64,000 nucleotides of DNA from Clostridium sp. Its GTDB lineage: Bacteria > Bacillota > Clostridia > Clostridiales > Clostridiaceae. Shown piece after piece: positions 1 to 64,000 of the stretch. Made by a program: the position numbers and the translations under genes. Numbering within the stretch: the first letter of the stretch is position 1; every line of letters begins with the position of its first letter. The notes beneath the pieces were generated by a model that was given only the letters and a program-made list of their open reading frames with translations, made no database searches and was not told the DNA's origin. The stretch lies in contig NZ_JAKVOI010000001.1 in the NCBI RefSeq assembly GCF_022482905.1, forward strand, positions 2,357,958 through 2,421,957. Reading direction: 5' to 3'.

Positions 1-2
1 GA

Positions 3-866
3 GGGGGATCTTCCATGGATACAGCTAAAGCCATCGGTATTGTTATTGCAAATCCGGATTTTGAAGATATAGTAAGTCTGGAAGGTGTTGCCACAACAAA
101 AAACAAGAGTGTTCCTATTTTTGCAGTTCCTACTACAGCCGGTACAGCCGCAGAGGTTACTATTAACTATGTTATTACAGATGTTGAGAAGAATAGAAAA
201 ATGGTTTGTGTTGATCCAAAAGATATTCCAGTTGTAGCTTTTGTAGATCCGGATATGATGTCCTCAATGCCAAAAGGATTGACTGCAGCAACAGGTATGG
301 ATGCATTGACACATGCTATTGAAGGATACGTTACAGTTGGTGCATGGGAATTGTCTGATATGTTTCATTTAAAGGCAATCGAAATTATTTCCCGTTCTTT
401 AAGAAATGCAGTAGCCAATGAACCTGAAGGTAGAAAAGACATGGCATTAGGGCAATATATAGCTGGTATGGGATTTTCCAATGTAGGACTTGGTATCGTT
501 CATTCCATGGCACATCCACTTGGGGCATTTTATGATACACCCCATGGTATTGCAAATGCAATTATATTGCCTACAGTTATGGAATACAATGCAGATGCAA
601 CAGGTGATAAATACAAATATATAGCAAAGGCAATGGGAGTTGCAGGTACTGAAAATATGAGTACTGAAGAATACAGAAAAGCGGCCATAGCTGCTGTTAA
701 AAAGCTGTCGGAAGATGTAGGCATACCTGCCAACTTAAAAGACATTGTCAATAGAAAGGATATACCTTTTCTAGCACAATCTGCTTATGATGATGCGTGC
801 AGGCCCGGCAATCCAAAAGAAACAAATGTTGAAGATATAACAGGTTTGTATGAATCACTTATTTAG
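3..866 (+). CDS. Iron-containing alcohol dehydrogenase, lactaldehyde reductase (FucO)-like; 5' end missing
   Basis: Group III Fe-dependent alcohol dehydrogenase, expected to reduce short hydroxy-aldehydes or ketones with NAD(P)H in the cytoplasm. The reading frame is open at the window edge: bases 3-14 encode GGSS directly before MDTAK, which completes the family nucleotide-binding motif GGGSxxD. The ATG at 15 is therefore internal and roughly the first 100 residues are missing. Counting from that Met, D96, H100, H163 and H177 match the spacing of the E. coli FucO iron ligands (D196, H200, H263, H277). A hairpin terminator follows. The physiological substrate cannot be told from sequence. Hydroxyacetone or lactaldehyde is possible, but the gene lies 44 kb from the anhydrohexitol locus, so any link to it is speculative. 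Confidence 0.88.
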   Translation, partial: GGSSMDTAKAIGIVIANPDFEDIVSLEGVATTKNKSVPIFAVPTTAGTAAEVTINYVITDVEKNRKMVCVDPKDIPVVAFVDPDMMSSMPKGLTAATGMDALTHAIEGYVTVGAWELSDMFHLKAIEIISRSLRNAVANEPEGRKDMALGQYIAGMGFSNVGLGIVHSMAHPLGAFYDTPHGIANAIILPTVMEYNADATGDKYKYIAKAMGVAGTENMSTEEYRKAAIAAVKKLSEDVGIPANLKDIVNRKDIPFLAQSAYDDACRPGNPKETNVEDITGLYESLI

Positions 867-902
867 ATTTAAAAACTATTAATGTCCAAATTATAAAATA
901 TC

Positions 903-940
903 GGCATGGATTTACAGTCTGAAAATCCATGCCTTTAAAA
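903..940 (+). terminator. Rho-independent terminator after the alcohol dehydrogenase gene
   Basis: An 11-bp perfect stem (903-913 with 923-933, ggcatggattt/aaatccatgcc) has a 9-nt loop and is followed by a short T/A-rich stretch. It lies between the convergent dehydrogenase and trpS genes and may serve both strands. Confidence 0.7.
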
Positions 941-941
941 A

Positions 942-1949
942 TTATCGTGGAATAAATCCTATTTTCTTCTGCATCTTTCTAAGAACCTTGTTTGACACAT
1001 AATAGGCCTTTTCAGCACCTTTCTTGTAAATTTCTTCAAGTAGGTGTTTGTTATTAATATATTCATTCACTTTGTCCTGTATGGGCTTTAATTCACCTAT
1101 TATAGCCTCGGCTACATCATTTTTGAATTCTGCATAACCGGAGTTCTCGTACTTCTTCTCTATCTCTTCAGTCGTACTTTCCTGAATTGCTATCAATATA
1201 TTCATCAGGTTCTTTATTCCGGGCTGCTCGTCTGTATATCTTATTTTGCCTATGCTGTCAGTTACGCATCTACTTATTTTTCTCCTTATAACATCAGGAG
1301 AATCCATTATAAGTACATAGCTGTTTGGATTATCAGATGATTTTGACATCTTCTTTAAAGGCTCCTGAAGATCCATGATCTTGGCCCCGCTCTCAGGTAT
1401 ATAACCTTCTGGTATTGTAAATGTAGGACTGTATAAATTGTTGAATCTCTGTGCTATATCACGTGCAAGTTCTATGTGCTGGGTCTGATCCTTTCCTACA
1501 GGTACAAGATCAGCATTATAAAGCAGTATATCTGCTGCCATCAATATGGGATAATTTAAAAGCCCCGCACTTATAGGTTCACCGGAATCACTGTATTTCT
1601 GGGATTTATTTTTGTATTGAGTCATTCTGCTCAGCTCTCCAACATAGGTAAAACAGTTCAAAAGCCATGCTGCCTCGGAATGAGTCGGGACATGTGATTG
1701 AATAAATATTGTATTCCTCTCAGGATCTATACCTGCTGCAAGATATACTGCCAGAACTTCCAGGGTTCTTCTTCTGAGATCCTTCGGCTCCTGCCTGACC
1801 GTTATGGCATGCAGATCCACCACGCAAAAATAACAATCGTATTTATCCTGAAGTTTTACCCAGTTTTTGAGCGCCCCCAGATAATTTCCTATAGTAAGAT
1901 TCCCCGACGGCTGAATACCGCTGAATATAACTTTTCTCTTCTCTTCCAT
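942..1949 (-). CDS. trpS: Tryptophan--tRNA ligase
   Basis: Class I aminoacyl-tRNA synthetase that charges tRNA-Trp in the cytoplasm using ATP. Its 335 residues are normal for bacterial TrpRS. The ATP-binding HIGH equivalent appears as TIGN (residues 19-22, within GIQPSGNLTIGNYLGA) and the second signature KMSKS is at residues 200-204. The start ATG at 1949 has only a weak upstream GGAT, and no better alternative exists. The 165-bp gap to the upstream gene contains that gene's terminator, leaving too little room for a T-box, and no GGTGG-type T-box core is present. It appears to be a single-gene unit. Confidence 0.96.
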   Translation of the reverse strand: MEEKRKVIFSGIQPSGNLTIGNYLGALKNWVKLQDKYDCYFCVVDLHAITVRQEPKDLRRRTLEVLAVYLAAGIDPERNTIFIQSHVPTHSEAAWLLNCFTYVGELSRMTQYKNKSQKYSDSGEPISAGLLNYPILMAADILLYNADLVPVGKDQTQHIELARDIAQRFNNLYSPTFTIPEGYIPESGAKIMDLQEPLKKMSKSSDNPNSYVLIMDSPDVIRRKISRCVTDSIGKIRYTDEQPGIKNLMNILIAIQESTTEEIEKKYENSGYAEFKNDVAEAIIGELKPIQDKVNEYINNKHLLEEIYKKGAEKAYYVSNKVLRKMQKKIGFIPR

Positions 1950-2049
1950 ATTCTAATATCCGATTTCTGATGTCAATAAAATCAAAAATCAGATCTCACC
2001 TACCTTCTACTATAATTATATGTAAATTTCTACAATATATCAAAAAATA

Positions 2050-2089
2050 ATTTTAGATTTAAGGCCGAAACAAATTTCAACCTTAAATC
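2050..2089 (-). terminator. Terminator downstream of desulfoferrodoxin gene
   Basis: A 9-bp inverted repeat, gatttaagg (2056-2064) and ccttaaatc (2081-2089). On the minus strand the stem is followed by a T-rich stretch before trpS. Confidence 0.6.
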
Positions 2090-2114
2090 CAAAAAATCAC
2101 CTTATAATCTAAAG

Positions 2115-2495
2115 TTATTTGCTCTTCCACAATCCGTGAAGATTGCAATATTCTCTTGCAAAAGTTACTTTTTCATCCAATTTGAATTCTGCCTGTGGTT
2201 TATCATCAGGAGTCAGATATTTTCTATAGATTTTGTTATTGTCAGTATGAACTTCTATCCACTGTATATAGTGGGCTTCTGTCATAGGATGCTCAACTGA
2301 TCCAACCTTTACCAGTACACCATCCGCTGTCTTTTCAATTACTGGAACATGCTTTTCAAGTGCAGCATCCACTGTATTCTCTTCCAGTAAGGTCATTTGT
2401 TTACGACAACAGGTTAAATTGCCCCCTCCTACACTCAATACTTCAACAATATTTCCACATACCTCGCACTTATAAACTTGCTTAACTTCTATCAT
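2115..2495 (-). CDS. dfx: Desulfoferrodoxin (two-iron superoxide reductase)
   Basis: Reduces superoxide to peroxide without making oxygen, a defence typical of anaerobes. The 126-residue protein has both iron sites of the two-domain form. The N-terminal rubredoxin-like Fe(Cys)4 site is C10, C13, C29 and C30. The catalytic Fe(His)4Cys site is H49, H69, H75, C117 and H120, with the conserved E47-K48 pair beside it. This numbering almost matches the characterised Desulfovibrio proteins. The start ATG at 2495 has a strong AAGGAGG site. The gene is flanked by a terminator downstream and is probably monocistronic. Confidence 0.96.
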
Positions 2496-2586
2496 CTGTT
2501 TGAACCTCCTTGTTTATGTTACATTTTCCTTACATAGATAAAGTTCTACATAATTATGAAAAATCCTTCTAAAATCACTTTAATTT

Positions 2587-5500
2587 CTATATATTTATAA
2601 CTACTTCATGGGTACCTTCACTTAAAAACGGTACTACATTGTCATACATCCTGTTTCCATCCATCCATATTCCTGTACCGGAATCTCTACGCACTTCAAT
2701 ATTGTAGAGGCATTTTCCCCTACTGTATTTTATATTATAACCATTCCAGGTTTCAGGTATGCAGGGAGCTACTGTAAACCCTTTTCCAGCCTTGAATTTC
2801 AGTCCCAGAATACTTTCAATACCGGCTCTGTACATCCAGCCTGCCGCACCTGTATACCAGCTCCATCCTCCTCTTCCCTCATTCCCGGAAGATGCATATA
2901 TGTCGGCTGCAATAACATAAGGTTCCAGTTTGTATGTTCTGCACCCAAGATAGGATTTACTGTGATTTACAGGGTTCAACATGCTGAATATTTCATAGGC
3001 CTTGTTGTTATAACCCATTTCAGCAAAGGCAATTATGGCCCATATGGCACCGTGGGTATACTGTCCTCCATTTTCTCTTATACCTGGTAAGTATCCTTTG
3101 ATATATCCTGGTTCCAGACGCGATTTATTAAATGCCGGAGTCAGGAGAAGCACTATTCCCCTGTCTCTTTTCACCAGATTTTTATCCAGAGCTTCAAGAG
3201 CCTCCCTTGCTCTGGATTCTTTTGCAGCTTTAGAGATTACTGCCCATGCCTGGGCTATACAGTCGATCCTGCATTCATCGTTTTCTATTGAGCCAAGTGG
3301 AGTTCCGTCATCAAAATATGCCCTTCTATACCAGCTTCCATCCCATGCATTCTTCTCCAGATTATCTTTTATGAATTTCTTTTCTTCTGCATAATACCCT
3401 GCATTTTTACTGTCATCCATATAACCGCATATTGGTATGAATCTATCCAGTATGCTGTACAGGAACCATCCAAGCCATACGCTTTCCCCGCGCCCTCCGT
3501 TTCCAACGGTACTCATGCCGTCATTCCAATCACCTGAACCCATCAGAGGAATATTGTGATCACCAAATTTCAATGCCCTCTTTATAGCCCTTATGCAATG
3601 ATCATATATTGTTCCACTGACTTCAGAGACTCTCGATATGCTGTATCTTTCATCTTCTTCCCCTTTCAGCTCACTGTCTTCAAGGTAGGAGGTTTCTTCT
3701 TTCAATATACTATAGTCTCCAGTATTTTCAATATAATCCGCCACAACATATGGAAGCCATAGAAGATCATCTGAAAATCTTGTTCTTATACCACTTTCAA
3801 CAACAGGATGCCACCAGTGCTGTACATCGCCTTCCAGATACTGTCTTGTAGAGCTGTATATTATATGCTGTCTTGTTATGTCTGGATTCAGGTATCCTAT
3901 TGCCATTACATCCTGAAGCTGGTCCCTGAAACCATATGCACCACCCGACTGATAAAACGCGCTTCTAGCCCAATATCTGCAGCTTAAGGCTTGATACTCA
4001 AGCCATCCGTTCAGCATGATATCCATGGATTTGTCGGGAGTATCAACTTGTATTGTTCCAAGGAAATCATTCCAGAAATTTTTGCATTTATCAAGTTCAT
4101 ATTCTGACTTTTCAACATCATTATACTTTTTTATAACCCTGCTTATATTATCATGATCTTTTTCCTGTCCGAACAATACGAGTAAATTTTTTTCCATATC
4201 CGGAGCCAGAGTCACATCAACACTCTCTGCAAGACATGGATCGAAGCCTGCTCCAACTGTATTTGAGAGATTGTCATCAAAAAGGCCTCCGGGACTGTCT
4301 GTACTTCCTCCACGTCCTATGAATTCTGTCCTGTCCCCGGTATATGAAGCTTTCTCCCCGCCCAGGATACTTAGATAACATATATTCCTTCCAAAGTGTT
4401 CACTATATGGATTTCCTGCATAAATATAACCGTTCTCTTCACTCAATCCTGTGAACAGATACTGTGCTGTCTGTTCATGCGCAACACCAAGAACAAGTTT
4501 TGCATAGTAATTTACAGAAAGCTTTTTTATGTCCTTGCTGTTGTTCTTTAATTTCACACTGCACAGTTTCACACTCTCATCCATATCCACAAACATTGTC
4601 ATTTCTCCGGATATGTCATTTGCCCTATGCTTGAATACTGAATATCCAAACCCATGCTCGATTACATATTCTCCTGAATCCCTCACTGGCTTAGGCGATA
4701 TGCTCCATATTTTCCCGCTTTCCCTGTCTTTTAAATACAGGGCTTCCGACTCTCCATCCATTACGGAATCATTTGTCCATGATGTTAATTTATTCTCCCT
4801 GCTGTTTTCATTCCATGTATACCCCATTCCAGCCTCTGAAACATGGAACCCAAAATGACTGTTCGAAATAACATTTATCCAGGGTGCAGGAGTATTCTTG
4901 TAATTTTTAAGTATTATAATATAAGATCTGCCATCTTCGGAAAATCCACCAAACTCATTAAAATACTGCAGCTTTGAAATATCAATTCCATAGCTGAAAC
5001 TGTTGTTTCCATTACCTTCCATCTTGTTGTGATGTACATATCTATCATTTGAACCTGTATCTATGCCAAGCTGCTTGATTGTATCCCCACTGCTGCTGTC
5101 AATTACCAATCTGGCTATGGCTTTCAGAAGATCCACGGCTTCACTTTCCAGGCTTCCTGAATTATGAACAAATACTCCTCCAGGCTGATTCTGTTTATTT
5201 CTAAGATGGCTTGAATCTACAAGCTCCCTTACTTGATTTTGGACAGGCTGCAAATATGAATCCTCTTCCAGGTTTAAAATTATCAGATCTGTTTTCATAC
5301 CTTTTATACTAAAATACTCATGTGCCTTTAAAATTTGTCTTACAAGTGAAATGTCCTCTTCTCCCTTTATTATGATAAGTACTATGGGAAGATCTCCGGA
5401 AATACCATAGGGCCATAGGGCAGACTGACCTTTTTGTATGTTCATGATGCAGCTGCTTCTTTTCCTCATATTTTCATTCATGAACAATATCCTGGATGCC

Positions 5501-8500
5501 ATTTTCTGGTATATATTTACTCTCGATGCCTTTAATCCAAGATATTTCATCTGCATATACGCTTCACTAGCGGCCATCTGGAATTCCCTATCCACATTGT
5601 CCATATCCCTGTATTTTCCAGCCAGTTCCATTATTTTATCCCTTGAGTTGGAGACAGCTGTAGTATAGGCTGCTTTAACGGTTTTCCCAGGCTCCACCCT
5701 TATTCTCACCCTCAGGCTTATCACAGGATCAATAACCTCCCCCGTAGTTCCTGTAAGTACTGCATCATTATCCATAGCCCTCGGATTCTGCATATTTCTG
5801 TTCCTTCCTATGAAATTTTCCCTGCTGGTTTCATATTGTACAGTTCCTATCTGTGTACCATCTATTGCAATTGTCTGCATGAGCCAGTTCTTGTCTGCCT
5901 TCTTCGTCCTCGGTCTTCTGCTTGCAACAAGACATGTTGGATTTTCCATGAATTCAGTTTGTATGAACAGATTGCTGAATGCCTGATGTACCAGATCTGC
6001 AGTATATGGTGCAAGAGTAACCTCCATATAGCTTGTGATTTCAACTTCTCTCATATGATCACTGGTATTTGTTATGGATATTCTCCTTATTTCTGCATCG
6101 TCGTTCCGGGATACGGCTATCTCCGTATAGGTTTTTATATTTCCATCTTTTCTTTCAAATTCAACTTTATCTTCATAAAATATAACCTTATAGTCTTCTC
6201 CTTCACATCTGCATGGTTCATATGCAACACTCCAGTAGTCATTTGAATTTATATTTTTAATGTAGAAAAACATACCGGTGTCATCTTTTGTACAATCCTC
6301 TCTCCATCTGTATACCATCATCCCGTCTTTTTTACTGTATCCGCTTCCACTGTTTGTTATCATTATGGAATAGTCTCCATTTGACATTATATTTGTTTCA
6401 GGATACATTGTAGCGGCAGTAAGATATTTTCTTTGAGGCATTGTAATTTTATGCTCTTTCAGAGAGTGAACATATTTGTTTTTTTCATTTTTATTGTATA
6501 CTATGGAGTTCGGTACCTTCTCCTGAAGGAGAAGCTCCACGGATTTTACACGTGGTATGCTGTGAAACCTCTCCTGCAGTATGTTTCCCTTCAAAGCATT
6601 GTCAATGGACATAAAGCTCATCCCCTGGTGATGTACCATAAAACATTGAACAATCCTGTTTTCATCGTAATCTATTGATTCATAGAGACCATATTTGCCT
6701 TTTGCACCCCTGGTGATCAAATTTTTTATGTTAGCTACTGCAGCATTTTTATCAACCTGAAGGGCCATTACCGAGGCATATGGTGCAACCACGGTTTCAC
6801 TTGCTGCATTTCTGTCAAGAGCTATGTGTGGGACACCTACAGCTTTATACTGATATGTGGAATCTGCATCAAAGTTATAGTAGGCACATTCCGATATTCC
6901 CCAGGGAATACCTTTTCTTCTCCCGTAATCCTCCTGTACCTTGACTATGCTCTTATATGTTTCCCTGAGGAGGGTATTTGGAAAACTCTTCATTATAATA
7001 AGAGGCATAAGATATTCAAACATGGTTCCTGACCAGGAAACAAGAAGCTTTTCCCTGGATACAAGTGCCATTGAACGTCCCAGATTAAACCAGTGGTTCT
7101 GGTCTATCTGACCCTTCGCTATAGCTGCAAAACTTGCCTGTCTTGCCTCTGAAGCCAGAAGATCATAATAACTTTTATCCCTGCAGTTTTTATCCACATT
7201 ATAACCTATGGAAAAAAGTTCTCTTCTGGAATCATACAGCATCCTAAAATCATGGCAGCCATCAATACCTTTCAATCTGTCCAGTATATTCTCAAGCCCA
7301 TGTATCAGATTATTTATATTTTCGAGACTTGAACTCAAATACTCCTCGATTCTGGAATACGGGGCATATTCATCAGTATTTCTGTCAATATGCTGCATTA
7401 GAGCTTCAATAGTATCAGGTAAATTCTCAATTGGTATATCATAGATGATCTCATTGAGTTTTTTGGAAATATAACATGGCATATTAAACCCACTGCCTAT
7501 CCACGGCAGATATGTATCAATAAAGCTTATAAAATCCTCTGTAATATCCCTGACTTTTTTGCTCCAGTAAAGTTCATCGGACATTTCAAGAATTTCATGG
7601 GACTTTTTCTCTGAATTCTCCAGAAAACCATATACCATATATGCATTGCAGCTGTTTTCCTCCAGCAGTCCGATATTTTCAGAATAAATATCCCCTGTGC
7701 CGTACTTGCTGTAAATTTCATCATCGGCCAATTTCATTGTATCTTCAAGTCCATGAATCAGCTCTCCATTCAGAACAGGTTCTTTTAAATATTCACATAT
7801 GGATTGTTGTAAAAGCCATACATAACATACGAGATTCCCGCTGTCTACGGTAGATACATATTTGTTGAGCGGTTTCCTTGTTTTTATATCATACCAGTTG
7901 TAAAAATGCCCCTTGTATCTATCCAGAGCTTCCATGCTGGAAATTATCCTATCAAGCCTTGCATGTAATTTATCTAATGTAATATAGCCTAAATCATAGG
8001 CCACTGCATTTGATGTCAGCCCCATGGCCATATTCGTGGGCGAAGTTCTGTAAGCCAGGCCTTTATAGGGTTGCTCCTGATAATTGTCAGGTGCGAGCCA
8101 GTTGCTATCCTCTGTAATAAAATCCTCAAAATATGCCCATGTCCGTCTTGCAATTTCCCTGAGCAGGCACATTTCATCATATTTCAAGCTCTTATGCCCC
8201 GGTCTTTTATCAATGCTCACCTTATAAGCAATATAAGGTGACAGAAACCACACTATACAGGATGGCAGCAATACTATACCTGTCGTTACAGAATTTTGAA
8301 GTGCCAGCATGAATATTACAAGCCCGATGACGCTTCCCGTATACATCATTTTTATATAATTTGCAAGTGATTTGCCTGACTTCAGCTCAGCATCTTCAGC
8401 AGTCTGCCACTGGAGCATATGCCTTTTGCTTACAAGCATTCTGTATATTGTCCTTATTACAGCATCCATCATCAGGCAGGACTTGTAAGGCAGAAATGTA

Positions 8501-11175
8501 AATATGAGTAAAAACTGCTCCACAGCCACTTTAAAGTTCTCAATTTTTCCTGAAAGACTTATTCCCCTTGATGGCAGTACTACAGAATCAGATACGTTAA
8601 ATAGCACAGGACATATAAGCGTCACAAGTGATATAACCAATCCTTCTTCAGGATTTCTGAAAAAAATAAGTGACCAAAAAATGAGTATGATTATAGACGG
8701 TGCAACAAGACTCCTCCTCAAATTGTCAAATATCTTCCATTTAGATAATCTATTAAGACCATTTTTCCTGAAAATCCACGGCAGAAGCTGCCAGTCTCCT
8801 CTCACCCACCTGTGAATCCTCCTTGAACTTGAGCTATAGTATGCAGGGTATCCGTCTATCAATTCTACATCTGTAACAAGAGCTGCCCTTACATATGAGC
8901 CTTCAAGAAGATCGTGGCTCAATACTGAATTTTCCGGTATCCTGTTTTTTAACATACTTATAAATGTATCTACATTATAAATACCCTTGCCTGTAAATAT
9001 ACCTTCATCAAAAAGATCTTCGTATACATCCGACACTGCATTAGTGTATACATCTATACCTGTATTCCCTGAAAAAATACTTGAATAGAGGGTTCTGTTG
9101 GCACTTAATGTTCCCACACTTATTCTGGGCTGCATGAGTCCGTGTCCTCTGACTATTCTGCCATCTTTTACATAGGGAACATTCAGTATATGCTCCATGG
9201 CTCCTATAAGAGCTTTGGCCGTATCCTTGGGAAGCTGTGTATCTGCATCAAGTGTTATTACATACTTTACTTTGCATAAATTCTTTAAATCACCGCTTAT
9301 AACATTGTAGCTGGTTGAATTGCAGCCCCTTATTAAATAGTTGAATTCCATGAGCTTCCCGCGTTTTCTCTCCCAGCCCATCCATTTTCCTTCTCTTTTA
9401 TTGTATTTTCTATGCCTTGACAAAAAATAGAACTTGTCTTCACCATTTTTGCAGTATTTTTCATTGAGTTTTTCTATCATTTCGAGAGCCGTATCTACAA
9501 TTGATTTATCATTTTCATCTGTTTCAGAGTCGCTGTCACAAAGATCGCCCAGTAATACAAAATACAAATTTTCTTCTGCATTTGAGAGATAATATACCTC
9601 CATTTTTTCTATAAGACTTTGAATCCTGGATACATCATTGAAAATTACAGGTATGACTACCGCGGTACTGAACTCTTCCTGTATTCCATTTTTCAATTCT
9701 AATTTGGGTATAAATCTCGGATGGGTCAATTTATTTATGCTCCAGTTAAAAACAGATATGAATATTTCACTTAAAGGTATCAACAGCAAAAAAAATGTTA
9801 TTACATATTTCCATACTGTATTATAACCTTCTGAATATATATTCATATAGCTCCCGGCAATACTGGCCAACAAGGCTGCAGAAGCTATAGTGAATATATA
9901 TATATTATCGGTCAGCTTTACGTTATTTACTATTTTGAAATTTCTGTGCTCTCCCCTACTCTTGTCCTTCTCAATATAATTCATGATGCAGTTTATTCCT
10001 TCATCAATTATATAATATCCTACATGTGATTTATATTTTTCATCACCTGCTGCATCTTGAGCACACTTAATGGCCTTTTTGGCTATAAATACTTCAGGTA
10101 AACCCGATTTTCGAGACAGCCTCTCTATCTGATGTCTGTAATAATCCCTGGATTTGAAATCCATATTTTCATATACTCCTGCAGGATCCTTTCTCAGTAC
10201 CTGTTCCACATAGCTGAATCTTTCAAAATCTTTTCTCCAGTTAAAAGATGAAACCTTTCTTATACTGCTGAAAGAATTGCCTATTGCCATCTGAAAACTG
10301 CTCTGTTTCTGGTGGTCGATACTTATCATCATGTCAAATGTCTTATCCTGCCTGTCAAGTTCTTCGTCGATCCACCTGTAAACAGCCGGATTTTCAATAA
10401 AATTATCCCTCAAAATCTTGATAAATCTTTCAGTAAAAGAAGGTGTAAAATCAATTTTTTTATTTCTCAGCTTTTTGAGCTCTTCTTCAAAGTTTTCTTC
10501 AGTATGTAAATTTATTATTTTGTCCGCCAGTATTTCCGCCCTGTCCTTCTCCTTCTGCTCACGGACCATATCTTCCGCTATATTGCTTATGTTTTCAATT
10601 AGAACTATTCGGAGCATTATCGGGAAAGCCCACAGCTCTCCACTGGTCAGTATGTCATTTTCCTGATATGCATTTATAAAAGTATCTATATTTTCCTCAT
10701 TTATATCACCATAAGTTTTGGAAATCATTTCCACTGCAATATAATATATTCTCGGATATCCTCTCATAATACCCATGTTTGTTACAGGAAGACTTTTATA
10801 ATACTTATCCGTCATATTGTATCTTATATTTCTGTACTCTTTTTGAATGAGATAGAAATTATCAAGAAGCCATCTTGCACAAGGTATTACTTCCCTGCTG
10901 ATATCAGTTTCTCCTGCAATGAAATTGTAACTTTCAACTATTTTATTGTAGGAGGCATTCAAATTCCTTATGAGATTCCTTCTAAAATTTTTTACACTGT
11001 CTTTTGACGAGGCAGATGATATTTTATATGCATGTCTTTTTAATTCTTCTTTATCTTCATTTTCCAGATGTATATCTTCCATTATATTTTCCGGTCTATA
11101 TTTTAATTTGTCATATACTATATATGATGATAATAAAATCAACAGGCCAATCATTGAAATAACAATATAAAGCAT
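2587..11175 (-). CDS. Giant membrane cyclic beta-1,2-glucan synthase-like protein (GT84 plus GH94 modules)
   Basis: A protein of 2862 residues related to NdvB/ChvB-type cyclic beta-1,2-glucan synthases. In those enzymes a membrane GT84 domain polymerises glucose from UDP-glucose, a middle domain cyclises (now classed GH189) and a C-terminal GH94 phosphorylase-like domain trims length. Visible here are an N-terminal membrane anchor, a membrane pair near residues 425-490, the GT motif LDADTQLP near residue 640, HRWVRGDWQ near 790 and a membrane block near 830-980. A large soluble part ends in GH94 motifs such as GFRDQLQDV and GSGDWNDGM near residue 2550. I start at the ATG at 11175 (AGGA site, immediate membrane segment). 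A TTG at 11271 would add 32 residues but lacks a good ribosome site. No terminator separates it from lysA, 97 bp upstream, so it may be co-transcribed. Linear versus cyclic product is unknown. Confidence 0.85.
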   Translation of the reverse strand: MLYIVISMIGLLILLSSYIVYDKLKYRPENIMEDIHLENEDKEELKRHAYKISSASSKDSVKNFRRNLIRNLNASYNKIVESYNFIAGETDISREVIPCARWLLDNFYLIQKEYRNIRYNMTDKYYKSLPVTNMGIMRGYPRIYYIAVEMISKTYGDINEENIDTFINAYQENDILTSGELWAFPIMLRIVLIENISNIAEDMVREQKEKDRAEILADKIINLHTEENFEEELKKLRNKKIDFTPSFTERFIKILRDNFIENPAVYRWIDEELDRQDKTFDMMISIDHQKQSSFQMAIGNSFSSIRKVSSFNWRKDFERFSYVEQVLRKDPAGVYENMDFKSRDYYRHQIERLSRKSGLPEVFIAKKAIKCAQDAAGDEKYKSHVGYYIIDEGINCIMNYIEKDKSRGEHRNFKIVNNVKLTDNIYIFTIASAALLASIAGSYMNIYSEGYNTVWKYVITFFLLLIPLSEIFISVFNWSINKLTHPRFIPKLELKNGIQEEFSTAVVIPVIFNDVSRIQSLIEKMEVYYLSNAEENLYFVLLGDLCDSDSETDENDKSIVDTALEMIEKLNEKYCKNGEDKFYFLSRHRKYNKREGKWMGWERKRGKLMEFNYLIRGCNSTSYNVISGDLKNLCKVKYVITLDADTQLPKDTAKALIGAMEHILNVPYVKDGRIVRGHGLMQPRISVGTLSANRTLYSSIFSGNTGIDVYTNAVSDVYEDLFDEGIFTGKGIYNVDTFISMLKNRIPENSVLSHDLLEGSYVRAALVTDVELIDGYPAYYSSSSRRIHRWVRGDWQLLPWIFRKNGLNRLSKWKIFDNLRRSLVAPSIIILIFWSLIFFRNPEEGLVISLVTLICPVLFNVSDSVVLPSRGISLSGKIENFKVAVEQFLLIFTFLPYKSCLMMDAVIRTIYRMLVSKRHMLQWQTAEDAELKSGKSLANYIKMMYTGSVIGLVIFMLALQNSVTTGIVLLPSCIVWFLSPYIAYKVSIDKRPGHKSLKYDEMCLLREIARRTWAYFEDFITEDSNWLAPDNYQEQPYKGLAYRTSPTNMAMGLTSNAVAYDLGYITLDKLHARLDRIISSMEALDRYKGHFYNWYDIKTRKPLNKYVSTVDSGNLVCYVWLLQQSICEYLKEPVLNGELIHGLEDTMKLADDEIYSKYGTGDIYSENIGLLEENSCNAYMVYGFLENSEKKSHEILEMSDELYWSKKVRDITEDFISFIDTYLPWIGSGFNMPCYISKKLNEIIYDIPIENLPDTIEALMQHIDRNTDEYAPYSRIEEYLSSSLENINNLIHGLENILDRLKGIDGCHDFRMLYDSRRELFSIGYNVDKNCRDKSYYDLLASEARQASFAAIAKGQIDQNHWFNLGRSMALVSREKLLVSWSGTMFEYLMPLIIMKSFPNTLLRETYKSIVKVQEDYGRRKGIPWGISECAYYNFDADSTYQYKAVGVPHIALDRNAASETVVAPYASVMALQVDKNAAVANIKNLITRGAKGKYGLYESIDYDENRIVQCFMVHHQGMSFMSIDNALKGNILQERFHSIPRVKSVELLLQEKVPNSIVYNKNEKNKYVHSLKEHKITMPQRKYLTAATMYPETNIMSNGDYSIMITNSGSGYSKKDGMMVYRWREDCTKDDTGMFFYIKNINSNDYWSVAYEPCRCEGEDYKVIFYEDKVEFERKDGNIKTYTEIAVSRNDDAEIRRISITNTSDHMREVEITSYMEVTLAPYTADLVHQAFSNLFIQTEFMENPTCLVASRRPRTKKADKNWLMQTIAIDGTQIGTVQYETSRENFIGRNRNMQNPRAMDNDAVLTGTTGEVIDPVISLRVRIRVEPGKTVKAAYTTAVSNSRDKIMELAGKYRDMDNVDREFQMAASEAYMQMKYLGLKASRVNIYQKMASRILFMNENMRKRSSCIMNIQKGQSALWPYGISGDLPIVLIIIKGEEDISLVRQILKAHEYFSIKGMKTDLIILNLEEDSYLQPVQNQVRELVDSSHLRNKQNQPGGVFVHNSGSLESEAVDLLKAIARLVIDSSSGDTIKQLGIDTGSNDRYVHHNKMEGNGNNSFSYGIDISKLQYFNEFGGFSEDGRSYIIILKNYKNTPAPWINVISNSHFGFHVSEAGMGYTWNENSRENKLTSWTNDSVMDGESEALYLKDRESGKIWSISPKPVRDSGEYVIEHGFGYSVFKHRANDISGEMTMFVDMDESVKLCSVKLKNNSKDIKKLSVNYYAKLVLGVAHEQTAQYLFTGLSEENGYIYAGNPYSEHFGRNICYLSILGGEKASYTGDRTEFIGRGGSTDSPGGLFDDNLSNTVGAGFDPCLAESVDVTLAPDMEKNLLVLFGQEKDHDNISRVIKKYNDVEKSEYELDKCKNFWNDFLGTIQVDTPDKSMDIMLNGWLEYQALSCRYWARSAFYQSGGAYGFRDQLQDVMAIGYLNPDITRQHIIYSSTRQYLEGDVQHWWHPVVESGIRTRFSDDLLWLPYVVADYIENTGDYSILKEETSYLEDSELKGEEDERYSISRVSEVSGTIYDHCIRAIKRALKFGDHNIPLMGSGDWNDGMSTVGNGGRGESVWLGWFLYSILDRFIPICGYMDDSKNAGYYAEEKKFIKDNLEKNAWDGSWYRRAYFDDGTPLGSIENDECRIDCIAQAWAVISKAAKESRAREALEALDKNLVKRDRGIVLLLTPAFNKSRLEPGYIKGYLPGIRENGGQYTHGAIWAIIAFAEMGYNNKAYEIFSMLNPVNHSKSYLGCRTYKLEPYVIAADIYASSGNEGRGGWSWYTGAAGWMYRAGIESILGLKFKAGKGFTVAPCIPETWNGYNIKYSRGKCLYNIEVRRDSGTGIWMDGNRMYDNVVPFLSEGTHEVVINI

Positions 11176-11272
11176 AAAAAGTTCATCCTTTCCTGTGAAG
11201 AATACCCTAGCTTTGATTATTGTTCCCAATAAATCATAAAATATTAATTCACAGAAAGAATGAACTTTCAAA

Positions 11273-12571
11273 TTAAAGCATCAATTCGCCTTTTATTATA
11301 TCCTGAAGACTCTGTCTTTTACATACCAGAGAAACCCTGGATTTACTGGCAAATACAACTGCAGGTCTTTCGGCCTTGTTGTAGTTGCTCGCCATGGAAT
11401 ATCCATATGCTCCGGTAGTAAATACTGTCAGAATATCTCCCTTTTCAATCTTCGGCAGTTCTACATTTTCTATCAGGATATCTCCCGACTCACAGAACTT
11501 TCCCGCTATTGTAACATTTTCTATATTATCCGAATGCACCTTGTTGGAAACAGCACATTCATACCTTGCTCCGTATAATGCCGGTCTTATATTATCCGCC
11601 ATTCCTCCATCTATGGACACGTATTTTCTAATGTCCGGGATTTCTTTTATAGTACCCACAGTATAAAGCGTAGTACCTGCATTGCCAACTATTGACCTGC
11701 CAGGTTCAATTACAAGACAGGGCAGATTTATGCCGATTTCCCGGGCCTTTTTCTCTGCTTCCTTCAGTATTATGGAACAGAATTCCTCTATAGGCTTCGG
11801 TTTGTCTCCCTCAACATAGTATATCCCGAACCCTCCGCCCAGATCCAGTTCTTCAATACAAATATTAAATCTATTTTGTATTTTGCCTATCAGGGAGAGC
11901 ATTACATCAACTTCTTCACAATAGGGTTTTACCTCAAAAATTTGAGATCCTATATGTGAATGAAAGCCTGAAAGCTTTATATTGGGAAGCTTCAATGCCA
12001 GCTCAACAGCTTCCTCAACTTTATTGTCTATAATGCTGAATCCAAACTTGGAATCTATCTGACCTGTCCTTATGTATTCATGGGTATGGGCTTCTATTCC
12101 CGGTGTAACTCTGAGCAGTATATCCTGAATTTTATTTTCCTGCCCTGCAATGGAATTTATGTTTTTCATTTCATCTATATTGTCTACTACAAATTTTCCT
12201 GCTCCCAATCTGACTGCCATTTTAATTTCATCCATTGTCTTGTTGTTCCCATGAAAGTAAATTTTATTCATTGGAAATTTACTGATATATGCGGTATATA
12301 ACTCTCCGCCTGATACTACGTCGAGACAGAGACCCTCTTCATTTATAAGCTGACACATGGCAAGAGTCAAAAAAGCCTTTCCTGCATATGCAACTTTGTT
12401 TATCCCACTGTCTGCTTTAAAAGAAGTATAGTATCTTCTGCATTTGTCCCTGACCAATTCTTCATCTACAACATACAGCGGAGTTCCAAATTTTTTTGCC
12501 AGATCAACTGTATTAACCCCGTCAATATACAGAGTATTATTTTTGACCTCCATATTGTCAAATAATTTCAC
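11273..12571 (-). CDS. lysA: Diaminopimelate decarboxylase
   Basis: PLP enzyme of fold type III that converts meso-diaminopimelate to L-lysine, the last step of lysine synthesis. The 432-residue length is typical. The PLP-lysine region reads VAYAGKAFL near the N-terminus, HSHIGSQI and the glycine-rich phosphate loop ELDLGGGFGI follow, and the C-terminal CESGDIL and GAYGYSMASNYN motifs are intact. The start is a GTG at 12571 behind TAGGAGG. It lies 31 bp downstream of lysC, so both sit under the lysine riboswitch. Confidence 0.97.
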   Translation of the reverse strand: MKLFDNMEVKNNTLYIDGVNTVDLAKKFGTPLYVVDEELVRDKCRRYYTSFKADSGINKVAYAGKAFLTLAMCQLINEEGLCLDVVSGGELYTAYISKFPMNKIYFHGNNKTMDEIKMAVRLGAGKFVVDNIDEMKNINSIAGQENKIQDILLRVTPGIEAHTHEYIRTGQIDSKFGFSIIDNKVEEAVELALKLPNIKLSGFHSHIGSQIFEVKPYCEEVDVMLSLIGKIQNRFNICIEELDLGGGFGIYYVEGDKPKPIEEFCSIILKEAEKKAREIGINLPCLVIEPGRSIVGNAGTTLYTVGTIKEIPDIRKYVSIDGGMADNIRPALYGARYECAVSNKVHSDNIENVTIAGKFCESGDILIENVELPKIEKGDILTVFTTGAYGYSMASNYNKAERPAVVFASKSRVSLVCKRQSLQDIIKGELML

Positions 12572-12602
12572 GAAAGCTTCCTCCTAAAAATCTATTATTT
12601 CA

Positions 12603-13805
12603 CTAAAGATTGAATTTTTCTGCTACGATCTTCACTGTTCTGAGTTTGTCTTTATGCTTTATGGCACAGGTTACCCTTATTTCAGATGTAGTTATCATTT
12701 TGACCTGTATATTGTTTTCACGGAACAATTTGAACATCTTTGCCGCTACCCCGGAAGTAGTCTTCATGCCTATGCCTACTATTGAAAACTTGGTTATGTC
12801 CTCGTCTATATCAACCTGGCTCCCTATATCACAGTGATCCTTCAGTATATTCAGGCACTCATCCAAATCTATCTTCGGTATAGTAAATGATATATTTATT
12901 TTATTGTCTACAGGTGCAGACTGGCTTATCATGTCTATATTTATATTTTTGCTTGCTATGCTTTCAAATAAATTTGCTATTAAATTTATACTTTCATCTA
13001 TATTTTTTACTGTTACGGCCACATCATCATCACTAGTTGCAATTCCGGTTACCGGTTTATTTTCCATATTCATATTGCTTTCCCCCTTTATAATAGTTCC
13101 CTTTATTTTACTGTTGCTCAATCCCACGTATATAGATATATTATACTTTTGTGCAAGTTCTATGGACCTGGGATGCATTACCTGTGCCCCGAGACTTGAA
13201 AGCTCCAGCATTTCCTCATAATCTATCTCAAATAATTTTTTTGCATCTTTGTACTCTCTTGGATCTACACTGTATATTCCATCAACATCGGTGTAAATCT
13301 CACAGATGCCATTCAATTTTACAGCTATGGCTACCGCCGTAGTATCTGACCCTCCCCTTCCAAGAGTGGTTATATCACCTTCATCATTGATGCCCTGAAA
13401 TCCAGCCACAATTACTATTTTTCCTTCATCAAGTTTTTCTTTAATTCTGTTCTTGTTTATATCTTCTATAAGTGATTTTCCATACTGGCCGCTGGTCTTT
13501 ACTCCTATTTGATATCCAGTATAGCTTACAGCGTCCTGTCCCAATGACTTGACAGCCATGGCAAGCAGTGCGGCAGATCTCATTTCTCCTGTAGACAGAA
13601 GTGCATCCAATTCCCTTTTGTCGGGATTTTCCGTAACCTGATTTGCAAGATCTATGAGTTCATCCGTAGTATCTCCCATTGCAGATACTACAACTACAAT
13701 ACTGTCACCTGATTTTTTTCTGTCTATTACAGTATGGGCTATATTTTTTATCTTTTCTACCGTACTTACAGAACTTCCCCCGTATTTTTGAACAACAATT
13801 GCCAC
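12603..13805 (-). CDS. lysC: Aspartate kinase, lysine-branch
   Basis: Phosphorylates L-aspartate, the committed step toward lysine, threonine and methionine. The protein has 400 residues. The kinase domain begins AIVVQKYGGSSVS, with the substrate/ATP loop GRGGSDTTAVA, and two ACT domains form the C-terminal third (VTGIATSDDDVAVTVKN and FSIVGIGMKTTSGVAAKMF). I choose the GTG start at 13805 because a GGAG site lies about 8 nt upstream and the product begins exactly at the conserved kinase N-terminus. The open frame continues upstream only through the riboswitch RNA. Lysine-riboswitch control and pairing with lysA indicate the lysine-repressed isozyme. Confidence 0.96.
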   Translation of the reverse strand: MAIVVQKYGGSSVSTVEKIKNIAHTVIDRKKSGDSIVVVVSAMGDTTDELIDLANQVTENPDKRELDALLSTGEMRSAALLAMAVKSLGQDAVSYTGYQIGVKTSGQYGKSLIEDINKNRIKEKLDEGKIVIVAGFQGINDEGDITTLGRGGSDTTAVAIAVKLNGICEIYTDVDGIYSVDPREYKDAKKLFEIDYEEMLELSSLGAQVMHPRSIELAQKYNISIYVGLSNSKIKGTIIKGESNMNMENKPVTGIATSDDDVAVTVKNIDESINLIANLFESIASKNINIDMISQSAPVDNKINISFTIPKIDLDECLNILKDHCDIGSQVDIDEDITKFSIVGIGMKTTSGVAAKMFKLFRENNIQVKMITTSEIRVTCAIKHKDKLRTVKIVAEKFNL

Positions 13806-13830
13806 AATATCACTCCTTAAAATTTTATAA

Positions 13831-13862
13831 AAACAAAAGCAGCAAAGGAACACCTTTACTGC
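13831..13862 (-). terminator. Terminator of the lysine riboswitch expression platform
   Basis: Stem 13839-13848/13853-13862 (one G-U pair, 4-nt loop) followed on the minus strand by TTTTGTTTTTA, ending just before the lysC ribosome site. This is the expected off-state hairpin when lysine is bound. Confidence 0.85.
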
Positions 13863-13879
13863 AAAATATGCAATGCTGT

Positions 13880-14062
13880 GTGTTACCTTTGTAGCTCTCC
13901 ACCGAATCAATAAAACCCAGTGACAGGTTTGCATATATTATATGCAAATCCAAAAGACAGTTTCGCCAAACCGCCTTCTTCGGCTGTAATTCCTTTTTAT
14001 GAGTCTGAACGCCCGCCGACTAAACCCATATACTCTTAATTACAGCGACCTCTACCTTAGGC
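13880..14062 (-). promoter_or_regulatory. Lysine riboswitch (L-box) upstream of lysC-lysA
   Basis: On the minus strand this leader carries the conserved L-box elements in order: AGAGGTCGC, AAGAGTA, a GTCGGCGGGCG segment, GCCGAAG in the P3 loop area, CACTGGG and finally GGTGGAGAGCTAC. Together these are diagnostic for the lysine aptamer. A terminator hairpin follows before lysC. Lysine binding should favour termination and lower lysC and lysA expression, and possibly that of the giant glucan synthase gene behind them. Confidence 0.93.
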
Positions 14063-14087
14063 AGAACAATTTTTTTAAATTGCTCTA

Positions 14088-14116
14088 AGTTTACCACAAA
14101 TGTAGGCACATTTCAA
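14088..14116 (-). promoter_or_regulatory. Sigma-A type promoter for the lysC leader
   Basis: Minus strand: -35 TTGAAA (14111-14116), 17-nt spacer, -10 TAAACT (14088-14093). Transcription would begin just 5' of the L-box aptamer. Confidence 0.6.
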
Positions 14117-14124
14117 CCTGGAAT

Positions 14125-15435
14125 TTATAAATTATAAAATTCTCTGAAGGATTTTAAGGCATAGAGATAATCCCTGACTCCTCCAAGCTCCCTTACAGAG
14201 TGCATGGATAGTATGGCAATCCCCATATCAAGGGACGTCATATTTACATGACTGGATGATATTGGACCTATAGTTGAACCGCCTCTTTCATCTGAACGAT
14301 TTACAAATATCTGCACCGGAATACCTGCCCTGCGACATATCTCCCTGTACACGGCACCGGATACTCCATCTGTGGTATAACTCTGACTGGCACTTATTTT
14401 TATTATAGGTCCCCTGTTTATCACAGGTCTGTTTACCGGATCGGATTTTTCCTCATAGTTTGGATGAAGTGCGTGCCCCAGGTCACAGGATATTATAAAG
14501 GATTTTGATATGCTTCTGTAGAACTCATCCCTGTTCTTTTTCAAATTAAGTGCTATACGCTCCAGGACGGACAAAAGCATGGGTGAGTTGGCCCCCTGTT
14601 TAGTTGTACTTCCAACTTCCTCATTGTCAAAACACACCATTACATTTGTACTGTCCTTTACCCTGGAATTGGAAATGGCTTTTATGCCCGAATACACCAT
14701 GCTCAAATCATCAAGTCTTCCTGATGATATAAATTCATTATTTGCACCTACAACTCTGCCTTTTTCAAACTCATACAAAAACAAATCGAAATCAAGTATT
14801 TTCTGCGAATCTATGGAAAGCTCCTCTGATATTATCCCATTTAAATACTTTTTATCACGGGAAAAAGTATCCGCAAGTGCCAGAAGGGGGAGCAGATGTT
14901 TTTGCCTGTTCAGTTTAACACCCGCATTCACATCCCTGTTCATATGTATTGCAAGGTTCGGTATGACCATCAACGGCCTTTTGACATTTATAAACCTTAT
15001 ATCAGGATTAAAGGGATCTTTACCTCTCAATACAACTCTGCCTGCCAGCGAAAGAGGCCTGTCCATCCATGTATTCAGTATCGGACCGCCGTATACTTCC
15101 GTATTCAGCTTTACATAGGAACCTTCAACTTCCATATCTGCATTGGGCTTTATTCTAAAACCCGGTGAATCCGTATGTGCAGCTACTATTCTGAATCCCT
15201 CATCTTCAATTTCCCCATTTCCCGGAATAAATGCCACAAGTGCGGATTGATTCTTTCTTGTAAAGTATTTTCCTCCCTTTTCAATCTTCCACGGCTCTCC
15301 CTCGTACAATTCAATAAATCCATGCCTTTCAAGCATTGCAGCAGCATTTTTTGCCGCATGAAAAGCTGTAGGACTTTCGTAAATATAGTCTATAAGTTCA
15401 TTTGCCTCTTCAATTTGATATCTTTCATTATCCAT
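14125..15435 (-). CDS. M18 family aminopeptidase
   Basis: Cytosolic zinc aminopeptidase that removes N-terminal residues from peptides. Its 436 residues match the M18 (ApeB-like) family. Metal-ligand and catalytic motifs are visible in order: AAHTDSPGFRIKP (first His and Asp), SGRLDDLS (bridging Asp), CFDNEEVGSTTKQGA (Glu pair) and, near the C-terminus, SSHVNMTSLDMGI (final His). The ATG start at 15435 has AGGAGG unusually far upstream (about 14 nt). It lies 35 bp downstream of hydE on the same strand, which suggests co-transcription without a functional link. Confidence 0.92.
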   Translation of the reverse strand: MDNERYQIEEANELIDYIYESPTAFHAAKNAAAMLERHGFIELYEGEPWKIEKGGKYFTRKNQSALVAFIPGNGEIEDEGFRIVAAHTDSPGFRIKPNADMEVEGSYVKLNTEVYGGPILNTWMDRPLSLAGRVVLRGKDPFNPDIRFINVKRPLMVIPNLAIHMNRDVNAGVKLNRQKHLLPLLALADTFSRDKKYLNGIISEELSIDSQKILDFDLFLYEFEKGRVVGANNEFISSGRLDDLSMVYSGIKAISNSRVKDSTNVMVCFDNEEVGSTTKQGANSPMLLSVLERIALNLKKNRDEFYRSISKSFIISCDLGHALHPNYEEKSDPVNRPVINRGPIIKISASQSYTTDGVSGAVYREICRRAGIPVQIFVNRSDERGGSTIGPISSSHVNMTSLDMGIAILSMHSVRELGGVRDYLYALKSFREFYNL

Positions 15436-15470
15436 AGTATATAAATTATCCTCCTGTTAAAATATGCCGG

Positions 15471-16508
15471 CTATCCCATTCGCATTCTGAAGCCCTTTGT
15501 TGAAGCCACTTCTCTGCCTATCATGACTATCTTCCCGGTTATACAGTTCACACAATGCTCTGGAGTGTCTCCAGTACATATCTTTCCCGGGTAGAGCGCA
15601 TACAATTTCCTGTATATCCCCTCTGTCACATTCGGCATAACTACATTTGCCCCGCTTTGAAGAACCAGTGTCCTTCCATTTGGATTCAGGGTCTCCATTG
15701 CCGTAGTTGCAGGAATATTAATGTCGGGCATTATAAGCCTCATTATTGCCACAAATTTGCGTGCAGTTTCAAAGTCGCCGCCTTCTGCATCTTTAAGCGG
15801 GGTATCCTCATTTGGTATAAAAGGTCCGACACCAACCATATCTGCATCTATTTCCTTGAAAAACATCATATCATCGGCAAGGGATTCCACACTTTGTCCC
15901 GGGAGACCAATAAGACATCCTGTTCCCACTTCGTATCCAAGTGATTTCAAATCCCTGAGACATCGCTTTCTGTTTTCATGGCTCATGCCTGGATCCATAT
16001 CCCTGTACAGTTCAGGATCTGTAGTTTCTATTCTCAGAAGATATCTGTCCGCTCCAGCTTCTTTATATGCCCTATATTCTTTAAAGCTCTTCTCTCCAAT
16101 ACTCAAAGTTACAGCTACATTCATCTTTTTTATATTTGATATGATATATTTCATTATATCAACAGTATAGTAATCATCTTCTCCGGACTGCATGACAAGA
16201 GTTCTGTAACCATATCCAACAGCTTTTTGAGCCAGCTCTATAATTCTGTCAGGTTCTATCCTGTATCGCTTTATATTTTTGTTTGAACGCCTGAGACCAC
16301 AGTACATGCAATTTCTCTTGCATATATTGGAAAACTCTATGAGTCCTCTTAAATGCACCTTGTCTCCCACATACTTTTTTCTGACTCTGTCCGCAGCTTC
16401 AAAAAGTTCACTGCTGTATCTATTTTCCAGCAAAAGCTCCACTATATCATCTTTATGCATGCAATGGCATTTCTCTGCATATTTTATTGCAAAGGACAAG
16501 TCTTTCAT
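15471..16508 (-). CDS. hydE: [FeFe]-hydrogenase maturation radical SAM protein HydE
   Basis: Radical SAM enzyme that helps build the H-cluster diiron subsite of [FeFe] hydrogenases together with HydF and HydG. The protein has 345 residues. The SAM cluster motif CxxxCxxC is C63-C67-C70 (CKRNCMYC). HydE hallmarks follow: LVMQSGEDDYY, GTGCLIGLPGQS, GVGPFIPNEDTPL and TTAMETLNPNGR. The C-terminal CTGDTPEHCVNC can hold the accessory cluster. SD AGGATG precedes the ATG at 16508. No hydF, hydG or hydrogenase gene is in the window, so this is a solitary maturase between a helicase and a peptidase. The biotin synthase family is related, but these motifs favour HydE. Confidence 0.93.
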   Translation of the reverse strand: MKDLSFAIKYAEKCHCMHKDDIVELLLENRYSSELFEAADRVRKKYVGDKVHLRGLIEFSNICKRNCMYCGLRRSNKNIKRYRIEPDRIIELAQKAVGYGYRTLVMQSGEDDYYTVDIMKYIISNIKKMNVAVTLSIGEKSFKEYRAYKEAGADRYLLRIETTDPELYRDMDPGMSHENRKRCLRDLKSLGYEVGTGCLIGLPGQSVESLADDMMFFKEIDADMVGVGPFIPNEDTPLKDAEGGDFETARKFVAIMRLIMPDINIPATTAMETLNPNGRTLVLQSGANVVMPNVTEGIYRKLYALYPGKICTGDTPEHCVNCITGKIVMIGREVASTKGFRMRMG

Positions 16509-16541
16509 AAATATTCACATCCTTTCTCTGCATATTTTATT

Positions 16542-18677
16542 TTAAGATACATCCCAGGTCCTGTATACGCTCAATTCATGCAGAGCCCGTGTAGCCATTA
16601 TATATTTGAGCTTATTCATGCTTTTCTGACTATTAAAAAAGTCATCCACCATTATTACTGCATCAAATTCCAGTCCCTTTGCAAAGTAACTTGGAATCAA
16701 TATTTCTCCTTTTGAATATATCATATCTTCTCTGTAAAACACATTTATATGTATTTTTTCTTTGATTGGTGCACTTAACATCTTAATCTGCTTTAAAGAC
16801 TTGCATATTACGGCTATGCTCTCATACCCTTTTCTCTTGAATTTATCAATATCTTCTATTATCCCTTCAACAAGCTCATCCATATTATGGGTCTGGTGTT
16901 CTATAACCTTTTCACCGTTTCTCACACCAACTGCAGAACTTTTTTCAAGATATCTATTGGCGTACTCCATGATTTCGCTTGTAGATCTATAACTTGTAGT
17001 AAGGGAAAAGTTTCTTACATCAAGATCTGAGAATATATCTTCAAGCTCCGCCATTGCACATTCATCATCTCCTGGAACAAGTCTTTGATTCATATCTCCC
17101 ACAATCGTAAATGACCTGCATCCGGTAAGCTCCCTTATAACTTTAAATTCCAGGGTGGAATAATCCTGTGCCTCATCTATTACTATGTGCTTCAAATGTT
17201 TATAGTACTTCAACCCTTCCAATTTGATTTTCATGTAGAGTATAGGTGCAAGATCCTCATATATTATTTCCCTGTTCTTATTATACTCATTGTAAATTTG
17301 GATTATATCAGGATTTTTAATCCAGCTTAGTTTTTCTCTCTTTATTTTTAATACTTCAGCTATTACTTCACTTATTTTATTTCTTCTTGCAAATTCAAGA
17401 TCGGTGGCGCTGTTGTTGAGCTGCTCATCACTCATATTTGCTATAACTTTCCTGTAATTTTCCTGTATTTCTTTTACTCTCCTGTTCCTTTCATCCTTTA
17501 TTCTGGAATAAAGTACTCTTACTATCCTGCCGGTTCTTTTAAAAAGAGGCATTGATTTGAAATGTACCTTGAGCATCTCTTCTATTTCAAATCTGGTAGC
17601 TATCATACTGTCATAGAATTTTACATCCTGGGGCTTGAAATAGCTGTTTTCCAGATTTGAAATCAAATCATCAATATCCTCGGCATATTCTGCAGATCTC
17701 TTGTATTCAATCTCCCCTCTGAATTTATCTTGATCCGACAGCATATTCTCCATATAACCTTTAAAGTCCATAACTTCATCCATTTTTATAATTTCAGATG
17801 CAAATTCCCTGAAAGTAGCCTGTTTCACACTTTCTTCACCGAGACTTGGAAGCACCATGGAAATGTAATCCATAAATATGCTGTTGGGTCCCAATATGAG
17901 AACCCTGTCCTGAAGTTTTTCCCTGTAATTGTACAAAAGGTATGCCGTTCTATGGAGTGCTATAGTAGTTTTACCGCTTCCTGCAGCTCCATTTACAACT
18001 AAAACGCCATTCAAGGGCTGCCTTATAAGTTCATCCTGCTCTTTCTGTATTGTCATTACTACATCCTTCAACTTTTCGTCCGTATTTTTACTAAGGATAA
18101 ATTGAAGTATTTCATCTTTTACATTTAAACTTGAATCAAACATCCCGTCAAGTTTTCCATTTTTTATGATAAACTGTCTCTTGGCCAGTACATCTGCACT
18201 TTCCATGCCCTCTGGAGCATTGTAATACGTTTCTCCAAGTTTTCCCTGATAGAAAAGAGAACTGACAGGAGACCTCCAGTCAACTATTATAGGCTCATAC
18301 TCTTCCTCGTCAGTAACCCCGAAACGTCCTATATATATTCTCGTCTCGCCATATTTGTCCTTAAAATAAACTTTTCCAAAATAAGGTGATTCTTTGAGGA
18401 TAGTAAGTTCCCTGAGTCTCCTCTCTATCAACTTGAATTGCTCTTCCTTGACATAGAGTTCATGGTTAAAATAATCTATCTGCTTGTCTTCATCATCCTT
18501 GTATTCCTCTAAATTTTTCTCTCTGTATTTTAGTATAAAATTCACTACATCTTTTCTATTATCTACAAGCTCTATAAGTTGATTATTTATTTTATCTATC
18601 ACCCATTTCAGTTTATCTTTTTCCTTGTTTATTTCAATCTCTTTTCTAATTTCCGCTTCCAAATATTTATTTCCCAT
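16542..18677 (-). CDS. helD: HelD-like UvrD/Rep-family ATPase (RNA polymerase recycling type)
   Basis: Superfamily I helicase-like ATPase of the HelD group, which in Bacillus releases stalled RNA polymerase from nucleic acid. The 711-residue product begins with a charged alpha-helical region (residues 1-90) resembling the HelD arm that enters the polymerase secondary channel. Walker A GAAGSGKTT is at 230-238, and HIVIDEAQDYS (Walker B) and GDMNQRL follow. The C-terminal helicase motif is IMATRALHELSVYRT. I prefer the ATG at 18677 with GGGAG 8 nt upstream. The open frame extends to 18707 but would overlap ftsH and lacks a site. It lies 22 bp after ftsH. Confidence 0.88.
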   Translation of the reverse strand: MGNKYLEAEIRKEIEINKEKDKLKWVIDKINNQLIELVDNRKDVVNFILKYREKNLEEYKDDEDKQIDYFNHELYVKEEQFKLIERRLRELTILKESPYFGKVYFKDKYGETRIYIGRFGVTDEEEYEPIIVDWRSPVSSLFYQGKLGETYYNAPEGMESADVLAKRQFIIKNGKLDGMFDSSLNVKDEILQFILSKNTDEKLKDVVMTIQKEQDELIRQPLNGVLVVNGAAGSGKTTIALHRTAYLLYNYREKLQDRVLILGPNSIFMDYISMVLPSLGEESVKQATFREFASEIIKMDEVMDFKGYMENMLSDQDKFRGEIEYKRSAEYAEDIDDLISNLENSYFKPQDVKFYDSMIATRFEIEEMLKVHFKSMPLFKRTGRIVRVLYSRIKDERNRRVKEIQENYRKVIANMSDEQLNNSATDLEFARRNKISEVIAEVLKIKREKLSWIKNPDIIQIYNEYNKNREIIYEDLAPILYMKIKLEGLKYYKHLKHIVIDEAQDYSTLEFKVIRELTGCRSFTIVGDMNQRLVPGDDECAMAELEDIFSDLDVRNFSLTTSYRSTSEIMEYANRYLEKSSAVGVRNGEKVIEHQTHNMDELVEGIIEDIDKFKRKGYESIAVICKSLKQIKMLSAPIKEKIHINVFYREDMIYSKGEILIPSYFAKGLEFDAVIMVDDFFNSQKSMNKLKYIMATRALHELSVYRTWDVS

Positions 18678-18699
18678 AAAACTATCTCCCAAATATTTT

Positions 18700-20538
18700 T
18701 TAAACATCTATGGATCTGCCATCTTTTTCTTCATACCGATGTATTATATCCATAAATTCATCACCCATGAGGGTTTCCTTCTCTACAAGAGTATGTGATA
18801 TTATATTTAAAAGTTCCATATTGTCCATGAGTATCTTCCTGGATTTTTCATGGCACTTTCTTATTATATTCAACGTTTCATTGTCAATAATAGCTGCAGT
18901 TTCCGCACTGCAATTTTGAACCGGCCTGCCGTCCAGATATCTGTTTTGCATGGACTCCAATCCCATCATATCAAATCTGTCAGTCATTCCATACATGGTA
19001 ACCATGCTCCTTGCCGTCTGGGTTGCCCTCTCAATATCATTGGCTGCTCCTGTGGATATGCTGTTGAATTTAACCTCTTCAGCAGATCTTCCTCCCAGCA
19101 TGACACATATCTGATCCATCATTTCTTCTTTTGTATTCAAATACTTCTCCTCCTGTGGAAGCTGCATTGTATAACCAAGAGCTCCCATGGTTCTAGGGAC
19201 TATAGTTATCTTGTGAACTGGATCTGTATGTTTCAGCAGTGCCGCTATCAGTGCATGCCCTACTTCATGGTAGGCTACCTGCCTTTTTTCCTCGGGAGAC
19301 AATATTCTATCCTTCTTTTCCTTGCCGGCTATAATTACTTCAACTGCATCTTCCAGATCCTCCTGTTCCACAAATTCCCGCCTGTTTTTAACTGCCCTTA
19401 GTGCCGCTTCATTTATTATATTGGCAAGATCAGCACCTACAGCTCCGGGAGTGGACTTTGCTATGGAATTCAAATTCACATCCGGCGAAACCCTGACACC
19501 TTTTATATGAACTTTAAGTATATCTTCCCTGCCTTTTAAATCAGGTCTGTCAACTATCACCCTCCTGTCGAACCTGCCGGGTCTGAGAAGAGCTTTATCC
19601 AGAACTTCCGGCCTGTTTGTGGCTGCAAGTATTACTACTCCTTTTGAAGAATCAAATCCATCCATTTCCGCCAGAAGCTGATTCAATGTCTGTTCTCTTT
19701 CATCGTTTCCGGACATGTTGCCGTCCCTGCTCTTTCCTATGGCGTCTATTTCATCAATAAACACTATACATGGAGCCTTTTCCTGTGCCTGTTTGAACAG
19801 ATCCCTTACTCTGGCGGCACCCATCCCCACAAACATCTCTACAAATGCTGAACCCGATATTGAAAAGAAAGGCACACCGGCTTCTCCTGCTACTGCCTTT
19901 GCCAGAAGTGTCTTCCCTGTTCCAGGCGGTCCTACAAGCAGTGCGCCTTTTGGCAGTCTTGCCCCTATCTCAACATATTTCTTGGAATTATGCAGAAAAT
20001 CAACTATTTCCACCAATGATTCCTTTGCTTCTTCCTGTCCCGCTACATCCTTGAAGTTGACACCAGTTTCATTTTCTGCATATATTTTTGCAGTATTTTT
20101 GCCAAATGACATTACCCCGCTTCCCATTTTCTTGTCCAGTCGTCCCATTATCAATCTTCCAAGAATCATAAAAATCAAAATTGGAAGTACCCATCCGGTA
20201 ATAAAATTTTTCATTGCCGTATTTTCCTGGGGAACACCTCCATATTTGACTTTTGCATTATCCAGTTTTTTAATCAGATCAGGGTCATCCACTTTTTCAG
20301 TATAAAGGACTTTTCCAGCGCTTTGATTTTTGGGAATAATAATCAGCTTATCCCTGCTTATCTGAACTTCCGAAATTTTATTCTCATTAATGTAATTTAC
20401 AAAATCACTATATTGTATATGATCGGATTTTATATTGCTCAGATAATCATTTAATACAAATACAATTATGGCTACAACTAGAGCATAGTAAATGCCATAT
20501 TTCATCTTGTTGCCATTGAATTTCTTATTATTGAACAT
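18700..20538 (-). CDS. ftsH: ATP-dependent zinc metalloprotease FtsH
   Basis: Membrane-anchored AAA+ protease that degrades membrane and short-lived regulatory proteins. In its 612 residues there are two membrane segments near 14-32 and 112-131 flanking a small extracytoplasmic domain. The AAA module has Walker A GPPGTGKT (203-210), Walker B CIVFIDEIDAIG and the second region of homology ATNRPEVLDKALLRPGRFDR. The protease has the zinc motif HEVGH at 424-428. The ATG at 20538 follows GGAGGGT. FtsH is a homohexamer, and all catalytic parts are intact. Confidence 0.97.
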   Translation of the reverse strand: MFNNKKFNGNKMKYGIYYALVVAIIVFVLNDYLSNIKSDHIQYSDFVNYINENKISEVQISRDKLIIIPKNQSAGKVLYTEKVDDPDLIKKLDNAKVKYGGVPQENTAMKNFITGWVLPILIFMILGRLIMGRLDKKMGSGVMSFGKNTAKIYAENETGVNFKDVAGQEEAKESLVEIVDFLHNSKKYVEIGARLPKGALLVGPPGTGKTLLAKAVAGEAGVPFFSISGSAFVEMFVGMGAARVRDLFKQAQEKAPCIVFIDEIDAIGKSRDGNMSGNDEREQTLNQLLAEMDGFDSSKGVVILAATNRPEVLDKALLRPGRFDRRVIVDRPDLKGREDILKVHIKGVRVSPDVNLNSIAKSTPGAVGADLANIINEAALRAVKNRREFVEQEDLEDAVEVIIAGKEKKDRILSPEEKRQVAYHEVGHALIAALLKHTDPVHKITIVPRTMGALGYTMQLPQEEKYLNTKEEMMDQICVMLGGRSAEEVKFNSISTGAANDIERATQTARSMVTMYGMTDRFDMMGLESMQNRYLDGRPVQNCSAETAAIIDNETLNIIRKCHEKSRKILMDNMELLNIISHTLVEKETLMGDEFMDIIHRYEEKDGRSIDV

Positions 20539-20644
20539 ATGTACCCTCCACTGTGCTTCATCTCTACTTATATTATAGCAATAAATAGTTTTTTTCCTAT
20601 TGATATTAATAAATTTTTTATGTTATTTTGATTAACAATCAGTA

Positions 20645-20690
20645 AAATAAAAAATATCCGACAGCTTACTGAATTTATAGAAACTGCCGG
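20645..20690 (-). terminator. Terminator after proS-pepV
   Basis: A 10-bp stem with G-U pairs (20658-20667/20681-20690), then on the minus strand a T-rich tail. It lies downstream of the pepV stop and closes the T-box-proS-pepV unit. Confidence 0.7.
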
Positions 20691-20722
20691 AGATCTTACT
20701 TTCTAAATTAAAACGCCTTATA

Positions 20723-22114
20723 CTATTTGGCCAGCTCATATATGGCATGTGCATATATTTTAGCATTTTTAACAACATGATCAATTTTTATATATTCATT
20801 GGCATTGTGGATAGTTTCAGGTTCTCCCTGAATCATCGGGCCGAAAGCAACCATATTCGGCATGTCTTTCGCATAAGTGCCTCCTCCGATTGCAAGAAGT
20901 TCAGCTTTTTTTCCAGTTTGTTCCTCATATACTTTCTTAAGGCTCCTTATAAGCGGATGACTTTCGGGAAAAAACAGTGGTTTCTGATGCATCATGTTTT
21001 CAATTCTAAAATCAAGTAGTGATATTCTATTTTTGAAAGGTTTCATCATGTCTTCATATTTGCAGGTGACAGGATATCTCAAATTGAGGGCAAAAGATAT
21101 TTTATTTTCATCTATATCAACAGCTCCTACATTAAAAGTGAGCTTGCCGGATTCCTTGTCTTCAAGGTAAACACCAAAAGACCTGCCGTCGGTTTCAAAA
21201 CCTACATACTCATTGAAAAAATCTATAACATCTTTTATATCAGATTTTTCAATCTTCAAATCCCCCAGAAGCTTAAACATCTGCATTACTGCATTTTTAC
21301 CCAGTTCAGGCGTACTGCCGTGGGCTGCAAGTCCTTCAACCTTTATAAGGATCAGTCCTTCTTTTAACTGTACATTTGCATTAAAGTTATTTTTATGTGA
21401 CAAATCCTCTATAATACCTGCAGCTGAATCTGGATCTCTAGCTTCAAGAACTGCTTCACAGTGATTTGGAACTACATTTGCCCTTTCTCCGCCTTTTATA
21501 TGCTTTACAACTATATCTCCAGATGATTTCACCTTAATATCTTTGACCAAATCAAAAGTAGTTATACCTTTTTCTGCATAAATGATGGGATATTCCCCAT
21601 CCGGAGTAAATCCAAGAACAGGAGCTTTTTCCCTGTCCTTGTAATACTGGATTTCGGAACAGCCGTTTTCCTCATTTGTGCCGAATATAATTCTTACTCT
21701 CCTGGAGAGTGGAAGGTTCAGGTCCTTTATAACCTTTAAAGAGTAAAGTGCCGTTATAATCGGTCCCTTGTCATCCATAGTTCCCCTTCCATATATTTTG
21801 CCGTCATGGATTTCCGCACCATAGGGCGGAAATGCCCATCCCTCTCCTTCAGGCACTACGTCAAGATGCCCGAGGACTGCAACATAATCCTCTCCCTGTC
21901 CATATTCGGCATAACCCACATATCCATCGAGGTTGACAGTCTTGAATCCCATGTTTTCTGCAATATCCAATGCTTTTTCAAGAGTACTGCCGACACCTTC
22001 ACCAAAAGGCATTCCTGGTTTGGCTTTGTCTGTTACACTTCTTATTTTAACAACATCCTGAATGGATTTTATTATATCATCCTTGATCTCGTCAACTCTA
22101 TCATCTATCTTCAT
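20723..22114 (-). CDS. pepV: Dipeptidase PepV (M20 family)
   Basis: Zinc dipeptidase that hydrolyses a range of dipeptides in the cytoplasm. Its 463 residues fit PepV. Metal-site motifs are GHLDVVPEG (H83, D85), GRGTMDDKGP (bridging Asp near 114) and GTNEENG (E148, E149). The distal AIGGGTYAKDMPNMVAFGP segment supplies the last ligand region. The start ATG at 22114 follows GGAGG. It begins 15 bp after proS and shares its T-box leader, so proline limitation should raise both the synthetase and a peptidase that could release amino acids from dipeptides. That functional link is inference. Confidence 0.93.
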   Translation of the reverse strand: MKIDDRVDEIKDDIIKSIQDVVKIRSVTDKAKPGMPFGEGVGSTLEKALDIAENMGFKTVNLDGYVGYAEYGQGEDYVAVLGHLDVVPEGEGWAFPPYGAEIHDGKIYGRGTMDDKGPIITALYSLKVIKDLNLPLSRRVRIIFGTNEENGCSEIQYYKDREKAPVLGFTPDGEYPIIYAEKGITTFDLVKDIKVKSSGDIVVKHIKGGERANVVPNHCEAVLEARDPDSAAGIIEDLSHKNNFNANVQLKEGLILIKVEGLAAHGSTPELGKNAVMQMFKLLGDLKIEKSDIKDVIDFFNEYVGFETDGRSFGVYLEDKESGKLTFNVGAVDIDENKISFALNLRYPVTCKYEDMMKPFKNRISLLDFRIENMMHQKPLFFPESHPLIRSLKKVYEEQTGKKAELLAIGGGTYAKDMPNMVAFGPMIQGEPETIHNANEYIKIDHVVKNAKIYAHAIYELAK

Positions 22115-22129
22115 GAACGTACCTCCTTC

Positions 22130-23566
22130 TTAATAGGCTCTACCCCAGTAAACCAGCTTTTTGGCTTTTTTGCCGCAGTATACACATGTGTCTGAAATCT
22201 CCTCCTGCTCAAAAGGCATACATCTTGAAGTAGCACCTGTCTCTTCCCTTATTTTATCTTCACATTCCTTGTCTCCGCACCACATGGCTTTCACAAATCC
22301 TGTTTTATTCTCTACTATATCCTTGAACTGCTCCATGTCCAGGGCTTCATGCGTCTTGCTTTCAACGGACTTTCTGGCACTTTCAAGCATGTTGTTGTGG
22401 ATATCATTTAAAAGTTCAGGTATTTTCTGCTCAATTTCATTCATTGGAACAAAGGCTTTTTCTCCTGTATCCCTTCTTACAAGCACAACCTGATTCTTTT
22501 CAATATCCTTGGGACCTATTTCCAGACGAATTGGAACTCCCTTCATCTCATACTCACTGAACTTCCACCCCGGCATCTTGTCACTGTCATCCAGCTTTAC
22601 CCTTGCAAATTCAGAAATACTCTTTCTTAATTCAGCCGCCTTTTCAAGGACTCCTTCCTTATGCTGTGCAACAGGTACAATAATTACCTGTATTGGAGCT
22701 ATTCTAGGCGGAATTACAAGACCGCTGTCATCTCCATGCACCATTATGATTGCACCTATCAGACGGGTTGTAATTCCCCATGAAGTCTGATATACATATT
22801 GAAGCTTTCCCTCCCTGTCCGAGTACTGCATACCAAAGGATTTAGCAAAATTCTGTCCGAGAAAGTGGGAAGTACCCGCCTGAAGTGCCTTTCCATCGTG
22901 CATCAGAGCTTCTATAGTATAAGTTGCTTCTCCGCCTGCGAATTTCTCCTTTTCTGTTTTCTGTCCTTTGAGTACAGGTATTGCAAGCATATCTTCACAG
23001 AGCTCTGCGTATATATTCAGCATCTTTATGGTTTCATTTTCAGCTTCTTCTTTCGTTTCGTGTATGGTATGGCCCTCCTGCCACAGGAACTCGGTTGTTC
23101 TCAAAAATGGACGGGTGGTCTTCTCCCATCGTACTACGGAACACCACTGGTTATACAATTTAGGCAGATCCTTGTAGGATTGAACTATCTTTGCATAGTG
23201 CTCACAAAACAGAGTTTCCGAAGTAGGCCTGACACATAATTTCTCAGTCAATTCTTCTTCTCCTCCATGTGTAACCCATGCCACTTCAGGGGCAAACCCT
23301 TCAACATGATCCTTTTCCTTTTGAAGAAGACTCTCCGGTATGAATATTGGCATATACACATTCTCATGCCCTGTCTCCTTGAATCTTCTATCCAGATATT
23401 TCTGTATGCTTTCCCACATTGCATATGCATACGGCCTTATTATCATACATCCTTTTACGCTGGAATAATCTGCTAATTCCGCCTTTTTTACTATATCTGT
23501 ATACCACTGTGCAAAATCCTCGTCTCTTGATGTTATTTCCTTTACCAGCTTTTTTGATTTTGACAT
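22130..23566 (-). CDS. proS: Proline--tRNA ligase, archaeal/eukaryotic-like type
   Basis: Class II synthetase that charges tRNA-Pro. At 478 residues it is the short form lacking the editing insertion of the long bacterial ProRS. Motif 2 reads [24 protein letters not shown]. The C-terminal domain carries a Cys set (CGDKECEDK and CVYCGKK) for zinc and ends in WGRAY, which is characteristic of this type. The ATG at 23566 has AGGAGGA upstream. A T-box leader precedes it, and pepV follows after 15 bp. Confidence 0.96.
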
Positions 23567-23599
23567 TACTAGATTCCTCCTGTTTCATAATTAAGATAA

Positions 23600-23800
23600 A
23601 AAAACCCCAATCCCAACTACGGGACCGAGGTTGTATCGGTGGTGCCACCCTGATTTTCACTCTTTATTTTAACGACAATGCCGCTGTAACTTTAATTACA
23701 GAACTCCGAGGTAGGTTCAAAACAACTGCCATGGAAACTTTGCACCAACCATTTCCTCTCTAAAAAGCATTCATTTTTACTAATCCTCTTCCTAGTATTT
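23600..23800 (-). promoter_or_regulatory. T-box leader of proS-pepV
   Basis: The minus strand shows the T-box core AGGGTGGCACCACCG (complement of 23637-23651) and then a 12-bp terminator stem (23603-23614/23621-23632) followed by a run of seven T. A proline codon CCT occurs in the putative specifier region (GAACCTACC, near 23710) but I could not fold stem I, so the specifier assignment is tentative. Uncharged tRNA-Pro should stabilise the antiterminator. Confidence 0.88.
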
Positions 23801-23825
23801 ATATTAAATATAATATTCATATTTT

Positions 23826-23854
23826 ATAATAGAATACAGGTTCACTGTTGTCAA
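23826..23854 (-). promoter_or_regulatory. Sigma-A promoter for the proS T-box transcript
   Basis: Minus strand: TTGACA (23849-23854), 17-nt spacer, TATTAT (23826-23831). It lies between the stop of the upstream dehydrogenase gene and the T-box leader. Confidence 0.7.
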
Positions 23855-23860
23855 TACTTG

Positions 23861-24958
23861 TTAGTTCAACTTTTCAACGTAATTTTCAGGATCTATATCA
23901 AAATATCTGCATATGTCATATATCTCATGAAGTGTGCTGTCATTCACGGGTATTCCATTTTTCATCTTGTCATTGTAGGCCTCGACTTCTTTTTCACCGT
24001 GAGTATATATTCTAACCGCGTCTTTTGCCTTCTTTGAATTTCTAAGCTCTTCCAGGTACTTTGAGAAACTATTTTCTATGGACTTTTTATCTCCAAACAT
24101 TCCATAGTCTATAGCACAGAAATAATGACATGTTCCGGAACCATTCTTTCCATCAAGATGAACATAATTTCCCGTAAGTCCACCTGAGAGAATTGCCGTA
24201 AACATCTCGACTGTAAGGGCAAAACCATAGCCCTTGTGCCCTCCGGTAAGCTCTTTCGACCCTCCAAGTGGAACTATTCCACCGCCGAGATGTCTTGGTA
24301 CATTGTATAAAATATCCTTTGGATTTGTGGTATCATGACCATCCGCGTCCAGTGCCCAGCCATCTGGAAGGGGTTCATTCCTTTTGTTATAGACTTCAAC
24401 CTTTCCTCTTGTAACAACACTTGTAGCCATATCCATCAGAAATGGATACGGATCCGCAGGCATTGATATTGCGATTGGATTTGTACCGAGCATGGCCTCT
24501 TTTCCGAAGGTGGGGACTATAACTGCAGGTGAATTTGTCATCGATATGCCAATCAGGCCCTTTTTTTCCGCCATTCTGGCATAGTACCCTGCTATTCCAT
24601 AGTGATTTGAGTTTCTGACACTTACCATACCAATACCTGAAGCTTCAGCTTTTTCAATTGCCATATTCATGGCAGTTCTACCTGTCAATTGCCCCATTCC
24701 AGCCTGACCATCCAAGGTTGCAGATACCGGTGTTTCCTTAATTATCTTCGGTTTTGAATCTACTATTATCAATCCCTGTTTTATTTCACTGTAGTATTTT
24801 ACAAGTCTCTGAATTCCATGAGATTCAATTCCGAACAGATCAGAAAGCAGTAGAACATCAGTTATTGTTCTGCTGTCTTCAGTACTAAAACCAAATTTCT
24901 CGAAAACAAGATCACACATTTTTTTCAAACCATCATATCGAACTCTTGTATATGACAT
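23861..24958 (-). CDS. Ldh_2 family malate/L-lactate-type dehydrogenase
   Basis: NAD(P)-dependent 2-hydroxyacid dehydrogenase of the Ldh_2 (MDH/YbiC/YlbC/AllD) family, unrelated to classical LDH. The protein has 365 residues. Family motifs are LSDLFGIESHGIQRL near the N-terminus, GIGMVSVRNSNHYGIAGYY (catalytic His region), GTNPIAISMP and a C-terminal GHKGYGFALTVEMF. The substrate could be malate, lactate, 2,3-diketogulonate, ureidoglycolate or sulfolactate, and the sequence does not decide. SD AGGAGG precedes the ATG at 24958. The 94-bp gap to the chemotaxis receptor gene upstream suggests its own promoter. Confidence 0.88.
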   Translation of the reverse strand: MSYTRVRYDGLKKMCDLVFEKFGFSTEDSRTITDVLLLSDLFGIESHGIQRLVKYYSEIKQGLIIVDSKPKIIKETPVSATLDGQAGMGQLTGRTAMNMAIEKAEASGIGMVSVRNSNHYGIAGYYARMAEKKGLIGISMTNSPAVIVPTFGKEAMLGTNPIAISMPADPYPFLMDMATSVVTRGKVEVYNKRNEPLPDGWALDADGHDTTNPKDILYNVPRHLGGGIVPLGGSKELTGGHKGYGFALTVEMFTAILSGGLTGNYVHLDGKNGSGTCHYFCAIDYGMFGDKKSIENSFSKYLEELRNSKKAKDAVRIYTHGEKEVEAYNDKMKNGIPVNDSTLHEIYDICRYFDIDPENYVEKLN

Positions 24959-25052
24959 CTTTATCCTCCTAGCCGTTTCATAAATTAATGCTTTACAAAG
25001 TTACCTTTATAATAGTACAAATTATCGTAAAATGCCAGGAATTGCTGAAATA

Positions 25053-26765
25053 TTACATAGCAAATCTCTGAATTATTGTATTCAATTTTTGGGCCATGTC
25101 AGCCTGGTTGACTGCAGTATACGATACTTGATCCATAGCCTTTGTTACCTCACTCATATTGCTTGTAATATTGCCTATATTTTCCGATGATGTCTGGGCA
25201 ATTCCGGAGATTACCTGTACAGCATTGTTAACCTGCTCAACAGTTGCAGTAAGCTGCTCAGTCATGGAGGCAATTTCTCCCGACATATTATTTATAAAAT
25301 CTGAATCATCATGATATTGATCTCCAACATTTGCAAAGTAATCAAATTGTTTTGATAGATCCTCATTAAAGAATTTCAGTATATCGCCGCTGTTGTCCGA
25401 GAGATTCTTGAATGCTGACTGAACTCTTTCTATAGTATCCTGAATTCCAGTCACCGCCTGTGAAGACTGTTCGGCCAACTGCCTGACTTCTTCTGCTACA
25501 ACGGAAAACCCTCTGCCATGCTCCCCTGCTCTTGCTGCCTCAATTGCAGCATTTAAGGCAAGTAAATTCGTCTGATCTGCTATACTTGCAATGGTGTCAG
25601 CCATGGTTTTTATATTTTTCACTACTTTTCCATCTTCTATCGCCTTCAATATATTGCCGCTTTTCTCTTTATATATTTTTTTAGTATTCTCTATGGATGA
25701 AGCAACCTTACTTTTTATTTCAACAGCCCTATTGCTTGCCTTTTCGGCCTGTTTGCTTGCCTCTAGTGCCTTGGTCGACAATTCATTAATACTTGAATCC
25801 ACTTCTTCTACAGATGCTGTGATTTCCTGTGAGGAAGCACTATTCTCTCCCATGGATTTAGATATTTCCTTCGTGGAATTATCTATATTCTGAAATTCCA
25901 AATTCAATTCCTCAACAGTAGCTGAAAGTTCTTCACTGGCTGCACTCATATCACGGGAATTGTTTATGATTATTTTTAAAATTTCTTTAACATTGCTCTG
26001 TGCTTTTGAAAGTGCCCTACCAGTTTGTCCAAATTCATCACTGCGTGTAATTTCCCATTTGTAAGAAAAATCGTATTCAGCAAGATGCTGTGCAAAATCC
26101 GATATTTTAGCAAGCGGATTGTTTATGCTGTTGGAGGTAAATAATCCGATTATTACTGCCATAAACAGTCCTGCTACAATAAAAACAGTCATAAAAGTAT
26201 TTGAAGTTTTATATATTAAATCGTTGGTATTGTTGTCAATTTTTGCATTATTATCATTTGCCACTATGAGATTGTCAAGGTTTTCAAACATTGTAGCTTT
26301 TATCTTTGACATTTCCTCATACTGCCTTGCTGCCTGTTTCATATTATTGTCATGTATATAGTTAATTGCACTTTCCCTTGTGACCCTATAGCTGTCTACT
26401 GCATTTATAAAATTTGTCCACTGTCTTCTTTCCTTTTCACTCATGGATATATTGGTAAATTTTTTTATTCTTTTATCGTTGTCTTTTGCATTTTTGTCAA
26501 TTTCCAGTTCCAGCTCATGCATTTTTGCAGTATCCTTGATATAAGTCATCTGCAGAATATTATTTTCATTTTCTACAGAATTCTGCTTTATAACAGATAA
26601 TGTATATATATTCTGCAGATTATTTGAATACATCTTTTTTGCATTATTGCCTACTTTTTCAAGGGAAGTTATACCAATAATTCCTACTACTGCAATTATT
26701 ACTGCAACTATTAGAAATGAAGCTATCAATTTTGTTTTAACTTTTAAATTTCTGACTATATTCAC
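25053..26765 (-). CDS. Methyl-accepting chemotaxis protein
   Basis: Transmembrane chemoreceptor of 570 residues signalling to CheA/CheW. TM1 is near residues 12-33 and a four-helix-bundle sensor domain spans about 35-188. TM2 is near 190-212, followed by a HAMP domain ([18 protein letters not shown]) and a long coiled-coil signalling domain. The hairpin tip is conserved: [20 protein letters not shown] then [19 protein letters not shown]. The sensed ligand is unknown. The start is a GTG at 26765 behind AGGAGGG at 7 nt. It has its own sigma-A-like promoter. Confidence 0.95.
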
Positions 26766-26811
26766 AATTAATCCCTCCTAGTTTAACAATTTTAGTAAAT
26801 AATTATACTAA

Positions 26812-26840
26812 ATAATATACTAGAATGAATTTATTGTCAA
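26812..26840 (-). promoter_or_regulatory. Promoter of the chemoreceptor gene
   Basis: Minus strand: TTGACA (26835-26840), 17-nt spacer, TATTAT (26812-26817). This is close to sigma-A consensus rather than the flagellar sigma-D pattern often seen for chemotaxis genes. Confidence 0.65.
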
Positions 26841-26873
26841 TATACCCCTTTCTCTACAAATTATGAGGTATTT

Positions 26874-27833
26874 TTATAATGATCTACAATTATTCATGAA
26901 CTTTTCAAGTTGTTGTCTATCCGGGTATCCATCACTATCCCCTTCAGACATTACTGCAAGTGCACCTATTGCAGTTCCTCTTTTTACTGAATCCTCAACA
27001 GACAGTCCTTCCAGGAGTCCGGTTATAACCCCTACTGCAAACCCGTCTCCTGCGCCAACAGTATCCACCACTTTATCAACTTTAAAGCCTCTTACTTCAT
27101 AGGATTTTTTCCCGGACTTCACAAAAGCTCCCCTGCTTCCCAACTTTACAATAACAGTCTTGACCCCCCTGTTCAGGTAGAAATCTGCAATTTCATCCGG
27201 TTTATCACTTCCAGCTAAAATCAATCCTTCATTTATACCCGGAAGTACTATATCGCTTCTGAAAGCAATATCATTAATTGTATCTACCATCTCACTTCTT
27301 GATTTCCATAACTGCGGCCTCAAGTTTGGATCAAAAGTAATAGTTATATTTTTTTGTTTCAACAATTTTATAAGTTCATACACAGCTTCTCTGCAGCTTT
27401 CAGATAAGGCAGGAAATATTCCGGTCAAATGTGCAATTTTTACATCATCAAGATTCAGATTTTCAAGGTCGTCTTTTGAAAAGTGAGAAGCTGCAGAATT
27501 CCGCCTAAAATAAAATATCTTCGGATCTCCCGTACTGACCTTGGATTTCAGTTGATATGCTGTAAAATATTCTTCTGTTTCACCAATATAATCAGTACCT
27601 ATACCTTCTCTGTCAAGGCTGTCTTTTATAAAACTTCCGAAGGGATCTTTTCCTAATTTCGTAATATATTGTGTTGAATGTCCCAGTCTTGACAATCCTA
27701 CACAGACATTGACTTCTGCCCCCGCCAGAAATTTTGTAAAAGTTTTTGCATCCTTCAATTCCTTATCAGCATCATCTTTTCCACTAGCTCCGAATAGCGT
27801 CATCGGTTCTCCAATAGTTAAAAATTCACTCAT
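26874..27833 (-). CDS. kdgK: PfkB-family sugar kinase, probable 2-keto-3-deoxygluconate kinase
   Basis: Ribokinase-family kinase expected to phosphorylate 2-keto-3-deoxygluconate (KDG) to KDPG. The 319-residue protein begins MSEFLTIGEPM. It has the KDGK-like stretch KFLAGAEVNVCVGLSRLGH and ends with the PfkB signature DTVGAGDGFAVGVITGLLEG, whose Asp is the catalytic base. I use the ATG at 27833 (GGAGG with a 10-nt spacer) rather than the GTG at 27839, which sits too close to the site. The KDPG aldolase gene 2 kb away supports the KDG assignment. A LacI-type operator lies 68 bp upstream. Confidence 0.85.
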   Translation of the reverse strand: MSEFLTIGEPMTLFGASGKDDADKELKDAKTFTKFLAGAEVNVCVGLSRLGHSTQYITKLGKDPFGSFIKDSLDREGIGTDYIGETEEYFTAYQLKSKVSTGDPKIFYFRRNSAASHFSKDDLENLNLDDVKIAHLTGIFPALSESCREAVYELIKLLKQKNITITFDPNLRPQLWKSRSEMVDTINDIAFRSDIVLPGINEGLILAGSDKPDEIADFYLNRGVKTVIVKLGSRGAFVKSGKKSYEVRGFKVDKVVDTVGAGDGFAVGVITGLLEGLSVEDSVKRGTAIGALAVMSEGDSDGYPDRQQLEKFMNNCRSL

Positions 27834-27900
27834 AAACACACATCCTCCACATTTTATAAATTTTTATAATCACGCTTGAACATTTCAGCCAATTTTATAG

Positions 27901-27910
27901 AAACCGGTTT
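27901..27910. promoter_or_regulatory. Candidate LacI-family operator upstream of kdgK
   Basis: Perfect 10-bp palindrome AAACCGGTTT between the LacI gene and kdgK, overlapping the LacI stop codon. A near copy, AAACCGATTT, lies at the LacI promoter (28973). The CG-centred palindrome is typical of LacI-family sites. Confidence 0.65.
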
Positions 27911-28937
27911 ATTTACTTTTCAAATTAGTAGATCCCCTGACCTTCAAACTCGATTTTAAATAAACACAGGTAGTTCTTCCTAAATTGTCACGCCTTATTT
28001 TTTCCATCAATATCTTTGCGGATTCAAATCCCATGTCATAAGACGGCTGCGATATCGTAGTAATTCCAGGCGGTATGAGAGCTGCCCATCCCCAGTCATC
28101 ATATCCGCATATTCCTGCGTCATCAGGTATTTTCAACTTCAATTTTCTCATATTATTCAGCACATTCAGAAGGACTACACCATTAATGGCAAAAACAGCT
28201 TTGGTACCGCTGTGATTTTCTACAAAATCCAATAGTTTTGATTCAATGTCCCCTTCATTGTAGTCCTCTAAAACATATACACCAAAATTTGAACTGTCCA
28301 ATCTCTTGCTGCATACTTCAATAAAAGCTTTTTTTCTCTCAATTCTGGAACTTATATTTCCCACCGGAGGAGTAAATAATGCTGCATTATGAAAACCTTC
28401 ATCAATCAAATAATTTACAATATTAAAAGTCATCTCATAGTTGTTGCTTGTAACTCCATCAAAAAATTTTGAATTTACAATTCTGTCAAGCATGACAACA
28501 GGTACATTTTTATTTTTTATATGTATGAGAAGTTCTTCATTATATCCGGTTCCGTTTATTATAATTCCATCGACATTCTGATCCATCAGGGACAGTAAAT
28601 ATTCTTTTTCCCTGTCTTTATCATTATCAGCATTTGTTATTATGATATTGTAATTGTACTTTCTGCATCCATCACCTATTCCTTTTATGAGTATGGAGGA
28701 AAAAGGATTTGTCAAGTCTGCCATTACAACACCTATCAGCCTGCTCTTTTTAAGCTTCAGGGTTCTTGCTGTATTGTTCGGTCTATAATCCAGTTCTTCT
28801 ATGACTTTTTCAATCCTGTTCCTCGTATTTTCCGACATGAACTCAAATTTTCCATTTAAATACCGTGATATTGTAGACTTTGAAACTCCAGCCTTTTCTG
28901 CAACATCATCAATCGTAATTTTTTTCTGATCTTTCAT
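27909..28937 (-). CDS. LacI family transcriptional regulator
   Basis: Sugar-responsive repressor with 342 residues. The N-terminal HTH is TIDDVAEKAGVSKSTISRYL followed by the hinge helix region ELDYRPNNTARTLKLKK. The periplasmic-binding-protein-like effector domain follows (LIGVVMADLTNPFSSILIKG, VDGIIINGTG, VPVVMLDRI). It sits directly upstream of kdgK on the same strand, and two matching palindromes lie before kdgK and at its own promoter. It probably controls the kinase and itself in response to KDG or a related compound. SD GAGG precedes the ATG at 28937. Confidence 0.92.
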   Translation of the reverse strand: MKDQKKITIDDVAEKAGVSKSTISRYLNGKFEFMSENTRNRIEKVIEELDYRPNNTARTLKLKKSRLIGVVMADLTNPFSSILIKGIGDGCRKYNYNIIITNADNDKDREKEYLLSLMDQNVDGIIINGTGYNEELLIHIKNKNVPVVMLDRIVNSKFFDGVTSNNYEMTFNIVNYLIDEGFHNAALFTPPVGNISSRIERKKAFIEVCSKRLDSSNFGVYVLEDYNEGDIESKLLDFVENHSGTKAVFAINGVVLLNVLNNMRKLKLKIPDDAGICGYDDWGWAALIPPGITTISQPSYDMGFESAKILMEKIRRDNLGRTTCVYLKSSLKVRGSTNLKSK

Positions 28938-28972
28938 AACACCGGAACCTCATTTCATCTTCTCAATTTTAG

Positions 28973-28982
28973 AAACCGATTT
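28973..28982. promoter_or_regulatory. Candidate LacI autoregulatory operator
   Basis: AAACCGATTT, one mismatch from the palindrome at 27901. It is placed just downstream of a minus-strand -10-like TACTAT/TATAAA, where a bound repressor would block transcription of the LacI gene. Confidence 0.55.
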
Positions 28983-29121
28983 ACTATAATTTATAGTAAC
29001 ATAAATATAGAATTGTTTCAATATGCAAGATAAAGACTTACTTCTGCGGGCTGTAAAAGGACTTATTAAATGATATAATTGATTCATAATTTAATTTTAA
29101 ATTGGAGGATACATCATAACT

Positions 29122-29916
29122 ATGAACAATAATTCAGAAAATTCAAGCCTTGTACAGTCAGTAAACAAAGCACTTGAAATATTAAATGCACTTGCCGAAT
29201 GTCCGAAAGGCTGTAGAATCGCAGAACTTTCCAAAAGACTTGGATTGAATAAAAGCACCATATATAGAATACTGGCAACTTTAAGATATAGGAACTATGT
29301 AATAAAAAATGAGGAAAATGACAAATACATGCTTGGAACTCAGATACTTTATCTGTCACAGAGTTTAAAGAGCGGTATGGACCTGGTAACTATATCCAGA
29401 CCATACATAAACAAACTTGTAGACAAAATTGGTGAAACAGCTCATCTATGCATTCCAGACGAACTTTTCCATAATATTATATACATAGATAAAATATCAC
29501 CTGAACAGCCAAACAGAAGTATATACATGTCATCAAAAATAGGGAAAAAAACTCCAATATATTGTACAGCATCCGGCAAACTGCTTCTTTCACAATTTTC
29601 TGATGAAAAAATAAAAAATATTCTTGAGAAAATTGATCTTGTAAAGCATACAGAAAATACAATTATCGATGTAAATATTTTTCTCGATGAAATAAAAAAA
29701 ATCCGCATTGACCGCTATGCACTGGATAGAGTGGAAAACGAGAACGGGATAATATGTATTGCAGTTCCTATTTTTAACTCCAAAGGAGAAATATGTGCAA
29801 CTATAAGCATATCATCGGTAATATTGTTTAAAACTATCGAGGATCTTCTAAGCTATAAAGATGATATTTTTGAAATTTGCAATAAAATAAGCAAATTGCT
29901 TGGATTTATGTCTTGA
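29122..29916 (+). CDS. IclR family transcriptional regulator (KdgR-like)
   Basis: Winged-HTH regulator of 264 residues. The DNA-binding domain is at residues 10-75 with recognition region CRIAELSKRLGLNKSTIYRI. An IclR effector domain follows (GETAHLCIPDE, YCTASGKLLLSQ, GIICIAVPIFNSKGEICATI). It is divergent from the LacI gene and 63 bp upstream of the KDPG aldolase gene, which has a KdgR-like palindrome before it. A TATAAT box lies about 45 bp upstream of the ATG. The likely role is control of the aldolase by KDG or a uronate intermediate. Confidence 0.92.
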   Translation: MNNNSENSSLVQSVNKALEILNALAECPKGCRIAELSKRLGLNKSTIYRILATLRYRNYVIKNEENDKYMLGTQILYLSQSLKSGMDLVTISRPYINKLVDKIGETAHLCIPDELFHNIIYIDKISPEQPNRSIYMSSKIGKKTPIYCTASGKLLLSQFSDEKIKNILEKIDLVKHTENTIIDVNIFLDEIKKIRIDRYALDRVENENGIICIAVPIFNSKGEICATISISSVILFKTIEDLLSYKDDIFEICNKISKLLGFMS

Positions 29917-29927
29917 TATATGAAATG

Positions 29928-29948
29928 ATGTTTTATATAATGAAACAT
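29928..29948. promoter_or_regulatory. Candidate IclR/KdgR operator before eda
   Basis: A 21-bp imperfect palindrome with arms ATGTTT and AAACAT around an A/T centre. It resembles the TGAAACA/TGTTTCA half-sites of enterobacterial KdgR and lies between the IclR gene and the aldolase gene. Confidence 0.5.
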
Positions 29949-29979
29949 ATAATTAAAATATTTGATTAGGAGATAATCT

Positions 29980-30624
29980 ATGATAGAGAAAATTGAAACC
30001 TTGAAAAAAATTGAAGAAGTTGGCGTAGTTGCTGTAATAAGAGCTGAAAATCCGGAAACTGCAGAAAAAATCTCCAGGGCATGTATAGAAGGCGGCATTC
30101 CTGCAATAGAAGTTACATTTACGGTACCTGGTGCAGACAAAGTAATAACTTCATTAAAAGATAAATTTTCAAATGACGAACTAATAGTAGGTGCCGGAAC
30201 TGTATTGGACAGTGAAACTGCCAGAATTGCAATACTTGCTGGTGCAAAATACATTGTAAGCCCTGCATTTGATCTCGATACGGTAAAACTCTGCAACAGA
30301 TATCAAATACCTTACATGGCCGGATGTATGACTGTAAATGAAATGATAAAAGCTATGGAAGCCGGTACAGATGTGATAAAGCTGTTTCCAGGAAGTGCTT
30401 ATGGTCCCGATATAATAAAAGCTATAAAGGCTCCCCTTCCCCAGGTTCCTATCATGCCCACAGGCGGAGTAGACCTGGATAATGTAGATCAATGGATAAA
30501 AAATGGCTGTATAGCCGTAGGTGCAGGCGGTAAACTTACCGGCGGAGCTAAAACCGGAGATTACAACAGGATAACTGAAACAGCAAAAGAATTTGTCAGC
30601 AGGGTAAAAGAAGCAAGAAAATAA
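29980..30624 (+). CDS. eda: 2-dehydro-3-deoxy-phosphogluconate aldolase
   Basis: Class I aldolase cleaving KDPG to pyruvate and glyceraldehyde-3-phosphate, and often also 4-hydroxy-2-oxoglutarate. The protein has 214 residues. R21 (VAVIRAENPE), E44 (PAIEVTFT) and the Schiff-base lysine K134 (DVIKLFPGS) are in family positions, and the phosphate site PTGGVDLDN is present. SD AGGAGA precedes the ATG at 29980. With kdgK it completes the lower part of uronate/Entner-Doudoroff catabolism. No uronate isomerase or dehydratase is in the window. Confidence 0.95.
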   Translation: MIEKIETLKKIEEVGVVAVIRAENPETAEKISRACIEGGIPAIEVTFTVPGADKVITSLKDKFSNDELIVGAGTVLDSETARIAILAGAKYIVSPAFDLDTVKLCNRYQIPYMAGCMTVNEMIKAMEAGTDVIKLFPGSAYGPDIIKAIKAPLPQVPIMPTGGVDLDNVDQWIKNGCIAVGAGGKLTGGAKTGDYNRITETAKEFVSRVKEARK

Positions 30625-30635
30625 ATGGTGAAGGG

Positions 30636-30684
30636 GTCTTGCCGCATTGGTATAAAAAAATATTCTAATGCGGCAGCCTTTTTT
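30636..30684 (+). terminator. Terminator after eda
   Basis: A 9-bp stem tgccgcatt/aatgcggca (30640-30648/30667-30675) with an A-rich loop, followed by CCTTTTTTA. A strong rho-independent terminator. Confidence 0.88.
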
Positions 30685-30691
30685 ACATATC

Positions 30692-30940
30692 TTATCTTTT
30701 ATCATTTATATTTTTAACAGCTGATCTTATATAGAGTATAAATACAATTAAAAGTATAACTAGCTGTACTGCATTTAAAACAGGCAAAAAATTGCTGGTT
30801 AATATGTTTTCTAAAAAAACTATTCTGAAAAAATCTATAGTGAAAAAAATTACCAAAAGCAATAATTTTATATTTTTTTTATTTCCATACCACCAACATA
30901 AAAACAAAAGAAGTATAATACCTTTTATTATAATATTCAA
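30692..30940 (-). CDS. Small membrane protein of unknown function
   Basis: Not recognised. The 82-residue product is hydrophobic with about three predicted membrane segments (near 3-16, 24-42 and 52-70) and a basic C-terminus. The start is a TTG at 30940 with an excellent GGAGGTG 5 nt upstream, which supports real translation. It follows the CPBP-type gene by 63 bp on the same strand, so the two may be co-transcribed. There are no cysteines or histidines of note beyond one Cys near residue 15. Confidence 0.55.
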   Translation of the reverse strand: MNIIIKGIILLLFLCWWYGNKKNIKLLLLVIFFTIDFFRIVFLENILTSNFLPVLNAVQLVILLIVFILYIRSAVKNINDKR

Positions 30941-31003
30941 ATGAACACCTCCAAACTTTATTTCTTAATGCTAATGCTGTCTTTTATATCCAGTCTAAAT
31001 AAA

Positions 31004-31483
31004 TTATATAACCACAAAACTAAAAAGATTTCTTAAACTATGGATTGCACACACGATCAAAAAAGGCGGTATTCCTTTTTTTTCATAAGTGATAAAAGAA
31101 TATGCAAGAATTATACCTATGATAGTAGTATTAATTACATAACTTAAACTATAAGTATGGCTTAACCCAAATAGTATAGAGCATATTAAAATTATAATAT
31201 AATTATTATTTTTTAATATTTTAACTTTTCTTAAAAGTTTTATGACAGCATATTGATATATTAAAGTTTCTAGTAAAGGAGCAATTATTATTGCCACCAC
31301 AAAATTTAAAAACATAGAAGATTTCGAAGTCTCTGAAGTAGCTTCTGAAATTTCAATATTAAAAATGAAGCTTAATAAGCCGAGCATAGCTGAAGAAAGA
31401 ATTGTACATAACGTCATAATGAGGATAAATTTAAATGGATGCAGTTCTTGTAAGAAACTATTGATTTTGTATATAAACTTCAT
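31004..31483 (-). CDS. CPBP-family intramembrane metalloprotease-like protein, motif degenerate
   Basis: Polytopic membrane protein of 159 residues in the CPBP (Abi/CAAX protease-like) family, by its motif layout. Motif 1 is normally EExxxR in the context APLLEE. Here it reads APLLETLIYQ, which keeps the first Glu (E72) but replaces the second Glu by Thr and Arg by Gln. Motif 2 is FGLSH (H109) and motif 3 is CAIHSLRN (H148), both with their His. Members act in CAAX-like processing, bacteriocin immunity or membrane-protein cleavage. Whether this one is catalytically active is doubtful. SD AGGATAGG precedes the ATG at 31483. Confidence 0.72.
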   Translation of the reverse strand: MKFIYKINSFLQELHPFKFILIMTLCTILSSAMLGLLSFIFNIEISEATSETSKSSMFLNFVVAIIIAPLLETLIYQYAVIKLLRKVKILKNNNYIIILICSILFGLSHTYSLSYVINTTIIGIILAYSFITYEKKGIPPFLIVCAIHSLRNLFSFVVI

Positions 31484-31584
31484 AAAATATTCCTATCCTT
31501 TTAATAATTTTAAATCCAGAACTATTATACATGATTTTATTACTTTATATAAATATTCGTAATTTTACCTGAAAAATATAATAG

Positions 31585-31622
31585 GGGCTGTCACACTAAA
31601 AATTAGTACGACAGCCCGTTTT
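31585..31622. terminator. Bidirectional terminator after leuB
   Basis: A 14-bp stem with G-U pairs (31585-31598/31604-31617) and a 5-nt loop. TTTTTT follows on plus and a weaker T-rich stretch on minus. It closes the leu operon. Confidence 0.8.
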
Positions 31623-32690
31623 TTATCCTATTGCATTGACTATTAAATATCCCATTTCCCTGGTTCCAATCAATTTCTTGCCTTTTTCCATGATGTCCTG
31701 TGTACGATAATCTTCATCCAATACTTTGGATACTGCATTTTCTACATCGGAAGCAGCCTTATCCATGTTGAAGGTATACCTCAGCATCATGGCCGTACTC
31801 ATAATGGTGGCAATCGGGTTTGCCTTGTCCTGTCCTGCAATATCAGGAGCTGACCCGTGTATGGGCTCATAGATCCCAACCTTGCCGTCTCCCAGACTTG
31901 CAGAAGGAAGCATACCCAGGGAACCCGTAAGCATGGACGCTTCATCACTCAATATATCACCGAAGGTATTTTCAGTTACAATTACATCAAATTGCTTTGG
32001 ATTTCTTATAAGCTGCATGGAAGCATTGTCAACATACATGAAATCAAGCTTTACATCCTCATGCTCCTTTGCAATTTCAGTTACAGTTTCTCTCCACAGT
32101 CTGGAGCTTTCCAGTACATTGGCCTTGTCAACCAGGGTAAGCTTTTTATTTCTTTTTTTCGCTATTTCAAATGCCTTCCGTGCAATTCTTTCTATCTCCG
32201 GAGTAGAATATGCCATTATATCCCATGCCTTCTGGCCTCCAGGTATATCAACACGTTTTTTTTCTCCAAAATAAATTCCGCCTATCAATTCCCTTACAAT
32301 CATTATATCCAGCCCATCTCCAAGAACTTCCGGCTTTAGATTTGATGCTGATTTAAGCTGGGGAAATAAAATTGCAGGTCTTAAATTTGCAAATACTCCA
32401 AGTGCCTTTCTTATTCCAAGAAGTCCCACCTCCGGTCTGAGATTGCTTGGAATTTTGTCCCACTTAGGGCCTCCCACAGCCCCAAGAAGTACGGAATCAC
32501 TCCTTTTACATATATCTATGGTTTCCTGGGGTATTGGTCCTCCTGTTCTATCTATGGCTTCACCGCCTAAAAGCACTTCTCTATACTCAAAGTCCACCTT
32601 GTATTTCTTTGATATGACCTCCAGCACCTTCAGTGCTTCACCAACAATTTCCTTTCCTATCCCGTCTCCTTTTATAACTGCTATATTCAC
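31623..32690 (-). CDS. leuB: 3-isopropylmalate dehydrogenase
   Basis: NAD-dependent oxidative decarboxylation of 3-isopropylmalate in leucine synthesis. The protein has 355 residues. It begins with [20 protein letters not shown], contains the substrate arginine region and the metal-binding [10 protein letters not shown], and has the NAD region [14 protein letters not shown]. The start GTG at 32690 overlaps the leuD stop by 4 bp (GTGA), which indicates translational coupling. It is the last gene of leuA-C-D-B. Confidence 0.97.
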
Positions 32691-33184
32691 CTGTCTGCCA
32701 CTTCCTTTTTAACATAATTTATAAGTCCGTCGGAATTTATTATTTTCTGCATGAATTCCGGAAATGGAACTGCCTTGTAAATCTTTCCCTTGGTTATATT
32801 TTTTATAATTCCTTCAGCAACATCTATCGATATCTCATCTCCATCTTCTATATGCTTCGAGGCTTCAGCACATTCCATTATAGGAAGTCCTATATTTATG
32901 GAATTTCTAAAGAATATACGTGCAAAGCTCTCCGCAATTACACATTTTATTCCCGCTGCCTTTATCGATATGGGAGCATGTTCTCTCGAAGAACCACATC
33001 CAAAGTTCCTTCCTGCAACAATTATGGATCTGGTTTTTGCTTTTTCACTGAAATTACCGTCCAGATCCTCCATACAATGTGAAGCGAGTTCCTTTGGATC
33101 GCTTGTATTCAAATATCTTGCCGGTATTATTACATCCGTATCCACATTATCCTTATATTTGATTACCTTTCCCTGTATTATCAT
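32687..33184 (-). CDS. leuD: 3-isopropylmalate dehydratase small subunit
   Basis: Swivelling-domain subunit that partners with LeuC to isomerise 2- to 3-isopropylmalate. The 165-residue length is that of the short bacterial/archaeal form. The family motif [14 protein letters not shown] is present, as is the N-terminal [14 protein letters not shown]. The ATG overlaps the leuC stop by 4 bp and the stop overlaps leuB by 4 bp, so the three genes are translationally coupled. Confidence 0.97.
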
Positions 33185-34446
33185 TTTATTACCTCCTCTG
33201 GTGACGAAATTTTACCCGTTACAGCAGAAGCCGCCGCTACTGCAGGACTTGAAAGATAAACTTCACTTTCCGGATGTCCCATTCTTCCTACAAAATTTCT
33301 ATTTGTCGTAGATATTGCTCTTTCACCTTTGGCAAGTATTCCCATATAGCCTCCAAGGCACGGTCCACAGGTTGGTGTACTTACTACCGCTCCAGCCTTT
33401 ATAAATATTTCAATGAGCCCTTCCTTCATGGCCTGAAGATAGATATCCTGTGTGGCAGGAATTATAATGGCTCTCACATTTTTATTTATTTTCCTGTCCT
33501 TTAAAATGGATGCTGCCGCCCTCAGATCACTTATTCTTCCATTTGTACATGATCCGATGACAACCTGATCTATTTTTACATCTCCCACCTCATCAATGGT
33601 TCTCGTGTTTTCTGGAAGGTGAGGAAAGGAAACCGTGGTTTTTATGGCAGATAAATCTATCTCAATAATATCAACATATATGGCATCCTCGTCCGCACTG
33701 TAAATTTTATACGTCTTTGAAGAGTGTTCTTTCATATATTCTATAGTTTTTTCATCCACTTCAAATATACCATTTTTTGCTCCTGCCTCGATAGCCATAT
33801 TTGTAATTGTGAATCTATCATCCATAGACAGCTCAGAGACTCCATCACCTGTAAATTCCATGGATTTATAAAGCGCCCCGTCTACCCCTATTTTTCCTAT
33901 TATATGCAATATGACATCTTTACCACTTACCCAGGGCTGCAATTTTCCCTTCAAAATAAATTTAATTGCCTCCGGCACCTTGAACCATGCTTCTCCTGTA
34001 GCCATTCCCGCAGCCATATCAGTACTACCTACTCCTGTTGAAAAAGCTCCAAGTGCACCATAGGTACATGTATGTGAATCCGCACCTATTATTACTTCTC
34101 CTGCTACTACAAGACCTTTTTCCGGCAGAAGTGCGTGTTCAATTCCCATCTGCCCCACTTCAAAATAATTTTCTATATTCTTATCCACAGCAAAATCTTT
34201 CACACATTTACATTGTTCTGCAGACTTTATATCCTTGGCAGGTGAAAAGTGATCAGGAACAATTGCAACTTTCTTCCTATCAAATACCTCCTTCAATCCC
34301 GTCTTGTTGAATTCCCTTATAGCCACAGGTGTTGTAATGTCATTTCCAAGAACCATATCCAATTTGCAATTAATCAGCTGTCCTGCGCTTACATTTTCCA
34401 ATCCTGCATGACCTGCCAGAATTTTTTGTGTCATGGTCATTCCCAT
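33181..34446 (-). CDS. leuC: 3-isopropylmalate dehydratase large subunit
   Basis: Aconitase-superfamily subunit carrying the catalytic [4Fe-4S] cluster. The protein has 421 residues. Cluster cysteines are in VIGSCTNGR and in [33 protein letters not shown] is the substrate and cluster region. The ATG at 34446 lies 8 nt after GGAGGAG. The gene follows leuA by 44 bp. Confidence 0.97.
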
Positions 34447-34490
34447 TTGTGCATCTCCTCCTATATTTTAATGTTAATAGTGATTATAAA

Positions 34491-36041
34491 TCAGACTCGC
34501 TCAATTTTATATTTGCTCGAGTTGTTTTCAATTTCATAGTATATTTTATTTACTGCATTTACAAATGCCTTCGCACTTGCCTCTACTATATCTGTACTCA
34601 TCCCTTTTGCTGTAAATACTCTATTATTATTTTCCACCTTCACAGTAACCTCGCCTACAGCATCCTTTCCACTTCCTATTGATCTTATAAAATAATCCTT
34701 GAGCTTTATGTCCATACCTGATGCTTTTTCTATCGCCTTGAAGGCTGCATCTACCGGACCATCCCCACAAGCTGCCTCTCTTATATTTTTACCTTTGAAT
34801 TCAATTTCTACTGTAGAAGTAGATACCATGGTATTGCCGCTGGAAAATTGAAAATACTTCAAATTATACGCTTCAGGAACCTGAAATATTTCATGGTTGA
34901 TTATTGTTTCAATATCTTCATCAGAAACAGTCTTTTTCTTTCCAGTTAAATCCTTGAACTGCTTGAATGCTTCGTTTATCTTGTCTTCGCTTAAATTGTC
35001 ATATCCAAGCTCCTTCAAATGCTGTACAAAGCCATGTCTTCCTGAATGTTTTCCAATAACCAGAGTGCTTTTCTTAAGCCCTACGGATTCAGGTGTCATA
35101 ATCTCGTAAGTAGATCTGCAGGCCAGTACGCCATGCTGATGGATTCCTGCCTCGTGTGCAAATGCATTTGCTCCAACTATGGCTTTATTGTTTGGAATAG
35201 GCATTCCAGTTGCATGACTTATCAATTTACTTGTTTTTACTATTTCCTCGGTTACAATATCAGTCCTGCATCCAAAATACTTTTCCCTCGTCTTAATCGC
35301 CATTACAACCTCTTCCAGAGAAGCATTTCCTGCCCTTTCCCCAATTCCGTTTACTGCACACTCCACCTGCCTGGCACCATTTTTTACAGCTGCCATTGAA
35401 TTTGCAACCGCCATACCTAAATCGTCATGGCAGTGTACACTTATAATTGCCCTGTCGATATTGGGTACATTTTCCTTTATACCCTTTATGAAATTTCCGA
35501 ATTCCTCAGGTATATCATAGCCTACTGTATCAGGAATATTTACAATATCAGCTCCTGCATCTATTACACCTTCAACTATTCTGTACAGGAATTCAGGTTC
35601 AGTTCTTGTAGCATCTTCAGGTGAAAATTCAACACTTGGACAAATTGATTTGGCATATCTGACCATATCCACTGCTCTTTTGTAAACTTCATCGGGAGTC
35701 ATCTTCAATTTATATTCCATATGGACATCCGAGGTTGCTATAAATGTGTGTATTCTCGGTTTATCTGCATATTTGACGGCTTCCCAGGCTCTGTCTATAT
35801 CCTTTTTTGCCGCCCTCGAAAGTGCAACTACAACCGGCCTTTTCACCGCTTTTGCCACAGCTCTGACTGCCTCAAAATCTCCTTCGGATGCTATTGGAAA
35901 TCCTGCCTCTATAATATCCACATTCATCTTTTCAAGCTGCTTTGCTATTTCTATTTTATCCTTGATATTCAAATTGACTCTTGGTGTCTGTTCTCCATCT
36001 CTCATGGTAGTATCAAAAATATAAACTTTATTGTTTTCCAT
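34491..36041 (-). CDS. leuA: 2-isopropylmalate synthase
   Basis: Condenses acetyl-CoA with 2-ketoisovalerate, the committed leucine step. The protein has 516 residues. The catalytic TIM barrel starts IFDTTMRDGEQTP, has the metal-site HCHDDLGMAVANS and NGIGERAGNASLEEV, and a C-terminal LeuA regulatory domain mediates leucine feedback. I start at the ATG at 36041 with GGAGG 7 nt upstream. The longer open frame begins at a TTG that lies inside that ribosome site. Two T-box leaders precede it. Confidence 0.96.
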   Translation of the reverse strand: MENNKVYIFDTTMRDGEQTPRVNLNIKDKIEIAKQLEKMNVDIIEAGFPIASEGDFEAVRAVAKAVKRPVVVALSRAAKKDIDRAWEAVKYADKPRIHTFIATSDVHMEYKLKMTPDEVYKRAVDMVRYAKSICPSVEFSPEDATRTEPEFLYRIVEGVIDAGADIVNIPDTVGYDIPEEFGNFIKGIKENVPNIDRAIISVHCHDDLGMAVANSMAAVKNGARQVECAVNGIGERAGNASLEEVVMAIKTREKYFGCRTDIVTEEIVKTSKLISHATGMPIPNNKAIVGANAFAHEAGIHQHGVLACRSTYEIMTPESVGLKKSTLVIGKHSGRHGFVQHLKELGYDNLSEDKINEAFKQFKDLTGKKKTVSDEDIETIINHEIFQVPEAYNLKYFQFSSGNTMVSTSTVEIEFKGKNIREAACGDGPVDAAFKAIEKASGMDIKLKDYFIRSIGSGKDAVGEVTVKVENNNRVFTAKGMSTDIVEASAKAFVNAVNKIYYEIENNSSKYKIERV

Positions 36042-36129
36042 CTGAATTCCTCCCAATTTTTATTATATTCTAAATTTTTTAAATTTTCTCTTTGCACATA
36101 CCCATATGCATATCCATATTCCATCCAAA

Positions 36130-36325
36130 AACATAAAAGGCATATTTCTCGCTCTGGGGCGAGAAATATACCGCGGTACCACCCAAATTTTTTACTTCAT
36201 TGAATAACGGCCTGCGCCGGCACAGCCTACTATTACTTCAGCCTGCAACTCAAGGGTGAGTTTCAATTTACAGCAACTATGAGCTTTCACCATACCTCAT
36301 TCGCTTTGAAATAGATATAAATTTA
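36130..36325 (-). promoter_or_regulatory. Proximal leucine T-box leader of leuACDB
   Basis: The minus strand carries the T-box core TGGGTGGTACCGCGG (complement of 36171-36185) followed by a perfect 10-bp terminator stem (36142-36151/36160-36169) and a T-rich tail. A CTC codon in GAAACTCACC is the likely leucine specifier. About 140 nt are nearly identical to a second T-box 257 nt upstream. Confidence 0.92.
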
Positions 36326-36389
36326 CTTTTCCCTGTCATGATTTTTATTATTTTCCATATATGTAATAATATACCGCAATTTGTGTATA

Positions 36390-36580
36390 AAAAAACAGCT
36401 CCTAATCGCTCTGGGGCGATGGATCTGCCGCGGTACCACCCAAATTTTTACTTCATTGAATAACGACCTGCGCCGGCACAGCCTACTATCATTTCAGCCT
36501 GCAACTCAAGGGTGAGTTTCAATTTACAACAACTATGAGCTTTCACCATGCCTCATTCGCTTTGAAAATCAATGCAAATC
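36390..36580 (-). promoter_or_regulatory. Distal leucine T-box leader, tandem duplicate
   Basis: The T-box core TGGGTGGTACCGCGG (complement of 36428-36442) is preceded by the same CTC specifier context and followed by its own terminator (about 36395-36425, then seven T). It differs from the proximal copy at about six positions over roughly 140 nt, mostly outside core motifs. The two copies are in series, so transcription must pass both terminators. Confidence 0.9.
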
Positions 36581-36624
36581 TAATTTTCCCTATCACAGTT
36601 TTTATTTAACTTTCGATAGTTGTT

Positions 36625-36654
36625 AGTATAATATAAAACTATGGATATGTCAAT
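36625..36654 (-). promoter_or_regulatory. Promoter of the leu T-box transcript
   Basis: Minus strand: TTGACA (36649-36654), 18-nt spacer, TATACT (36625-36630), directly upstream of the distal T-box. Confidence 0.7.
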
Positions 36655-36664
36655 ACTTTTTCTT

Positions 36665-36724
36665 ATAAAAAATTAGAGATCCATTTCTCTTCATCATAAG
36701 TAATCTTATTGATGAAGAAGAAAT
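36665..36724 (-). terminator. Terminator after the APC permease gene
   Basis: Long imperfect stem between 36683-36700 (atttctcttcatcataag) and 36705-36724, followed on minus by ATTTTTTATA. It separates the permease transcript from the leu promoter. Confidence 0.65.
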
Positions 36725-36756
36725 ATATCTCCAATCTATTCTATATACCTGTCAGT

Positions 36757-38163
36757 TTAAGCCCCTTTTTTTTCCTGCTGGTCTGTAATAATACTGTGTT
36801 TATAACCATAGGCAAAATAGAGTATCAACCCCAATGCAAGCCAGATGACAAATCTAATCTGTGTTACAGCAGGCAGCTTGTATATGAGCAGGCCGCAAAA
36901 TGCTATTGCAAGAATAGGAATTACCGGAACTCCTGGACATTTAAAAGATCTTTTTCTGTCAGGATCTTTTTTTCTCAAAACAAGGACAGCTGCCGATACT
37001 ATTATAAATGCGCAGAGTGTTCCTATATTTGTAAGCTCTGCTACTATGTTGATAGGAAGAAATCCTGCAACAATTGCAGTTATAACTCCTATAACCAATG
37101 CACTTCTAGCCGGAGTCTTGTATTTTGGATGAACATGTCCAAACACTTTAGGGAGAAGTCCGTCTCTGGACATTGCAAAGAGTACACGGGTCTGTCCAAA
37201 CATCATTACAAGAAGTACTGAAGTAAGTCCGCATATAGCCCCGACCGAGACAAGGGCAGCACCCCAGTGATATCCGACTTGCTGTAGTGCAAAGGCAACA
37301 GGGGCAGCAGTAGTCTTGAATTTCAAGTATGGAACCATACCTGTCAAAATTCCTGATACAACAATATAAAGAATTGTGCATATAATAAGTGAAGCTATGA
37401 TTCCTCTCGGCAGATCCCTCTGTGGATTCTTTACTTCTTCTGCCGCTGTAGATACAGCATCAAAACCTATATATGCAAAGAATATTACAGATGCACCAGA
37501 CAAAACTCCGCTCCAGCCGTAAGGCATAAATGGATGCCAGTTGCTGGGATTAACATGTCCTACTCCAAGTGCTATAAACATCAATACAACTACAAGCTTG
37601 ATTCCAACTATTATATTGTTTACAGTAGTACTCTGTCTTACACCTATTATATTAATGAAAGTTATAAATGCTATTATAAGTACTGCCGGTAAATTTATAA
37701 TACCTCCTGCAAAAGGTGATGCAATCATGCTTTCTGGAAGATGAATTCCAAAGTCCGTTAATATGTTTACCATATAACCTGACCAACCTATAGAAACCGC
37801 CCCAATGGCAAAGGCATATTCAAGTATCAGATCCCATCCTATAATCCAGGCCCAAAATTCTCCAAGTGCTATATATCCATAAGTATATGCACTTCCAGCC
37901 GCCGGAACCATAGCAGCAAATTCTGAATAGCAAAGTGCGGCACAGGCACAGGCAATACCTGCTACAATAAATGAAATTACAAGTGCGGGGCCTGAATAAT
38001 TTGCTGCAGCAACTCCTGTAAGAACAAATATACCAGTACCAATTATGGCTCCAATTCCAAGCATTGTAAGTCCAAAACTTCCAAGTACTTTTTCAAGGCC
38101 ACCTTCCTTCTTGGTTTCATCCATAAGCGCATTTATAGACTTTGTTCTAAAAATGTCCTTCAT
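36757..38163 (-). CDS. APC-superfamily amino acid permease (cationic amino acid transporter-like)
   Basis: Proton- or exchange-driven amino acid transporter of 468 residues with about 12 membrane segments. The conserved first segment reads GLTMLGIGAIIGTGIFVLTG, the APC substrate backbone-binding motif. The consensus region FFAYIGFDAVSTAAEEVKNPQRDLP is typical of the YfnA/CAT subgroup. The substrate is not decidable; branched-chain or cationic amino acids are plausible. It lies between two biosynthetic operons but has its own promoter region and terminator. SD AAAGGAG precedes the ATG at 38163. Confidence 0.92.
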   Translation of the reverse strand: MKDIFRTKSINALMDETKKEGGLEKVLGSFGLTMLGIGAIIGTGIFVLTGVAAANYSGPALVISFIVAGIACACAALCYSEFAAMVPAAGSAYTYGYIALGEFWAWIIGWDLILEYAFAIGAVSIGWSGYMVNILTDFGIHLPESMIASPFAGGIINLPAVLIIAFITFINIIGVRQSTTVNNIIVGIKLVVVLMFIALGVGHVNPSNWHPFMPYGWSGVLSGASVIFFAYIGFDAVSTAAEEVKNPQRDLPRGIIASLIICTILYIVVSGILTGMVPYLKFKTTAAPVAFALQQVGYHWGAALVSVGAICGLTSVLLVMMFGQTRVLFAMSRDGLLPKVFGHVHPKYKTPARSALVIGVITAIVAGFLPINIVAELTNIGTLCAFIIVSAAVLVLRKKDPDRKRSFKCPGVPVIPILAIAFCGLLIYKLPAVTQIRFVIWLALGLILYFAYGYKHSIITDQQEKKGA

Positions 38164-38540
38164 AATTTGTATTTCTCCTTTCGATTAATAATTTAATAAT
38201 TTAATGTGTTATTTATTGTATTATATCTAAATTAATACATTATTTATTAAAACATTTTTAATATAGGTATATATTATATTACTAAATAATTTTTTTCAAC
38301 ATCTTATAAAATTTATGTATAATTTAGCTTTTATTATATCATAAACAAAAAAAATTATCTTATTCCAGTATTAATTCAATAATTTTTTTAGTCTAACATT
38401 ATTTTTAAATTCATAGTCATAAAGTATATATTCATGTAATTGTTTTAATTATACTATATCAATAAAAACATATTTATATAATTGCAAAAATGTTTAATAA
38501 TCAGGTGATTTTTTAATTTTATGTTTTTCTCCGCTGCATT
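38164..38540. other. AT-rich intergenic region
   Basis: No supported gene. A minus-strand TATAAT (38220-38225) may be the permease -10 box. Short direct repeats of TTATTTATT flank it. The rest is A/T-rich with no clear structure until the pheA terminator. A 75-codon minus frame (38454-38681) overlaps pheA and its terminator and is not believed. Confidence 0.5.
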
Positions 38541-38592
38541 ATAAAAAAAAGCAGGTTGAAAATCATGAAACATTTCATAATTTTCAACCTGC
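38541..38592 (-). terminator. Terminator of the aromatic operon
   Basis: A 13-bp perfect stem gcaggttgaaaat/attttcaacctgc (38551-38563/38580-38592), followed on minus by eight T. It lies downstream of pheA. Confidence 0.9.
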
Positions 38593-38625
38593 AACAAATT
38601 CATTCTATAATATAAGCTGCTTGTA

Positions 38626-39444
38626 CTAAATTGTGTGGTCAGAAGTATAATTGCCAAGCAGTTTGAAATATTCACATTCATTTTTAATTTTTTCTACAAC
38701 TTTTTGGGCATTTCTATCATTCAGATTTCCATAAAAATCTATATAAAAATAGTACTGCCAGGGACTGTCTATTTTAGGCCTGGATTCTATTTTTGTCATA
38801 TTCAAATCATTTTCTTCAAAGTGTTTTAATATGTTAAATAGAGTACCAACCTTGTGTTCAAGAGTAAAAACTATACTTATTTTGTCTGAATCATCATTTA
38901 CTTCCATAGATTTTCCAATAATTATAAATCTGGTATAATTTTTTTTATTGTAATTTATATCTTCCTGAAGTATATCTAGATTATATAGTTTGCCGGCTCT
39001 TTTACTTGCTATACATCCTTTGCTCTTGCACCCTTCTTCACTTATGTATTTAGCACTTCCTGCAGTACTGAAGTATGGTACTAATTTCAGCCTCCTGTTT
39101 GCTAAAAATTCCTTACTCTGCATAAAAGCCTGACTATGGGAATAGATTTCTTCAATGTCGTCTATGGATGCACCTTTTATTCCAAGTAAATTATGATTTA
39201 CTTTTATGCACTTCTCTCCTACTATATAAAACCCATAATTTCTGAGCAAATCATAAACTTCATTTATACTTCCTGTAGAAGAATTTTCTATTGGAATAAC
39301 ACCATATTTTGCAGTATCACTTTCAATGGCATCGAAAACATCCTTGAACTCAGCACAGCTTAAAATATTGCCGGTATTTCCAAAATACTCTACAAGAGCT
39401 TCATGGCTGAAAGATGCTTCAACTCCGTAAAATCCTATTTTCAT
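38626..39444 (-). CDS. pheA: Prephenate dehydratase
   Basis: Converts prephenate to phenylpyruvate in phenylalanine synthesis. The protein has 272 residues and is monofunctional (no chorismate mutase domain). The catalytic TRF motif appears as NYTRFIIIG, the N-terminal signature is YGVEASFSHEAL, and PIENSSTGSINEVYDLL is conserved. The C-terminal ACT domain contains ESRPKIDSPWQYYFYIDF, the phenylalanine-binding ESRP motif, so feedback inhibition by Phe is expected. It is the last gene of the aro operon, 19 bp after aroC. Confidence 0.96.
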   Translation of the reverse strand: MKIGFYGVEASFSHEALVEYFGNTGNILSCAEFKDVFDAIESDTAKYGVIPIENSSTGSINEVYDLLRNYGFYIVGEKCIKVNHNLLGIKGASIDDIEEIYSHSQAFMQSKEFLANRRLKLVPYFSTAGSAKYISEEGCKSKGCIASKRAGKLYNLDILQEDINYNKKNYTRFIIIGKSMEVNDDSDKISIVFTLEHKVGTLFNILKHFEENDLNMTKIESRPKIDSPWQYYFYIDFYGNLNDRNAQKVVEKIKNECEYFKLLGNYTSDHTI

Positions 39445-39463
39445 TGATTTTCCTCCTGTAATA

Positions 39464-40558
39464 TCAGATATTCATCAAATCAAGTATTCCTATGGCACTG
39501 ACAGCTTCTACCACGGGAACAGCTCTTATTACAATACACGGATCGTGTCTTCCCTGTATATTGATTTCTGCATTTTCCTTCTTTTCTATATCCACGGTTT
39601 TCTGGGCTTTTAATATTGAAGCTGTGGGTTTTATCGCAGTTCTAAATATTACCGGCATTCCGTTTGTAATTCCACCAAGAATACCTCCATTGTTGTTGGT
39701 TCTGGTCTTTATGGCAGAGTTGTCATCCATGTAATACTCATCATTTGCCTTTGAACCCGGCATCGATGTCATTGCAAATCCTTCTCCAAATTCCACTCCT
39801 TTTACTGCAGGTATTGAAAAGAGGAGATGTGAAAGTATACTTTCAACTGAATCAAAAAATGGCTCACCAATTCCCGGAGGAATATTTATAATTGCAGTTT
39901 CTATAACTCCCCCAACGGAATCTCCTTTCGTTTTTGCTTCAATTATGGCATTTTTCATCTTCTCTGCAGAAGCATTATCTATAACCGGAAATTTGCTTCT
40001 GGAGAGTTCCATCAATTTGTCTTTTTCTATTGAGACAGCGCTGAATAAATTTTTTTCTTCAAAATCATCCACTATATCTCCTATATTCTTTATATGACTC
40101 CCTATAAATATGCCCTTATCCTCTAGAATTTTCCTGCATATTGATCCGGCCAGAACCAAAGGCGCAGTAATTCTTCCTGAAAAATGTCCACCACCCCTGT
40201 AATCATTAAAACCATTGTATTTTACAAAACCGGTAAAATCCGCATGTCCCGGTCTCATGAGATTTTTTGTCTTCTCATAGTCTTTCGAGTGCTTATCTTC
40301 ATTCATTATAATGGCACACAATGGGGTCCCCGTAGTCCTTCCGTTGAAATATCCACTCAATATTCTAAAATCGTCTTTTTCCTTCCTGGGCGTTGTAAAT
40401 TCACTTGTACCGGGGGCTCTTCTATTCATCTGCTGCCTTATATATTCCAAATCCAGCTTAATTCCCGGTTTTAGCCCGTCTATAGTAATTCCTATGGCAT
40501 TTCCATGAGATTCCCCAAAAATAGACAACTTTATATTATTGCCAATAATTCCACTCAT
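39464..40558 (-). CDS. aroC: Chorismate synthase
   Basis: Makes chorismate from EPSP using reduced FMN. The protein has 364 residues. Signatures are FGESHGNAIGITIDG at the N-terminus, the FMN-site region RPGHADFTGFVKY and GRHDPCIVIRAVPVVEA near the C-terminus. I use the ATG at 40558 (GGGAG 8 nt upstream). The open frame starts at a TTG inside that ribosome site. It is 27 bp downstream of aroA. Confidence 0.97.
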   Translation of the reverse strand: MSGIIGNNIKLSIFGESHGNAIGITIDGLKPGIKLDLEYIRQQMNRRAPGTSEFTTPRKEKDDFRILSGYFNGRTTGTPLCAIIMNEDKHSKDYEKTKNLMRPGHADFTGFVKYNGFNDYRGGGHFSGRITAPLVLAGSICRKILEDKGIFIGSHIKNIGDIVDDFEEKNLFSAVSIEKDKLMELSRSKFPVIDNASAEKMKNAIIEAKTKGDSVGGVIETAIINIPPGIGEPFFDSVESILSHLLFSIPAVKGVEFGEGFAMTSMPGSKANDEYYMDDNSAIKTRTNNNGGILGGITNGMPVIFRTAIKPTASILKAQKTVDIEKKENAEINIQGRHDPCIVIRAVPVVEAVSAIGILDLMNI

Positions 40559-40585
40559 ATTCAAAACTCCCAACCAAATTATTAA

Positions 40586-41854
40586 TTATATTTCTTCTAT
40601 ATCTCCACCAAGAATTCCAAAATCCCTCCAAAAATCAGGATAGGATTTACTTACACAATCCGCACCTTTTATTATCAACTTATTTTTACACTTTGAAGAA
40701 ATCTGGGCCAGGGCCATTGCTATTCTATGGTCATTAAAGCTTTGGGTTTCTCCACCCTGGAGCATCTGCCTGCCTTTTATTACAAGCCCCTCAGGCTTTT
40801 CTTCCACATCCGCCCCTATCTTGTTCAATTGAGATGAAATGGCCGCAAGTCTGTCAGACTCCTTTATTCTAAGCCTGCCAGCATTTACAATCCTTGTAAT
40901 TCCGCAGCTTACCGAAGCCAATGCCGCCAGTGAAGGAACCAGATCCGGACATTGAGATGCATCAACTGTAATTCCTACAGTTTCGGAAGCCTTTGATACT
41001 ATATTCCCATCCTGAATCTCTATGACAGCTCCCATTTTCTTCAGGAAATCAAGTATTACCTTATCACCCTGGGATGAAGCTGCATCAAGTCCTTCGCACA
41101 CAACTCCGTTTCCCAGTATACCAATGGAAAGCAAAAACGCTGCCTGGGAAAAATCCCCCTCCACACTGTAATTACCGTTCTTGTAACTTTGATTTCCCTT
41201 TACTACAAATTTTTTATAATCTACATTACCTATGTTAATGCCAAATTTTTTCAATACATCCAGTGTCATGTCTATATATGGTCCCGACTCAAGCCTGGTA
41301 GTCAGGTTTATCTCAGAATCCTCTTTTAAAAGTGGAAGTGAAAACAAAAGACCTGTTATAAATTGGGAACTTATATCTCCTCTTATTTCATAATTTCCAG
41401 CTTTTAATCTCCCATTTATTTCAAGAGGAAGTTTCCCATTTGAATTTTGGTAGTATATATTCTGTTTCTCAAATATCTTATAGTATATATCAAGCGGTCT
41501 CTCAACGAGTTTTCCCTTCCCGGTCAAAATTACCTTTTGATTCACAGCTGCGGCAAGAGGAATTATAAACCTCAGTGTAGAGCCGGATTCACCACAAAAT
41601 ATAGTACCCTGCCTTAAATTCAGATTTCCTGTTCCATATATGATGGCAGAATCCTTATTCAATTCAATTTTTGTTCCAAAGGCCTTCATTGCTCCTATAG
41701 TGGCAATTATATCCTTCGAAAAACAAATATTTCTTATTTCGCTCTTTCCCTCTGCCAAAGCTGCACATATGATGCTTCTGTGGCAGAAGCTTTTGGATGA
41801 AGGTACTTTTATTGTTCCGCCAAGTTTTTTTGGAGTGATTACTACTGTTTTCAT
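40586..41854 (-). CDS. aroA: 3-phosphoshikimate 1-carboxyvinyltransferase (EPSP synthase)
   Basis: Transfers enolpyruvyl from PEP to shikimate-3-phosphate. The protein has 422 residues. The N-terminal KVPSSKSFCHRSI supplies the substrate Lys/Ser. FCGESGSTLRFIIPLAAA corresponds to the PEP loop, with Glu where many enzymes have Asn (GNAGT) and Ser for Ala, a pattern seen in class II-like glyphosate-tolerant enzymes. RIKESDRLAA and FNDHRIAMA are conserved. SD AGGGG precedes the ATG. It is 19 bp after tyrA. Confidence 0.96.
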   Translation of the reverse strand: MKTVVITPKKLGGTIKVPSSKSFCHRSIICAALAEGKSEIRNICFSKDIIATIGAMKAFGTKIELNKDSAIIYGTGNLNLRQGTIFCGESGSTLRFIIPLAAAVNQKVILTGKGKLVERPLDIYYKIFEKQNIYYQNSNGKLPLEINGRLKAGNYEIRGDISSQFITGLLFSLPLLKEDSEINLTTRLESGPYIDMTLDVLKKFGINIGNVDYKKFVVKGNQSYKNGNYSVEGDFSQAAFLLSIGILGNGVVCEGLDAASSQGDKVILDFLKKMGAVIEIQDGNIVSKASETVGITVDASQCPDLVPSLAALASVSCGITRIVNAGRLRIKESDRLAAISSQLNKIGADVEEKPEGLVIKGRQMLQGGETQSFNDHRIAMALAQISSKCKNKLIIKGADCVSKSYPDFWRDFGILGGDIEEI

Positions 41855-41873
41855 CCTGATTCCCCTTTATTTT

Positions 41874-42737
41874 TTAATTGATCTTTTTTCGAAGAGAAAT
41901 AGTATCTTCAAACACCGTTTGAAGATCCTCTATATCCTTGTTTTTAATATCTTTTTTAATTCTATTGATTGAACTCTGGAATTCATCTATTCTTTTAACA
42001 AGTTCATCTGAATTGAGCATAAAAAGTTCAGTCCATAATTTTGAATTGATCAATGCCACTCTCGTGGCATCTCTAAAACTTCCACCAACAAACAGCTCGG
42101 GTTTTATGTCCTTTATATGCTCATTCATAAGAAGAGCTGTTGCTATTACATGCGGCAGTTGACTTGTATATGCAATTATGCTGTCATGTTCTTCAGGAGA
42201 AATATATTCCACATTTTTACATCCAAATTTTCTGGCCATTGACACTATAATATCAATGCTTGATTTTTTATTTCTGATACCCGGAGTTATTATATAATTC
42301 GCTCCCTTAAATATAGAACCATCCGCATATTCAATTCCCCTGTATTCTTTCCCTGCCATTGGATGTCCCGATATAAATTCTATATCCTCAGGCAGGAAAG
42401 AATCAACAGCTTCCACTACTAATTTCTTTATACCGGAAGTATCAGTTATAATAGCTCCCGGTTTGAAATATTCAACATTGTCCCTTATAAAACTAATTGT
42501 ATCCTGAGGATAAAGAGCTACTATTACAATGTCCATATCTTTTAAAAATTTCCCCGGCTTATCATATCCTCTATCTATTATTTTCATGTCAATAGCCTTA
42601 TCCAGTGTTTCCAAACTTCTGTCCATACCGGCTATATACTTTGTACCAATAGATTTCAATGCCATTGCATAGGAACCGCCGATGAGTCCCATTCCAACAA
42701 CTGCTATACTAAAATTGCTAAAGTCACAATCTTCCAA
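41874..42737 (-). CDS. tyrA: Prephenate dehydrogenase
   Basis: NAD-dependent oxidative decarboxylation of prephenate to 4-hydroxyphenylpyruvate for tyrosine. It has about 287 residues. The dinucleotide fold is IAVVGMGLIGGSYAMALK, and ISGHPMAGKEYRGIEYA plus HDSIIAYTSQLPHVIA are family motifs. The start is uncertain. The TTG at 42737 has GGGGGGA 6 nt upstream and is preferred; the GTG at 42752 would add five residues but lacks a site. The gene lies 32 bp after aroF. Confidence 0.93.
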   Translation of the reverse strand: MEDCDFSNFSIAVVGMGLIGGSYAMALKSIGTKYIAGMDRSLETLDKAIDMKIIDRGYDKPGKFLKDMDIVIVALYPQDTISFIRDNVEYFKPGAIITDTSGIKKLVVEAVDSFLPEDIEFISGHPMAGKEYRGIEYADGSIFKGANYIITPGIRNKKSSIDIIVSMARKFGCKNVEYISPEEHDSIIAYTSQLPHVIATALLMNEHIKDIKPELFVGGSFRDATRVALINSKLWTELFMLNSDELVKRIDEFQSSINRIKKDIKNKDIEDLQTVFEDTISLRKKIN

Positions 42738-42769
42738 ACCTATTCCCCCCACGTCAAAATTGTCAATTC

Positions 42770-43804
42770 CTATACATTCATAGAATTATAAATCTGCCTT
42801 GCTCCTGCCTCCACCAATCTATTTATATCAGACATCAAATTGTGGAATCTATCCGGTGTTATAGATTGCTTGCCGTCACAGAGTGCATTTTCAGGATCAT
42901 TGTGAACCTCAATTATAAGTCCATCCGCTCCTACAGCTACAGCCGCTTTTGCAAGAGGTTCCACCATCCACCACAAACCTGCTGCATGACTTGGATCTAC
43001 TATTACAGGAAGGTGACTTAGTTTTTTTATTGCAGGTATGGCACTTAAATCCAGAGTGTTTCTAGTATAATTCTCAAAAGTTCGTATTCCTCTTTCACAT
43101 AATATGACATTTTTATTTCCTTCAGACATTATATACTCGGCTGACATCAGGAGTTCCTCTATGGTAGCGGATAGTCCCCTTTTCAGGAGTATGGGTTTCC
43201 TTGTTTTGCCGAGCTCCTTCAACAGTTCAAAATTCTGCATGTTCCTCGCACCTACCTGTATGATATCCACATCTTCCACAAATTTATCTATCATATTGGC
43301 AGACATTATTTCTGTAACTATAGGTAATCCGGTTTCCTTTTTGGCAAGTTTCAAAAGTTCCAGTCCTTCTGTTCTAAGTCCCTGAAAACTATAGGGAGAT
43401 GTTCTCGGTTTGAATGCGCCGCCCCTCAGAAACTTTGCGCCGCTTTTTTTCACCTGTTTTGCAATTTCTACTATCTGGCCTTCACTTTCCACGGAACAAG
43501 GGCCTGCTATAACGGCCAAATCCTCGCCTCCTATGGTTTTCCCCTCTATATCAACTACAGTATTATCTGGATGAAACAACCTATTGGCAAGTTTATAATT
43601 CTGCTGAACCTTATGAACCTTTTCCACATATTCATTTGCCTCAATCTTGCTCATTTCAATTCTTGAAGTATCTCCAATAAGCCCAAGTACGCCATAGTTT
43701 TGTCCTATAGATACATTTACCCGGACATGTTCCCTTTCTTCCAATCTCTGTTTCAATACCATAATCTCCTCTTTAGGTGTGTGAGGTTTCATTATTATTA
43801 CCAT
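42770..43804 (-). CDS. aroF: 3-deoxy-7-phosphoheptulonate synthase (DAHP synthase)
   Basis: First step of the shikimate pathway, joining PEP and erythrose-4-phosphate. The 344-residue protein is of the type I-beta class with an N-terminal ferredoxin-like regulatory domain (residues 1-75). The barrel has VIAGPCSVES, KFLRGGAFKPRTSPYSFQG, GARNMQNFELL and VIVDPSHAAG, which carry the PEP and metal ligands. SD GGGAG lies 9 nt before the ATG at 43804. It heads aroF-tyrA-aroA-aroC-pheA and is preceded by an attenuator-like leader. Confidence 0.96.
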   Translation of the reverse strand: MVIIMKPHTPKEEIMVLKQRLEEREHVRVNVSIGQNYGVLGLIGDTSRIEMSKIEANEYVEKVHKVQQNYKLANRLFHPDNTVVDIEGKTIGGEDLAVIAGPCSVESEGQIVEIAKQVKKSGAKFLRGGAFKPRTSPYSFQGLRTEGLELLKLAKKETGLPIVTEIMSANMIDKFVEDVDIIQVGARNMQNFELLKELGKTRKPILLKRGLSATIEELLMSAEYIMSEGNKNVILCERGIRTFENYTRNTLDLSAIPAIKKLSHLPVIVDPSHAAGLWWMVEPLAKAAVAVGADGLIIEVHNDPENALCDGKQSITPDRFHNLMSDINRLVEAGARQIYNSMNV

Positions 43805-43894
43805 AGTTAAATTCTCCCATCTTAATTTTAAATTTTATGCTTTCTTGATAAAATTTAAATTAATTTATACTCCGGATTATAAACTAATTTAAAA

Positions 43895-43926
43895 TATAAA
43901 AAACAGGACCTCTAATGAGATCCTGT
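43895..43926 (-). terminator. Attenuator terminator in the aroF leader
   Basis: A 10-bp stem with one G-U pair (43903-43912/43917-43926) and loop ATTA, followed on minus by TTTTTTATATTTT. It lies about 100 nt before aroF inside its own leader. The loop-centred CTCATTAGA is perfectly complementary to TCTAATGAG in the leader ORF (43995-44003), so a competing antiterminator can form. Confidence 0.82.
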
Positions 43927-43978
43927 CAATTAAATACATTATTATCGTATAAAGATACAACCTTTTTGTGCCATGCAT

Positions 43979-44125
43979 TTAAATTATTATTTTACTCATT
44001 AGAAATAAATTGGATAATTTTTTGTAGAAGAAATAACCAGCGCTAAAATAAAAGTAGCCCCAGCTAAAGCTAAAATCAAAATAAAATTTGTTGCTTCCAA
44101 TTTCCTTTCCAATGATATTTTCCAT
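43979..44125 (-). CDS. Aromatic-rich leader peptide of the aro operon (putative attenuation peptide)
   Basis: A 48-codon ORF with ATG at 44125 and GGAGGAG upstream. Residues 14-34 hold 14 aromatic residues (8 Phe, 5 Tyr, 1 Trp), for example KFYFDFSFSWGYFYFS and GYFFY. It lies between a near-consensus promoter and a terminator immediately before aroF-tyrA-aroA-aroC-pheA. Codons 41-44 contain TCTAATGAG, which can pair over 9 nt with the terminator. A ribosome stalled at the aromatic codons would leave this segment free and prevent termination. A ribosome reaching the stop would mask part of it. A second frame encodes a hydrophobic 37-residue peptide from a TTG without a good site; it is the main alternative reading. 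Confidence 0.72.
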   Translation of the reverse strand: MENIIGKEIGSNKFYFDFSFSWGYFYFSAGYFFYKKLSNLFLMSKIII

Positions 44126-44140
44126 AATAAAATACTCCTC

Positions 44141-44203
44141 CATAAGTCTTAAAGCTAATTATATTTCCATTTGTTAATAATTATATCAGTTTTAAGACTT
44201 ATG
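44141..44203. repeat. 13-bp perfect inverted repeat spanning the aro leader promoter
   Basis: Arms cataagtcttaaa (44141-44153) and tttaagacttatg (44191-44203) are separated by 37 bp. One arm overlaps the -35 end and spacer, and the other lies in the transcribed leader just before the ribosome site. This is a candidate looping operator. Confidence 0.6.
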
Positions 44204-44207
44204 TCAA
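44180..44207 (-). promoter_or_regulatory. Sigma-A promoter of the aro operon leader
   Basis: Minus strand: TTGACA (44202-44207), 16-nt spacer, TATAAT (44180-44185). Both hexamers are exact consensus. The expected start is near 44173, about 48 nt before the leader-peptide ATG. Confidence 0.82.
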
Positions 44208-44226
44208 TATATATTTTTTTAATATA

Positions 44227-44661
44227 TTAATCAAGATGAGATGTACAATTAGGGCATCTAGTCGCTTCAATTGGAATTTCACTCAAGCAGTATCTGCATT
44301 TTTTCGTAGCTGCGGATTTTTCTTCTTCCTTGTTGCTGAAAAATTTATTTACCCGTGTCATGACCAGAAATATGGAAAATGCCACTATCAAAAAATCTAT
44401 GATGTTATTTATAAATATTCCGTAATTCAAAGTTGGAACACCAGCTTTTTTAGCCTGATCTATAGTATCAAAATGTCCACTTCCCAAGGTTAGAAACAGG
44501 TTTGAAAAATCAACCTTCCCAATTAACAGACCTGCTAGAGGCATTATGATATCACTGACAAGCGAAGAAACTATTTTCCCGAAAGCACTCCCTATTACAA
44601 CACCTATAGCCAGATCCAGAATATTGCCTTTCATGGCAAACTTTTTAAATTCTTTCCACAT
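44227..44661 (-). CDS. mscL: Large-conductance mechanosensitive channel
   Basis: Homopentameric membrane channel that opens under osmotic downshock. The protein has 144 residues. It begins [31 protein letters not shown] with TM1, and TM2 is near 72-92. The C-terminal tail is unusual in ending with [20 protein letters not shown], a zinc-ribbon-like four-cysteine element that some Firmicute MscL proteins carry. I use the ATG at 44661, 8 nt after GGAGG; the longer frame adds five residues through the ribosome site. Confidence 0.95.
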
Positions 44662-44771
44662 ATTTATTTCCTCCATCTTTAGAAAATATCATCAACAATA
44701 ACCTGGTTATGATTATACCATTAAATATAGGCACCAAAATATCTGTTGCAAAATTTTTTGTTGTTTATAAA

Positions 44772-44817
44772 TAAAAGATGTATATGGAAATTACAATCGT
44801 AACTTCCATATACATCT
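44772..44817 (-). terminator. Terminator after the YbiW-like GRE gene
   Basis: About 19-bp stem (44776-44794/44799-44817, one G-U) with loop GATT, followed on minus by TTTTATTTATAAAC. Closes the DeoR-GRE operon. Confidence 0.85.
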
Positions 44818-44827
44818 AATGTATTTT

Positions 44828-47233
44828 TTACAGAACCTGTTCTGTTCTTTCAATAATATCATCCTGCGTCTGCTTTGACAGTACATTGAAAAAGGCACTG
44901 TAACCTGCAACACGTACAATGAGATCCCTGTGATCCTCAGGATGTTTCTGTGCATCTACAAGAGTTTCCCTGGATACCACATTGTACTGCACGTGAAAAC
45001 CCTTCAGACGATCGAAGAAAGTTCTTATCAAATAGATCAATTTAAGTCTGGATTCCTCTTTTGACAGCATTTGAGGAGTAATTTTCTGATTCAGCAGTAC
45101 TCCACCTGTAATCCTGTCCGTGGATAATTTTGAGACTGACTTGAATACTGATGTAGGTCCGTTCTTATCCATTGCATGCGATGGTGAACATCCTTCAGCA
45201 AGTGGTTCACCAGCTTTTCTTCCATCAGGGGTTGCTGGAGTCGATGCTCCCTGTGGTACATTTGCAGAAATGGAAGACGTGCCTGCATAGTATACTCCTC
45301 CAATTGGTCCCCGTCCAAATCTGGTGTTTTTATACTTGCTTATTTCATCGATATATTTATCATATGCTTTTTTGAGGATAATATCTACATAATCATCATC
45401 ATTTCCATATTTAGGTGCATTATTTATTAGAATATTCTGTACTCTAATGTTATCTTCTCCTTCAAAATTATTTACAAGAGCATTCCACAGCTCTTCAGGC
45501 GTCAGAATCCTGTCTTCAAATACACACTTCTTGATAGCTGCAAGAGAATCTCCCAAATTGGCAATACCTACCTGAAGATCACTTATGAAATCATATACTG
45601 CTCCACCTTCCTTTATAGTAAGTCCTCTTTCAATGCAGTCCTCTGTCAAGGTCGAACAAAGTACATCTGCTGTAGTATTCTCCAGCACCGTATCTACACA
45701 ATTATCTATAATTACACTGTGCTTTGTGAATTCCTGAATTATCTTATCCCATGCTTTCATGACCTGATCGAAGGACATCATATTTTTAAAATGCCCTGTT
45801 CCATTACATACTTTAATCCCTGATTCCAGATCAACTCCGTCATTCAATGCAATCAAAAGGGATTTGGGGAAATTCAGGAAGCTCATGCCAGTGCAGCGAT
45901 AACCCCACTTTCCAGGTACGGCAACTTCTACACATCCAATTGCACTGTAATTGTAGGCATCTTTTTCGGATACACCTTTTTCTACAAATGAAGGAATTAT
46001 TATTTCATCATTGTTGAAAGCAGGCATTCCAAAACCAAGCCTGACAACCTCAATACACTGTTTCATGAAATCATCATCCAGTCCACTATGATAGCGTACC
46101 GTGAGATTAGGCTGAGGCAGTTTTGTCTGTGCAACACTTTTCAAAATCATGTAGCTCAGTGAGTTTACAGCATCTTTCTTATCTGGAGTCTGCCCTCCTA
46201 CAGTTACATTCTGGTACAGCGGACTACCTGCACTAAATCTTGTATGTGACCAGCTTCTTATCTTGTTTATTGTGAACGTTTTAAGCCATAGATTTACAAG
46301 CAGTTCACATGCTTCATCTTCTGAAATCAAACCTTTTTCAATATCTCTCTTATAGTATGGATAAAGATATTGATCCATCCTTCCATAAGATACTGAATGC
46401 CCGTTGGATTCTATCTGCAGGCAGAGATGAATCAGCCATATTGACTGCACTGCCTCCTTGAAGCTTTCTGCTGGTTGATATGGAACCTTATTCAAAATGT
46501 CTGACATTTCAAAGAGTTCCTTTTTCCTTCTCAAATTCACTTCACTCTCTGCCATTTCAAGTGCAAGATTTGCATAACGCTTTGCAAAATTTTTAACCGC
46601 ATCTACTACAATGAAAATAGCTTTGTAAAAATAGGATTTTCTCAAGTTTCTATAGTCTGTCAAGTCAAGATTATTTAGCTTGTCCTCGACTTTTTTCTTA
46701 TAATCCATCAGTCCAAGCCTCAGCACATTGCCGTAATTCACAGCTATGTGACCATCTCCTGACGTAATATTGCCTTCTGCCTTTATGATTCCAAGATCAT
46801 AAAAAATTCTGCTGTCTTCAGGCATGGCTGCAAGTCCTCTATCCTTCAGCGTATTGTGATACCAGAAACCCGACATATCCTTCAGTACCTTTTTATTTTT
46901 CTCCGTAATATAGAACCTGTCACCGGGTCTTTTTTCAAATTCATCAAGTTCCTCAACAACCCAGTCCATGGCATACTCAGGAAATATAGGTGCAGAACGG
47001 TTGGTTGACGCCTGGTTCCCTGCAATCAGCGTCTGCGGTTCTATGAATATACTCATATTTTCCAATATATTCTCCAGGCACAGTGCCCTTTTCAAAATCA
47101 TAGGCTTATCAGCATGTTTCCTGTAGCTTTGTGTCACAAGTACTGCCCTTTCAACACATACATTCGATCTGGCATTAAGCAGTTCTTCACGAAAATCCTT
47201 CATTCTGTCTGTTAGTTCTCCAAAATTACCCAT
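44828..47233 (-). CDS. pflF: Glycyl radical enzyme, YbiW/PflF-like; probable 1,5-anhydroglucitol-6-phosphate ring-opening lyase
   Basis: Cytoplasmic glycyl radical enzyme of 801 residues. The catalytic thiyl Cys is C434 in IGCVEVAVPGKWGYRCTGMS, with E436 as the dehydratase-type acid/base. The radical site is G777 in VRVAGYSAFF. True pyruvate formate-lyases have two adjacent cysteines, which are absent here, so a formate-lyase label would be wrong. Long stretches match E. coli YbiW as I recall it (IIKAEGNxTSGDxHLAVN-like region, QIESNGHSVSYGRMDQYLYP, GMPAFNNDEI). E. coli YbiW opens anhydroglucitol-6-phosphate to 1-deoxyfructose-6-phosphate. The start ATG at 47233 follows GGGAGGG at 8 nt. It lies 27 bp after its DeoR regulator and opposite its activase. 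Confidence 0.85.
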   Translation of the reverse strand: MGNFGELTDRMKDFREELLNARSNVCVERAVLVTQSYRKHADKPMILKRALCLENILENMSIFIEPQTLIAGNQASTNRSAPIFPEYAMDWVVEELDEFEKRPGDRFYITEKNKKVLKDMSGFWYHNTLKDRGLAAMPEDSRIFYDLGIIKAEGNITSGDGHIAVNYGNVLRLGLMDYKKKVEDKLNNLDLTDYRNLRKSYFYKAIFIVVDAVKNFAKRYANLALEMAESEVNLRRKKELFEMSDILNKVPYQPAESFKEAVQSIWLIHLCLQIESNGHSVSYGRMDQYLYPYYKRDIEKGLISEDEACELLVNLWLKTFTINKIRSWSHTRFSAGSPLYQNVTVGGQTPDKKDAVNSLSYMILKSVAQTKLPQPNLTVRYHSGLDDDFMKQCIEVVRLGFGMPAFNNDEIIIPSFVEKGVSEKDAYNYSAIGCVEVAVPGKWGYRCTGMSFLNFPKSLLIALNDGVDLESGIKVCNGTGHFKNMMSFDQVMKAWDKIIQEFTKHSVIIDNCVDTVLENTTADVLCSTLTEDCIERGLTIKEGGAVYDFISDLQVGIANLGDSLAAIKKCVFEDRILTPEELWNALVNNFEGEDNIRVQNILINNAPKYGNDDDYVDIILKKAYDKYIDEISKYKNTRFGRGPIGGVYYAGTSSISANVPQGASTPATPDGRKAGEPLAEGCSPSHAMDKNGPTSVFKSVSKLSTDRITGGVLLNQKITPQMLSKEESRLKLIYLIRTFFDRLKGFHVQYNVVSRETLVDAQKHPEDHRDLIVRVAGYSAFFNVLSKQTQDDIIERTEQVL

Positions 47234-47260
47234 AAACAACCCTCCCAAATTAATGGATAT

Positions 47261-48013
47261 TTATAAAATAGCTCTTAGAACATCTATTTTATATTCTTTC
47301 AAAAGTTCCAAAATATGCTGTGGAATTTTATTGTCTGTTATTACACAATCTACTTCCGCTGTATCAAACTGAACAACAACTCCCTGCTGAAAAAATTTTG
47401 AGGATTCGGTTAGTACAACTACCTTGTCTACATTTTGAGCCATGGTTTTTACTGTTTCTGTACGCATGAGATCCTTTCCTGTAAATCCGACTTTGGGATT
47501 ATATCCATCAGTTCCTACAAACAATTTATCTACAAAAAAGTTTTTTACACCCTCCCTGGCAAGCGGTCCCACCAGAACTTGTGACTCCATCTGATACTCC
47601 CCGCCCAGCAGTATAATTCTTGCCAGAGGAGCCTCTCTTACATGTGAAGCTATAAAAACAGAATTTGTAATTATGGTTATGTCTTTTTTATTGTAAGCAA
47701 GTTCCTCTGCAAGCAGTGCACAGCAGGAACCGGATTCAATCATAACTGTTTCTCCATCTGAGACAAGCTCTGATGCCAGTTCTGCTATTTTTTTCTTTGT
47801 ATCATAATTAACAGCCAGCCTGCTGTTGATGTCATCACTTGAGTTTATAACGGCATATCCATGCTTCCTGTGCAGCAGTCCCTTTTCCTCCAATATACTC
47901 AAGTCCTTGCGTATAGTCACCTGTGATACATTCAAAAGTTCTGACAACCTGCTGACCTCAATACATTTGTTGTCGGTCACTATTTTAAGGAGCTTTTTAT
48001 GTCTGTCAGTCAT
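47261..48013 (-). CDS. DeoR family transcriptional regulator (first)
   Basis: Repressor of 250 residues. The N-terminal HTH is CIEVSRLSELLNVSQVTIRKDLSILEEKG, and the DeoR sensor domain has the sugar-phosphate isomerase-like fold (ETVMIESGSCCALLAEEL, ITNSVFIASHV, LLGGEYQMESQVLVGP, KLFVGTDGYN). Effectors of the family are phosphorylated sugars. It is the first gene of the GRE operon and divergent from the activase gene, with two similar ATGT-N13-ACAT elements in the intergenic region. The ATG at 48013 lies 7 nt after GGGAGG; a TTG six bases upstream is too close to the site. Confidence 0.92.
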   Translation of the reverse strand: MTDRHKKLLKIVTDNKCIEVSRLSELLNVSQVTIRKDLSILEEKGLLHRKHGYAVINSSDDINSRLAVNYDTKKKIAELASELVSDGETVMIESGSCCALLAEELAYNKKDITIITNSVFIASHVREAPLARIILLGGEYQMESQVLVGPLAREGVKNFFVDKLFVGTDGYNPKVGFTGKDLMRTETVKTMAQNVDKVVVLTESSKFFQQGVVVQFDTAEVDCVITDNKIPQHILELLKEYKIDVLRAIL

Positions 48014-48122
48014 ATTCAATCCTCCCGTTTTATATTTTATATTGCCAATTATAACACAGGAGAACCTGCTAATACAAAATTTTAAATTTCATTCGTAAGT
48101 AAATTGTTTCTTTTATACTTAT

Positions 48123-48208
48123 ATAATACTCCAAATATTTTATATGTCAATACTTATTTTACATTTGAATATTATTTTAGTTTCATATGTAATAAAATAT
48201 TTTACATA
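48123..48208. promoter_or_regulatory. Promoter and paired operator-like elements between DeoR/GRE and activase genes
   Basis: The minus promoter is TTGACA (48145-48150), 16-nt spacer, TATTAT (48123-48128). Two related 21-bp elements, each ATGT...TATTTTACAT, lie at 48144-48164 (overlapping the -35) and 48187-48207. They match at 16 of 21 positions and are 43 bp apart (four helical turns). The second is nearly palindromic. They are plausible binding sites for the adjacent DeoR protein controlling both directions. Confidence 0.55.
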
Positions 48209-48273
48209 CAGATATTTTTATGATACATTTAAATTGTGAAATAATATTGCTAATTGAAAGGAGCTGATCATAT

Positions 48274-49179
48274 ATGATAAAAGATATAAAGGCCTGTATT
48301 TTCAACATTCAAAAATACAGTATACACGATGGTCCGGGAATAAGAACCGTTGTATTCTTCAAGGGATGTCCTCTAAGATGCATATGGTGTTCCAATCCAG
48401 AATCGCAAAATAGGGAAATTGAAATATCCCATAATAGATCAAGCTGCATAAAGTGCTTGAAATGTATTCACTGTTGCAATAAAAACGCAATATATCTGGA
48501 AAATGATACTATAAAAATAGACAATAAAAAATGTGTTTCATGCTTTGATTGCATAAATATATGTCCTAAAAATGCGCTAAAAAAAGAAGGCTCCCATTTG
48601 ACTCTCGATTACGTATTTAAAGAAGTTCTAAAAGACAAAGTATTTTATGAGGAGTCAAATGGAGGCGTGACACTGTCTGGAGGGGAAGTACTGCTGCAGC
48701 ATGAATTCGCATCAGAACTCCTGAAGCTCCTCAGATCAGAAAACATACACACTGCAATTGAAACTGAAGGATATGCCCCAAACAAGATTTTTTCTAAATT
48801 TATAGACAATGTGGATTTGCTCTTGTTCGATATAAAACACTATGACAGGCAAAAACATTTTAAAGCTACGGCTGTGTACAACGATATAATTCTGGAGAAT
48901 CTTCAAACTGCCCTTAACAGGAAAAAGGATATCATCATACGTATTCCCGTTATACCTGGAATCAATTCGGATCTGGAAAATGCAGCAAATTTCTGTAACC
49001 TGTTTAGAACTCTGGGAGTATCCAGAATAAACCTGCTGCCCTTTCACCAGTTCGGCCAGAATAAATACGAAATGCTTGGCAGAAACTACAAATTAAAGGA
49101 TATCCCTCCCCTGCACGAAGAGGATTTGATGGAATACAAAAAAATATTCATCAGAAATGGTTTTGACTGCTGGTTTTAG
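48274..49179 (+). CDS. Glycyl-radical enzyme activating protein (radical SAM, with ferredoxin domain)
   Basis: Radical SAM activase of 301 residues that installs the glycyl radical on its partner GRE. The SAM [4Fe-4S] ligands are C32, C36 and C39 (GCPLRCIWC). An inserted bacterial ferredoxin domain carries two more clusters (C58/C61/C64/C68 and C87/C90/C93/C97). The SAM-binding motif is GGVTLSGGE, and IHDGPGIRTVVFFKG is conserved in the family. It is transcribed divergently from the YbiW-like GRE operon and is presumably its partner (PflE/YbiY-like). SD GAAAGGAG precedes the ATG at 48274. Confidence 0.9.
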   Translation: MIKDIKACIFNIQKYSIHDGPGIRTVVFFKGCPLRCIWCSNPESQNREIEISHNRSSCIKCLKCIHCCNKNAIYLENDTIKIDNKKCVSCFDCINICPKNALKKEGSHLTLDYVFKEVLKDKVFYEESNGGVTLSGGEVLLQHEFASELLKLLRSENIHTAIETEGYAPNKIFSKFIDNVDLLLFDIKHYDRQKHFKATAVYNDIILENLQTALNRKKDIIIRIPVIPGINSDLENAANFCNLFRTLGVSRINLLPFHQFGQNKYEMLGRNYKLKDIPPLHEEDLMEYKKIFIRNGFDCWF

Positions 49180-49202
49180 GAAAGTACCTGTTATATAGTT
49201 AA

Positions 49203-51743
49203 TTAATTCTTTATGAGAAAATTGACTATATAACAGATTTCATTATCTGTTAATTCAACAGAATATTTATTAAACAGAAATGCAATATGCTCATTTACTA
49301 CTTCATAAATCTTTTTATATTTGTTCTTTAATTCATTCTTATTTGGATATTCAATAAAAGCTTCCCCCTTTTCCAAATGGCTTATTGTAAATGCCAGATG
49401 AAGTACAACTCCTATGATCGTTTCATCTTTCAAATTAATGGATAGTATTGATGATATTTTATTTAAAGTATATACTATGTCCTTATATAGGACGTCCCCG
49501 TCAAGATTATCTATATTTTCTTTTAGAATAAGATTCATTTTAAGAAAAGTTGTCTTTGTATCAATAAGCTCCTGAAGCTCGTTTACAGCTCTCATGCTTA
49601 TTACATCATACATGCTATACTGCTTTATATCAACATCAATATGAAAAGGTGAAACAATAAATAAAATTTCTCTTTCTCTCTCCATTTTTTCTATACATTG
49701 GGCAAAGTACCTTTCATTCAAACAGTTCAGAGGTACAACTTCGAAAATATCATTATCAAATTTAAGATTCTTGTTGATAAAACTTTTAAGAGCAACAGAG
49801 CCTCCCTCTCCTGTTAAACATGCTGTTATAATAGCTATTTTCTTTTTATCATTTTTAATATTTTTATTATACTTGATATTGTTTACATATGAATTTACAG
49901 AAACCACTTCTTTATGAATTTCATCCAGTGAAAACCCCAGCAGTGCTTTTCTTGCAGCTTCAAGAACATGCAGGGTTGAAACAAGTGACATGACTTTTAC
50001 CGGTACATTAAATTCCTTTTCTATTATTTCACCAAAGGTTGTAAATGATCCCATATCAACGAGTAAAAAGTATCCACTGGAGCAAAGATTCGTTTTCACT
50101 ATCTTCCTCAATTTGTCTAATATTTTTAAAGGACTGGTTTCTATTGGAGCATCGACTCCAATTACATATTCCTCACCCAAAAGCTTGTTTGAAACATCTG
50201 CCATGGAACTTGCCGTTGTTTCACCATGTGCTATCAGTATAATTTTTACCTTTTCCGCAAATTTACGATTGTAATTATCATCTGGAGTCAGGAATATAGT
50301 CAGATATCCTGCTTCATCTTCGGGTATTGAATGATGAATGAACTTTTCTATTATTTTCTTTATTTCAAGTGATATCTGAAATTCCCTTGGATATAATTTT
50401 TTTATTTTATCTAATTGCGAATTGACTATAGCTTTTCCCGTAGTCATTCTCTTTATCAAATTATCTATATGAAGCGCAAGTGCCGTATACATATTGCCTG
50501 TCAAATTTATTTTAAAAGAGCTGGCTACATAATAAACTACTTCATCAACACAGTTCAGTACATCCTTTCCCAGGATATTGAGCAAATTTTTTTTGTTGAT
50601 TTCTTCCGAAATCCCATTTATATGCTTTTCAAAGTATTTTGTAATATCCTTTTCAAGAATATTTTCAATGTTGATGCTTGAAATACCCCTTGACCTCAGT
50701 ACCTCCAGCTTTTGCTCAATAATATCATAAATACTATTATCATCATAATTATTTGTATAGGATAAGCTTTCGCTGGAAGCCGTAAATTTAAAAAATTCTA
50801 TATCATCATTTATAAATTTATTCCACATGACTCTATGTTCTTTCTCTCTGTATAGTCCTTCTTTAATATGACCAGGTAAAGAACTGCTGAAAATTCTTAC
50901 ATCTGATTTTATATCCGTCAGAAATTCTGAATAAGCTTTTGCACAAACAAGCTGTATGTCACTTTTAAGCTGTCCGATGTTATTTGGACAATTATATGAT
51001 AGAAATGCCCTGATAGTATTCAATGATACATATATATTTTTATTTAAACGTATACTTTCGTATTTAAAAAAACTCTTTATGAGAAAAAGCCGCTCTTCAA
51101 GAGTTCTTTCCCTGAGCGAGGGAATATGGATAATCATTGGAATTCTCCTTGTAAAAGTCTTCAATAATGCCGATTCCGGATTTTCTGTAGTAGCTGAAAT
51201 AATAAAAACATCTGATTTTCTAATTTCACTGTCCCCTACACGTCTAAAAGTGCCCGTATCAAAAAATGTAAAGAGGGCTTCCTGACCCTCCGGAGGCAAT
51301 CGGTGAACTTCATCCATGAAAAGTATCCCGCCGTCTGCTTTTTCAATCAAGCCGACTTTATTTTCTTCAGCACCAGTATAGGATCCCTTTTTGACTCCAA
51401 AAAGTTGGGCGGTAAGCAGTTGAGGATTGTTACTGTAGTCTGCACAATTAAACACTATAAATGGAGATTCCTTATCTTTCACTCCAATCTCAACTGAATA
51501 ATCGTGCATCAGAGATGCAAACATGGATTTTCCAACTCCTGTCTCTCCCAGGATCAAACAATTCATTCCATTTGGAGGATATAATACAGCTGCCCTTAAT
51601 TGTTCAACAGCCTGCTTTAAACTTATATTGTTTTTTACAAATTCGGATAATTTTGATTCCCCGAATTTCATATTCTTCAATTGTGAGGCATAAAACAAAA
51701 CCGGACGCCCGGAGGATTTGTAAACCTTTCCTTCTCTGAACAA
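49203..51743 (-). CDS. LevR-type sigma-54 activator, main body (DNA-binding domain cut off by upstream TAG)
   Basis: Sigma-54-dependent, PTS-controlled activator. The surviving 846-codon frame contains an AAA+ domain with Walker A GETGVGKS (66-73), the sigma-54 contact loop GSYTGA (120-125) and Walker B LFMDEVH (141-147). A PRD, a mannose-type EIIA-like domain (ILIAHGETTAS, phosphorylatable His), an EIIB-Gat-like segment (ACLTGEGG) and a second PRD (VVLHLAF) follow. The frame runs upstream through a clear HTH to an ATG at 51869, but codon 13 is TAG. The TTG at 51743 has no convincing ribosome site, so expression is doubtful. Its evident target is the divergent PTS operon with a sigma-54 promoter. 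Confidence 0.85.
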   Translation of the reverse strand: MFREGKVYKSSGRPVLFYASQLKNMKFGESKLSEFVKNNISLKQAVEQLRAAVLYPPNGMNCLILGETGVGKSMFASLMHDYSVEIGVKDKESPFIVFNCADYSNNPQLLTAQLFGVKKGSYTGAEENKVGLIEKADGGILFMDEVHRLPPEGQEALFTFFDTGTFRRVGDSEIRKSDVFIISATTENPESALLKTFTRRIPMIIHIPSLRERTLEERLFLIKSFFKYESIRLNKNIYVSLNTIRAFLSYNCPNNIGQLKSDIQLVCAKAYSEFLTDIKSDVRIFSSSLPGHIKEGLYREKEHRVMWNKFINDDIEFFKFTASSESLSYTNNYDDNSIYDIIEQKLEVLRSRGISSINIENILEKDITKYFEKHINGISEEINKKNLLNILGKDVLNCVDEVVYYVASSFKINLTGNMYTALALHIDNLIKRMTTGKAIVNSQLDKIKKLYPREFQISLEIKKIIEKFIHHSIPEDEAGYLTIFLTPDDNYNRKFAEKVKIILIAHGETTASSMADVSNKLLGEEYVIGVDAPIETSPLKILDKLRKIVKTNLCSSGYFLLVDMGSFTTFGEIIEKEFNVPVKVMSLVSTLHVLEAARKALLGFSLDEIHKEVVSVNSYVNNIKYNKNIKNDKKKIAIITACLTGEGGSVALKSFINKNLKFDNDIFEVVPLNCLNERYFAQCIEKMEREREILFIVSPFHIDVDIKQYSMYDVISMRAVNELQELIDTKTTFLKMNLILKENIDNLDGDVLYKDIVYTLNKISSILSINLKDETIIGVVLHLAFTISHLEKGEAFIEYPNKNELKNKYKKIYEVVNEHIAFLFNKYSVELTDNEICYIVNFLIKN

Positions 51744-51869
51744 GTTGTTGAGCTCATGACTGACATTTGCCCTGCTGATATTGAAAACACTGGATATGGT
51801 CTTTGCATCAACACCGTTTCCCTCTGACTGCTACAACAGGTAATTGTATATCTTTTCTTTCCTTTTCAT
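51744..51869 (-). pseudogene. Severed N-terminal HTH segment of the LevR-type activator
   Basis: ATG at 51869, preceded by AGGAG at 8-9 nt, begins MKRKEKIYNYLL. Codon 13 (51831-51833) is TAG. The same frame then continues QSEGNGVDAKTISSVF and NISRANVSHELNNL, a standard LevR helix-turn-helix, without any frameshift into the downstream ORF. A single base change from CAG, AAG, GAG, TTG, TCG, TGG, TAC or TAT would explain it. It is either a natural nonsense mutation or a sequencing error. Confidence 0.85.
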
Positions 51870-51948
51870 ATAACTTATCTCCTGTTTCATTAATTAAAAC
51901 TGACTTATATATTTTACATTATACTACTAATAATTGATTTGTACAATT

Positions 51949-52020
51949 ATAGTGTTTCAATCACTATAAAAACAATTTTAAAATCTTAAAACACTATTAA
52001 AATATTTAAAACACTGTTAA
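51949..52020. promoter_or_regulatory. Candidate upstream activator sites for the sigma-54 activator
   Basis: Two direct repeats, TTAAAACACTATTAA (51986-52000) and TTAAAACACTGTTAA (52006-52020), are spaced by exactly 20 bp. An inverted AAACACTAT copy lies at 51950-51958 and another inverted copy near 52045-52053. They lie 40-100 bp upstream of the sigma-54 promoter, the usual place for enhancer binding. Confidence 0.65.
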
Positions 52021-52052
52021 TTGTAGTATGCCTTATGAGGGCTGTTAGTGTT

Positions 52053-52068
52053 TGGCATATATTTTGCT
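52053..52068 (+). promoter_or_regulatory. Sigma-54 (-24/-12) promoter of the PTS operon
   Basis: TGGCATATATTTTGCT with GG at 52054-52055 and GC at 52066-52067, the exact 10-nt spacing required. Transcription would start near 52079, 31 nt before the IIA start codon. Confidence 0.88.
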
Positions 52069-52109
52069 GTATAATAAAAATGAAATTAGTCAAAAGGAGG
52101 AAAATATAA

Positions 52110-52430
52110 ATGGAAGTAGAACAAATTGTAATGCAACTCATAGTAAATTCAGGTGAAGCTCGAGCTTATGCATACGATGCACTGGAAAAAGCAAAGGAAG
52201 GTAAATATAAGGAATCCGATGAGTTAATGGACAAAGCAAATGATGTTATAGACAAAACTCACAATATACAAACTTCCTTGCTGCAAAAAGAAGCATCAGG
52301 TGACGAAATGAAAATCTCAATATTATTTGTACATGCTCAGGACCACTTAATGACCGCAATATCGGAAAAAAACCTTATTGGCCAGATAATTGAATTAAGA
52401 AAAGCAATTAATCCTTTACTAAAAAAGTAG
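52110..52430 (+). CDS. PTS lactose/cellobiose-type IIA component
   Basis: Soluble phosphocarrier of 106 residues that accepts phosphate from HPr and passes it to IIB. It is an all-helical three-helix protein. The phosphorylation site is H75 in FVHAQDHLM, as in LacF/CelC-type IIA. SD AAAGGAGG precedes the ATG. First gene of the sigma-54-controlled IIA-IIB-IIC operon, 40 bp before IIB. In context it probably serves uptake of the sugar alcohol fed to the GREs. Confidence 0.93.
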   Translation: MEVEQIVMQLIVNSGEARAYAYDALEKAKEGKYKESDELMDKANDVIDKTHNIQTSLLQKEASGDEMKISILFVHAQDHLMTAISEKNLIGQIIELRKAINPLLKK

Positions 52431-52470
52431 GATTATAAATAAAAAATTTAAAACACGGAGGTATGATAAA

Positions 52471-52782
52471 ATGATTAAAATTGCATTATTTTGTGCAGCA
52501 GGTATGTCAACAAGTGTACTGGTAACAAAAATGGAGAAGACAGCAAAAAAGAAAGGTCTGGGTGTAGCAATAGCAGCATTTCCTGAATCCCAGATGTCAA
52601 AACACCTGGATGGAGTATCCGTAGTTTTACTCGGTCCGCAAATCAAATTTGTATTTGAAAAGGCAAAAAAAATATGCAATCCTCTGAATATCCCAGTTGC
52701 TGTTATTTCATCAATAGATTATGGAATGATGAACGGAGAAAAAGTTTTGAATGATGCATTGAAATTAATTGACAATCAATAA
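52471..52782 (+). CDS. PTS cellobiose-type IIB component
   Basis: Soluble phosphotransfer protein of 103 residues. The active-site Cys is C8 in LFCAAGMSTSVLV, and the CelA-like fold is evident (VSVVLLGPQIKFVFEKAKK). It takes phosphate from IIA and delivers it to the sugar bound by IIC. SD CGGAGG precedes the ATG. A 177-bp gap with a hairpin separates it from IIC. Confidence 0.93.
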   Translation: MIKIALFCAAGMSTSVLVTKMEKTAKKKGLGVAIAAFPESQMSKHLDGVSVVLLGPQIKFVFEKAKKICNPLNIPVAVISSIDYGMMNGEKVLNDALKLIDNQ

Positions 52783-52788
52783 TCACCC

Positions 52789-52840
52789 CATGTTGTCCTA
52801 AAAATATCAATCAGGTATATATAAAAAATAGAACAACATG
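52789..52840 (+). promoter_or_regulatory. Intercistronic hairpin between IIB and IIC
   Basis: CATGTTGT (52789-52796) pairs with ACAACATG (52833-52840), with three more pairs beyond one mismatch and a 28-nt loop. No T-tract follows, so an RNA-processing or mRNA-stability role is more likely than termination. Confidence 0.45.
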
Positions 52841-52959
52841 AGACTTACATTTTAATTATAACGCATTTCATCCATTATTAAAACCAAGATATGTATTTTA
52901 CTAGCCATTTCCTGTAAACGATATCTGGCTTTATACAAATTAAAAAGGAGGATTATAAA

Positions 52960-54297
52960 ATGGAACAATCACCAAAATCAAGCGAAAAAATAATATCAGC
53001 TATAGTAAAATTTATTAACCTGAAAGGAATTATTGCATTAAAAGACGGTATGTTAAGCATACTGCCTCTAACAATTATCGGATCGATATTCCTGGTAATC
53101 GGGCAAATACCATCTGCAAGATTCAATAATTGGATGGCAGGTATATTTGGTGCTGACTGGACAGAACCGTTTATGCAAGTCTATGGTGGTACCTTTGAAA
53201 TAATGGGACTGGTTGCTTGCTTCTCAATAGCCTATAATTACGCTAAGAACGAAGGATTTGAGCCATTGCCTGCAGGTATATTATCAGTTGTATCTTTCAT
53301 AATTACAATCAGTTCATATGTTATCTCTGACAAAGGGGAGAAGGTAACAGACGTTATTTCAAAAGGCTGGATAGGTGGCAAGGGTATGGTTGCAGCTATC
53401 ATCATCGGACTAGTTGTTGGAGCCACTTATTCATGGTTTCTAAAAAAGAAGATAGTAATCAAACTACCGGATAGTGTTCCGGAGGGTGTGGCCAATCAAT
53501 TCACCGCCCTGATACCAGCTGCAGTTATAATGATTGGTTCTATGTTAATCTATATTCTATTTAAAGCTGCCGCAAACAAGACTTTTATAGAATGGATTTA
53601 TACCGTATTGCAGATTCCTTTGCAGGGATTAACAGATTCCTTACCTGGAGTTATAGGAATCGCATTCTTCATTTCTTTCATCTGGTGGTTTGGTGTACAT
53701 GGTCAGTCAATTGTCAATGGTGTAGTTACCTCGTTATTGACGGCAAACGCCATGGCAAATCAGCAGCTTTTTCAGAAAACCCACAGTTTAACTGTTTCAG
53801 GTGGAGCTCACATTGTAACCCAGCAATTTCTTGACAACTTTATAATACTTTCAGGATCTGGAATAACCTTTGGTCTTGTAATTGCAATGCTCTTTGCTGC
53901 AAAATCGGAACAATACAGGAGTCTGGGCAAAATCGCCATATTTCCTACCATTTTCAACATCAATGAACCTGTTACCTTCGGATTTCCAATAGTATTAAAT
54001 CCTATTATGTTCATTCCATTCTTCGCAACACCAGTTGTAGCCAGCCTGTTGGTTTACGTATCCATAGCAACGGGATTTGTTCACCCTTTCTCAGGAATAA
54101 TGCTGCCTTGGAGTACACCTGCAATTATATCAGGATTGCTGGTTGGAGGTTGGAGAGCTGCTCTGCTGCAGATAGTAATTCTAATAACATCGACATTAAT
54201 ATATTTCCCATTCTTTAAAAAACAGGATTCTATAACATACAGAAAAGAACAGGAGTTAGCCAAGCAGAATTCTAAAAATGGAATAGAACTAGAATAA
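52960..54297 (+). CDS. PTS lactose/cellobiose-family IIC permease
   Basis: Membrane permease of 445 residues with about 9-10 hydrophobic segments that binds and translocates the sugar during phosphorylation. Family features are LKDGMLSILPLTIIGSIFLV at the N-terminus, ISFIWWFGVHGQSIVNGV in the middle and the conserved NINEPVTFGFPIVLNP motif (substrate-proximal Glu). The C-terminus is cytoplasmic and charged. The substrate is not given by sequence. The flanking GRE cluster points to 1,5-anhydrohexitols rather than cellobiose. SD AAGGAGG precedes the ATG. Confidence 0.92.
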   Translation: MEQSPKSSEKIISAIVKFINLKGIIALKDGMLSILPLTIIGSIFLVIGQIPSARFNNWMAGIFGADWTEPFMQVYGGTFEIMGLVACFSIAYNYAKNEGFEPLPAGILSVVSFIITISSYVISDKGEKVTDVISKGWIGGKGMVAAIIIGLVVGATYSWFLKKKIVIKLPDSVPEGVANQFTALIPAAVIMIGSMLIYILFKAAANKTFIEWIYTVLQIPLQGLTDSLPGVIGIAFFISFIWWFGVHGQSIVNGVVTSLLTANAMANQQLFQKTHSLTVSGGAHIVTQQFLDNFIILSGSGITFGLVIAMLFAAKSEQYRSLGKIAIFPTIFNINEPVTFGFPIVLNPIMFIPFFATPVVASLLVYVSIATGFVHPFSGIMLPWSTPAIISGLLVGGWRAALLQIVILITSTLIYFPFFKKQDSITYRKEQELAKQNSKNGIELE

Positions 54298-54304
54298 ATA
54301 ATTT

Positions 54305-54334
54305 ACCCGGGACTTTAAAAAATCCCGGGTTTTT
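54305..54334 (+). terminator. Terminator between the PTS operon and the Gfo/Idh gene
   Basis: An 8-bp GC-rich stem acccggga/tcccgggt (54305-54312/54323-54330) with an A-rich loop, then TTTTT. The minus side is also A/T-flanked, so it probably ends both convergent operons. Confidence 0.88.
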
Positions 54335-54346
54335 AAACAATCCAAT

Positions 54347-55432
54347 TTATCTATAATCTACTTCTATAGTACGTTTTTCCCTGTCAGATCTATAGCATGT
54401 ATCAATTACTGTTTCTGAATCCAATGAATCTTTAAATGTTGCTATATTGCCGCTATCCCGTCCATTGAATATACTGTCTGCAAAATTGACTATGCATGCT
54501 GTATGGCAGTCCTGATGAAATCCAAGAGACTGCCGTTCTCCAGGATAATAACCTGATACTGGAGCATCCTGAATAGAAGATATCCTCTCCACCCTGTTTG
54601 CTTTGTAATCATAAAATTCCATGAAATAGGGACTATCCGAACTCATCTTTATAGAACCTTTCGTACCATACAGAGTATAGGTGGTAGGTTCATCCTCCTG
54701 TGCAAAAATTCTTGATACTTCAAGAGTTCCCCTTGCTCCATTCTCCATGTTCATCCTGCAGAAGGCTATCTCATCCACATCAGTTCTGTCCTTGAAAAAC
54801 ACTCTCGTATCACAATTCACTTCTCTTATCCTGCCAAGTGTAAAATGGATCATATCAATAAGATGTACTCCAAGATCCACAAGTGCTCCACCCCCTGAAG
54901 ACTGTTTTGTCCTCCAGCTTCCTTTTTTTAAAGGATTAAGATAACTTTTATGGTACAGCTTCACCTTGAAGTCGATTATATCTCCAATGATCTGTCTTTG
55001 TATGGCAGTTTTTATAAGCCTGACAGCAGGCATGTATCTGTATATTAGGGCAACTGCGTTTTTCAGCTTGTTCTTTCTGACAAGCTTCTCCATTTCAATC
55101 GAGTCTTCCATGCAAGAGGAAAGAGGCTTCTCGCAATATACGGATTTTCCTGCTTCCACAGCTTTTTTCAAAATTTCAAGGTGTGAATTGTTTGGAGTAC
55201 ATATGTCTATAAAATCGATATTCCTGTCACTCAGCACCTCATCCATATTTATAAAGTTTTCCACTCTTCCTACTGTAAAATCCATAGGTCTTCTCGTTAC
55301 AATACTCTTTAAATTCAAGCTGTACTCAAGAGGGAAATTCATATTTCCCATATATGCTCCTAGTGCATGAGTCCTTGCAATTCCCCCAAATCCAGCTATA
55401 GCGAAATTGACACTGTTCGACAATCTATCCAT
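54347..55432 (-). CDS. Gfo/Idh/MocA family oxidoreductase
   Basis: NAD(P)-dependent sugar or polyol oxidoreductase of 361 residues. The Rossmann motif is GFGGIART (G14-x-G16), the family EKP motif is E101-K102-P103 in VYCEKPL, and the substrate-side catalytic region is GGGALVDLGVHLIDM. It is the last gene of the PflD-like operon, 24 bp after the epimerase homologue. The known 1,5-anhydrofructose reductase, which yields 1,5-anhydromannitol, belongs to this family. A role making the PflD substrate from anhydrofructose is therefore attractive but unproven; myo-inositol or gluconate-type substrates remain possible. Confidence 0.88.
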   Translation of the reverse strand: MDRLSNSVNFAIAGFGGIARTHALGAYMGNMNFPLEYSLNLKSIVTRRPMDFTVGRVENFINMDEVLSDRNIDFIDICTPNNSHLEILKKAVEAGKSVYCEKPLSSCMEDSIEMEKLVRKNKLKNAVALIYRYMPAVRLIKTAIQRQIIGDIIDFKVKLYHKSYLNPLKKGSWRTKQSSGGGALVDLGVHLIDMIHFTLGRIREVNCDTRVFFKDRTDVDEIAFCRMNMENGARGTLEVSRIFAQEDEPTTYTLYGTKGSIKMSSDSPYFMEFYDYKANRVERISSIQDAPVSGYYPGERQSLGFHQDCHTACIVNFADSIFNGRDSGNIATFKDSLDSETVIDTCYRSDREKRTIEVDYR

Positions 55433-55456
55433 CCAGGTCTCCTCCCTTTAATTTTT

Positions 55457-56149
55457 CTATTTATATTTTCGTGCGACACAGAGCATTCTGGAACATGATT
55501 CTTTTACAGTACGGTCTTTTAAAAAGAGGCCGGAAGTGCCTCCCGTCATCATATCCGCACCTGCCCTTACAACTGAAGGAATCGTATTTTCATTAATATT
55601 CCCGTCCGCCTGGATACCGGTTTTCAGACCTGCTCTATTTAGCATTCTCCTCATCTGCTCTATATGAACTGCTGCATCCTCCTGCATTTTTTGTCCTGGA
55701 AATCCCGGATTTACTGTAAGCTTCAGTATCCAGGCCGCTTCTCCTGCAAGAGATATAAAATCGTCACCCGGAGCAGTTGAAGCCTTGTATGCAAGAACAG
55801 GTTCAGCACCATAACGGCGAATCATATCAAATATTTTTTCAAAATCCCCTACGGCCTCATAGTGGACTGCTATATAATCCGCTCCAGCTGAGGCATAGGC
55901 TTTTATAAATTTTTCAGGCTCATATACCGCCAGATGAACCTCAACAGGTAGATTTGTCTCCCTTCTCATGCTCCGAAGCGTTGGTTCCCCAAGTATGAAA
56001 CAGCTGTTGAATTTCCCGTCCACTACGTCAAAATGATAAAAAGACACTTCAGACTGTTCAACTTCAAGCATGCTCTTTTTCAGATTGCAGAGATCCATAC
56101 AGGAGACAGATGCGGATATATTGATATCATTTTTTATTACTTTAATCAT
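55457..56149 (-). CDS. Ribulose-phosphate 3-epimerase family protein
   Basis: TIM-barrel epimerase homologue of 230 residues. RPE active-site residues are kept: H39 and D41 in FYHFDVVDGKF, H72 in EVHLAV, and D182. The usual VDGGI is altered to QADGNI, and the MDG Met is Val. LKLTVNPGFPGQKM is the phosphate-loop region. The divergence and its position between an FSA aldolase and a Gfo/Idh gene argue against housekeeping pentose-phosphate work. It may act on a ketohexose or deoxyketose 6-phosphate, as the AlsE-type epimerases do. SD GGAGAGG precedes the ATG. Confidence 0.85.
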   Translation of the reverse strand: MIKVIKNDINISASVSCMDLCNLKKSMLEVEQSEVSFYHFDVVDGKFNSCFILGEPTLRSMRRETNLPVEVHLAVYEPEKFIKAYASAGADYIAVHYEAVGDFEKIFDMIRRYGAEPVLAYKASTAPGDDFISLAGEAAWILKLTVNPGFPGQKMQEDAAVHIEQMRRMLNRAGLKTGIQADGNINENTIPSVVRAGADMMTGGTSGLFLKDRTVKESCSRMLCVARKYK

Positions 56150-56169
56150 ATCATCCTCTCCATAATACT

Positions 56170-56850
56170 TTAAAGATCCGAAATGGAAAATCCTTTTCCA
56201 AATACACTTTCCCAGTCGGAAGTAAAATCAGTTACCGCTTTTTCTATGGAAGGCATCTTGAAAGCATCGTGCAAAATCTGAGGTGCTACGGTTGCAACCT
56301 GTGCTCCGCATGAAAATGCATCCATGACCTGACCTACATTCTTGAAGCTTGCTGCAAGTATTTTGGCGGAATAATTATACTTTTCTATCATATCCGCAAT
56401 CATTTTTATAGTGGCACGAGGATCAATATCCATATTCTCCATCCTGTTGAAATACGGTGCAAGATAATCCGCCCCTGCCTCCAGTGCCAGAAGCGCCTGA
56501 ACTTTTGTATATATGGCAGTTGCAGTAATTCCCACTCCTTCGGATTTGAGCTGTCTCATTGCCTTCAATCCTTCTTCTGTTACCGGAATTTTTATATAAA
56601 CACTGTCGTCTACCTTCTCAAGCACTGTCTTTGCATCCTTGACTATTCCTTCAAAATCCCTGGCTACTGCCTGAATGTGAATACTTTTTTCAAAACCGAG
56701 TATACTGCGTATTTCTTTGAAATGATTGAAAAAATCGATCTTTCCCACTTTTTTTATAATGCTTGGATTACTTGTAATCCCGGTTATAGGGAAAATATCC
56801 TTATACTTTTTTATATCTTCGATATTTGCTGTGTCAAACATAAATTCCAT
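56170..56850 (-). CDS. Fructose-6-phosphate aldolase/transaldolase-like (FSA) protein
   Basis: Class I Schiff-base aldolase of 226 residues in the FSA subgroup of small transaldolases. The Schiff-base lysine is K87 (VYIKIPVTEEGL), Y133 (LAPYFNR) matches the FSA catalytic Tyr, and TSNPSII and LAASFKNVGQV are conserved. FSA enzymes take dihydroxyacetone or hydroxyacetone as donor. In E. coli FsaA/FsaB split 1-deoxyfructose-6-phosphate, the product of YbiW and PflD, to glyceraldehyde-3-phosphate and hydroxyacetone. Its place in the PflD-like operon fits this exactly. SD AGGAGAG precedes the ATG at 56850. Confidence 0.9.
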   Translation of the reverse strand: MEFMFDTANIEDIKKYKDIFPITGITSNPSIIKKVGKIDFFNHFKEIRSILGFEKSIHIQAVARDFEGIVKDAKTVLEKVDDSVYIKIPVTEEGLKAMRQLKSEGVGITATAIYTKVQALLALEAGADYLAPYFNRMENMDIDPRATIKMIADMIEKYNYSAKILAASFKNVGQVMDAFSCGAQVATVAPQILHDAFKMPSIEKAVTDFTSDWESVFGKGFSISDL

Positions 56851-56896
56851 TTTAAAATCTCTCCTCTTTTTATAAAATTATAATAAATTTAAACTT

Positions 56897-57697
56897 TTAC
56901 ATACCGCCAATCAATACATCTATTCCATGCTCTTCAATTCTTTTTTTTATTCCATGAACAAGCCCGGTATCGGGAGGTTCCATATCTTTCATGGTATATT
57001 CCCTGTTCAAATATTCGTACTTTCTACTTCCGTATTGATGGAACGGAAGTATATGGACTTCTTTCAAGCCAAGTTCTTCAACAAAATCAATTATTGCATC
57101 TATATTCTTTTTATCCATGTTGTAGCCCGGAATCAGTGGTATACGTGGAATTACCTTCCTATTATGCTCTACCAGAAGTCTCATGTTGCTTTTCACCAAA
57201 TCTATGTCAATACCTATAATATCCCTGGCCTTATACTTATCCATTATTTTGAGATCAAACAATATCAAATCAAGATATTTCGACATTTCCATCAAGACAC
57301 TGCTTTTCCCATAACCGGATGTTTCAATGGCTGTATTTATCGAAAGCTTTTTGAGACATCTGAGAAGTTCAATTGCAAATCTACCTTGCGAAAGTACTTC
57401 GCCACCCGAGAGAGTGACCCCTCCACCGGATGTGTTGTAAAATATACTGTCTTTTTCGACTTCCTCAAGCACTTCAGTAAGTGTCATATACTTTCCAAAA
57501 ATCCTGCCTTTGTTTGCTCCAAATCTTCCTATATTTGCAGTTCCATCAGTTCTTTCTATCTCAAAAGACTGTGACTCCGGATTACAACACCACGGACAGT
57601 GAAGAGAACATCCTTTAAAAAATATAACCGTCCTTATACCGTCCCCATCGTGAAGAGAATACCTTTGAATATTGAATATCAATGCTTTCACAAACAA
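56897..57697 (-). CDS. Glycyl-radical enzyme activating protein without ferredoxin domain
   Basis: Radical SAM activase of 266 residues. Cluster ligands are C30, C34 and C37 (GCSLHCPWC), with IFNIQRYSLHDGDGIRTV before them and GGGVTLSGGEVLSQG as SAM site. The segment that in most non-PFL activases, including the other one in this window, holds two extra [4Fe-4S] clusters is reduced to about 30 residues without the Cys pattern. It sits 12 bp after the PflD-like GRE, so it is its likely partner. The start is a TTG at 57697 (GGA 5 nt upstream), or the GTG at 57691; both are uncertain. Confidence 0.88.
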   Translation of the reverse strand: MFVKALIFNIQRYSLHDGDGIRTVIFFKGCSLHCPWCCNPESQSFEIERTDGTANIGRFGANKGRIFGKYMTLTEVLEEVEKDSIFYNTSGGGVTLSGGEVLSQGRFAIELLRCLKKLSINTAIETSGYGKSSVLMEMSKYLDLILFDLKIMDKYKARDIIGIDIDLVKSNMRLLVEHNRKVIPRIPLIPGYNMDKKNIDAIIDFVEELGLKEVHILPFHQYGSRKYEYLNREYTMKDMEPPDTGLVHGIKKRIEEHGIDVLIGGM

Positions 57698-57709
57698 TCA
57701 CATCCATTC

Positions 57710-60007
57710 CTATAATGCGTGCTCGGTCCTTGCGATTATATCATCCTGAATTTTTTTGTTCAATTCTATAAAGAATGCACTGTAACCTGCAACTCTTACT
57801 ACAAGTCCCTTATAATTTTCAGGATTTTTCTGGGCATCCATCAAAGTTTCCCTTGACATTATATTGAATTGTATATGCTGTATTTTAAGCTTCATGAAGG
57901 ACAGCAAAAAGTCTCCAAATTTTTTAATTCCACCCTCTCCCGCCAGTGCTTTCGGAGAAAATTTTACATTCAAGAGACTGCCGTTCGTTGTAAGATAGTT
58001 GTCAAGCTTGCTTACACTTTTCAGCACGGCAGTAGGTCCAAGAAGATCTCTTCCAACCATGGGCGAAAGTCCTCCGTCAGCAAGCTGGCTGTAGGCTTTT
58101 CTTCCGTCCGGAGTCGCACCTACCGCTTCCCCAAGCGGAATATGGGCCGACACCGTATATGCTCCCGGTATGAATTTTCCACCTCTTGGATTTGAATACT
58201 TCTCAAGCTCCTCTGCATAATACCTCAATATATCCGAGGATATGAAATCCACCTCGTCATTGTCATTTCCATATTTATCGTAATTATTTATGAGCACCTC
58301 CCTCAATTCAGGATAATCCTTTCCTTCAAAGTCGGCATCCAGAGCCTCCACAAGTTCGCTGAAACTCAATTTTTTTTCTTCAAATACAATTTTCTTAAGT
58401 GCATAGAGCGAATCACTCAGATTTGCCTCTCCTATACCCTGAACACCTGAAAAGTTATATCTTGCACCACCTTCAGTTATATCCTTTCCCTTTTCTATGC
58501 AATTGTCTATGAGTGACGAAAGCAGCGGAACAGGTGCAAATTCCCTGTGTCCTATATCTACTATATTTGACCCCTCTGCCACAAGCTTTACATAATGGAC
58601 AATTTTTGACTTTATATCATCTATTATGGAATCAAAAGTTATATTTTCTTTTTTCCTGTTTTCTCTCAGAGAGATTTCCATTATTTTTAAAAAATTGAAC
58701 AAGGCTATGTCATGGAGACCGTAAGTACTTCCAGGTATGGACAGTTCAACGCATCCGACAACAGCATAGTCCCTTGCATCTTCGAGTCTTACCCCTCTGT
58801 TTAAAAATCCAGGTACTATAACTTCATCATTGAATATCTGCGGAATTCCCGTCCCCAGTCTTATAGTTTCACATGTCAGGTTCAGGAACCTTCTTGGGAT
58901 GAGTTCATTGAGCCTTACTGCCAGATTAGGCTGCGGGAGCTTTATATCATGGTAACTTTCCAGGCACAGATACGAAAGTTCATTGACGGCAGATCTTCCA
59001 TTGTAGGTAAGTCCCCCGAGTGCTATTGTATATCCTGTCGGAAATCCTGCAAAATACTTTGCACTGTTTTCACTCCTAACAAGCACAACGTCATTGGTCT
59101 TTATCCACAGGCATTCCAGAAGTTCTTTCAAAAACTCTTTAGGAACACCTCTCTCCACATCTTTTTTGTAGAAATCATACATGTACTGATCAAATCGTCC
59201 TAAAGAAAGCGAACTTGCATTGGATTCATACTGTGCCGCAATGCTTATATACCACAATAGCTGACAGGCCTCATAAAAGCTGCTGGGCTTTTCGCTGGAA
59301 ATTCTTTTTGATATACGTGCTGCTTCCAGAAATTCCTTTTTTCTCTGCGTATCCTTTTCCTGAAAGGCACTTTTTTGTGCAAGTTCTGCATACCTCAGAA
59401 TATGTCTCTGTACAGCTTTGAGTACTATGAATGCTGCCTTATAAAAATCATTGCTATCGTTTTCGTGAATTTTTTTGTCAACTTCGTCTATAATGTATTG
59501 AAGTCCATTCCGGAGCACAAACGGAAAATCCATTATGATGTGTCCCTGTCCCTTGTCCGTCTGATTGAGTGCTATGACATTTTTGTCTACAGCTTCTCTT
59601 ATGGATCCACTTATTCTTGAATTTATAAAATCTTTCATGGACTTGCCCTTCCAGTAGGGGTACAATTGTTCTCTGTATACTTTTTTATCTTTTTCACCTA
59701 TATAAAATCGATCCTGGGGCCTTGAATGGATGGTATCAAGTTCATCATAAATCCAGTAAGGATCCATTTCCGGTGAAACAATTCCGCTTCTCGGCTTTAT
59801 GGTCCTGTTTCCAAGAATAAGTTCTCCAGGTCTGATTGATATTTCAACATTGTCCAGTATATGGGCAGAAGCTTTTGCCCTTCTTATAACGGTAGGCTCT
59901 CCTTCTGTTTTCTCATAGCTTTTCGTATACAAAAGCGCCCTTTCCAAAGAAATTTCTCTTTTCTGACTGAAAAGCTGTTCTTTTAGATCTTCTATTCTCT
60001 GATTCAT
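57710..60007 (-). CDS. pflD: Glycyl radical enzyme, PflD-like; probable 1,5-anhydromannitol-6-phosphate ring-opening lyase
   Basis: Glycyl radical enzyme of 765 residues. The thiyl Cys is C419 in VVGCVELSIPGSTYGLHDIA, with E421 beside it, and the radical glycine is G741 in VVRVAGYSAFF. It follows E. coli PflD as I recall it almost throughout (EISLERALLYTKSYEKTEGE, INQTDKGQGHI-type region ALNQTDKGQGHIIMDFP, YESNASSLSLGRFDQYM). E. coli PflD acts on 1,5-anhydromannitol-6-phosphate to give 1-deoxyfructose-6-phosphate. It has no adjacent Cys-Cys pair, so it is not a pyruvate formate-lyase. GAGGTG precedes the ATG at 60007. First gene of a five-gene operon: activase, FSA aldolase, epimerase and Gfo/Idh follow. 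Confidence 0.87.
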   Translation of the reverse strand: MNQRIEDLKEQLFSQKREISLERALLYTKSYEKTEGEPTVIRRAKASAHILDNVEISIRPGELILGNRTIKPRSGIVSPEMDPYWIYDELDTIHSRPQDRFYIGEKDKKVYREQLYPYWKGKSMKDFINSRISGSIREAVDKNVIALNQTDKGQGHIIMDFPFVLRNGLQYIIDEVDKKIHENDSNDFYKAAFIVLKAVQRHILRYAELAQKSAFQEKDTQRKKEFLEAARISKRISSEKPSSFYEACQLLWYISIAAQYESNASSLSLGRFDQYMYDFYKKDVERGVPKEFLKELLECLWIKTNDVVLVRSENSAKYFAGFPTGYTIALGGLTYNGRSAVNELSYLCLESYHDIKLPQPNLAVRLNELIPRRFLNLTCETIRLGTGIPQIFNDEVIVPGFLNRGVRLEDARDYAVVGCVELSIPGSTYGLHDIALFNFLKIMEISLRENRKKENITFDSIIDDIKSKIVHYVKLVAEGSNIVDIGHREFAPVPLLSSLIDNCIEKGKDITEGGARYNFSGVQGIGEANLSDSLYALKKIVFEEKKLSFSELVEALDADFEGKDYPELREVLINNYDKYGNDNDEVDFISSDILRYYAEELEKYSNPRGGKFIPGAYTVSAHIPLGEAVGATPDGRKAYSQLADGGLSPMVGRDLLGPTAVLKSVSKLDNYLTTNGSLLNVKFSPKALAGEGGIKKFGDFLLSFMKLKIQHIQFNIMSRETLMDAQKNPENYKGLVVRVAGYSAFFIELNKKIQDDIIARTEHAL

Positions 60008-60044
60008 TACGCATTCACCTCGAATCCTGTTTTTATATTGTTTA

Positions 60045-60118
60045 TTATTGTTTTATCTTTATTATTATTGTACTACTAAATAATATACATTTCAATAGAA
60101 TACTTTTTATTGTTTTAT
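60045..60118. promoter_or_regulatory. Promoter and direct-repeat operators between pflD-like operon and second DeoR gene
   Basis: The minus promoter is TTGAAA (60090-60095), 17-nt spacer, TACAAT (60067-60072). Perfect direct repeats TTATTGTTTTAT lie at 60045-60056 and 60107-60118, flanking it on both sides 62 bp apart. A plus-strand TATAAT at 60134-60139 may serve the DeoR gene. The repeats are candidate DeoR sites. Confidence 0.55.
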
Positions 60119-60181
60119 ATTGTTAAAATGGTATATAATAATTATTGATGTACAATAGTATCTCTCAAAAGGATGATCAAT

Positions 60182-60946
60182 ATGTTTATTGAAGAAAGAC
60201 ACAATGAAATACTCAGCATTTTAAATACCGAAGGCAAGGTCGTAGTAAATGACCTGAGTCAAAAGTTCAATGTTACCAAGGACTGCATCAGAAAAGACCT
60301 TAAAACACTGGAAAATAAAAATTTACTGAAAAGAACATACGGTGGCGCTGTATCCATACGAAAATCAGCCCATTACAAAAAAATAGATGCAAGGAAAGAT
60401 TTCAATGTGGAATCCAAATCCACAATTGCGAAGAAGTGTTTTGACATTATAGAAGATGGAGAAACTATATTTCTGGATATATCCACTACAAATATACTGC
60501 TTGCAAAGCTTATTTCAAAATCCGACAAAAAATTGACTGTAGTAACAAATATGCTTGATATAATGTCAATTATAAACAATGAAAAAAACTGCATCAAGAT
60601 TGTTTGTCCCGGAGGTATAATCTGTAAAGATCTAAATGGATTCACAGGATCCATGACCATAGAAAATATATCAAATTATAGATTTTCCAAAGCCTTTATC
60701 GGAAGCTGCGGAGTAAATATATTTGAAAAAAGCGTAACTACCTTTGATTTTGAAGACGGCAACACAAAAAAAGCAATAATAAGAAACAGTAAAATCGTTT
60801 ACCTCGTAATGGAAAACAGAAAATTCTACTTTGACGGCAGCTTCAAGTTCGCTTCCCTCAAAGATATAAATGCAATAATAACAGAAGGCCTTCCAGACAA
60901 AAACATAGCCGACGTACTGGAAAAAACAAATACTAAACTCATTTGA
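60182..60946 (+). CDS. DeoR family transcriptional regulator (second)
   Basis: Regulator of 254 residues starting MFIEERHNEILSILNTEGKV, with HTH VVVNDLSQKFNVTKDCIRKDLKTLENKN and the DeoR effector domain (ETIFLDISTTNILLAKL, VVTNMLDIMSI, CPGGIICKDLNGFTG). I use the ATG at 60182, 8 nt after AAGGA; the frame opens nine bases earlier at an ATG that overlaps that site. It is divergent from the PflD-like operon and separate in sequence from the first DeoR, so each GRE arm has its own regulator. Confidence 0.92.
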   Translation: MFIEERHNEILSILNTEGKVVVNDLSQKFNVTKDCIRKDLKTLENKNLLKRTYGGAVSIRKSAHYKKIDARKDFNVESKSTIAKKCFDIIEDGETIFLDISTTNILLAKLISKSDKKLTVVTNMLDIMSIINNEKNCIKIVCPGGIICKDLNGFTGSMTIENISNYRFSKAFIGSCGVNIFEKSVTTFDFEDGNTKKAIIRNSKIVYLVMENRKFYFDGSFKFASLKDINAIITEGLPDKNIADVLEKTNTKLI

Positions 60947-61252
60947 TTACAGGCATGACTTTACTTTTTTTAAAATTTCATCACCTCTTCTAACAATTTC
61001 GTTGCTTGAAAATCTGAATATAATTTTGCCCTTGAATCTATCCATGCCTTTTATTTCCACATCATTTGTCAGTATAACAGCATCTGAGTCCTTTACATCC
61101 TTAAGTTTTATGCTGTTTTCAATACCCATTGCTCCCTGTGTTTCCACTTTTATATCTATACCATTTGCCCCGGCATATCTCTCCAATACTTCTGCAGCTA
61201 TATAAGTATGTGCAACCCCTGTCACACAGGCAGTTACCGCCACTATTTTCAT
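60947..61252 (-). CDS. PTS fructose-type IIB component, orphan
   Basis: Small IIB protein of 101 residues like E. coli FrwB/FrwD or the IIB domain of FruA. The phosphorylated Cys is C9 in VAVTACVTGVAHTYIAAEVL, and KVETQGAMGIENS is conserved. No fructose-type IIC or separate IIA lies in the window. The adjacent BglG-type regulator has its own EIIA domain. The stop codon abuts that of the second DeoR gene. It may be a regulatory phosphocarrier signalling to the divergent regulator, or a remnant of a lost Frw-like PTS. Confidence 0.88.
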   Translation of the reverse strand: MKIVAVTACVTGVAHTYIAAEVLERYAGANGIDIKVETQGAMGIENSIKLKDVKDSDAVILTNDVEIKGMDRFKGKIIFRFSSNEIVRRGDEILKKVKSCL

Positions 61253-61363
61253 TACAAATCCTCCCCCTGAATTTTACAACATAATTATAATTTATAAAAA
61301 GACATTTTACAACAATTATATTCATATATGATATAATTGAAATTGTGTGAGGAGGTGCTTTAT

Positions 61364-63370
61364 ATGAACGCAAAAGATGAAAACAAAAACAAGCTCGTAC
61401 TTATGCTCCTTGAAAGCAAAGGACCCGTTACACTCAAGACAATTGCTTCAAAACTCAATGTAAGTGAAAAAACAGTGAGAAATTATCTGAATGAGCTTCA
61501 GAATAATTTTGATAAAACGGGAATTTCCCTTGTAAAAAAACCTGGGGTTGGAATATACCTCAATATAGACGATAAAAGGAAATCAGCTTTTAAAGAAAAT
61601 TTCAGTTTGGAAAGCAATACTCCCTACTCAACAGAATACAGGCAGAAATACATATTGAAAACTCTGTTTAAGAACAGGTACACCTATACAATACAATTAC
61701 TTGCAGATGATCTCTACTGCAGTAAAAATACAATTATAAACGATCTCAAGTATGTTGAGAAATGGCTTAAAAACCACGGATTAAATTTAAAGAAAAAACA
61801 AAGCCAGGGACTGTGGATTGAGGGAGATGAAAATACATTCAGGAATTCAATGATGAGTTTATTTTCCGAAATAAGTCCCGGTTTGTCTCAAGATTCAAAA
61901 ACATCTGAAAGCAACATGGGTAAAAAGCTTGATTATAGAATAGATACCGTAAATTATAAAAGGATAAGAGAATTCTTTCCAAACTTCGATATTATAAAAG
62001 TTCAGAACATAATTCAAAAATCAGAGGAAAGGCTGGGATATTGTTTTACGGATCAAGCCTTTATAAACCTGATTGTACACATTGCAATAACTCTTGAAAG
62101 AGCAAAATTCAATAAAAAAATCGACATGGAGCATGACTATTTTAAAAATATAAAAATAAATAAGGAATATGAAATTGCGAAGTGGGTCGTGAATGAATTG
62201 AACAGAGAATTTGATCTGAAGATACCGGAAGAAGAAAGCGCCTATATATGTCTTCACATGCTCGGTGCAAAAATACAGCACAATATATATCCTGGCAATT
62301 TGAATGAGATAATCAGCTCAAAAAAGGAAATAAATGTTGAAATAGCACGAGAAATTATAAATCTTGTAAGCGATATATTGGATGTAGACTTGAGAAATGA
62401 CAAACTTCTTCTGGCTAATCTATCCATTCACCTGAGAACAACCATAATAAGGCTCAAGTATAAACTTCAACTCAGGAACCCTCTCCTTAAAAAAATAAAA
62501 AATGAATATTTAAGCATATTTGGTGCTACATATTCCTGCAGTATCATATTTGAAAAAAGACTTGGGATAGCAATAAATGAAGACGAAATCGGATATATAT
62601 GCCTTCATATCGCAGCTGCAATAGAAAGATTAAATGACAAGATAAAGGTTGTAGTAATCTGTTCCAGCGGCATAGGTACATCACAGATAATAGCAACAAG
62701 ATTGAAAAAGAACTTTCCCCAGATGGATGTAACCGGTATACTCCCATTAAGATATCTTACAGATGATATAATCGACAACAATGATCTCATTGTAAGTACT
62801 GTACCTATGGAAATACAAAATAAAAAAATCATATACACTGGTACGTTTCTTGATGAAACAGATATAGAAAAAATAAAAAATCATATTGAAGGCACAATCC
62901 ATAGTTATGGACAGATTCAAAACAGCAGTTTTCAAAACATAATATCATATGATTATTGCTTTATTGATGATGGTTCCTCCTCCTACCTTGATACAATAAA
63001 AAAATATGCCGACATAATGGAGAAAAATAATATAGGCAGAGAGGGCTTTTCTGCTAATATATTATCAAGAGAACAAATATCATCCACAATAATCGGCAAG
63101 GGGATAGCAATACCCCACTCAAATGAGAAATTTATTTTATCTCCAAAAATATGCATAATAAAATTAAATACTCCGGTTGTCTGGAAAGATGAATATATAG
63201 ATCTTATCTTCATACTTGCTTTGAAGTTCAAAAATATAAACAATACCAAATTGTTTTTTAAAAACTTTTATTCACTTCTTGACGATGAAAACCTCATCAG
63301 CCAGATCAAACGGTCCACAAGTAAAGAAAAAATACTGTCTTTCTTTTTAAATCTCAATAACAAAAAGTAA
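61364..63370 (+). CDS. BglG/MtlR-type PTS-controlled transcriptional regulator
   Basis: Regulator of 668 residues with domains in order: HTH (VTLKTIASKLNVSEKTVRNYL), a second HTH (LLADDLYCSKNTIINDLKY), PRD1 (LIVHIAIT, YICLHMLG), PRD2 (NLSIHLRTT, GYICLHIAAAIE), an EIIB-Gat-like domain with Cys in VVVICSSGIGTSQI, and a fructose/mannitol EIIA domain with the His in GIAIPHSNEK. Such proteins are DNA-binding activators switched by PTS phosphorylation. The ATG at 61364 follows GGAGGTG at 8 nt; the longer frame from 61337 runs through this site. It is divergent from the orphan IIB gene, its probable partner. Confidence 0.9.
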   Translation: MNAKDENKNKLVLMLLESKGPVTLKTIASKLNVSEKTVRNYLNELQNNFDKTGISLVKKPGVGIYLNIDDKRKSAFKENFSLESNTPYSTEYRQKYILKTLFKNRYTYTIQLLADDLYCSKNTIINDLKYVEKWLKNHGLNLKKKQSQGLWIEGDENTFRNSMMSLFSEISPGLSQDSKTSESNMGKKLDYRIDTVNYKRIREFFPNFDIIKVQNIIQKSEERLGYCFTDQAFINLIVHIAITLERAKFNKKIDMEHDYFKNIKINKEYEIAKWVVNELNREFDLKIPEEESAYICLHMLGAKIQHNIYPGNLNEIISSKKEINVEIAREIINLVSDILDVDLRNDKLLLANLSIHLRTTIIRLKYKLQLRNPLLKKIKNEYLSIFGATYSCSIIFEKRLGIAINEDEIGYICLHIAAAIERLNDKIKVVVICSSGIGTSQIIATRLKKNFPQMDVTGILPLRYLTDDIIDNNDLIVSTVPMEIQNKKIIYTGTFLDETDIEKIKNHIEGTIHSYGQIQNSSFQNIISYDYCFIDDGSSSYLDTIKKYADIMEKNNIGREGFSANILSREQISSTIIGKGIAIPHSNEKFILSPKICIIKLNTPVVWKDEYIDLIFILALKFKNINNTKLFFKNFYSLLDDENLISQIKRSTSKEKILSFFLNLNNKK

Positions 63371-63395
63371 AGCTCCAACAATATGGGAGCTTTAC
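63367..63395 (-). terminator. Terminator after the PHP phosphatase gene
   Basis: A 10-bp stem gtaaagctcc/ggagctttac (63367-63376/63386-63395), followed on minus by CTTTTTGTTA. It overlaps the end of the convergent regulator gene, for which the T-tract side is weaker. Confidence 0.65.
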
Positions 63396-63411
63396 TTCAT
63401 CTGCCAGTACA

Positions 63412-64000
63412 CTATTCTATTTTTATGCATTCAGGTTTTCTATTCTGAAATTTAAAAATATACCTGAAATTCAACATTTTCAACATATCCAAAACCGTAA
63501 AATAATTGTTTGCAATATTGTCGCAGTCATGCGAATCAGAACCTACAGTAATTATTTCCCCACCAAGTTCTCCATATAGTCTTACAGCATCAAAAGATGG
63601 ATAAGGCTCTTTTACTTCATTCCTAAAACCCGAAGTATTGATTTCAATTCCTATTCCTCTGTCAACAGCTTTTTTCAATATACCTGCCATCAATTCTTTA
63701 TAATCTGAAAAGCAGTAATTCCCAAAATCATGATAGGCATATCTCTTCATTAAATCCAAATGCCCTATTACATCTATATCGGAATTACAAACCATCTTAT
63801 AAATTTCTTCAAAATAATCCCTATATATGCGATCTTTTTGTCCACCCTCAATATACAGTCTCAGCTTTAAACTATTTATATTGTGTACGGAACCTATTAT
63901 AAAATCGAGATCCATACCTTCAAGCTTTTCTTTCAAAGAATCCCTGAACAAATGCGGTTCTCCTATTTCAAGTCCTTTTCTGATATTCAGCCTGTTTTCA
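63412..64000 (-). CDS. hisK: PHP-domain histidinol phosphatase, N-terminus outside the window
   Basis: PHP-family phosphoesterase, probably dephosphorylating histidinol phosphate. The gene runs off the window end. The last bases add LNIRKGLEIGEPHLFRDS before the internal TTG at 63951, so that TTG is not the start. Visible motifs are DFIIGSVHNI (metal His), DVIGHLDLMKRY (metal His/Asp), GIEINTSGFR and ITVGSDSHDCDNI (final metal Asp/His), all standard for HisK/HisJ. No other his gene is in view, so a different phosphate ester remains possible. Confidence 0.85.
   Translation of the reverse strand, partial: ENRLNIRKGLEIGEPHLFRDSLKEKLEGMDLDFIIGSVHNINSLKLRLYIEGGQKDRIYRDYFEEIYKMVCNSDIDVIGHLDLMKRYAYHDFGNYCFSDYKELMAGILKKAVDRGIGIEINTSGFRNEVKEPYPSFDAVRLYGELGGEIITVGSDSHDCDNIANNYFTVLDMLKMLNFRYIFKFQNRKPECIKIE

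Follow-up and report, generated by a model that had tools for sequence, protein, structure and literature searches.

The stretch of Clostridium sp. DNA analysed here (the window, 64,000 nucleotides) carries two oxygen-sensitive glycyl radical enzymes (GREs) between positions 44828 and 61252, where the named genes are open frames in the ORF list at the coordinates given below. The earlier note had described GREs with C434/G777 and C419/G741, both with a GCVE motif, and the frames together with Pfam PFL-like and Gly_radical matches agree. It had also given each GRE an activase and a DeoR regulator, and had added an FSA-type aldolase, an epimerase homologue, a Gfo/Idh oxidoreductase and a IIA-IIB-IIC PTS of the lactose/cellobiose type (Lac-type); Pfam and NCBIfam matches confirm all of these. 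Beyond that description we find a sigma-54/PRD activator (49203-51743), a lone FrwB/FrwD-like IIB (60947-61252) and a BglG-type regulator (61337-63370), and the locus continues past the window end with PHP-family, GatZ-like, FrwB, FrwC and IIA genes. A plasmid megablast with the island returned no match. The features are as follows.

44828..47248, minus strand: YbiW-type GRE, probable 1,5-anhydroglucitol-6-phosphate (AG6P) lyase; 52% to E. coli YbiW, clade 99/99
47261..48019, minus strand: DeoR-family regulator of the YbiW arm; Pfam DeoRC and HTH_DeoR, homologue at 20/20 fetched clade-A loci
48274..49179, plus strand: radical-SAM GRE activase of the YbiW arm; TIGR02494 over cut-off, at 20/20 fetched clade-A loci
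49203..51743, minus strand: sigma-54-dependent PRD activator (DagR/LevR type); N-terminal HTH interrupted
52053..52068, plus strand: candidate sigma-54 -24/-12 promoter, 41 bases upstream of the Lac-type IIA gene
52110..52430, plus strand: PTS IIA, lactose/cellobiose type; PF02255
52471..52782, plus strand: PTS IIB, lactose/cellobiose type; PF02302
52960..54297, plus strand: PTS IIC, lactose/cellobiose type; PF02378, and TIGR00410 over cut-off
54347..55432, minus strand: Gfo/Idh/MocA oxidoreductase, end gene of the PflD-arm row; Pfam, NCBIfam and PDB matches
55457..56149, minus strand: ribulose-phosphate/allulose-6-phosphate 3-epimerase homologue; PF00834, 138 bits
56170..56850, minus strand: FSA-type aldolase; NF009299 over cut-off, FsaA residues aligned
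56897..57697, minus strand: PflC-like radical-SAM activase, PflD arm; 44% identity to E. coli PflC, TIGR02494 over cut-off
57710..60007, minus strand: PflD-type GRE, probable 1,5-anhydromannitol-6-phosphate (AM6P) lyase; 63% to E. coli PflD, NF007437 over cut-off
60173..60946, plus strand: DeoR-family regulator of the PflD arm; homologue at 12/17 other PflD genomes
60947..61252, minus strand: lone fructose-type PTS IIB (FrwB/FrwD-like); 52% to FrwB, NF007783 129.8 bits, below the 135 cut-off
61337..63370, plus strand: BglG/MtlR-type regulator with PRD, IIB-like and IIA domains; homologue at PflD loci L007, L009, L011, L123 and L148
63412..64000, minus strand: PHP-family (HisJ-like) gene, truncated at the end of the window; adjoins an outside block of GatZ-like, FrwB, FrwC and IIA genes (L162, 4689-7968)

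The PflD-type GRE (C419 in GCVE, G741 in RVAGY) shares 63% identity with E. coli PflD and matches NCBIfam equivalog NF007437 over residues 1-765 of 765, with 1321 bits against a cut-off of 1109. The model is titled formate C-acetyltransferase; we take it to be the PflD model, which fits the identity. In the YbiW-type GRE, Cys434 and Gly777 are counted from the ATG at 47233, probably the true start. This enzyme shares 52% identity with E. coli YbiW and groups with it in one clade (support 99/99), with PflD and a sister clade (clade B) outside and E. coli YbiW on a long branch. An active-site comparison with the E. coli enzymes, proposed in the earlier note, was run at motif level and supports both assignments, with identical residues at 144 of 169 positions (85%) in the YbiW-type GRE and 137 of 164 in the PflD-type GRE. 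Across the 92 motif columns that differ between E. coli YbiW and PflD, the YbiW-type enzyme carries the YbiW residue at 69 and the PflD residue at 7, and the PflD-type enzyme the PflD residue at 71 and the YbiW residue at 5. We conclude that the PflD-type GRE is a clear PflD orthologue, with AM6P lyase activity predicted, and that the YbiW-type GRE is a YbiW orthologue and predicted AG6P lyase, its 52% identity leaving room for a shifted substrate.

Among 206 genomes of the family, 31 encode a clade-A YbiW, 24 a PflD and 6 both. The earlier note had called for a survey of genomes for the same gene set. Two-arm islands do recur, in 2 of the 205 other genomes searched (G147, locus L113, and G182, locus L123); co-occurrence of the two arms across the 206 genomes does not exceed chance (Fisher P 0.13), and the Lac-type PTS is matched in neither island. 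Like the window, both islands keep their two GRE arms within 20 kb of each other, with a single main-clade YbiW-linked FSA. They differ in the genes between the arms (read by eye), and a Gfo/Idh gene is present in the G182 stretch and was not found in the G147 stretch. The PflD operon of Clostridium sp. cel8 (L010) resembles the PflD arm in its PflD (84%), activase (73%), FSA (79%), Gfo/Idh (76%) and adjoining galactitol-type genes. It differs in that no YbiW-type match reached the threshold applied, and in that its PTS is of the mannose type, with a LevR-type regulator, in place of the Lac-type PTS.

Neighbourhoods were fetched for 20 of 30 other clade-A, 8 of 12 clade-B and 13 of 23 other PflD genomes, and the PflD counts over 17 genomes combine these 13 with L010 (G010) and with L007, L009 and L011 from other families. 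The family searches scored up to 4 (YbiW) or 5 (PflD) candidates per genome, so matches per genome are "at least" values and a second one could have been overlooked. The scan of genome contigs gave 19 distinct loci; five long PflD-like loci (L006, L007, L009, L010 and L011) entered the neighbourhood or tree counts, from which L008 (PflD 65%, 3.6 kb) and 13 more distant loci were left out. L006 and L141 are one and the same contig, and L006 was therefore kept out of both trees and the genome counts. L131 (G175), whose YbiW-type gene is split by a break, is absent from the GRE alignment and tree (frame below 700 aa), yet stands in the neighbourhood counts. Three other GREs of the genome are in the GRE alignment as partial frames, and the FSA at L122 (172 aa) fell below the FSA-tree length filter.

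In the FSA-type aldolase of the window, Lys87, Tyr133, Gln60 and Asp6 align with FsaA Lys85, Tyr131, Gln59 and Asp6, the Schiff-base lysine and the FSA-type Tyr131, Gln59 and Asp6. The protein scores 331.7 with NF009299 (cut-off 214) and 191 with TIGR00875, below that model's cut-off of 245.95. The FSAs of the window, Clostridium sp. cel8, G147 and G182 form one clade of 14 (100/99) with 10 YbiW-linked FSAs; because two YbiW-linked FSAs lie outside this main clade, FSA kinship is an unclean marker of the arm. In each of the three two-arm islands the stretch inspected shows a single FSA, which belongs to the main YbiW-linked clade, as a common product of the two GREs would predict.

Passages of PMC12441222, citing Ma et al. 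2024, state that E. coli YbiW and PflD convert AG6P and AM6P, respectively, to 1-deoxyfructose-6-phosphate, and the GRE steps given in the earlier note agree with these passages. Assignment of the locus to this published pathway is well supported at the level of sequence. PTS import of two rare sugars that resemble glucose and mannose would yield AG6P and AM6P, which the YbiW-type and PflD-type GREs, respectively, would open to 1-deoxyfructose-6-phosphate, each GRE served by its own activase and its own DeoR regulator. By analogy with related GREs, and in view of the product, the Cys radical would abstract the hydrogen at C2, with breakage of the C1-O5 bond. The single FSA-type aldolase would then cleave this product into glyceraldehyde-3-phosphate and hydroxyacetone. 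Reduction of the latter to 1,2-propanediol would be the task of a GldA orthologue (58%) encoded in another part of the genome (G000 514732). Import for the PflD arm would fall to the Frw-type PTS that lies shortly beyond the window end. The Lac-type PTS, which separates the two arms, may import for the YbiW arm, or it may be a relic.

The earlier note had considered the E. coli genes scattered. The two arms are indeed far apart there, but we reject scattering of the genes as such, as each locus is clustered: pflD lies in the island gldA-fsaB-ptsA-frwC-frwB-pflD-pflC-frwD, with PTS, fsaB and gldA, and ybiW adjoins its activase and fsaA. The Clostridium locus is like the pflD island in its GRE (63%), activase (44%), FSA-type aldolase, nearby Frw-type PTS and GldA orthologue in the genome. 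In contrast to that island, its aldolase belongs to a different FSA subtype (34-35% to FsaA/FsaB), its GldA is encoded away from the locus, and it has additional Gfo/Idh, epimerase and GatZ-like genes. With ybiW-ybiY-fsaA it shares the GRE (52%) with activase and the close-by FSA aldolase, whereas the activase is only 37% identical to YbiY, a DeoR gene stands before the GRE and the aldolase belongs to the PflD gene row.

The NCBIfam family models matching both GREs carry the name formate C-acetyltransferase, and automatic annotation would accordingly label both as formate acetyltransferases. The PflD-type GRE, however, scores 1113 bits to the solved PflD structure against 136 to PFL (1h16), and the YbiW-type GRE 904 bits to solved YbiW against 165. 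These matches to solved structures settle the GRE fold from sequence. Both enzymes carry GCVE, whereas the CC motif typical of PFL occurs in another GRE of this genome, 762 aa long. On the alignment scores and motifs we reject PFL function, to which we assign practically no probability. The YbiW-type GRE might instead act on another anhydrohexitol 6-phosphate or a related polyol phosphate rather than AG6P. Its 52% identity would allow this, and the branch does diversify: clade B, at 50-52% to the window enzyme and often beside FSA genes too, has different pocket motifs, on which ground we did not equate it with YbiW. Clade B, however, keeps only 67-71% of the E. coli YbiW motif positions, against 85% in the window enzyme, and we consider another substrate fairly unlikely. 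That two independent loci are merely adjacent, without a shared pathway, would accord with the non-significant genome-wide co-occurrence and with the single arm found in most carrier genomes. Against this, 3 of the 6 double-carrier genomes have both intact GREs within 20 kb, with one main-clade YbiW-linked FSA each, and we regard mere adjacency as improbable. The island is not a chance collection, since all 20 fetched clade-A loci have an activase and a DeoR gene, and 15 of them an FSA gene as well.

Transport is less settled. In the earlier note, the Lac-type PTS was taken to give the island a phosphorylating uptake system of its own. The Lac-type IIC passes TIGR00410, the broader lactose/cellobiose subfamily, and stays under the cut-off of TIGR00359, the cellobiose IIC equivalog (357.5 vs 434.45). 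Among seven inspected relatives of this IIC (54-61%), the stretch fetched includes a GH1 or GH4 gene in six (five Pfam-checked, L226 by eye), IIA, IIB and IIC together in five and a like regulator in four. The window's Lac-type IIA, IIB and IIC have no match at 46 other GRE loci, including the two of E. coli. One in-frame stop upstream of the activator frame cuts the N-terminal HTH, while relatives in L220 and L224 (891 and 886 aa) have uninterrupted N-termini. The PTS thus looks by kinship like a beta-glucoside-type system, and these data favour an ordinary system of that type, or its remnant, lying with its sigma-54 regulator between arms that use Frw-type or general sugar PTSs. On the other side, GH1 (PF00232) and GH4 (PF02056) gave no match at E <= 0.001 in the single-contig genome, with E. 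coli and B. subtilis controls positive, so the usual intracellular partner is missing. The candidate sigma-54 promoter is also kept before the Lac-type IIA gene and is the only exact pattern match in the 64 kb window, though with one mismatch allowed there is no overall enrichment (12 matches vs 11.2 expected). We judge the ordinary-system reading close to an even call, tipping slightly against, and the Lac-type PTS doubtful as an anhydro-sugar importer. A better-supported candidate, and the most likely importer of the PflD arm, is the Frw-type PTS beyond the window end (IIC NF007787 500.2 vs cut-off 426, 54% to E. coli FrwC; IIB NF007783 156.1 vs 135, 61% to FrwB), a type found beside PflD in E. 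coli and in 6 of 15 other genomes.

We know of no role for a Gfo/Idh protein or an epimerase in the published anhydro-sugar pathway. The epimerase homologue scores 138 bits with PF00834, against 274 for the other genome copy, and falls below the cut-offs of NF007266 (allulose-6-phosphate 3-epimerase, 126.9 vs 271) and TIGR01163 (ribulose-phosphate epimerase, 143.2 vs 212.6). PflD is present in 12 of 18 genomes carrying the Gfo/Idh gene, compared with 24 of 206 overall. The best NCBIfam match of the Gfo/Idh protein is levoglucosan dehydrogenase, a model that it matches at 138.8 bits, below the equivalog cut-off of 650. We also considered 1,5-anhydrofructose reductase, and the PDB match (2glx, 15th in the list, E 4.6e-15) is weak. 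A role as an anhydro-sugar(-6-phosphate) oxidoreductase is possible. In a speculative extension, to which as a whole we give little credence, the island would funnel several anhydrohexitol stereoisomers: Gfo/Idh would swap a ring-carbon configuration, for example AM6P to AG6P via 1,5-anhydrofructose-6-phosphate, the 3-epimerase-like and GatZ-like (possible 4-epimerase) proteins would turn other 1-deoxyketohexose-6-phosphates into 1-deoxyfructose-6-phosphate, and the beta-glucoside-type PTS, its glycosidase lost, would have been recruited for anhydrosugar import.

Orthology, motif residues, gene linkage and the one aldolase in the stretch are observed, and from them we infer substrates, flux, regulation and transport; with reasonable confidence, we regard a two-armed anhydroglycolysis locus as the likely reading. 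A literature search on "anhydroglycolysis" found no paper, and the passage of the glycolysis review PMC12965863 consulted does not contain the bacterial pathway. The chemistry itself has been described in E. coli; the new variations are the gene arrangement and some extra genes. Two GREs with a common aldolase lead to the prediction that both make the same product, and the Gfo/Idh gene, recurrent beside pflD in Bacillota, is a directly testable extra step. Passages of PMC12441222 describe 1,5-anhydroglucitol as a polyol of food and human blood, and its 6-phosphate as toxic to neutrophils in two human diseases, which is why its bacterial consumers matter. The locus provides a compact system in which to test the pathway beyond the enterobacteria.

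The island is real, and the genes named for it in the earlier note are present as open frames where that note placed them. Its functional reading is mostly right: the assignments of the two glycyl radical enzymes (GREs) are supported by sequence, whereas the assignment of the PTS and the description of the E. coli genes as scattered require correction. The features discussed below are:

44828..47248, YbiW-type GRE
49203..51743, minus strand, sigma-54 regulator
52110..54297, Lac-type PTS
54347..55432, minus strand, Gfo/Idh oxidoreductase
55457..56149, minus strand, epimerase homologue
56170..56850, minus strand, FSA-type aldolase (FSA)
57710..60007, minus strand, PflD-type GRE

The 57710..60007 product shares 63% identity with E. 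coli PflD, scores 1321 bits against NCBIfam NF007437 (cut-off 1109) and can be aligned from end to end with the solved PflD chain 8yjo. The 44828..47248 product shares 52% identity with E. coli YbiW and aligns at full length with the solved YbiW chains 8id7 and 8yjn, as well as the similar chain 6xs4. Its start is probably the ATG at 47233, with which the C434/G777 numbering agrees. In a maximum likelihood tree of 51 GREs, all 19 PflD-type proteins form a single group (100/100), and the window YbiW together with 19 same-family relatives (clade A) groups with E. coli YbiW (99/99); eight further proteins (clade B) fall outside that group. E. coli YbiW is a long branch, and motifs were therefore used alongside the tree. 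Ten conserved stretches, selected in the light of GRE structures as lying around the active-site region, were compared, with E. coli YbiW supplying the reference strings. Of 169 motif positions, the window YbiW is identical to E. coli YbiW at 144 and to PflD at 82, while the window PflD matches E. coli PflD at 137/164 and YbiW at 76/169. At the 92 columns that differ between the E. coli enzymes, the window YbiW reads as YbiW in 69 and as PflD in 7, and the window PflD as PflD in 71 and as YbiW in 5. Clade A retains 80–86% of YbiW motif positions and clade B 67–71%. The earlier note had made its reading depend on the substrate pocket; at the sequence level, as distinct from a comparison of ligand-bound structures, both enzymes keep the YbiW/PflD-type motifs.

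PflD, its activase, FSA, the epimerase homologue and Gfo/Idh lie on the minus strand with intergenic gaps of 12–46 bases, and this order and spacing suggest one five-gene operon divergent from a DeoR gene. The layout of the YbiW arm suggests a DeoR-YbiW pair with the activase divergent from it. Known arrangements are more compact than the earlier note held, since E. coli ybiW-ybiY-fsaA are adjacent and gldA-fsaB-ptsA-frwC-frwB-pflD-pflC-frwD form one island including its own PTS; only the two arms are far apart. A 2025 review (PMC12441222), citing Ma et al. (2024), describes the GRE steps of the pathway, in which YbiW and PflD convert AG6P and AM6P to 1-deoxyfructose-6-phosphate. The present genome encodes a GldA orthologue (58%) outside the island, at 514.7 kb.

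A survey of 206 genomes of the same family (YbiW-type E ≤ 1e-220, PflD-type E ≤ 1e-260; at most 4 YbiW and 5 PflD candidates scored per genome) found YbiW-type matches in 43, comprising 31 of clade A (67–100%) and 12 of clade B (50–52%), and PflD-type matches in 24. Clade A and PflD occur together in six genomes, no more than chance (Fisher P 0.13), and clade B and PflD in 6 of 12, above chance (P 0.0008), both uncorrected for kinship. With up to four YbiW candidates scored per genome, none of the 206 showed clades A and B together. Of the six genomes with clade A and PflD, three have the arms within 20 kb of each other, namely the present one, G147 and G182, and a fourth (G084) has them some 50 kb apart. 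Two-arm islands are thus uncommon, although this one is not the only example. A seventh genome, G175, carries both GRE genes at two places, PflD-type (L215) and YbiW-type (L131), each interrupted by a frame break. At the eight clade B loci fetched from the 12 genomes (L132–L139), the GRE's own activase adjoins, an FSA-type aldolase is present at five, and the pocket motifs differ from those of YbiW; this sister clade of YbiW perhaps acts on a third substrate. A YbiW-type gene (64%) on an Enterococcus gilvus megaplasmid (L229) lies near annotated alpha-glucosidase, alpha-galactosidase and mannose-type PTS genes.

An FSA gene was found at 15 of the 20 clade A loci fetched and in stretches from 14 of 17 other PflD genomes. 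In the FSA tree, PflD-linked and YbiW-linked aldolases are mostly, not wholly, separate: YbiW-linked FSAs of two genomes (G161, G037) cluster with one clade B-linked FSA, and the remaining four clade B FSAs with PflD-linked ones. Despite its place in the PflD gene row, the window FSA groups with the Clostridium sp. cel8 enzyme among YbiW-linked FSAs (98/97); in this clade the G147 FSA branches first (100/98), and the G182 FSA lies inside it. Each of the three two-arm islands shows one FSA in the stretch covered (window 42–64 kb plus L162, the stretch running 19.5 kb outward from inside the PflD gene; L113 of G147; L123 of G182), which fits a common product of both arms. The cel8 FSA lies beside PflD with no YbiW arm, which suggests that an ancestor of cel8 carried both.

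Gfo/Idh orthologues (E ≤ 1e-70) occur in 18 of 206 genomes, and PflD is present in 12 of these carriers; across all 206 it is present in 24 (Fisher P 4e-9, with no correction for kinship). The two are close together in eight carriers, counting G175 with its broken pflD. Two counts speak against a tight bond: five carriers lack both an intact pflD and the broken one of G175, and Gfo/Idh was seen in stretches of only 6 of 17 other PflD genomes. Short PflD-like remnants adjoin Gfo/Idh in G089 (L208, ~6702–6853) and in G090 (L210, ~9004–9155), which would fit the loss of a pflD copy at each place; an intact pflD is present elsewhere in G089, and G090, with the remnant only, is among the five. Levoglucosan dehydrogenase is among the best relatives of Gfo/Idh, as is, with a weak match, 1,5-anhydrofructose reductase, and a fair guess is a sugar-ring oxidoreductase acting on an anhydrosugar or its phosphate. 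The epimerase homologue (138 bits) is a second copy, the stronger one (274 bits) lying elsewhere; of the other GRE loci fetched, a single one (L148, 33%) has a homologue of it. An RmlD-like SDR gene recurs at nine PflD loci in eight genomes (L007, L009, L011, L141, L145, L146, L148, L150; one Pfam-checked), and an HbpS-like gene at four (L007, L011, L123, L148).

The Lac/Cel-type PTS, proposed earlier as the importer, is the weakest part of the model. Its IIC scores above the lactose/cellobiose subfamily model and below the cellobiose equivalog. Among seven IIC relatives inspected (54–61%; taken from the top three genomes by score plus four more, of 37 other genomes listed), a GH1 or GH4 gene is in the fetched stretch of six (all except L223; five Pfam-checked, L226 by eye), IIA, IIB and IIC are together in five, and a like regulator is in four. 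The present genome yielded no GH1 or GH4 gene, although the controls from E. coli and B. subtilis were detected in both searches; phospho-beta-glucosidase, the usual partner, therefore seems absent. The window IIA, IIB and IIC have no match at 46 other GRE loci, including both E. coli loci. An exact sigma-54 consensus, the sole one in the 64 kb, lies 41 bases 5' of the IIA gene; with one mismatch the consensus is no commoner (12 matches) than in shuffles (11.2). The sigma-54 activator of this PTS, missing from the earlier gene list, has a single in-frame stop in its N-terminal helix-turn-helix (51744–51869), and its long frame begins at a TTG 3' of that stop; relatives at two fetched loci (L220, L224) have 891 and 886 residues with the start intact. 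The Lac-type PTS has either been recruited for an anhydrosugar or is a stranded remnant.

A better importer candidate for the PflD arm is the set of FrwB, FrwC and IIA homologues at 2423.5–2425.5 kb, 1.6–3.5 kb past the window end; FrwC is near PflD in E. coli too. Near PflD in 15 other genomes (stretches of 15–22 kb), FrwC was found in six, a mannose-type PTS in two and none in seven; the queries used found no PTS close to the YbiW arm at 18 of 20 fetched clade A loci. A distant GatZ/KbaZ-like protein (PF08013, 60 bits), of a family with a proposed 4-epimerase role, follows the Frw genes, and its one relative in 58 loci scanned (71%) adjoins the G175 PflD genes. Next to the island is a further gene set, identified mostly by eye:

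L162 8242..14404, galactitol/tagatose-type set: kinase, class II aldolase, two RpiB/LacAB-like, DeoR and GatC/GatB/GatA-like genes

In Clostridium sp. cel8 (L010), relatives (75–89%) of five of these genes adjoin the PflD operon.

The pathway itself was already published in 2024, and Ma et al. reportedly cover its FSA and GldA steps. The novelty of the clostridial gene context is relative to the literature searched, and Ma et al. may show part of it. As far as could be checked, the new elements are the aldolase that the two arms share in such islands, the recurrence of Gfo/Idh, the clade B variant, the corrected reading of the PTS and the stretch of the island beyond the window.
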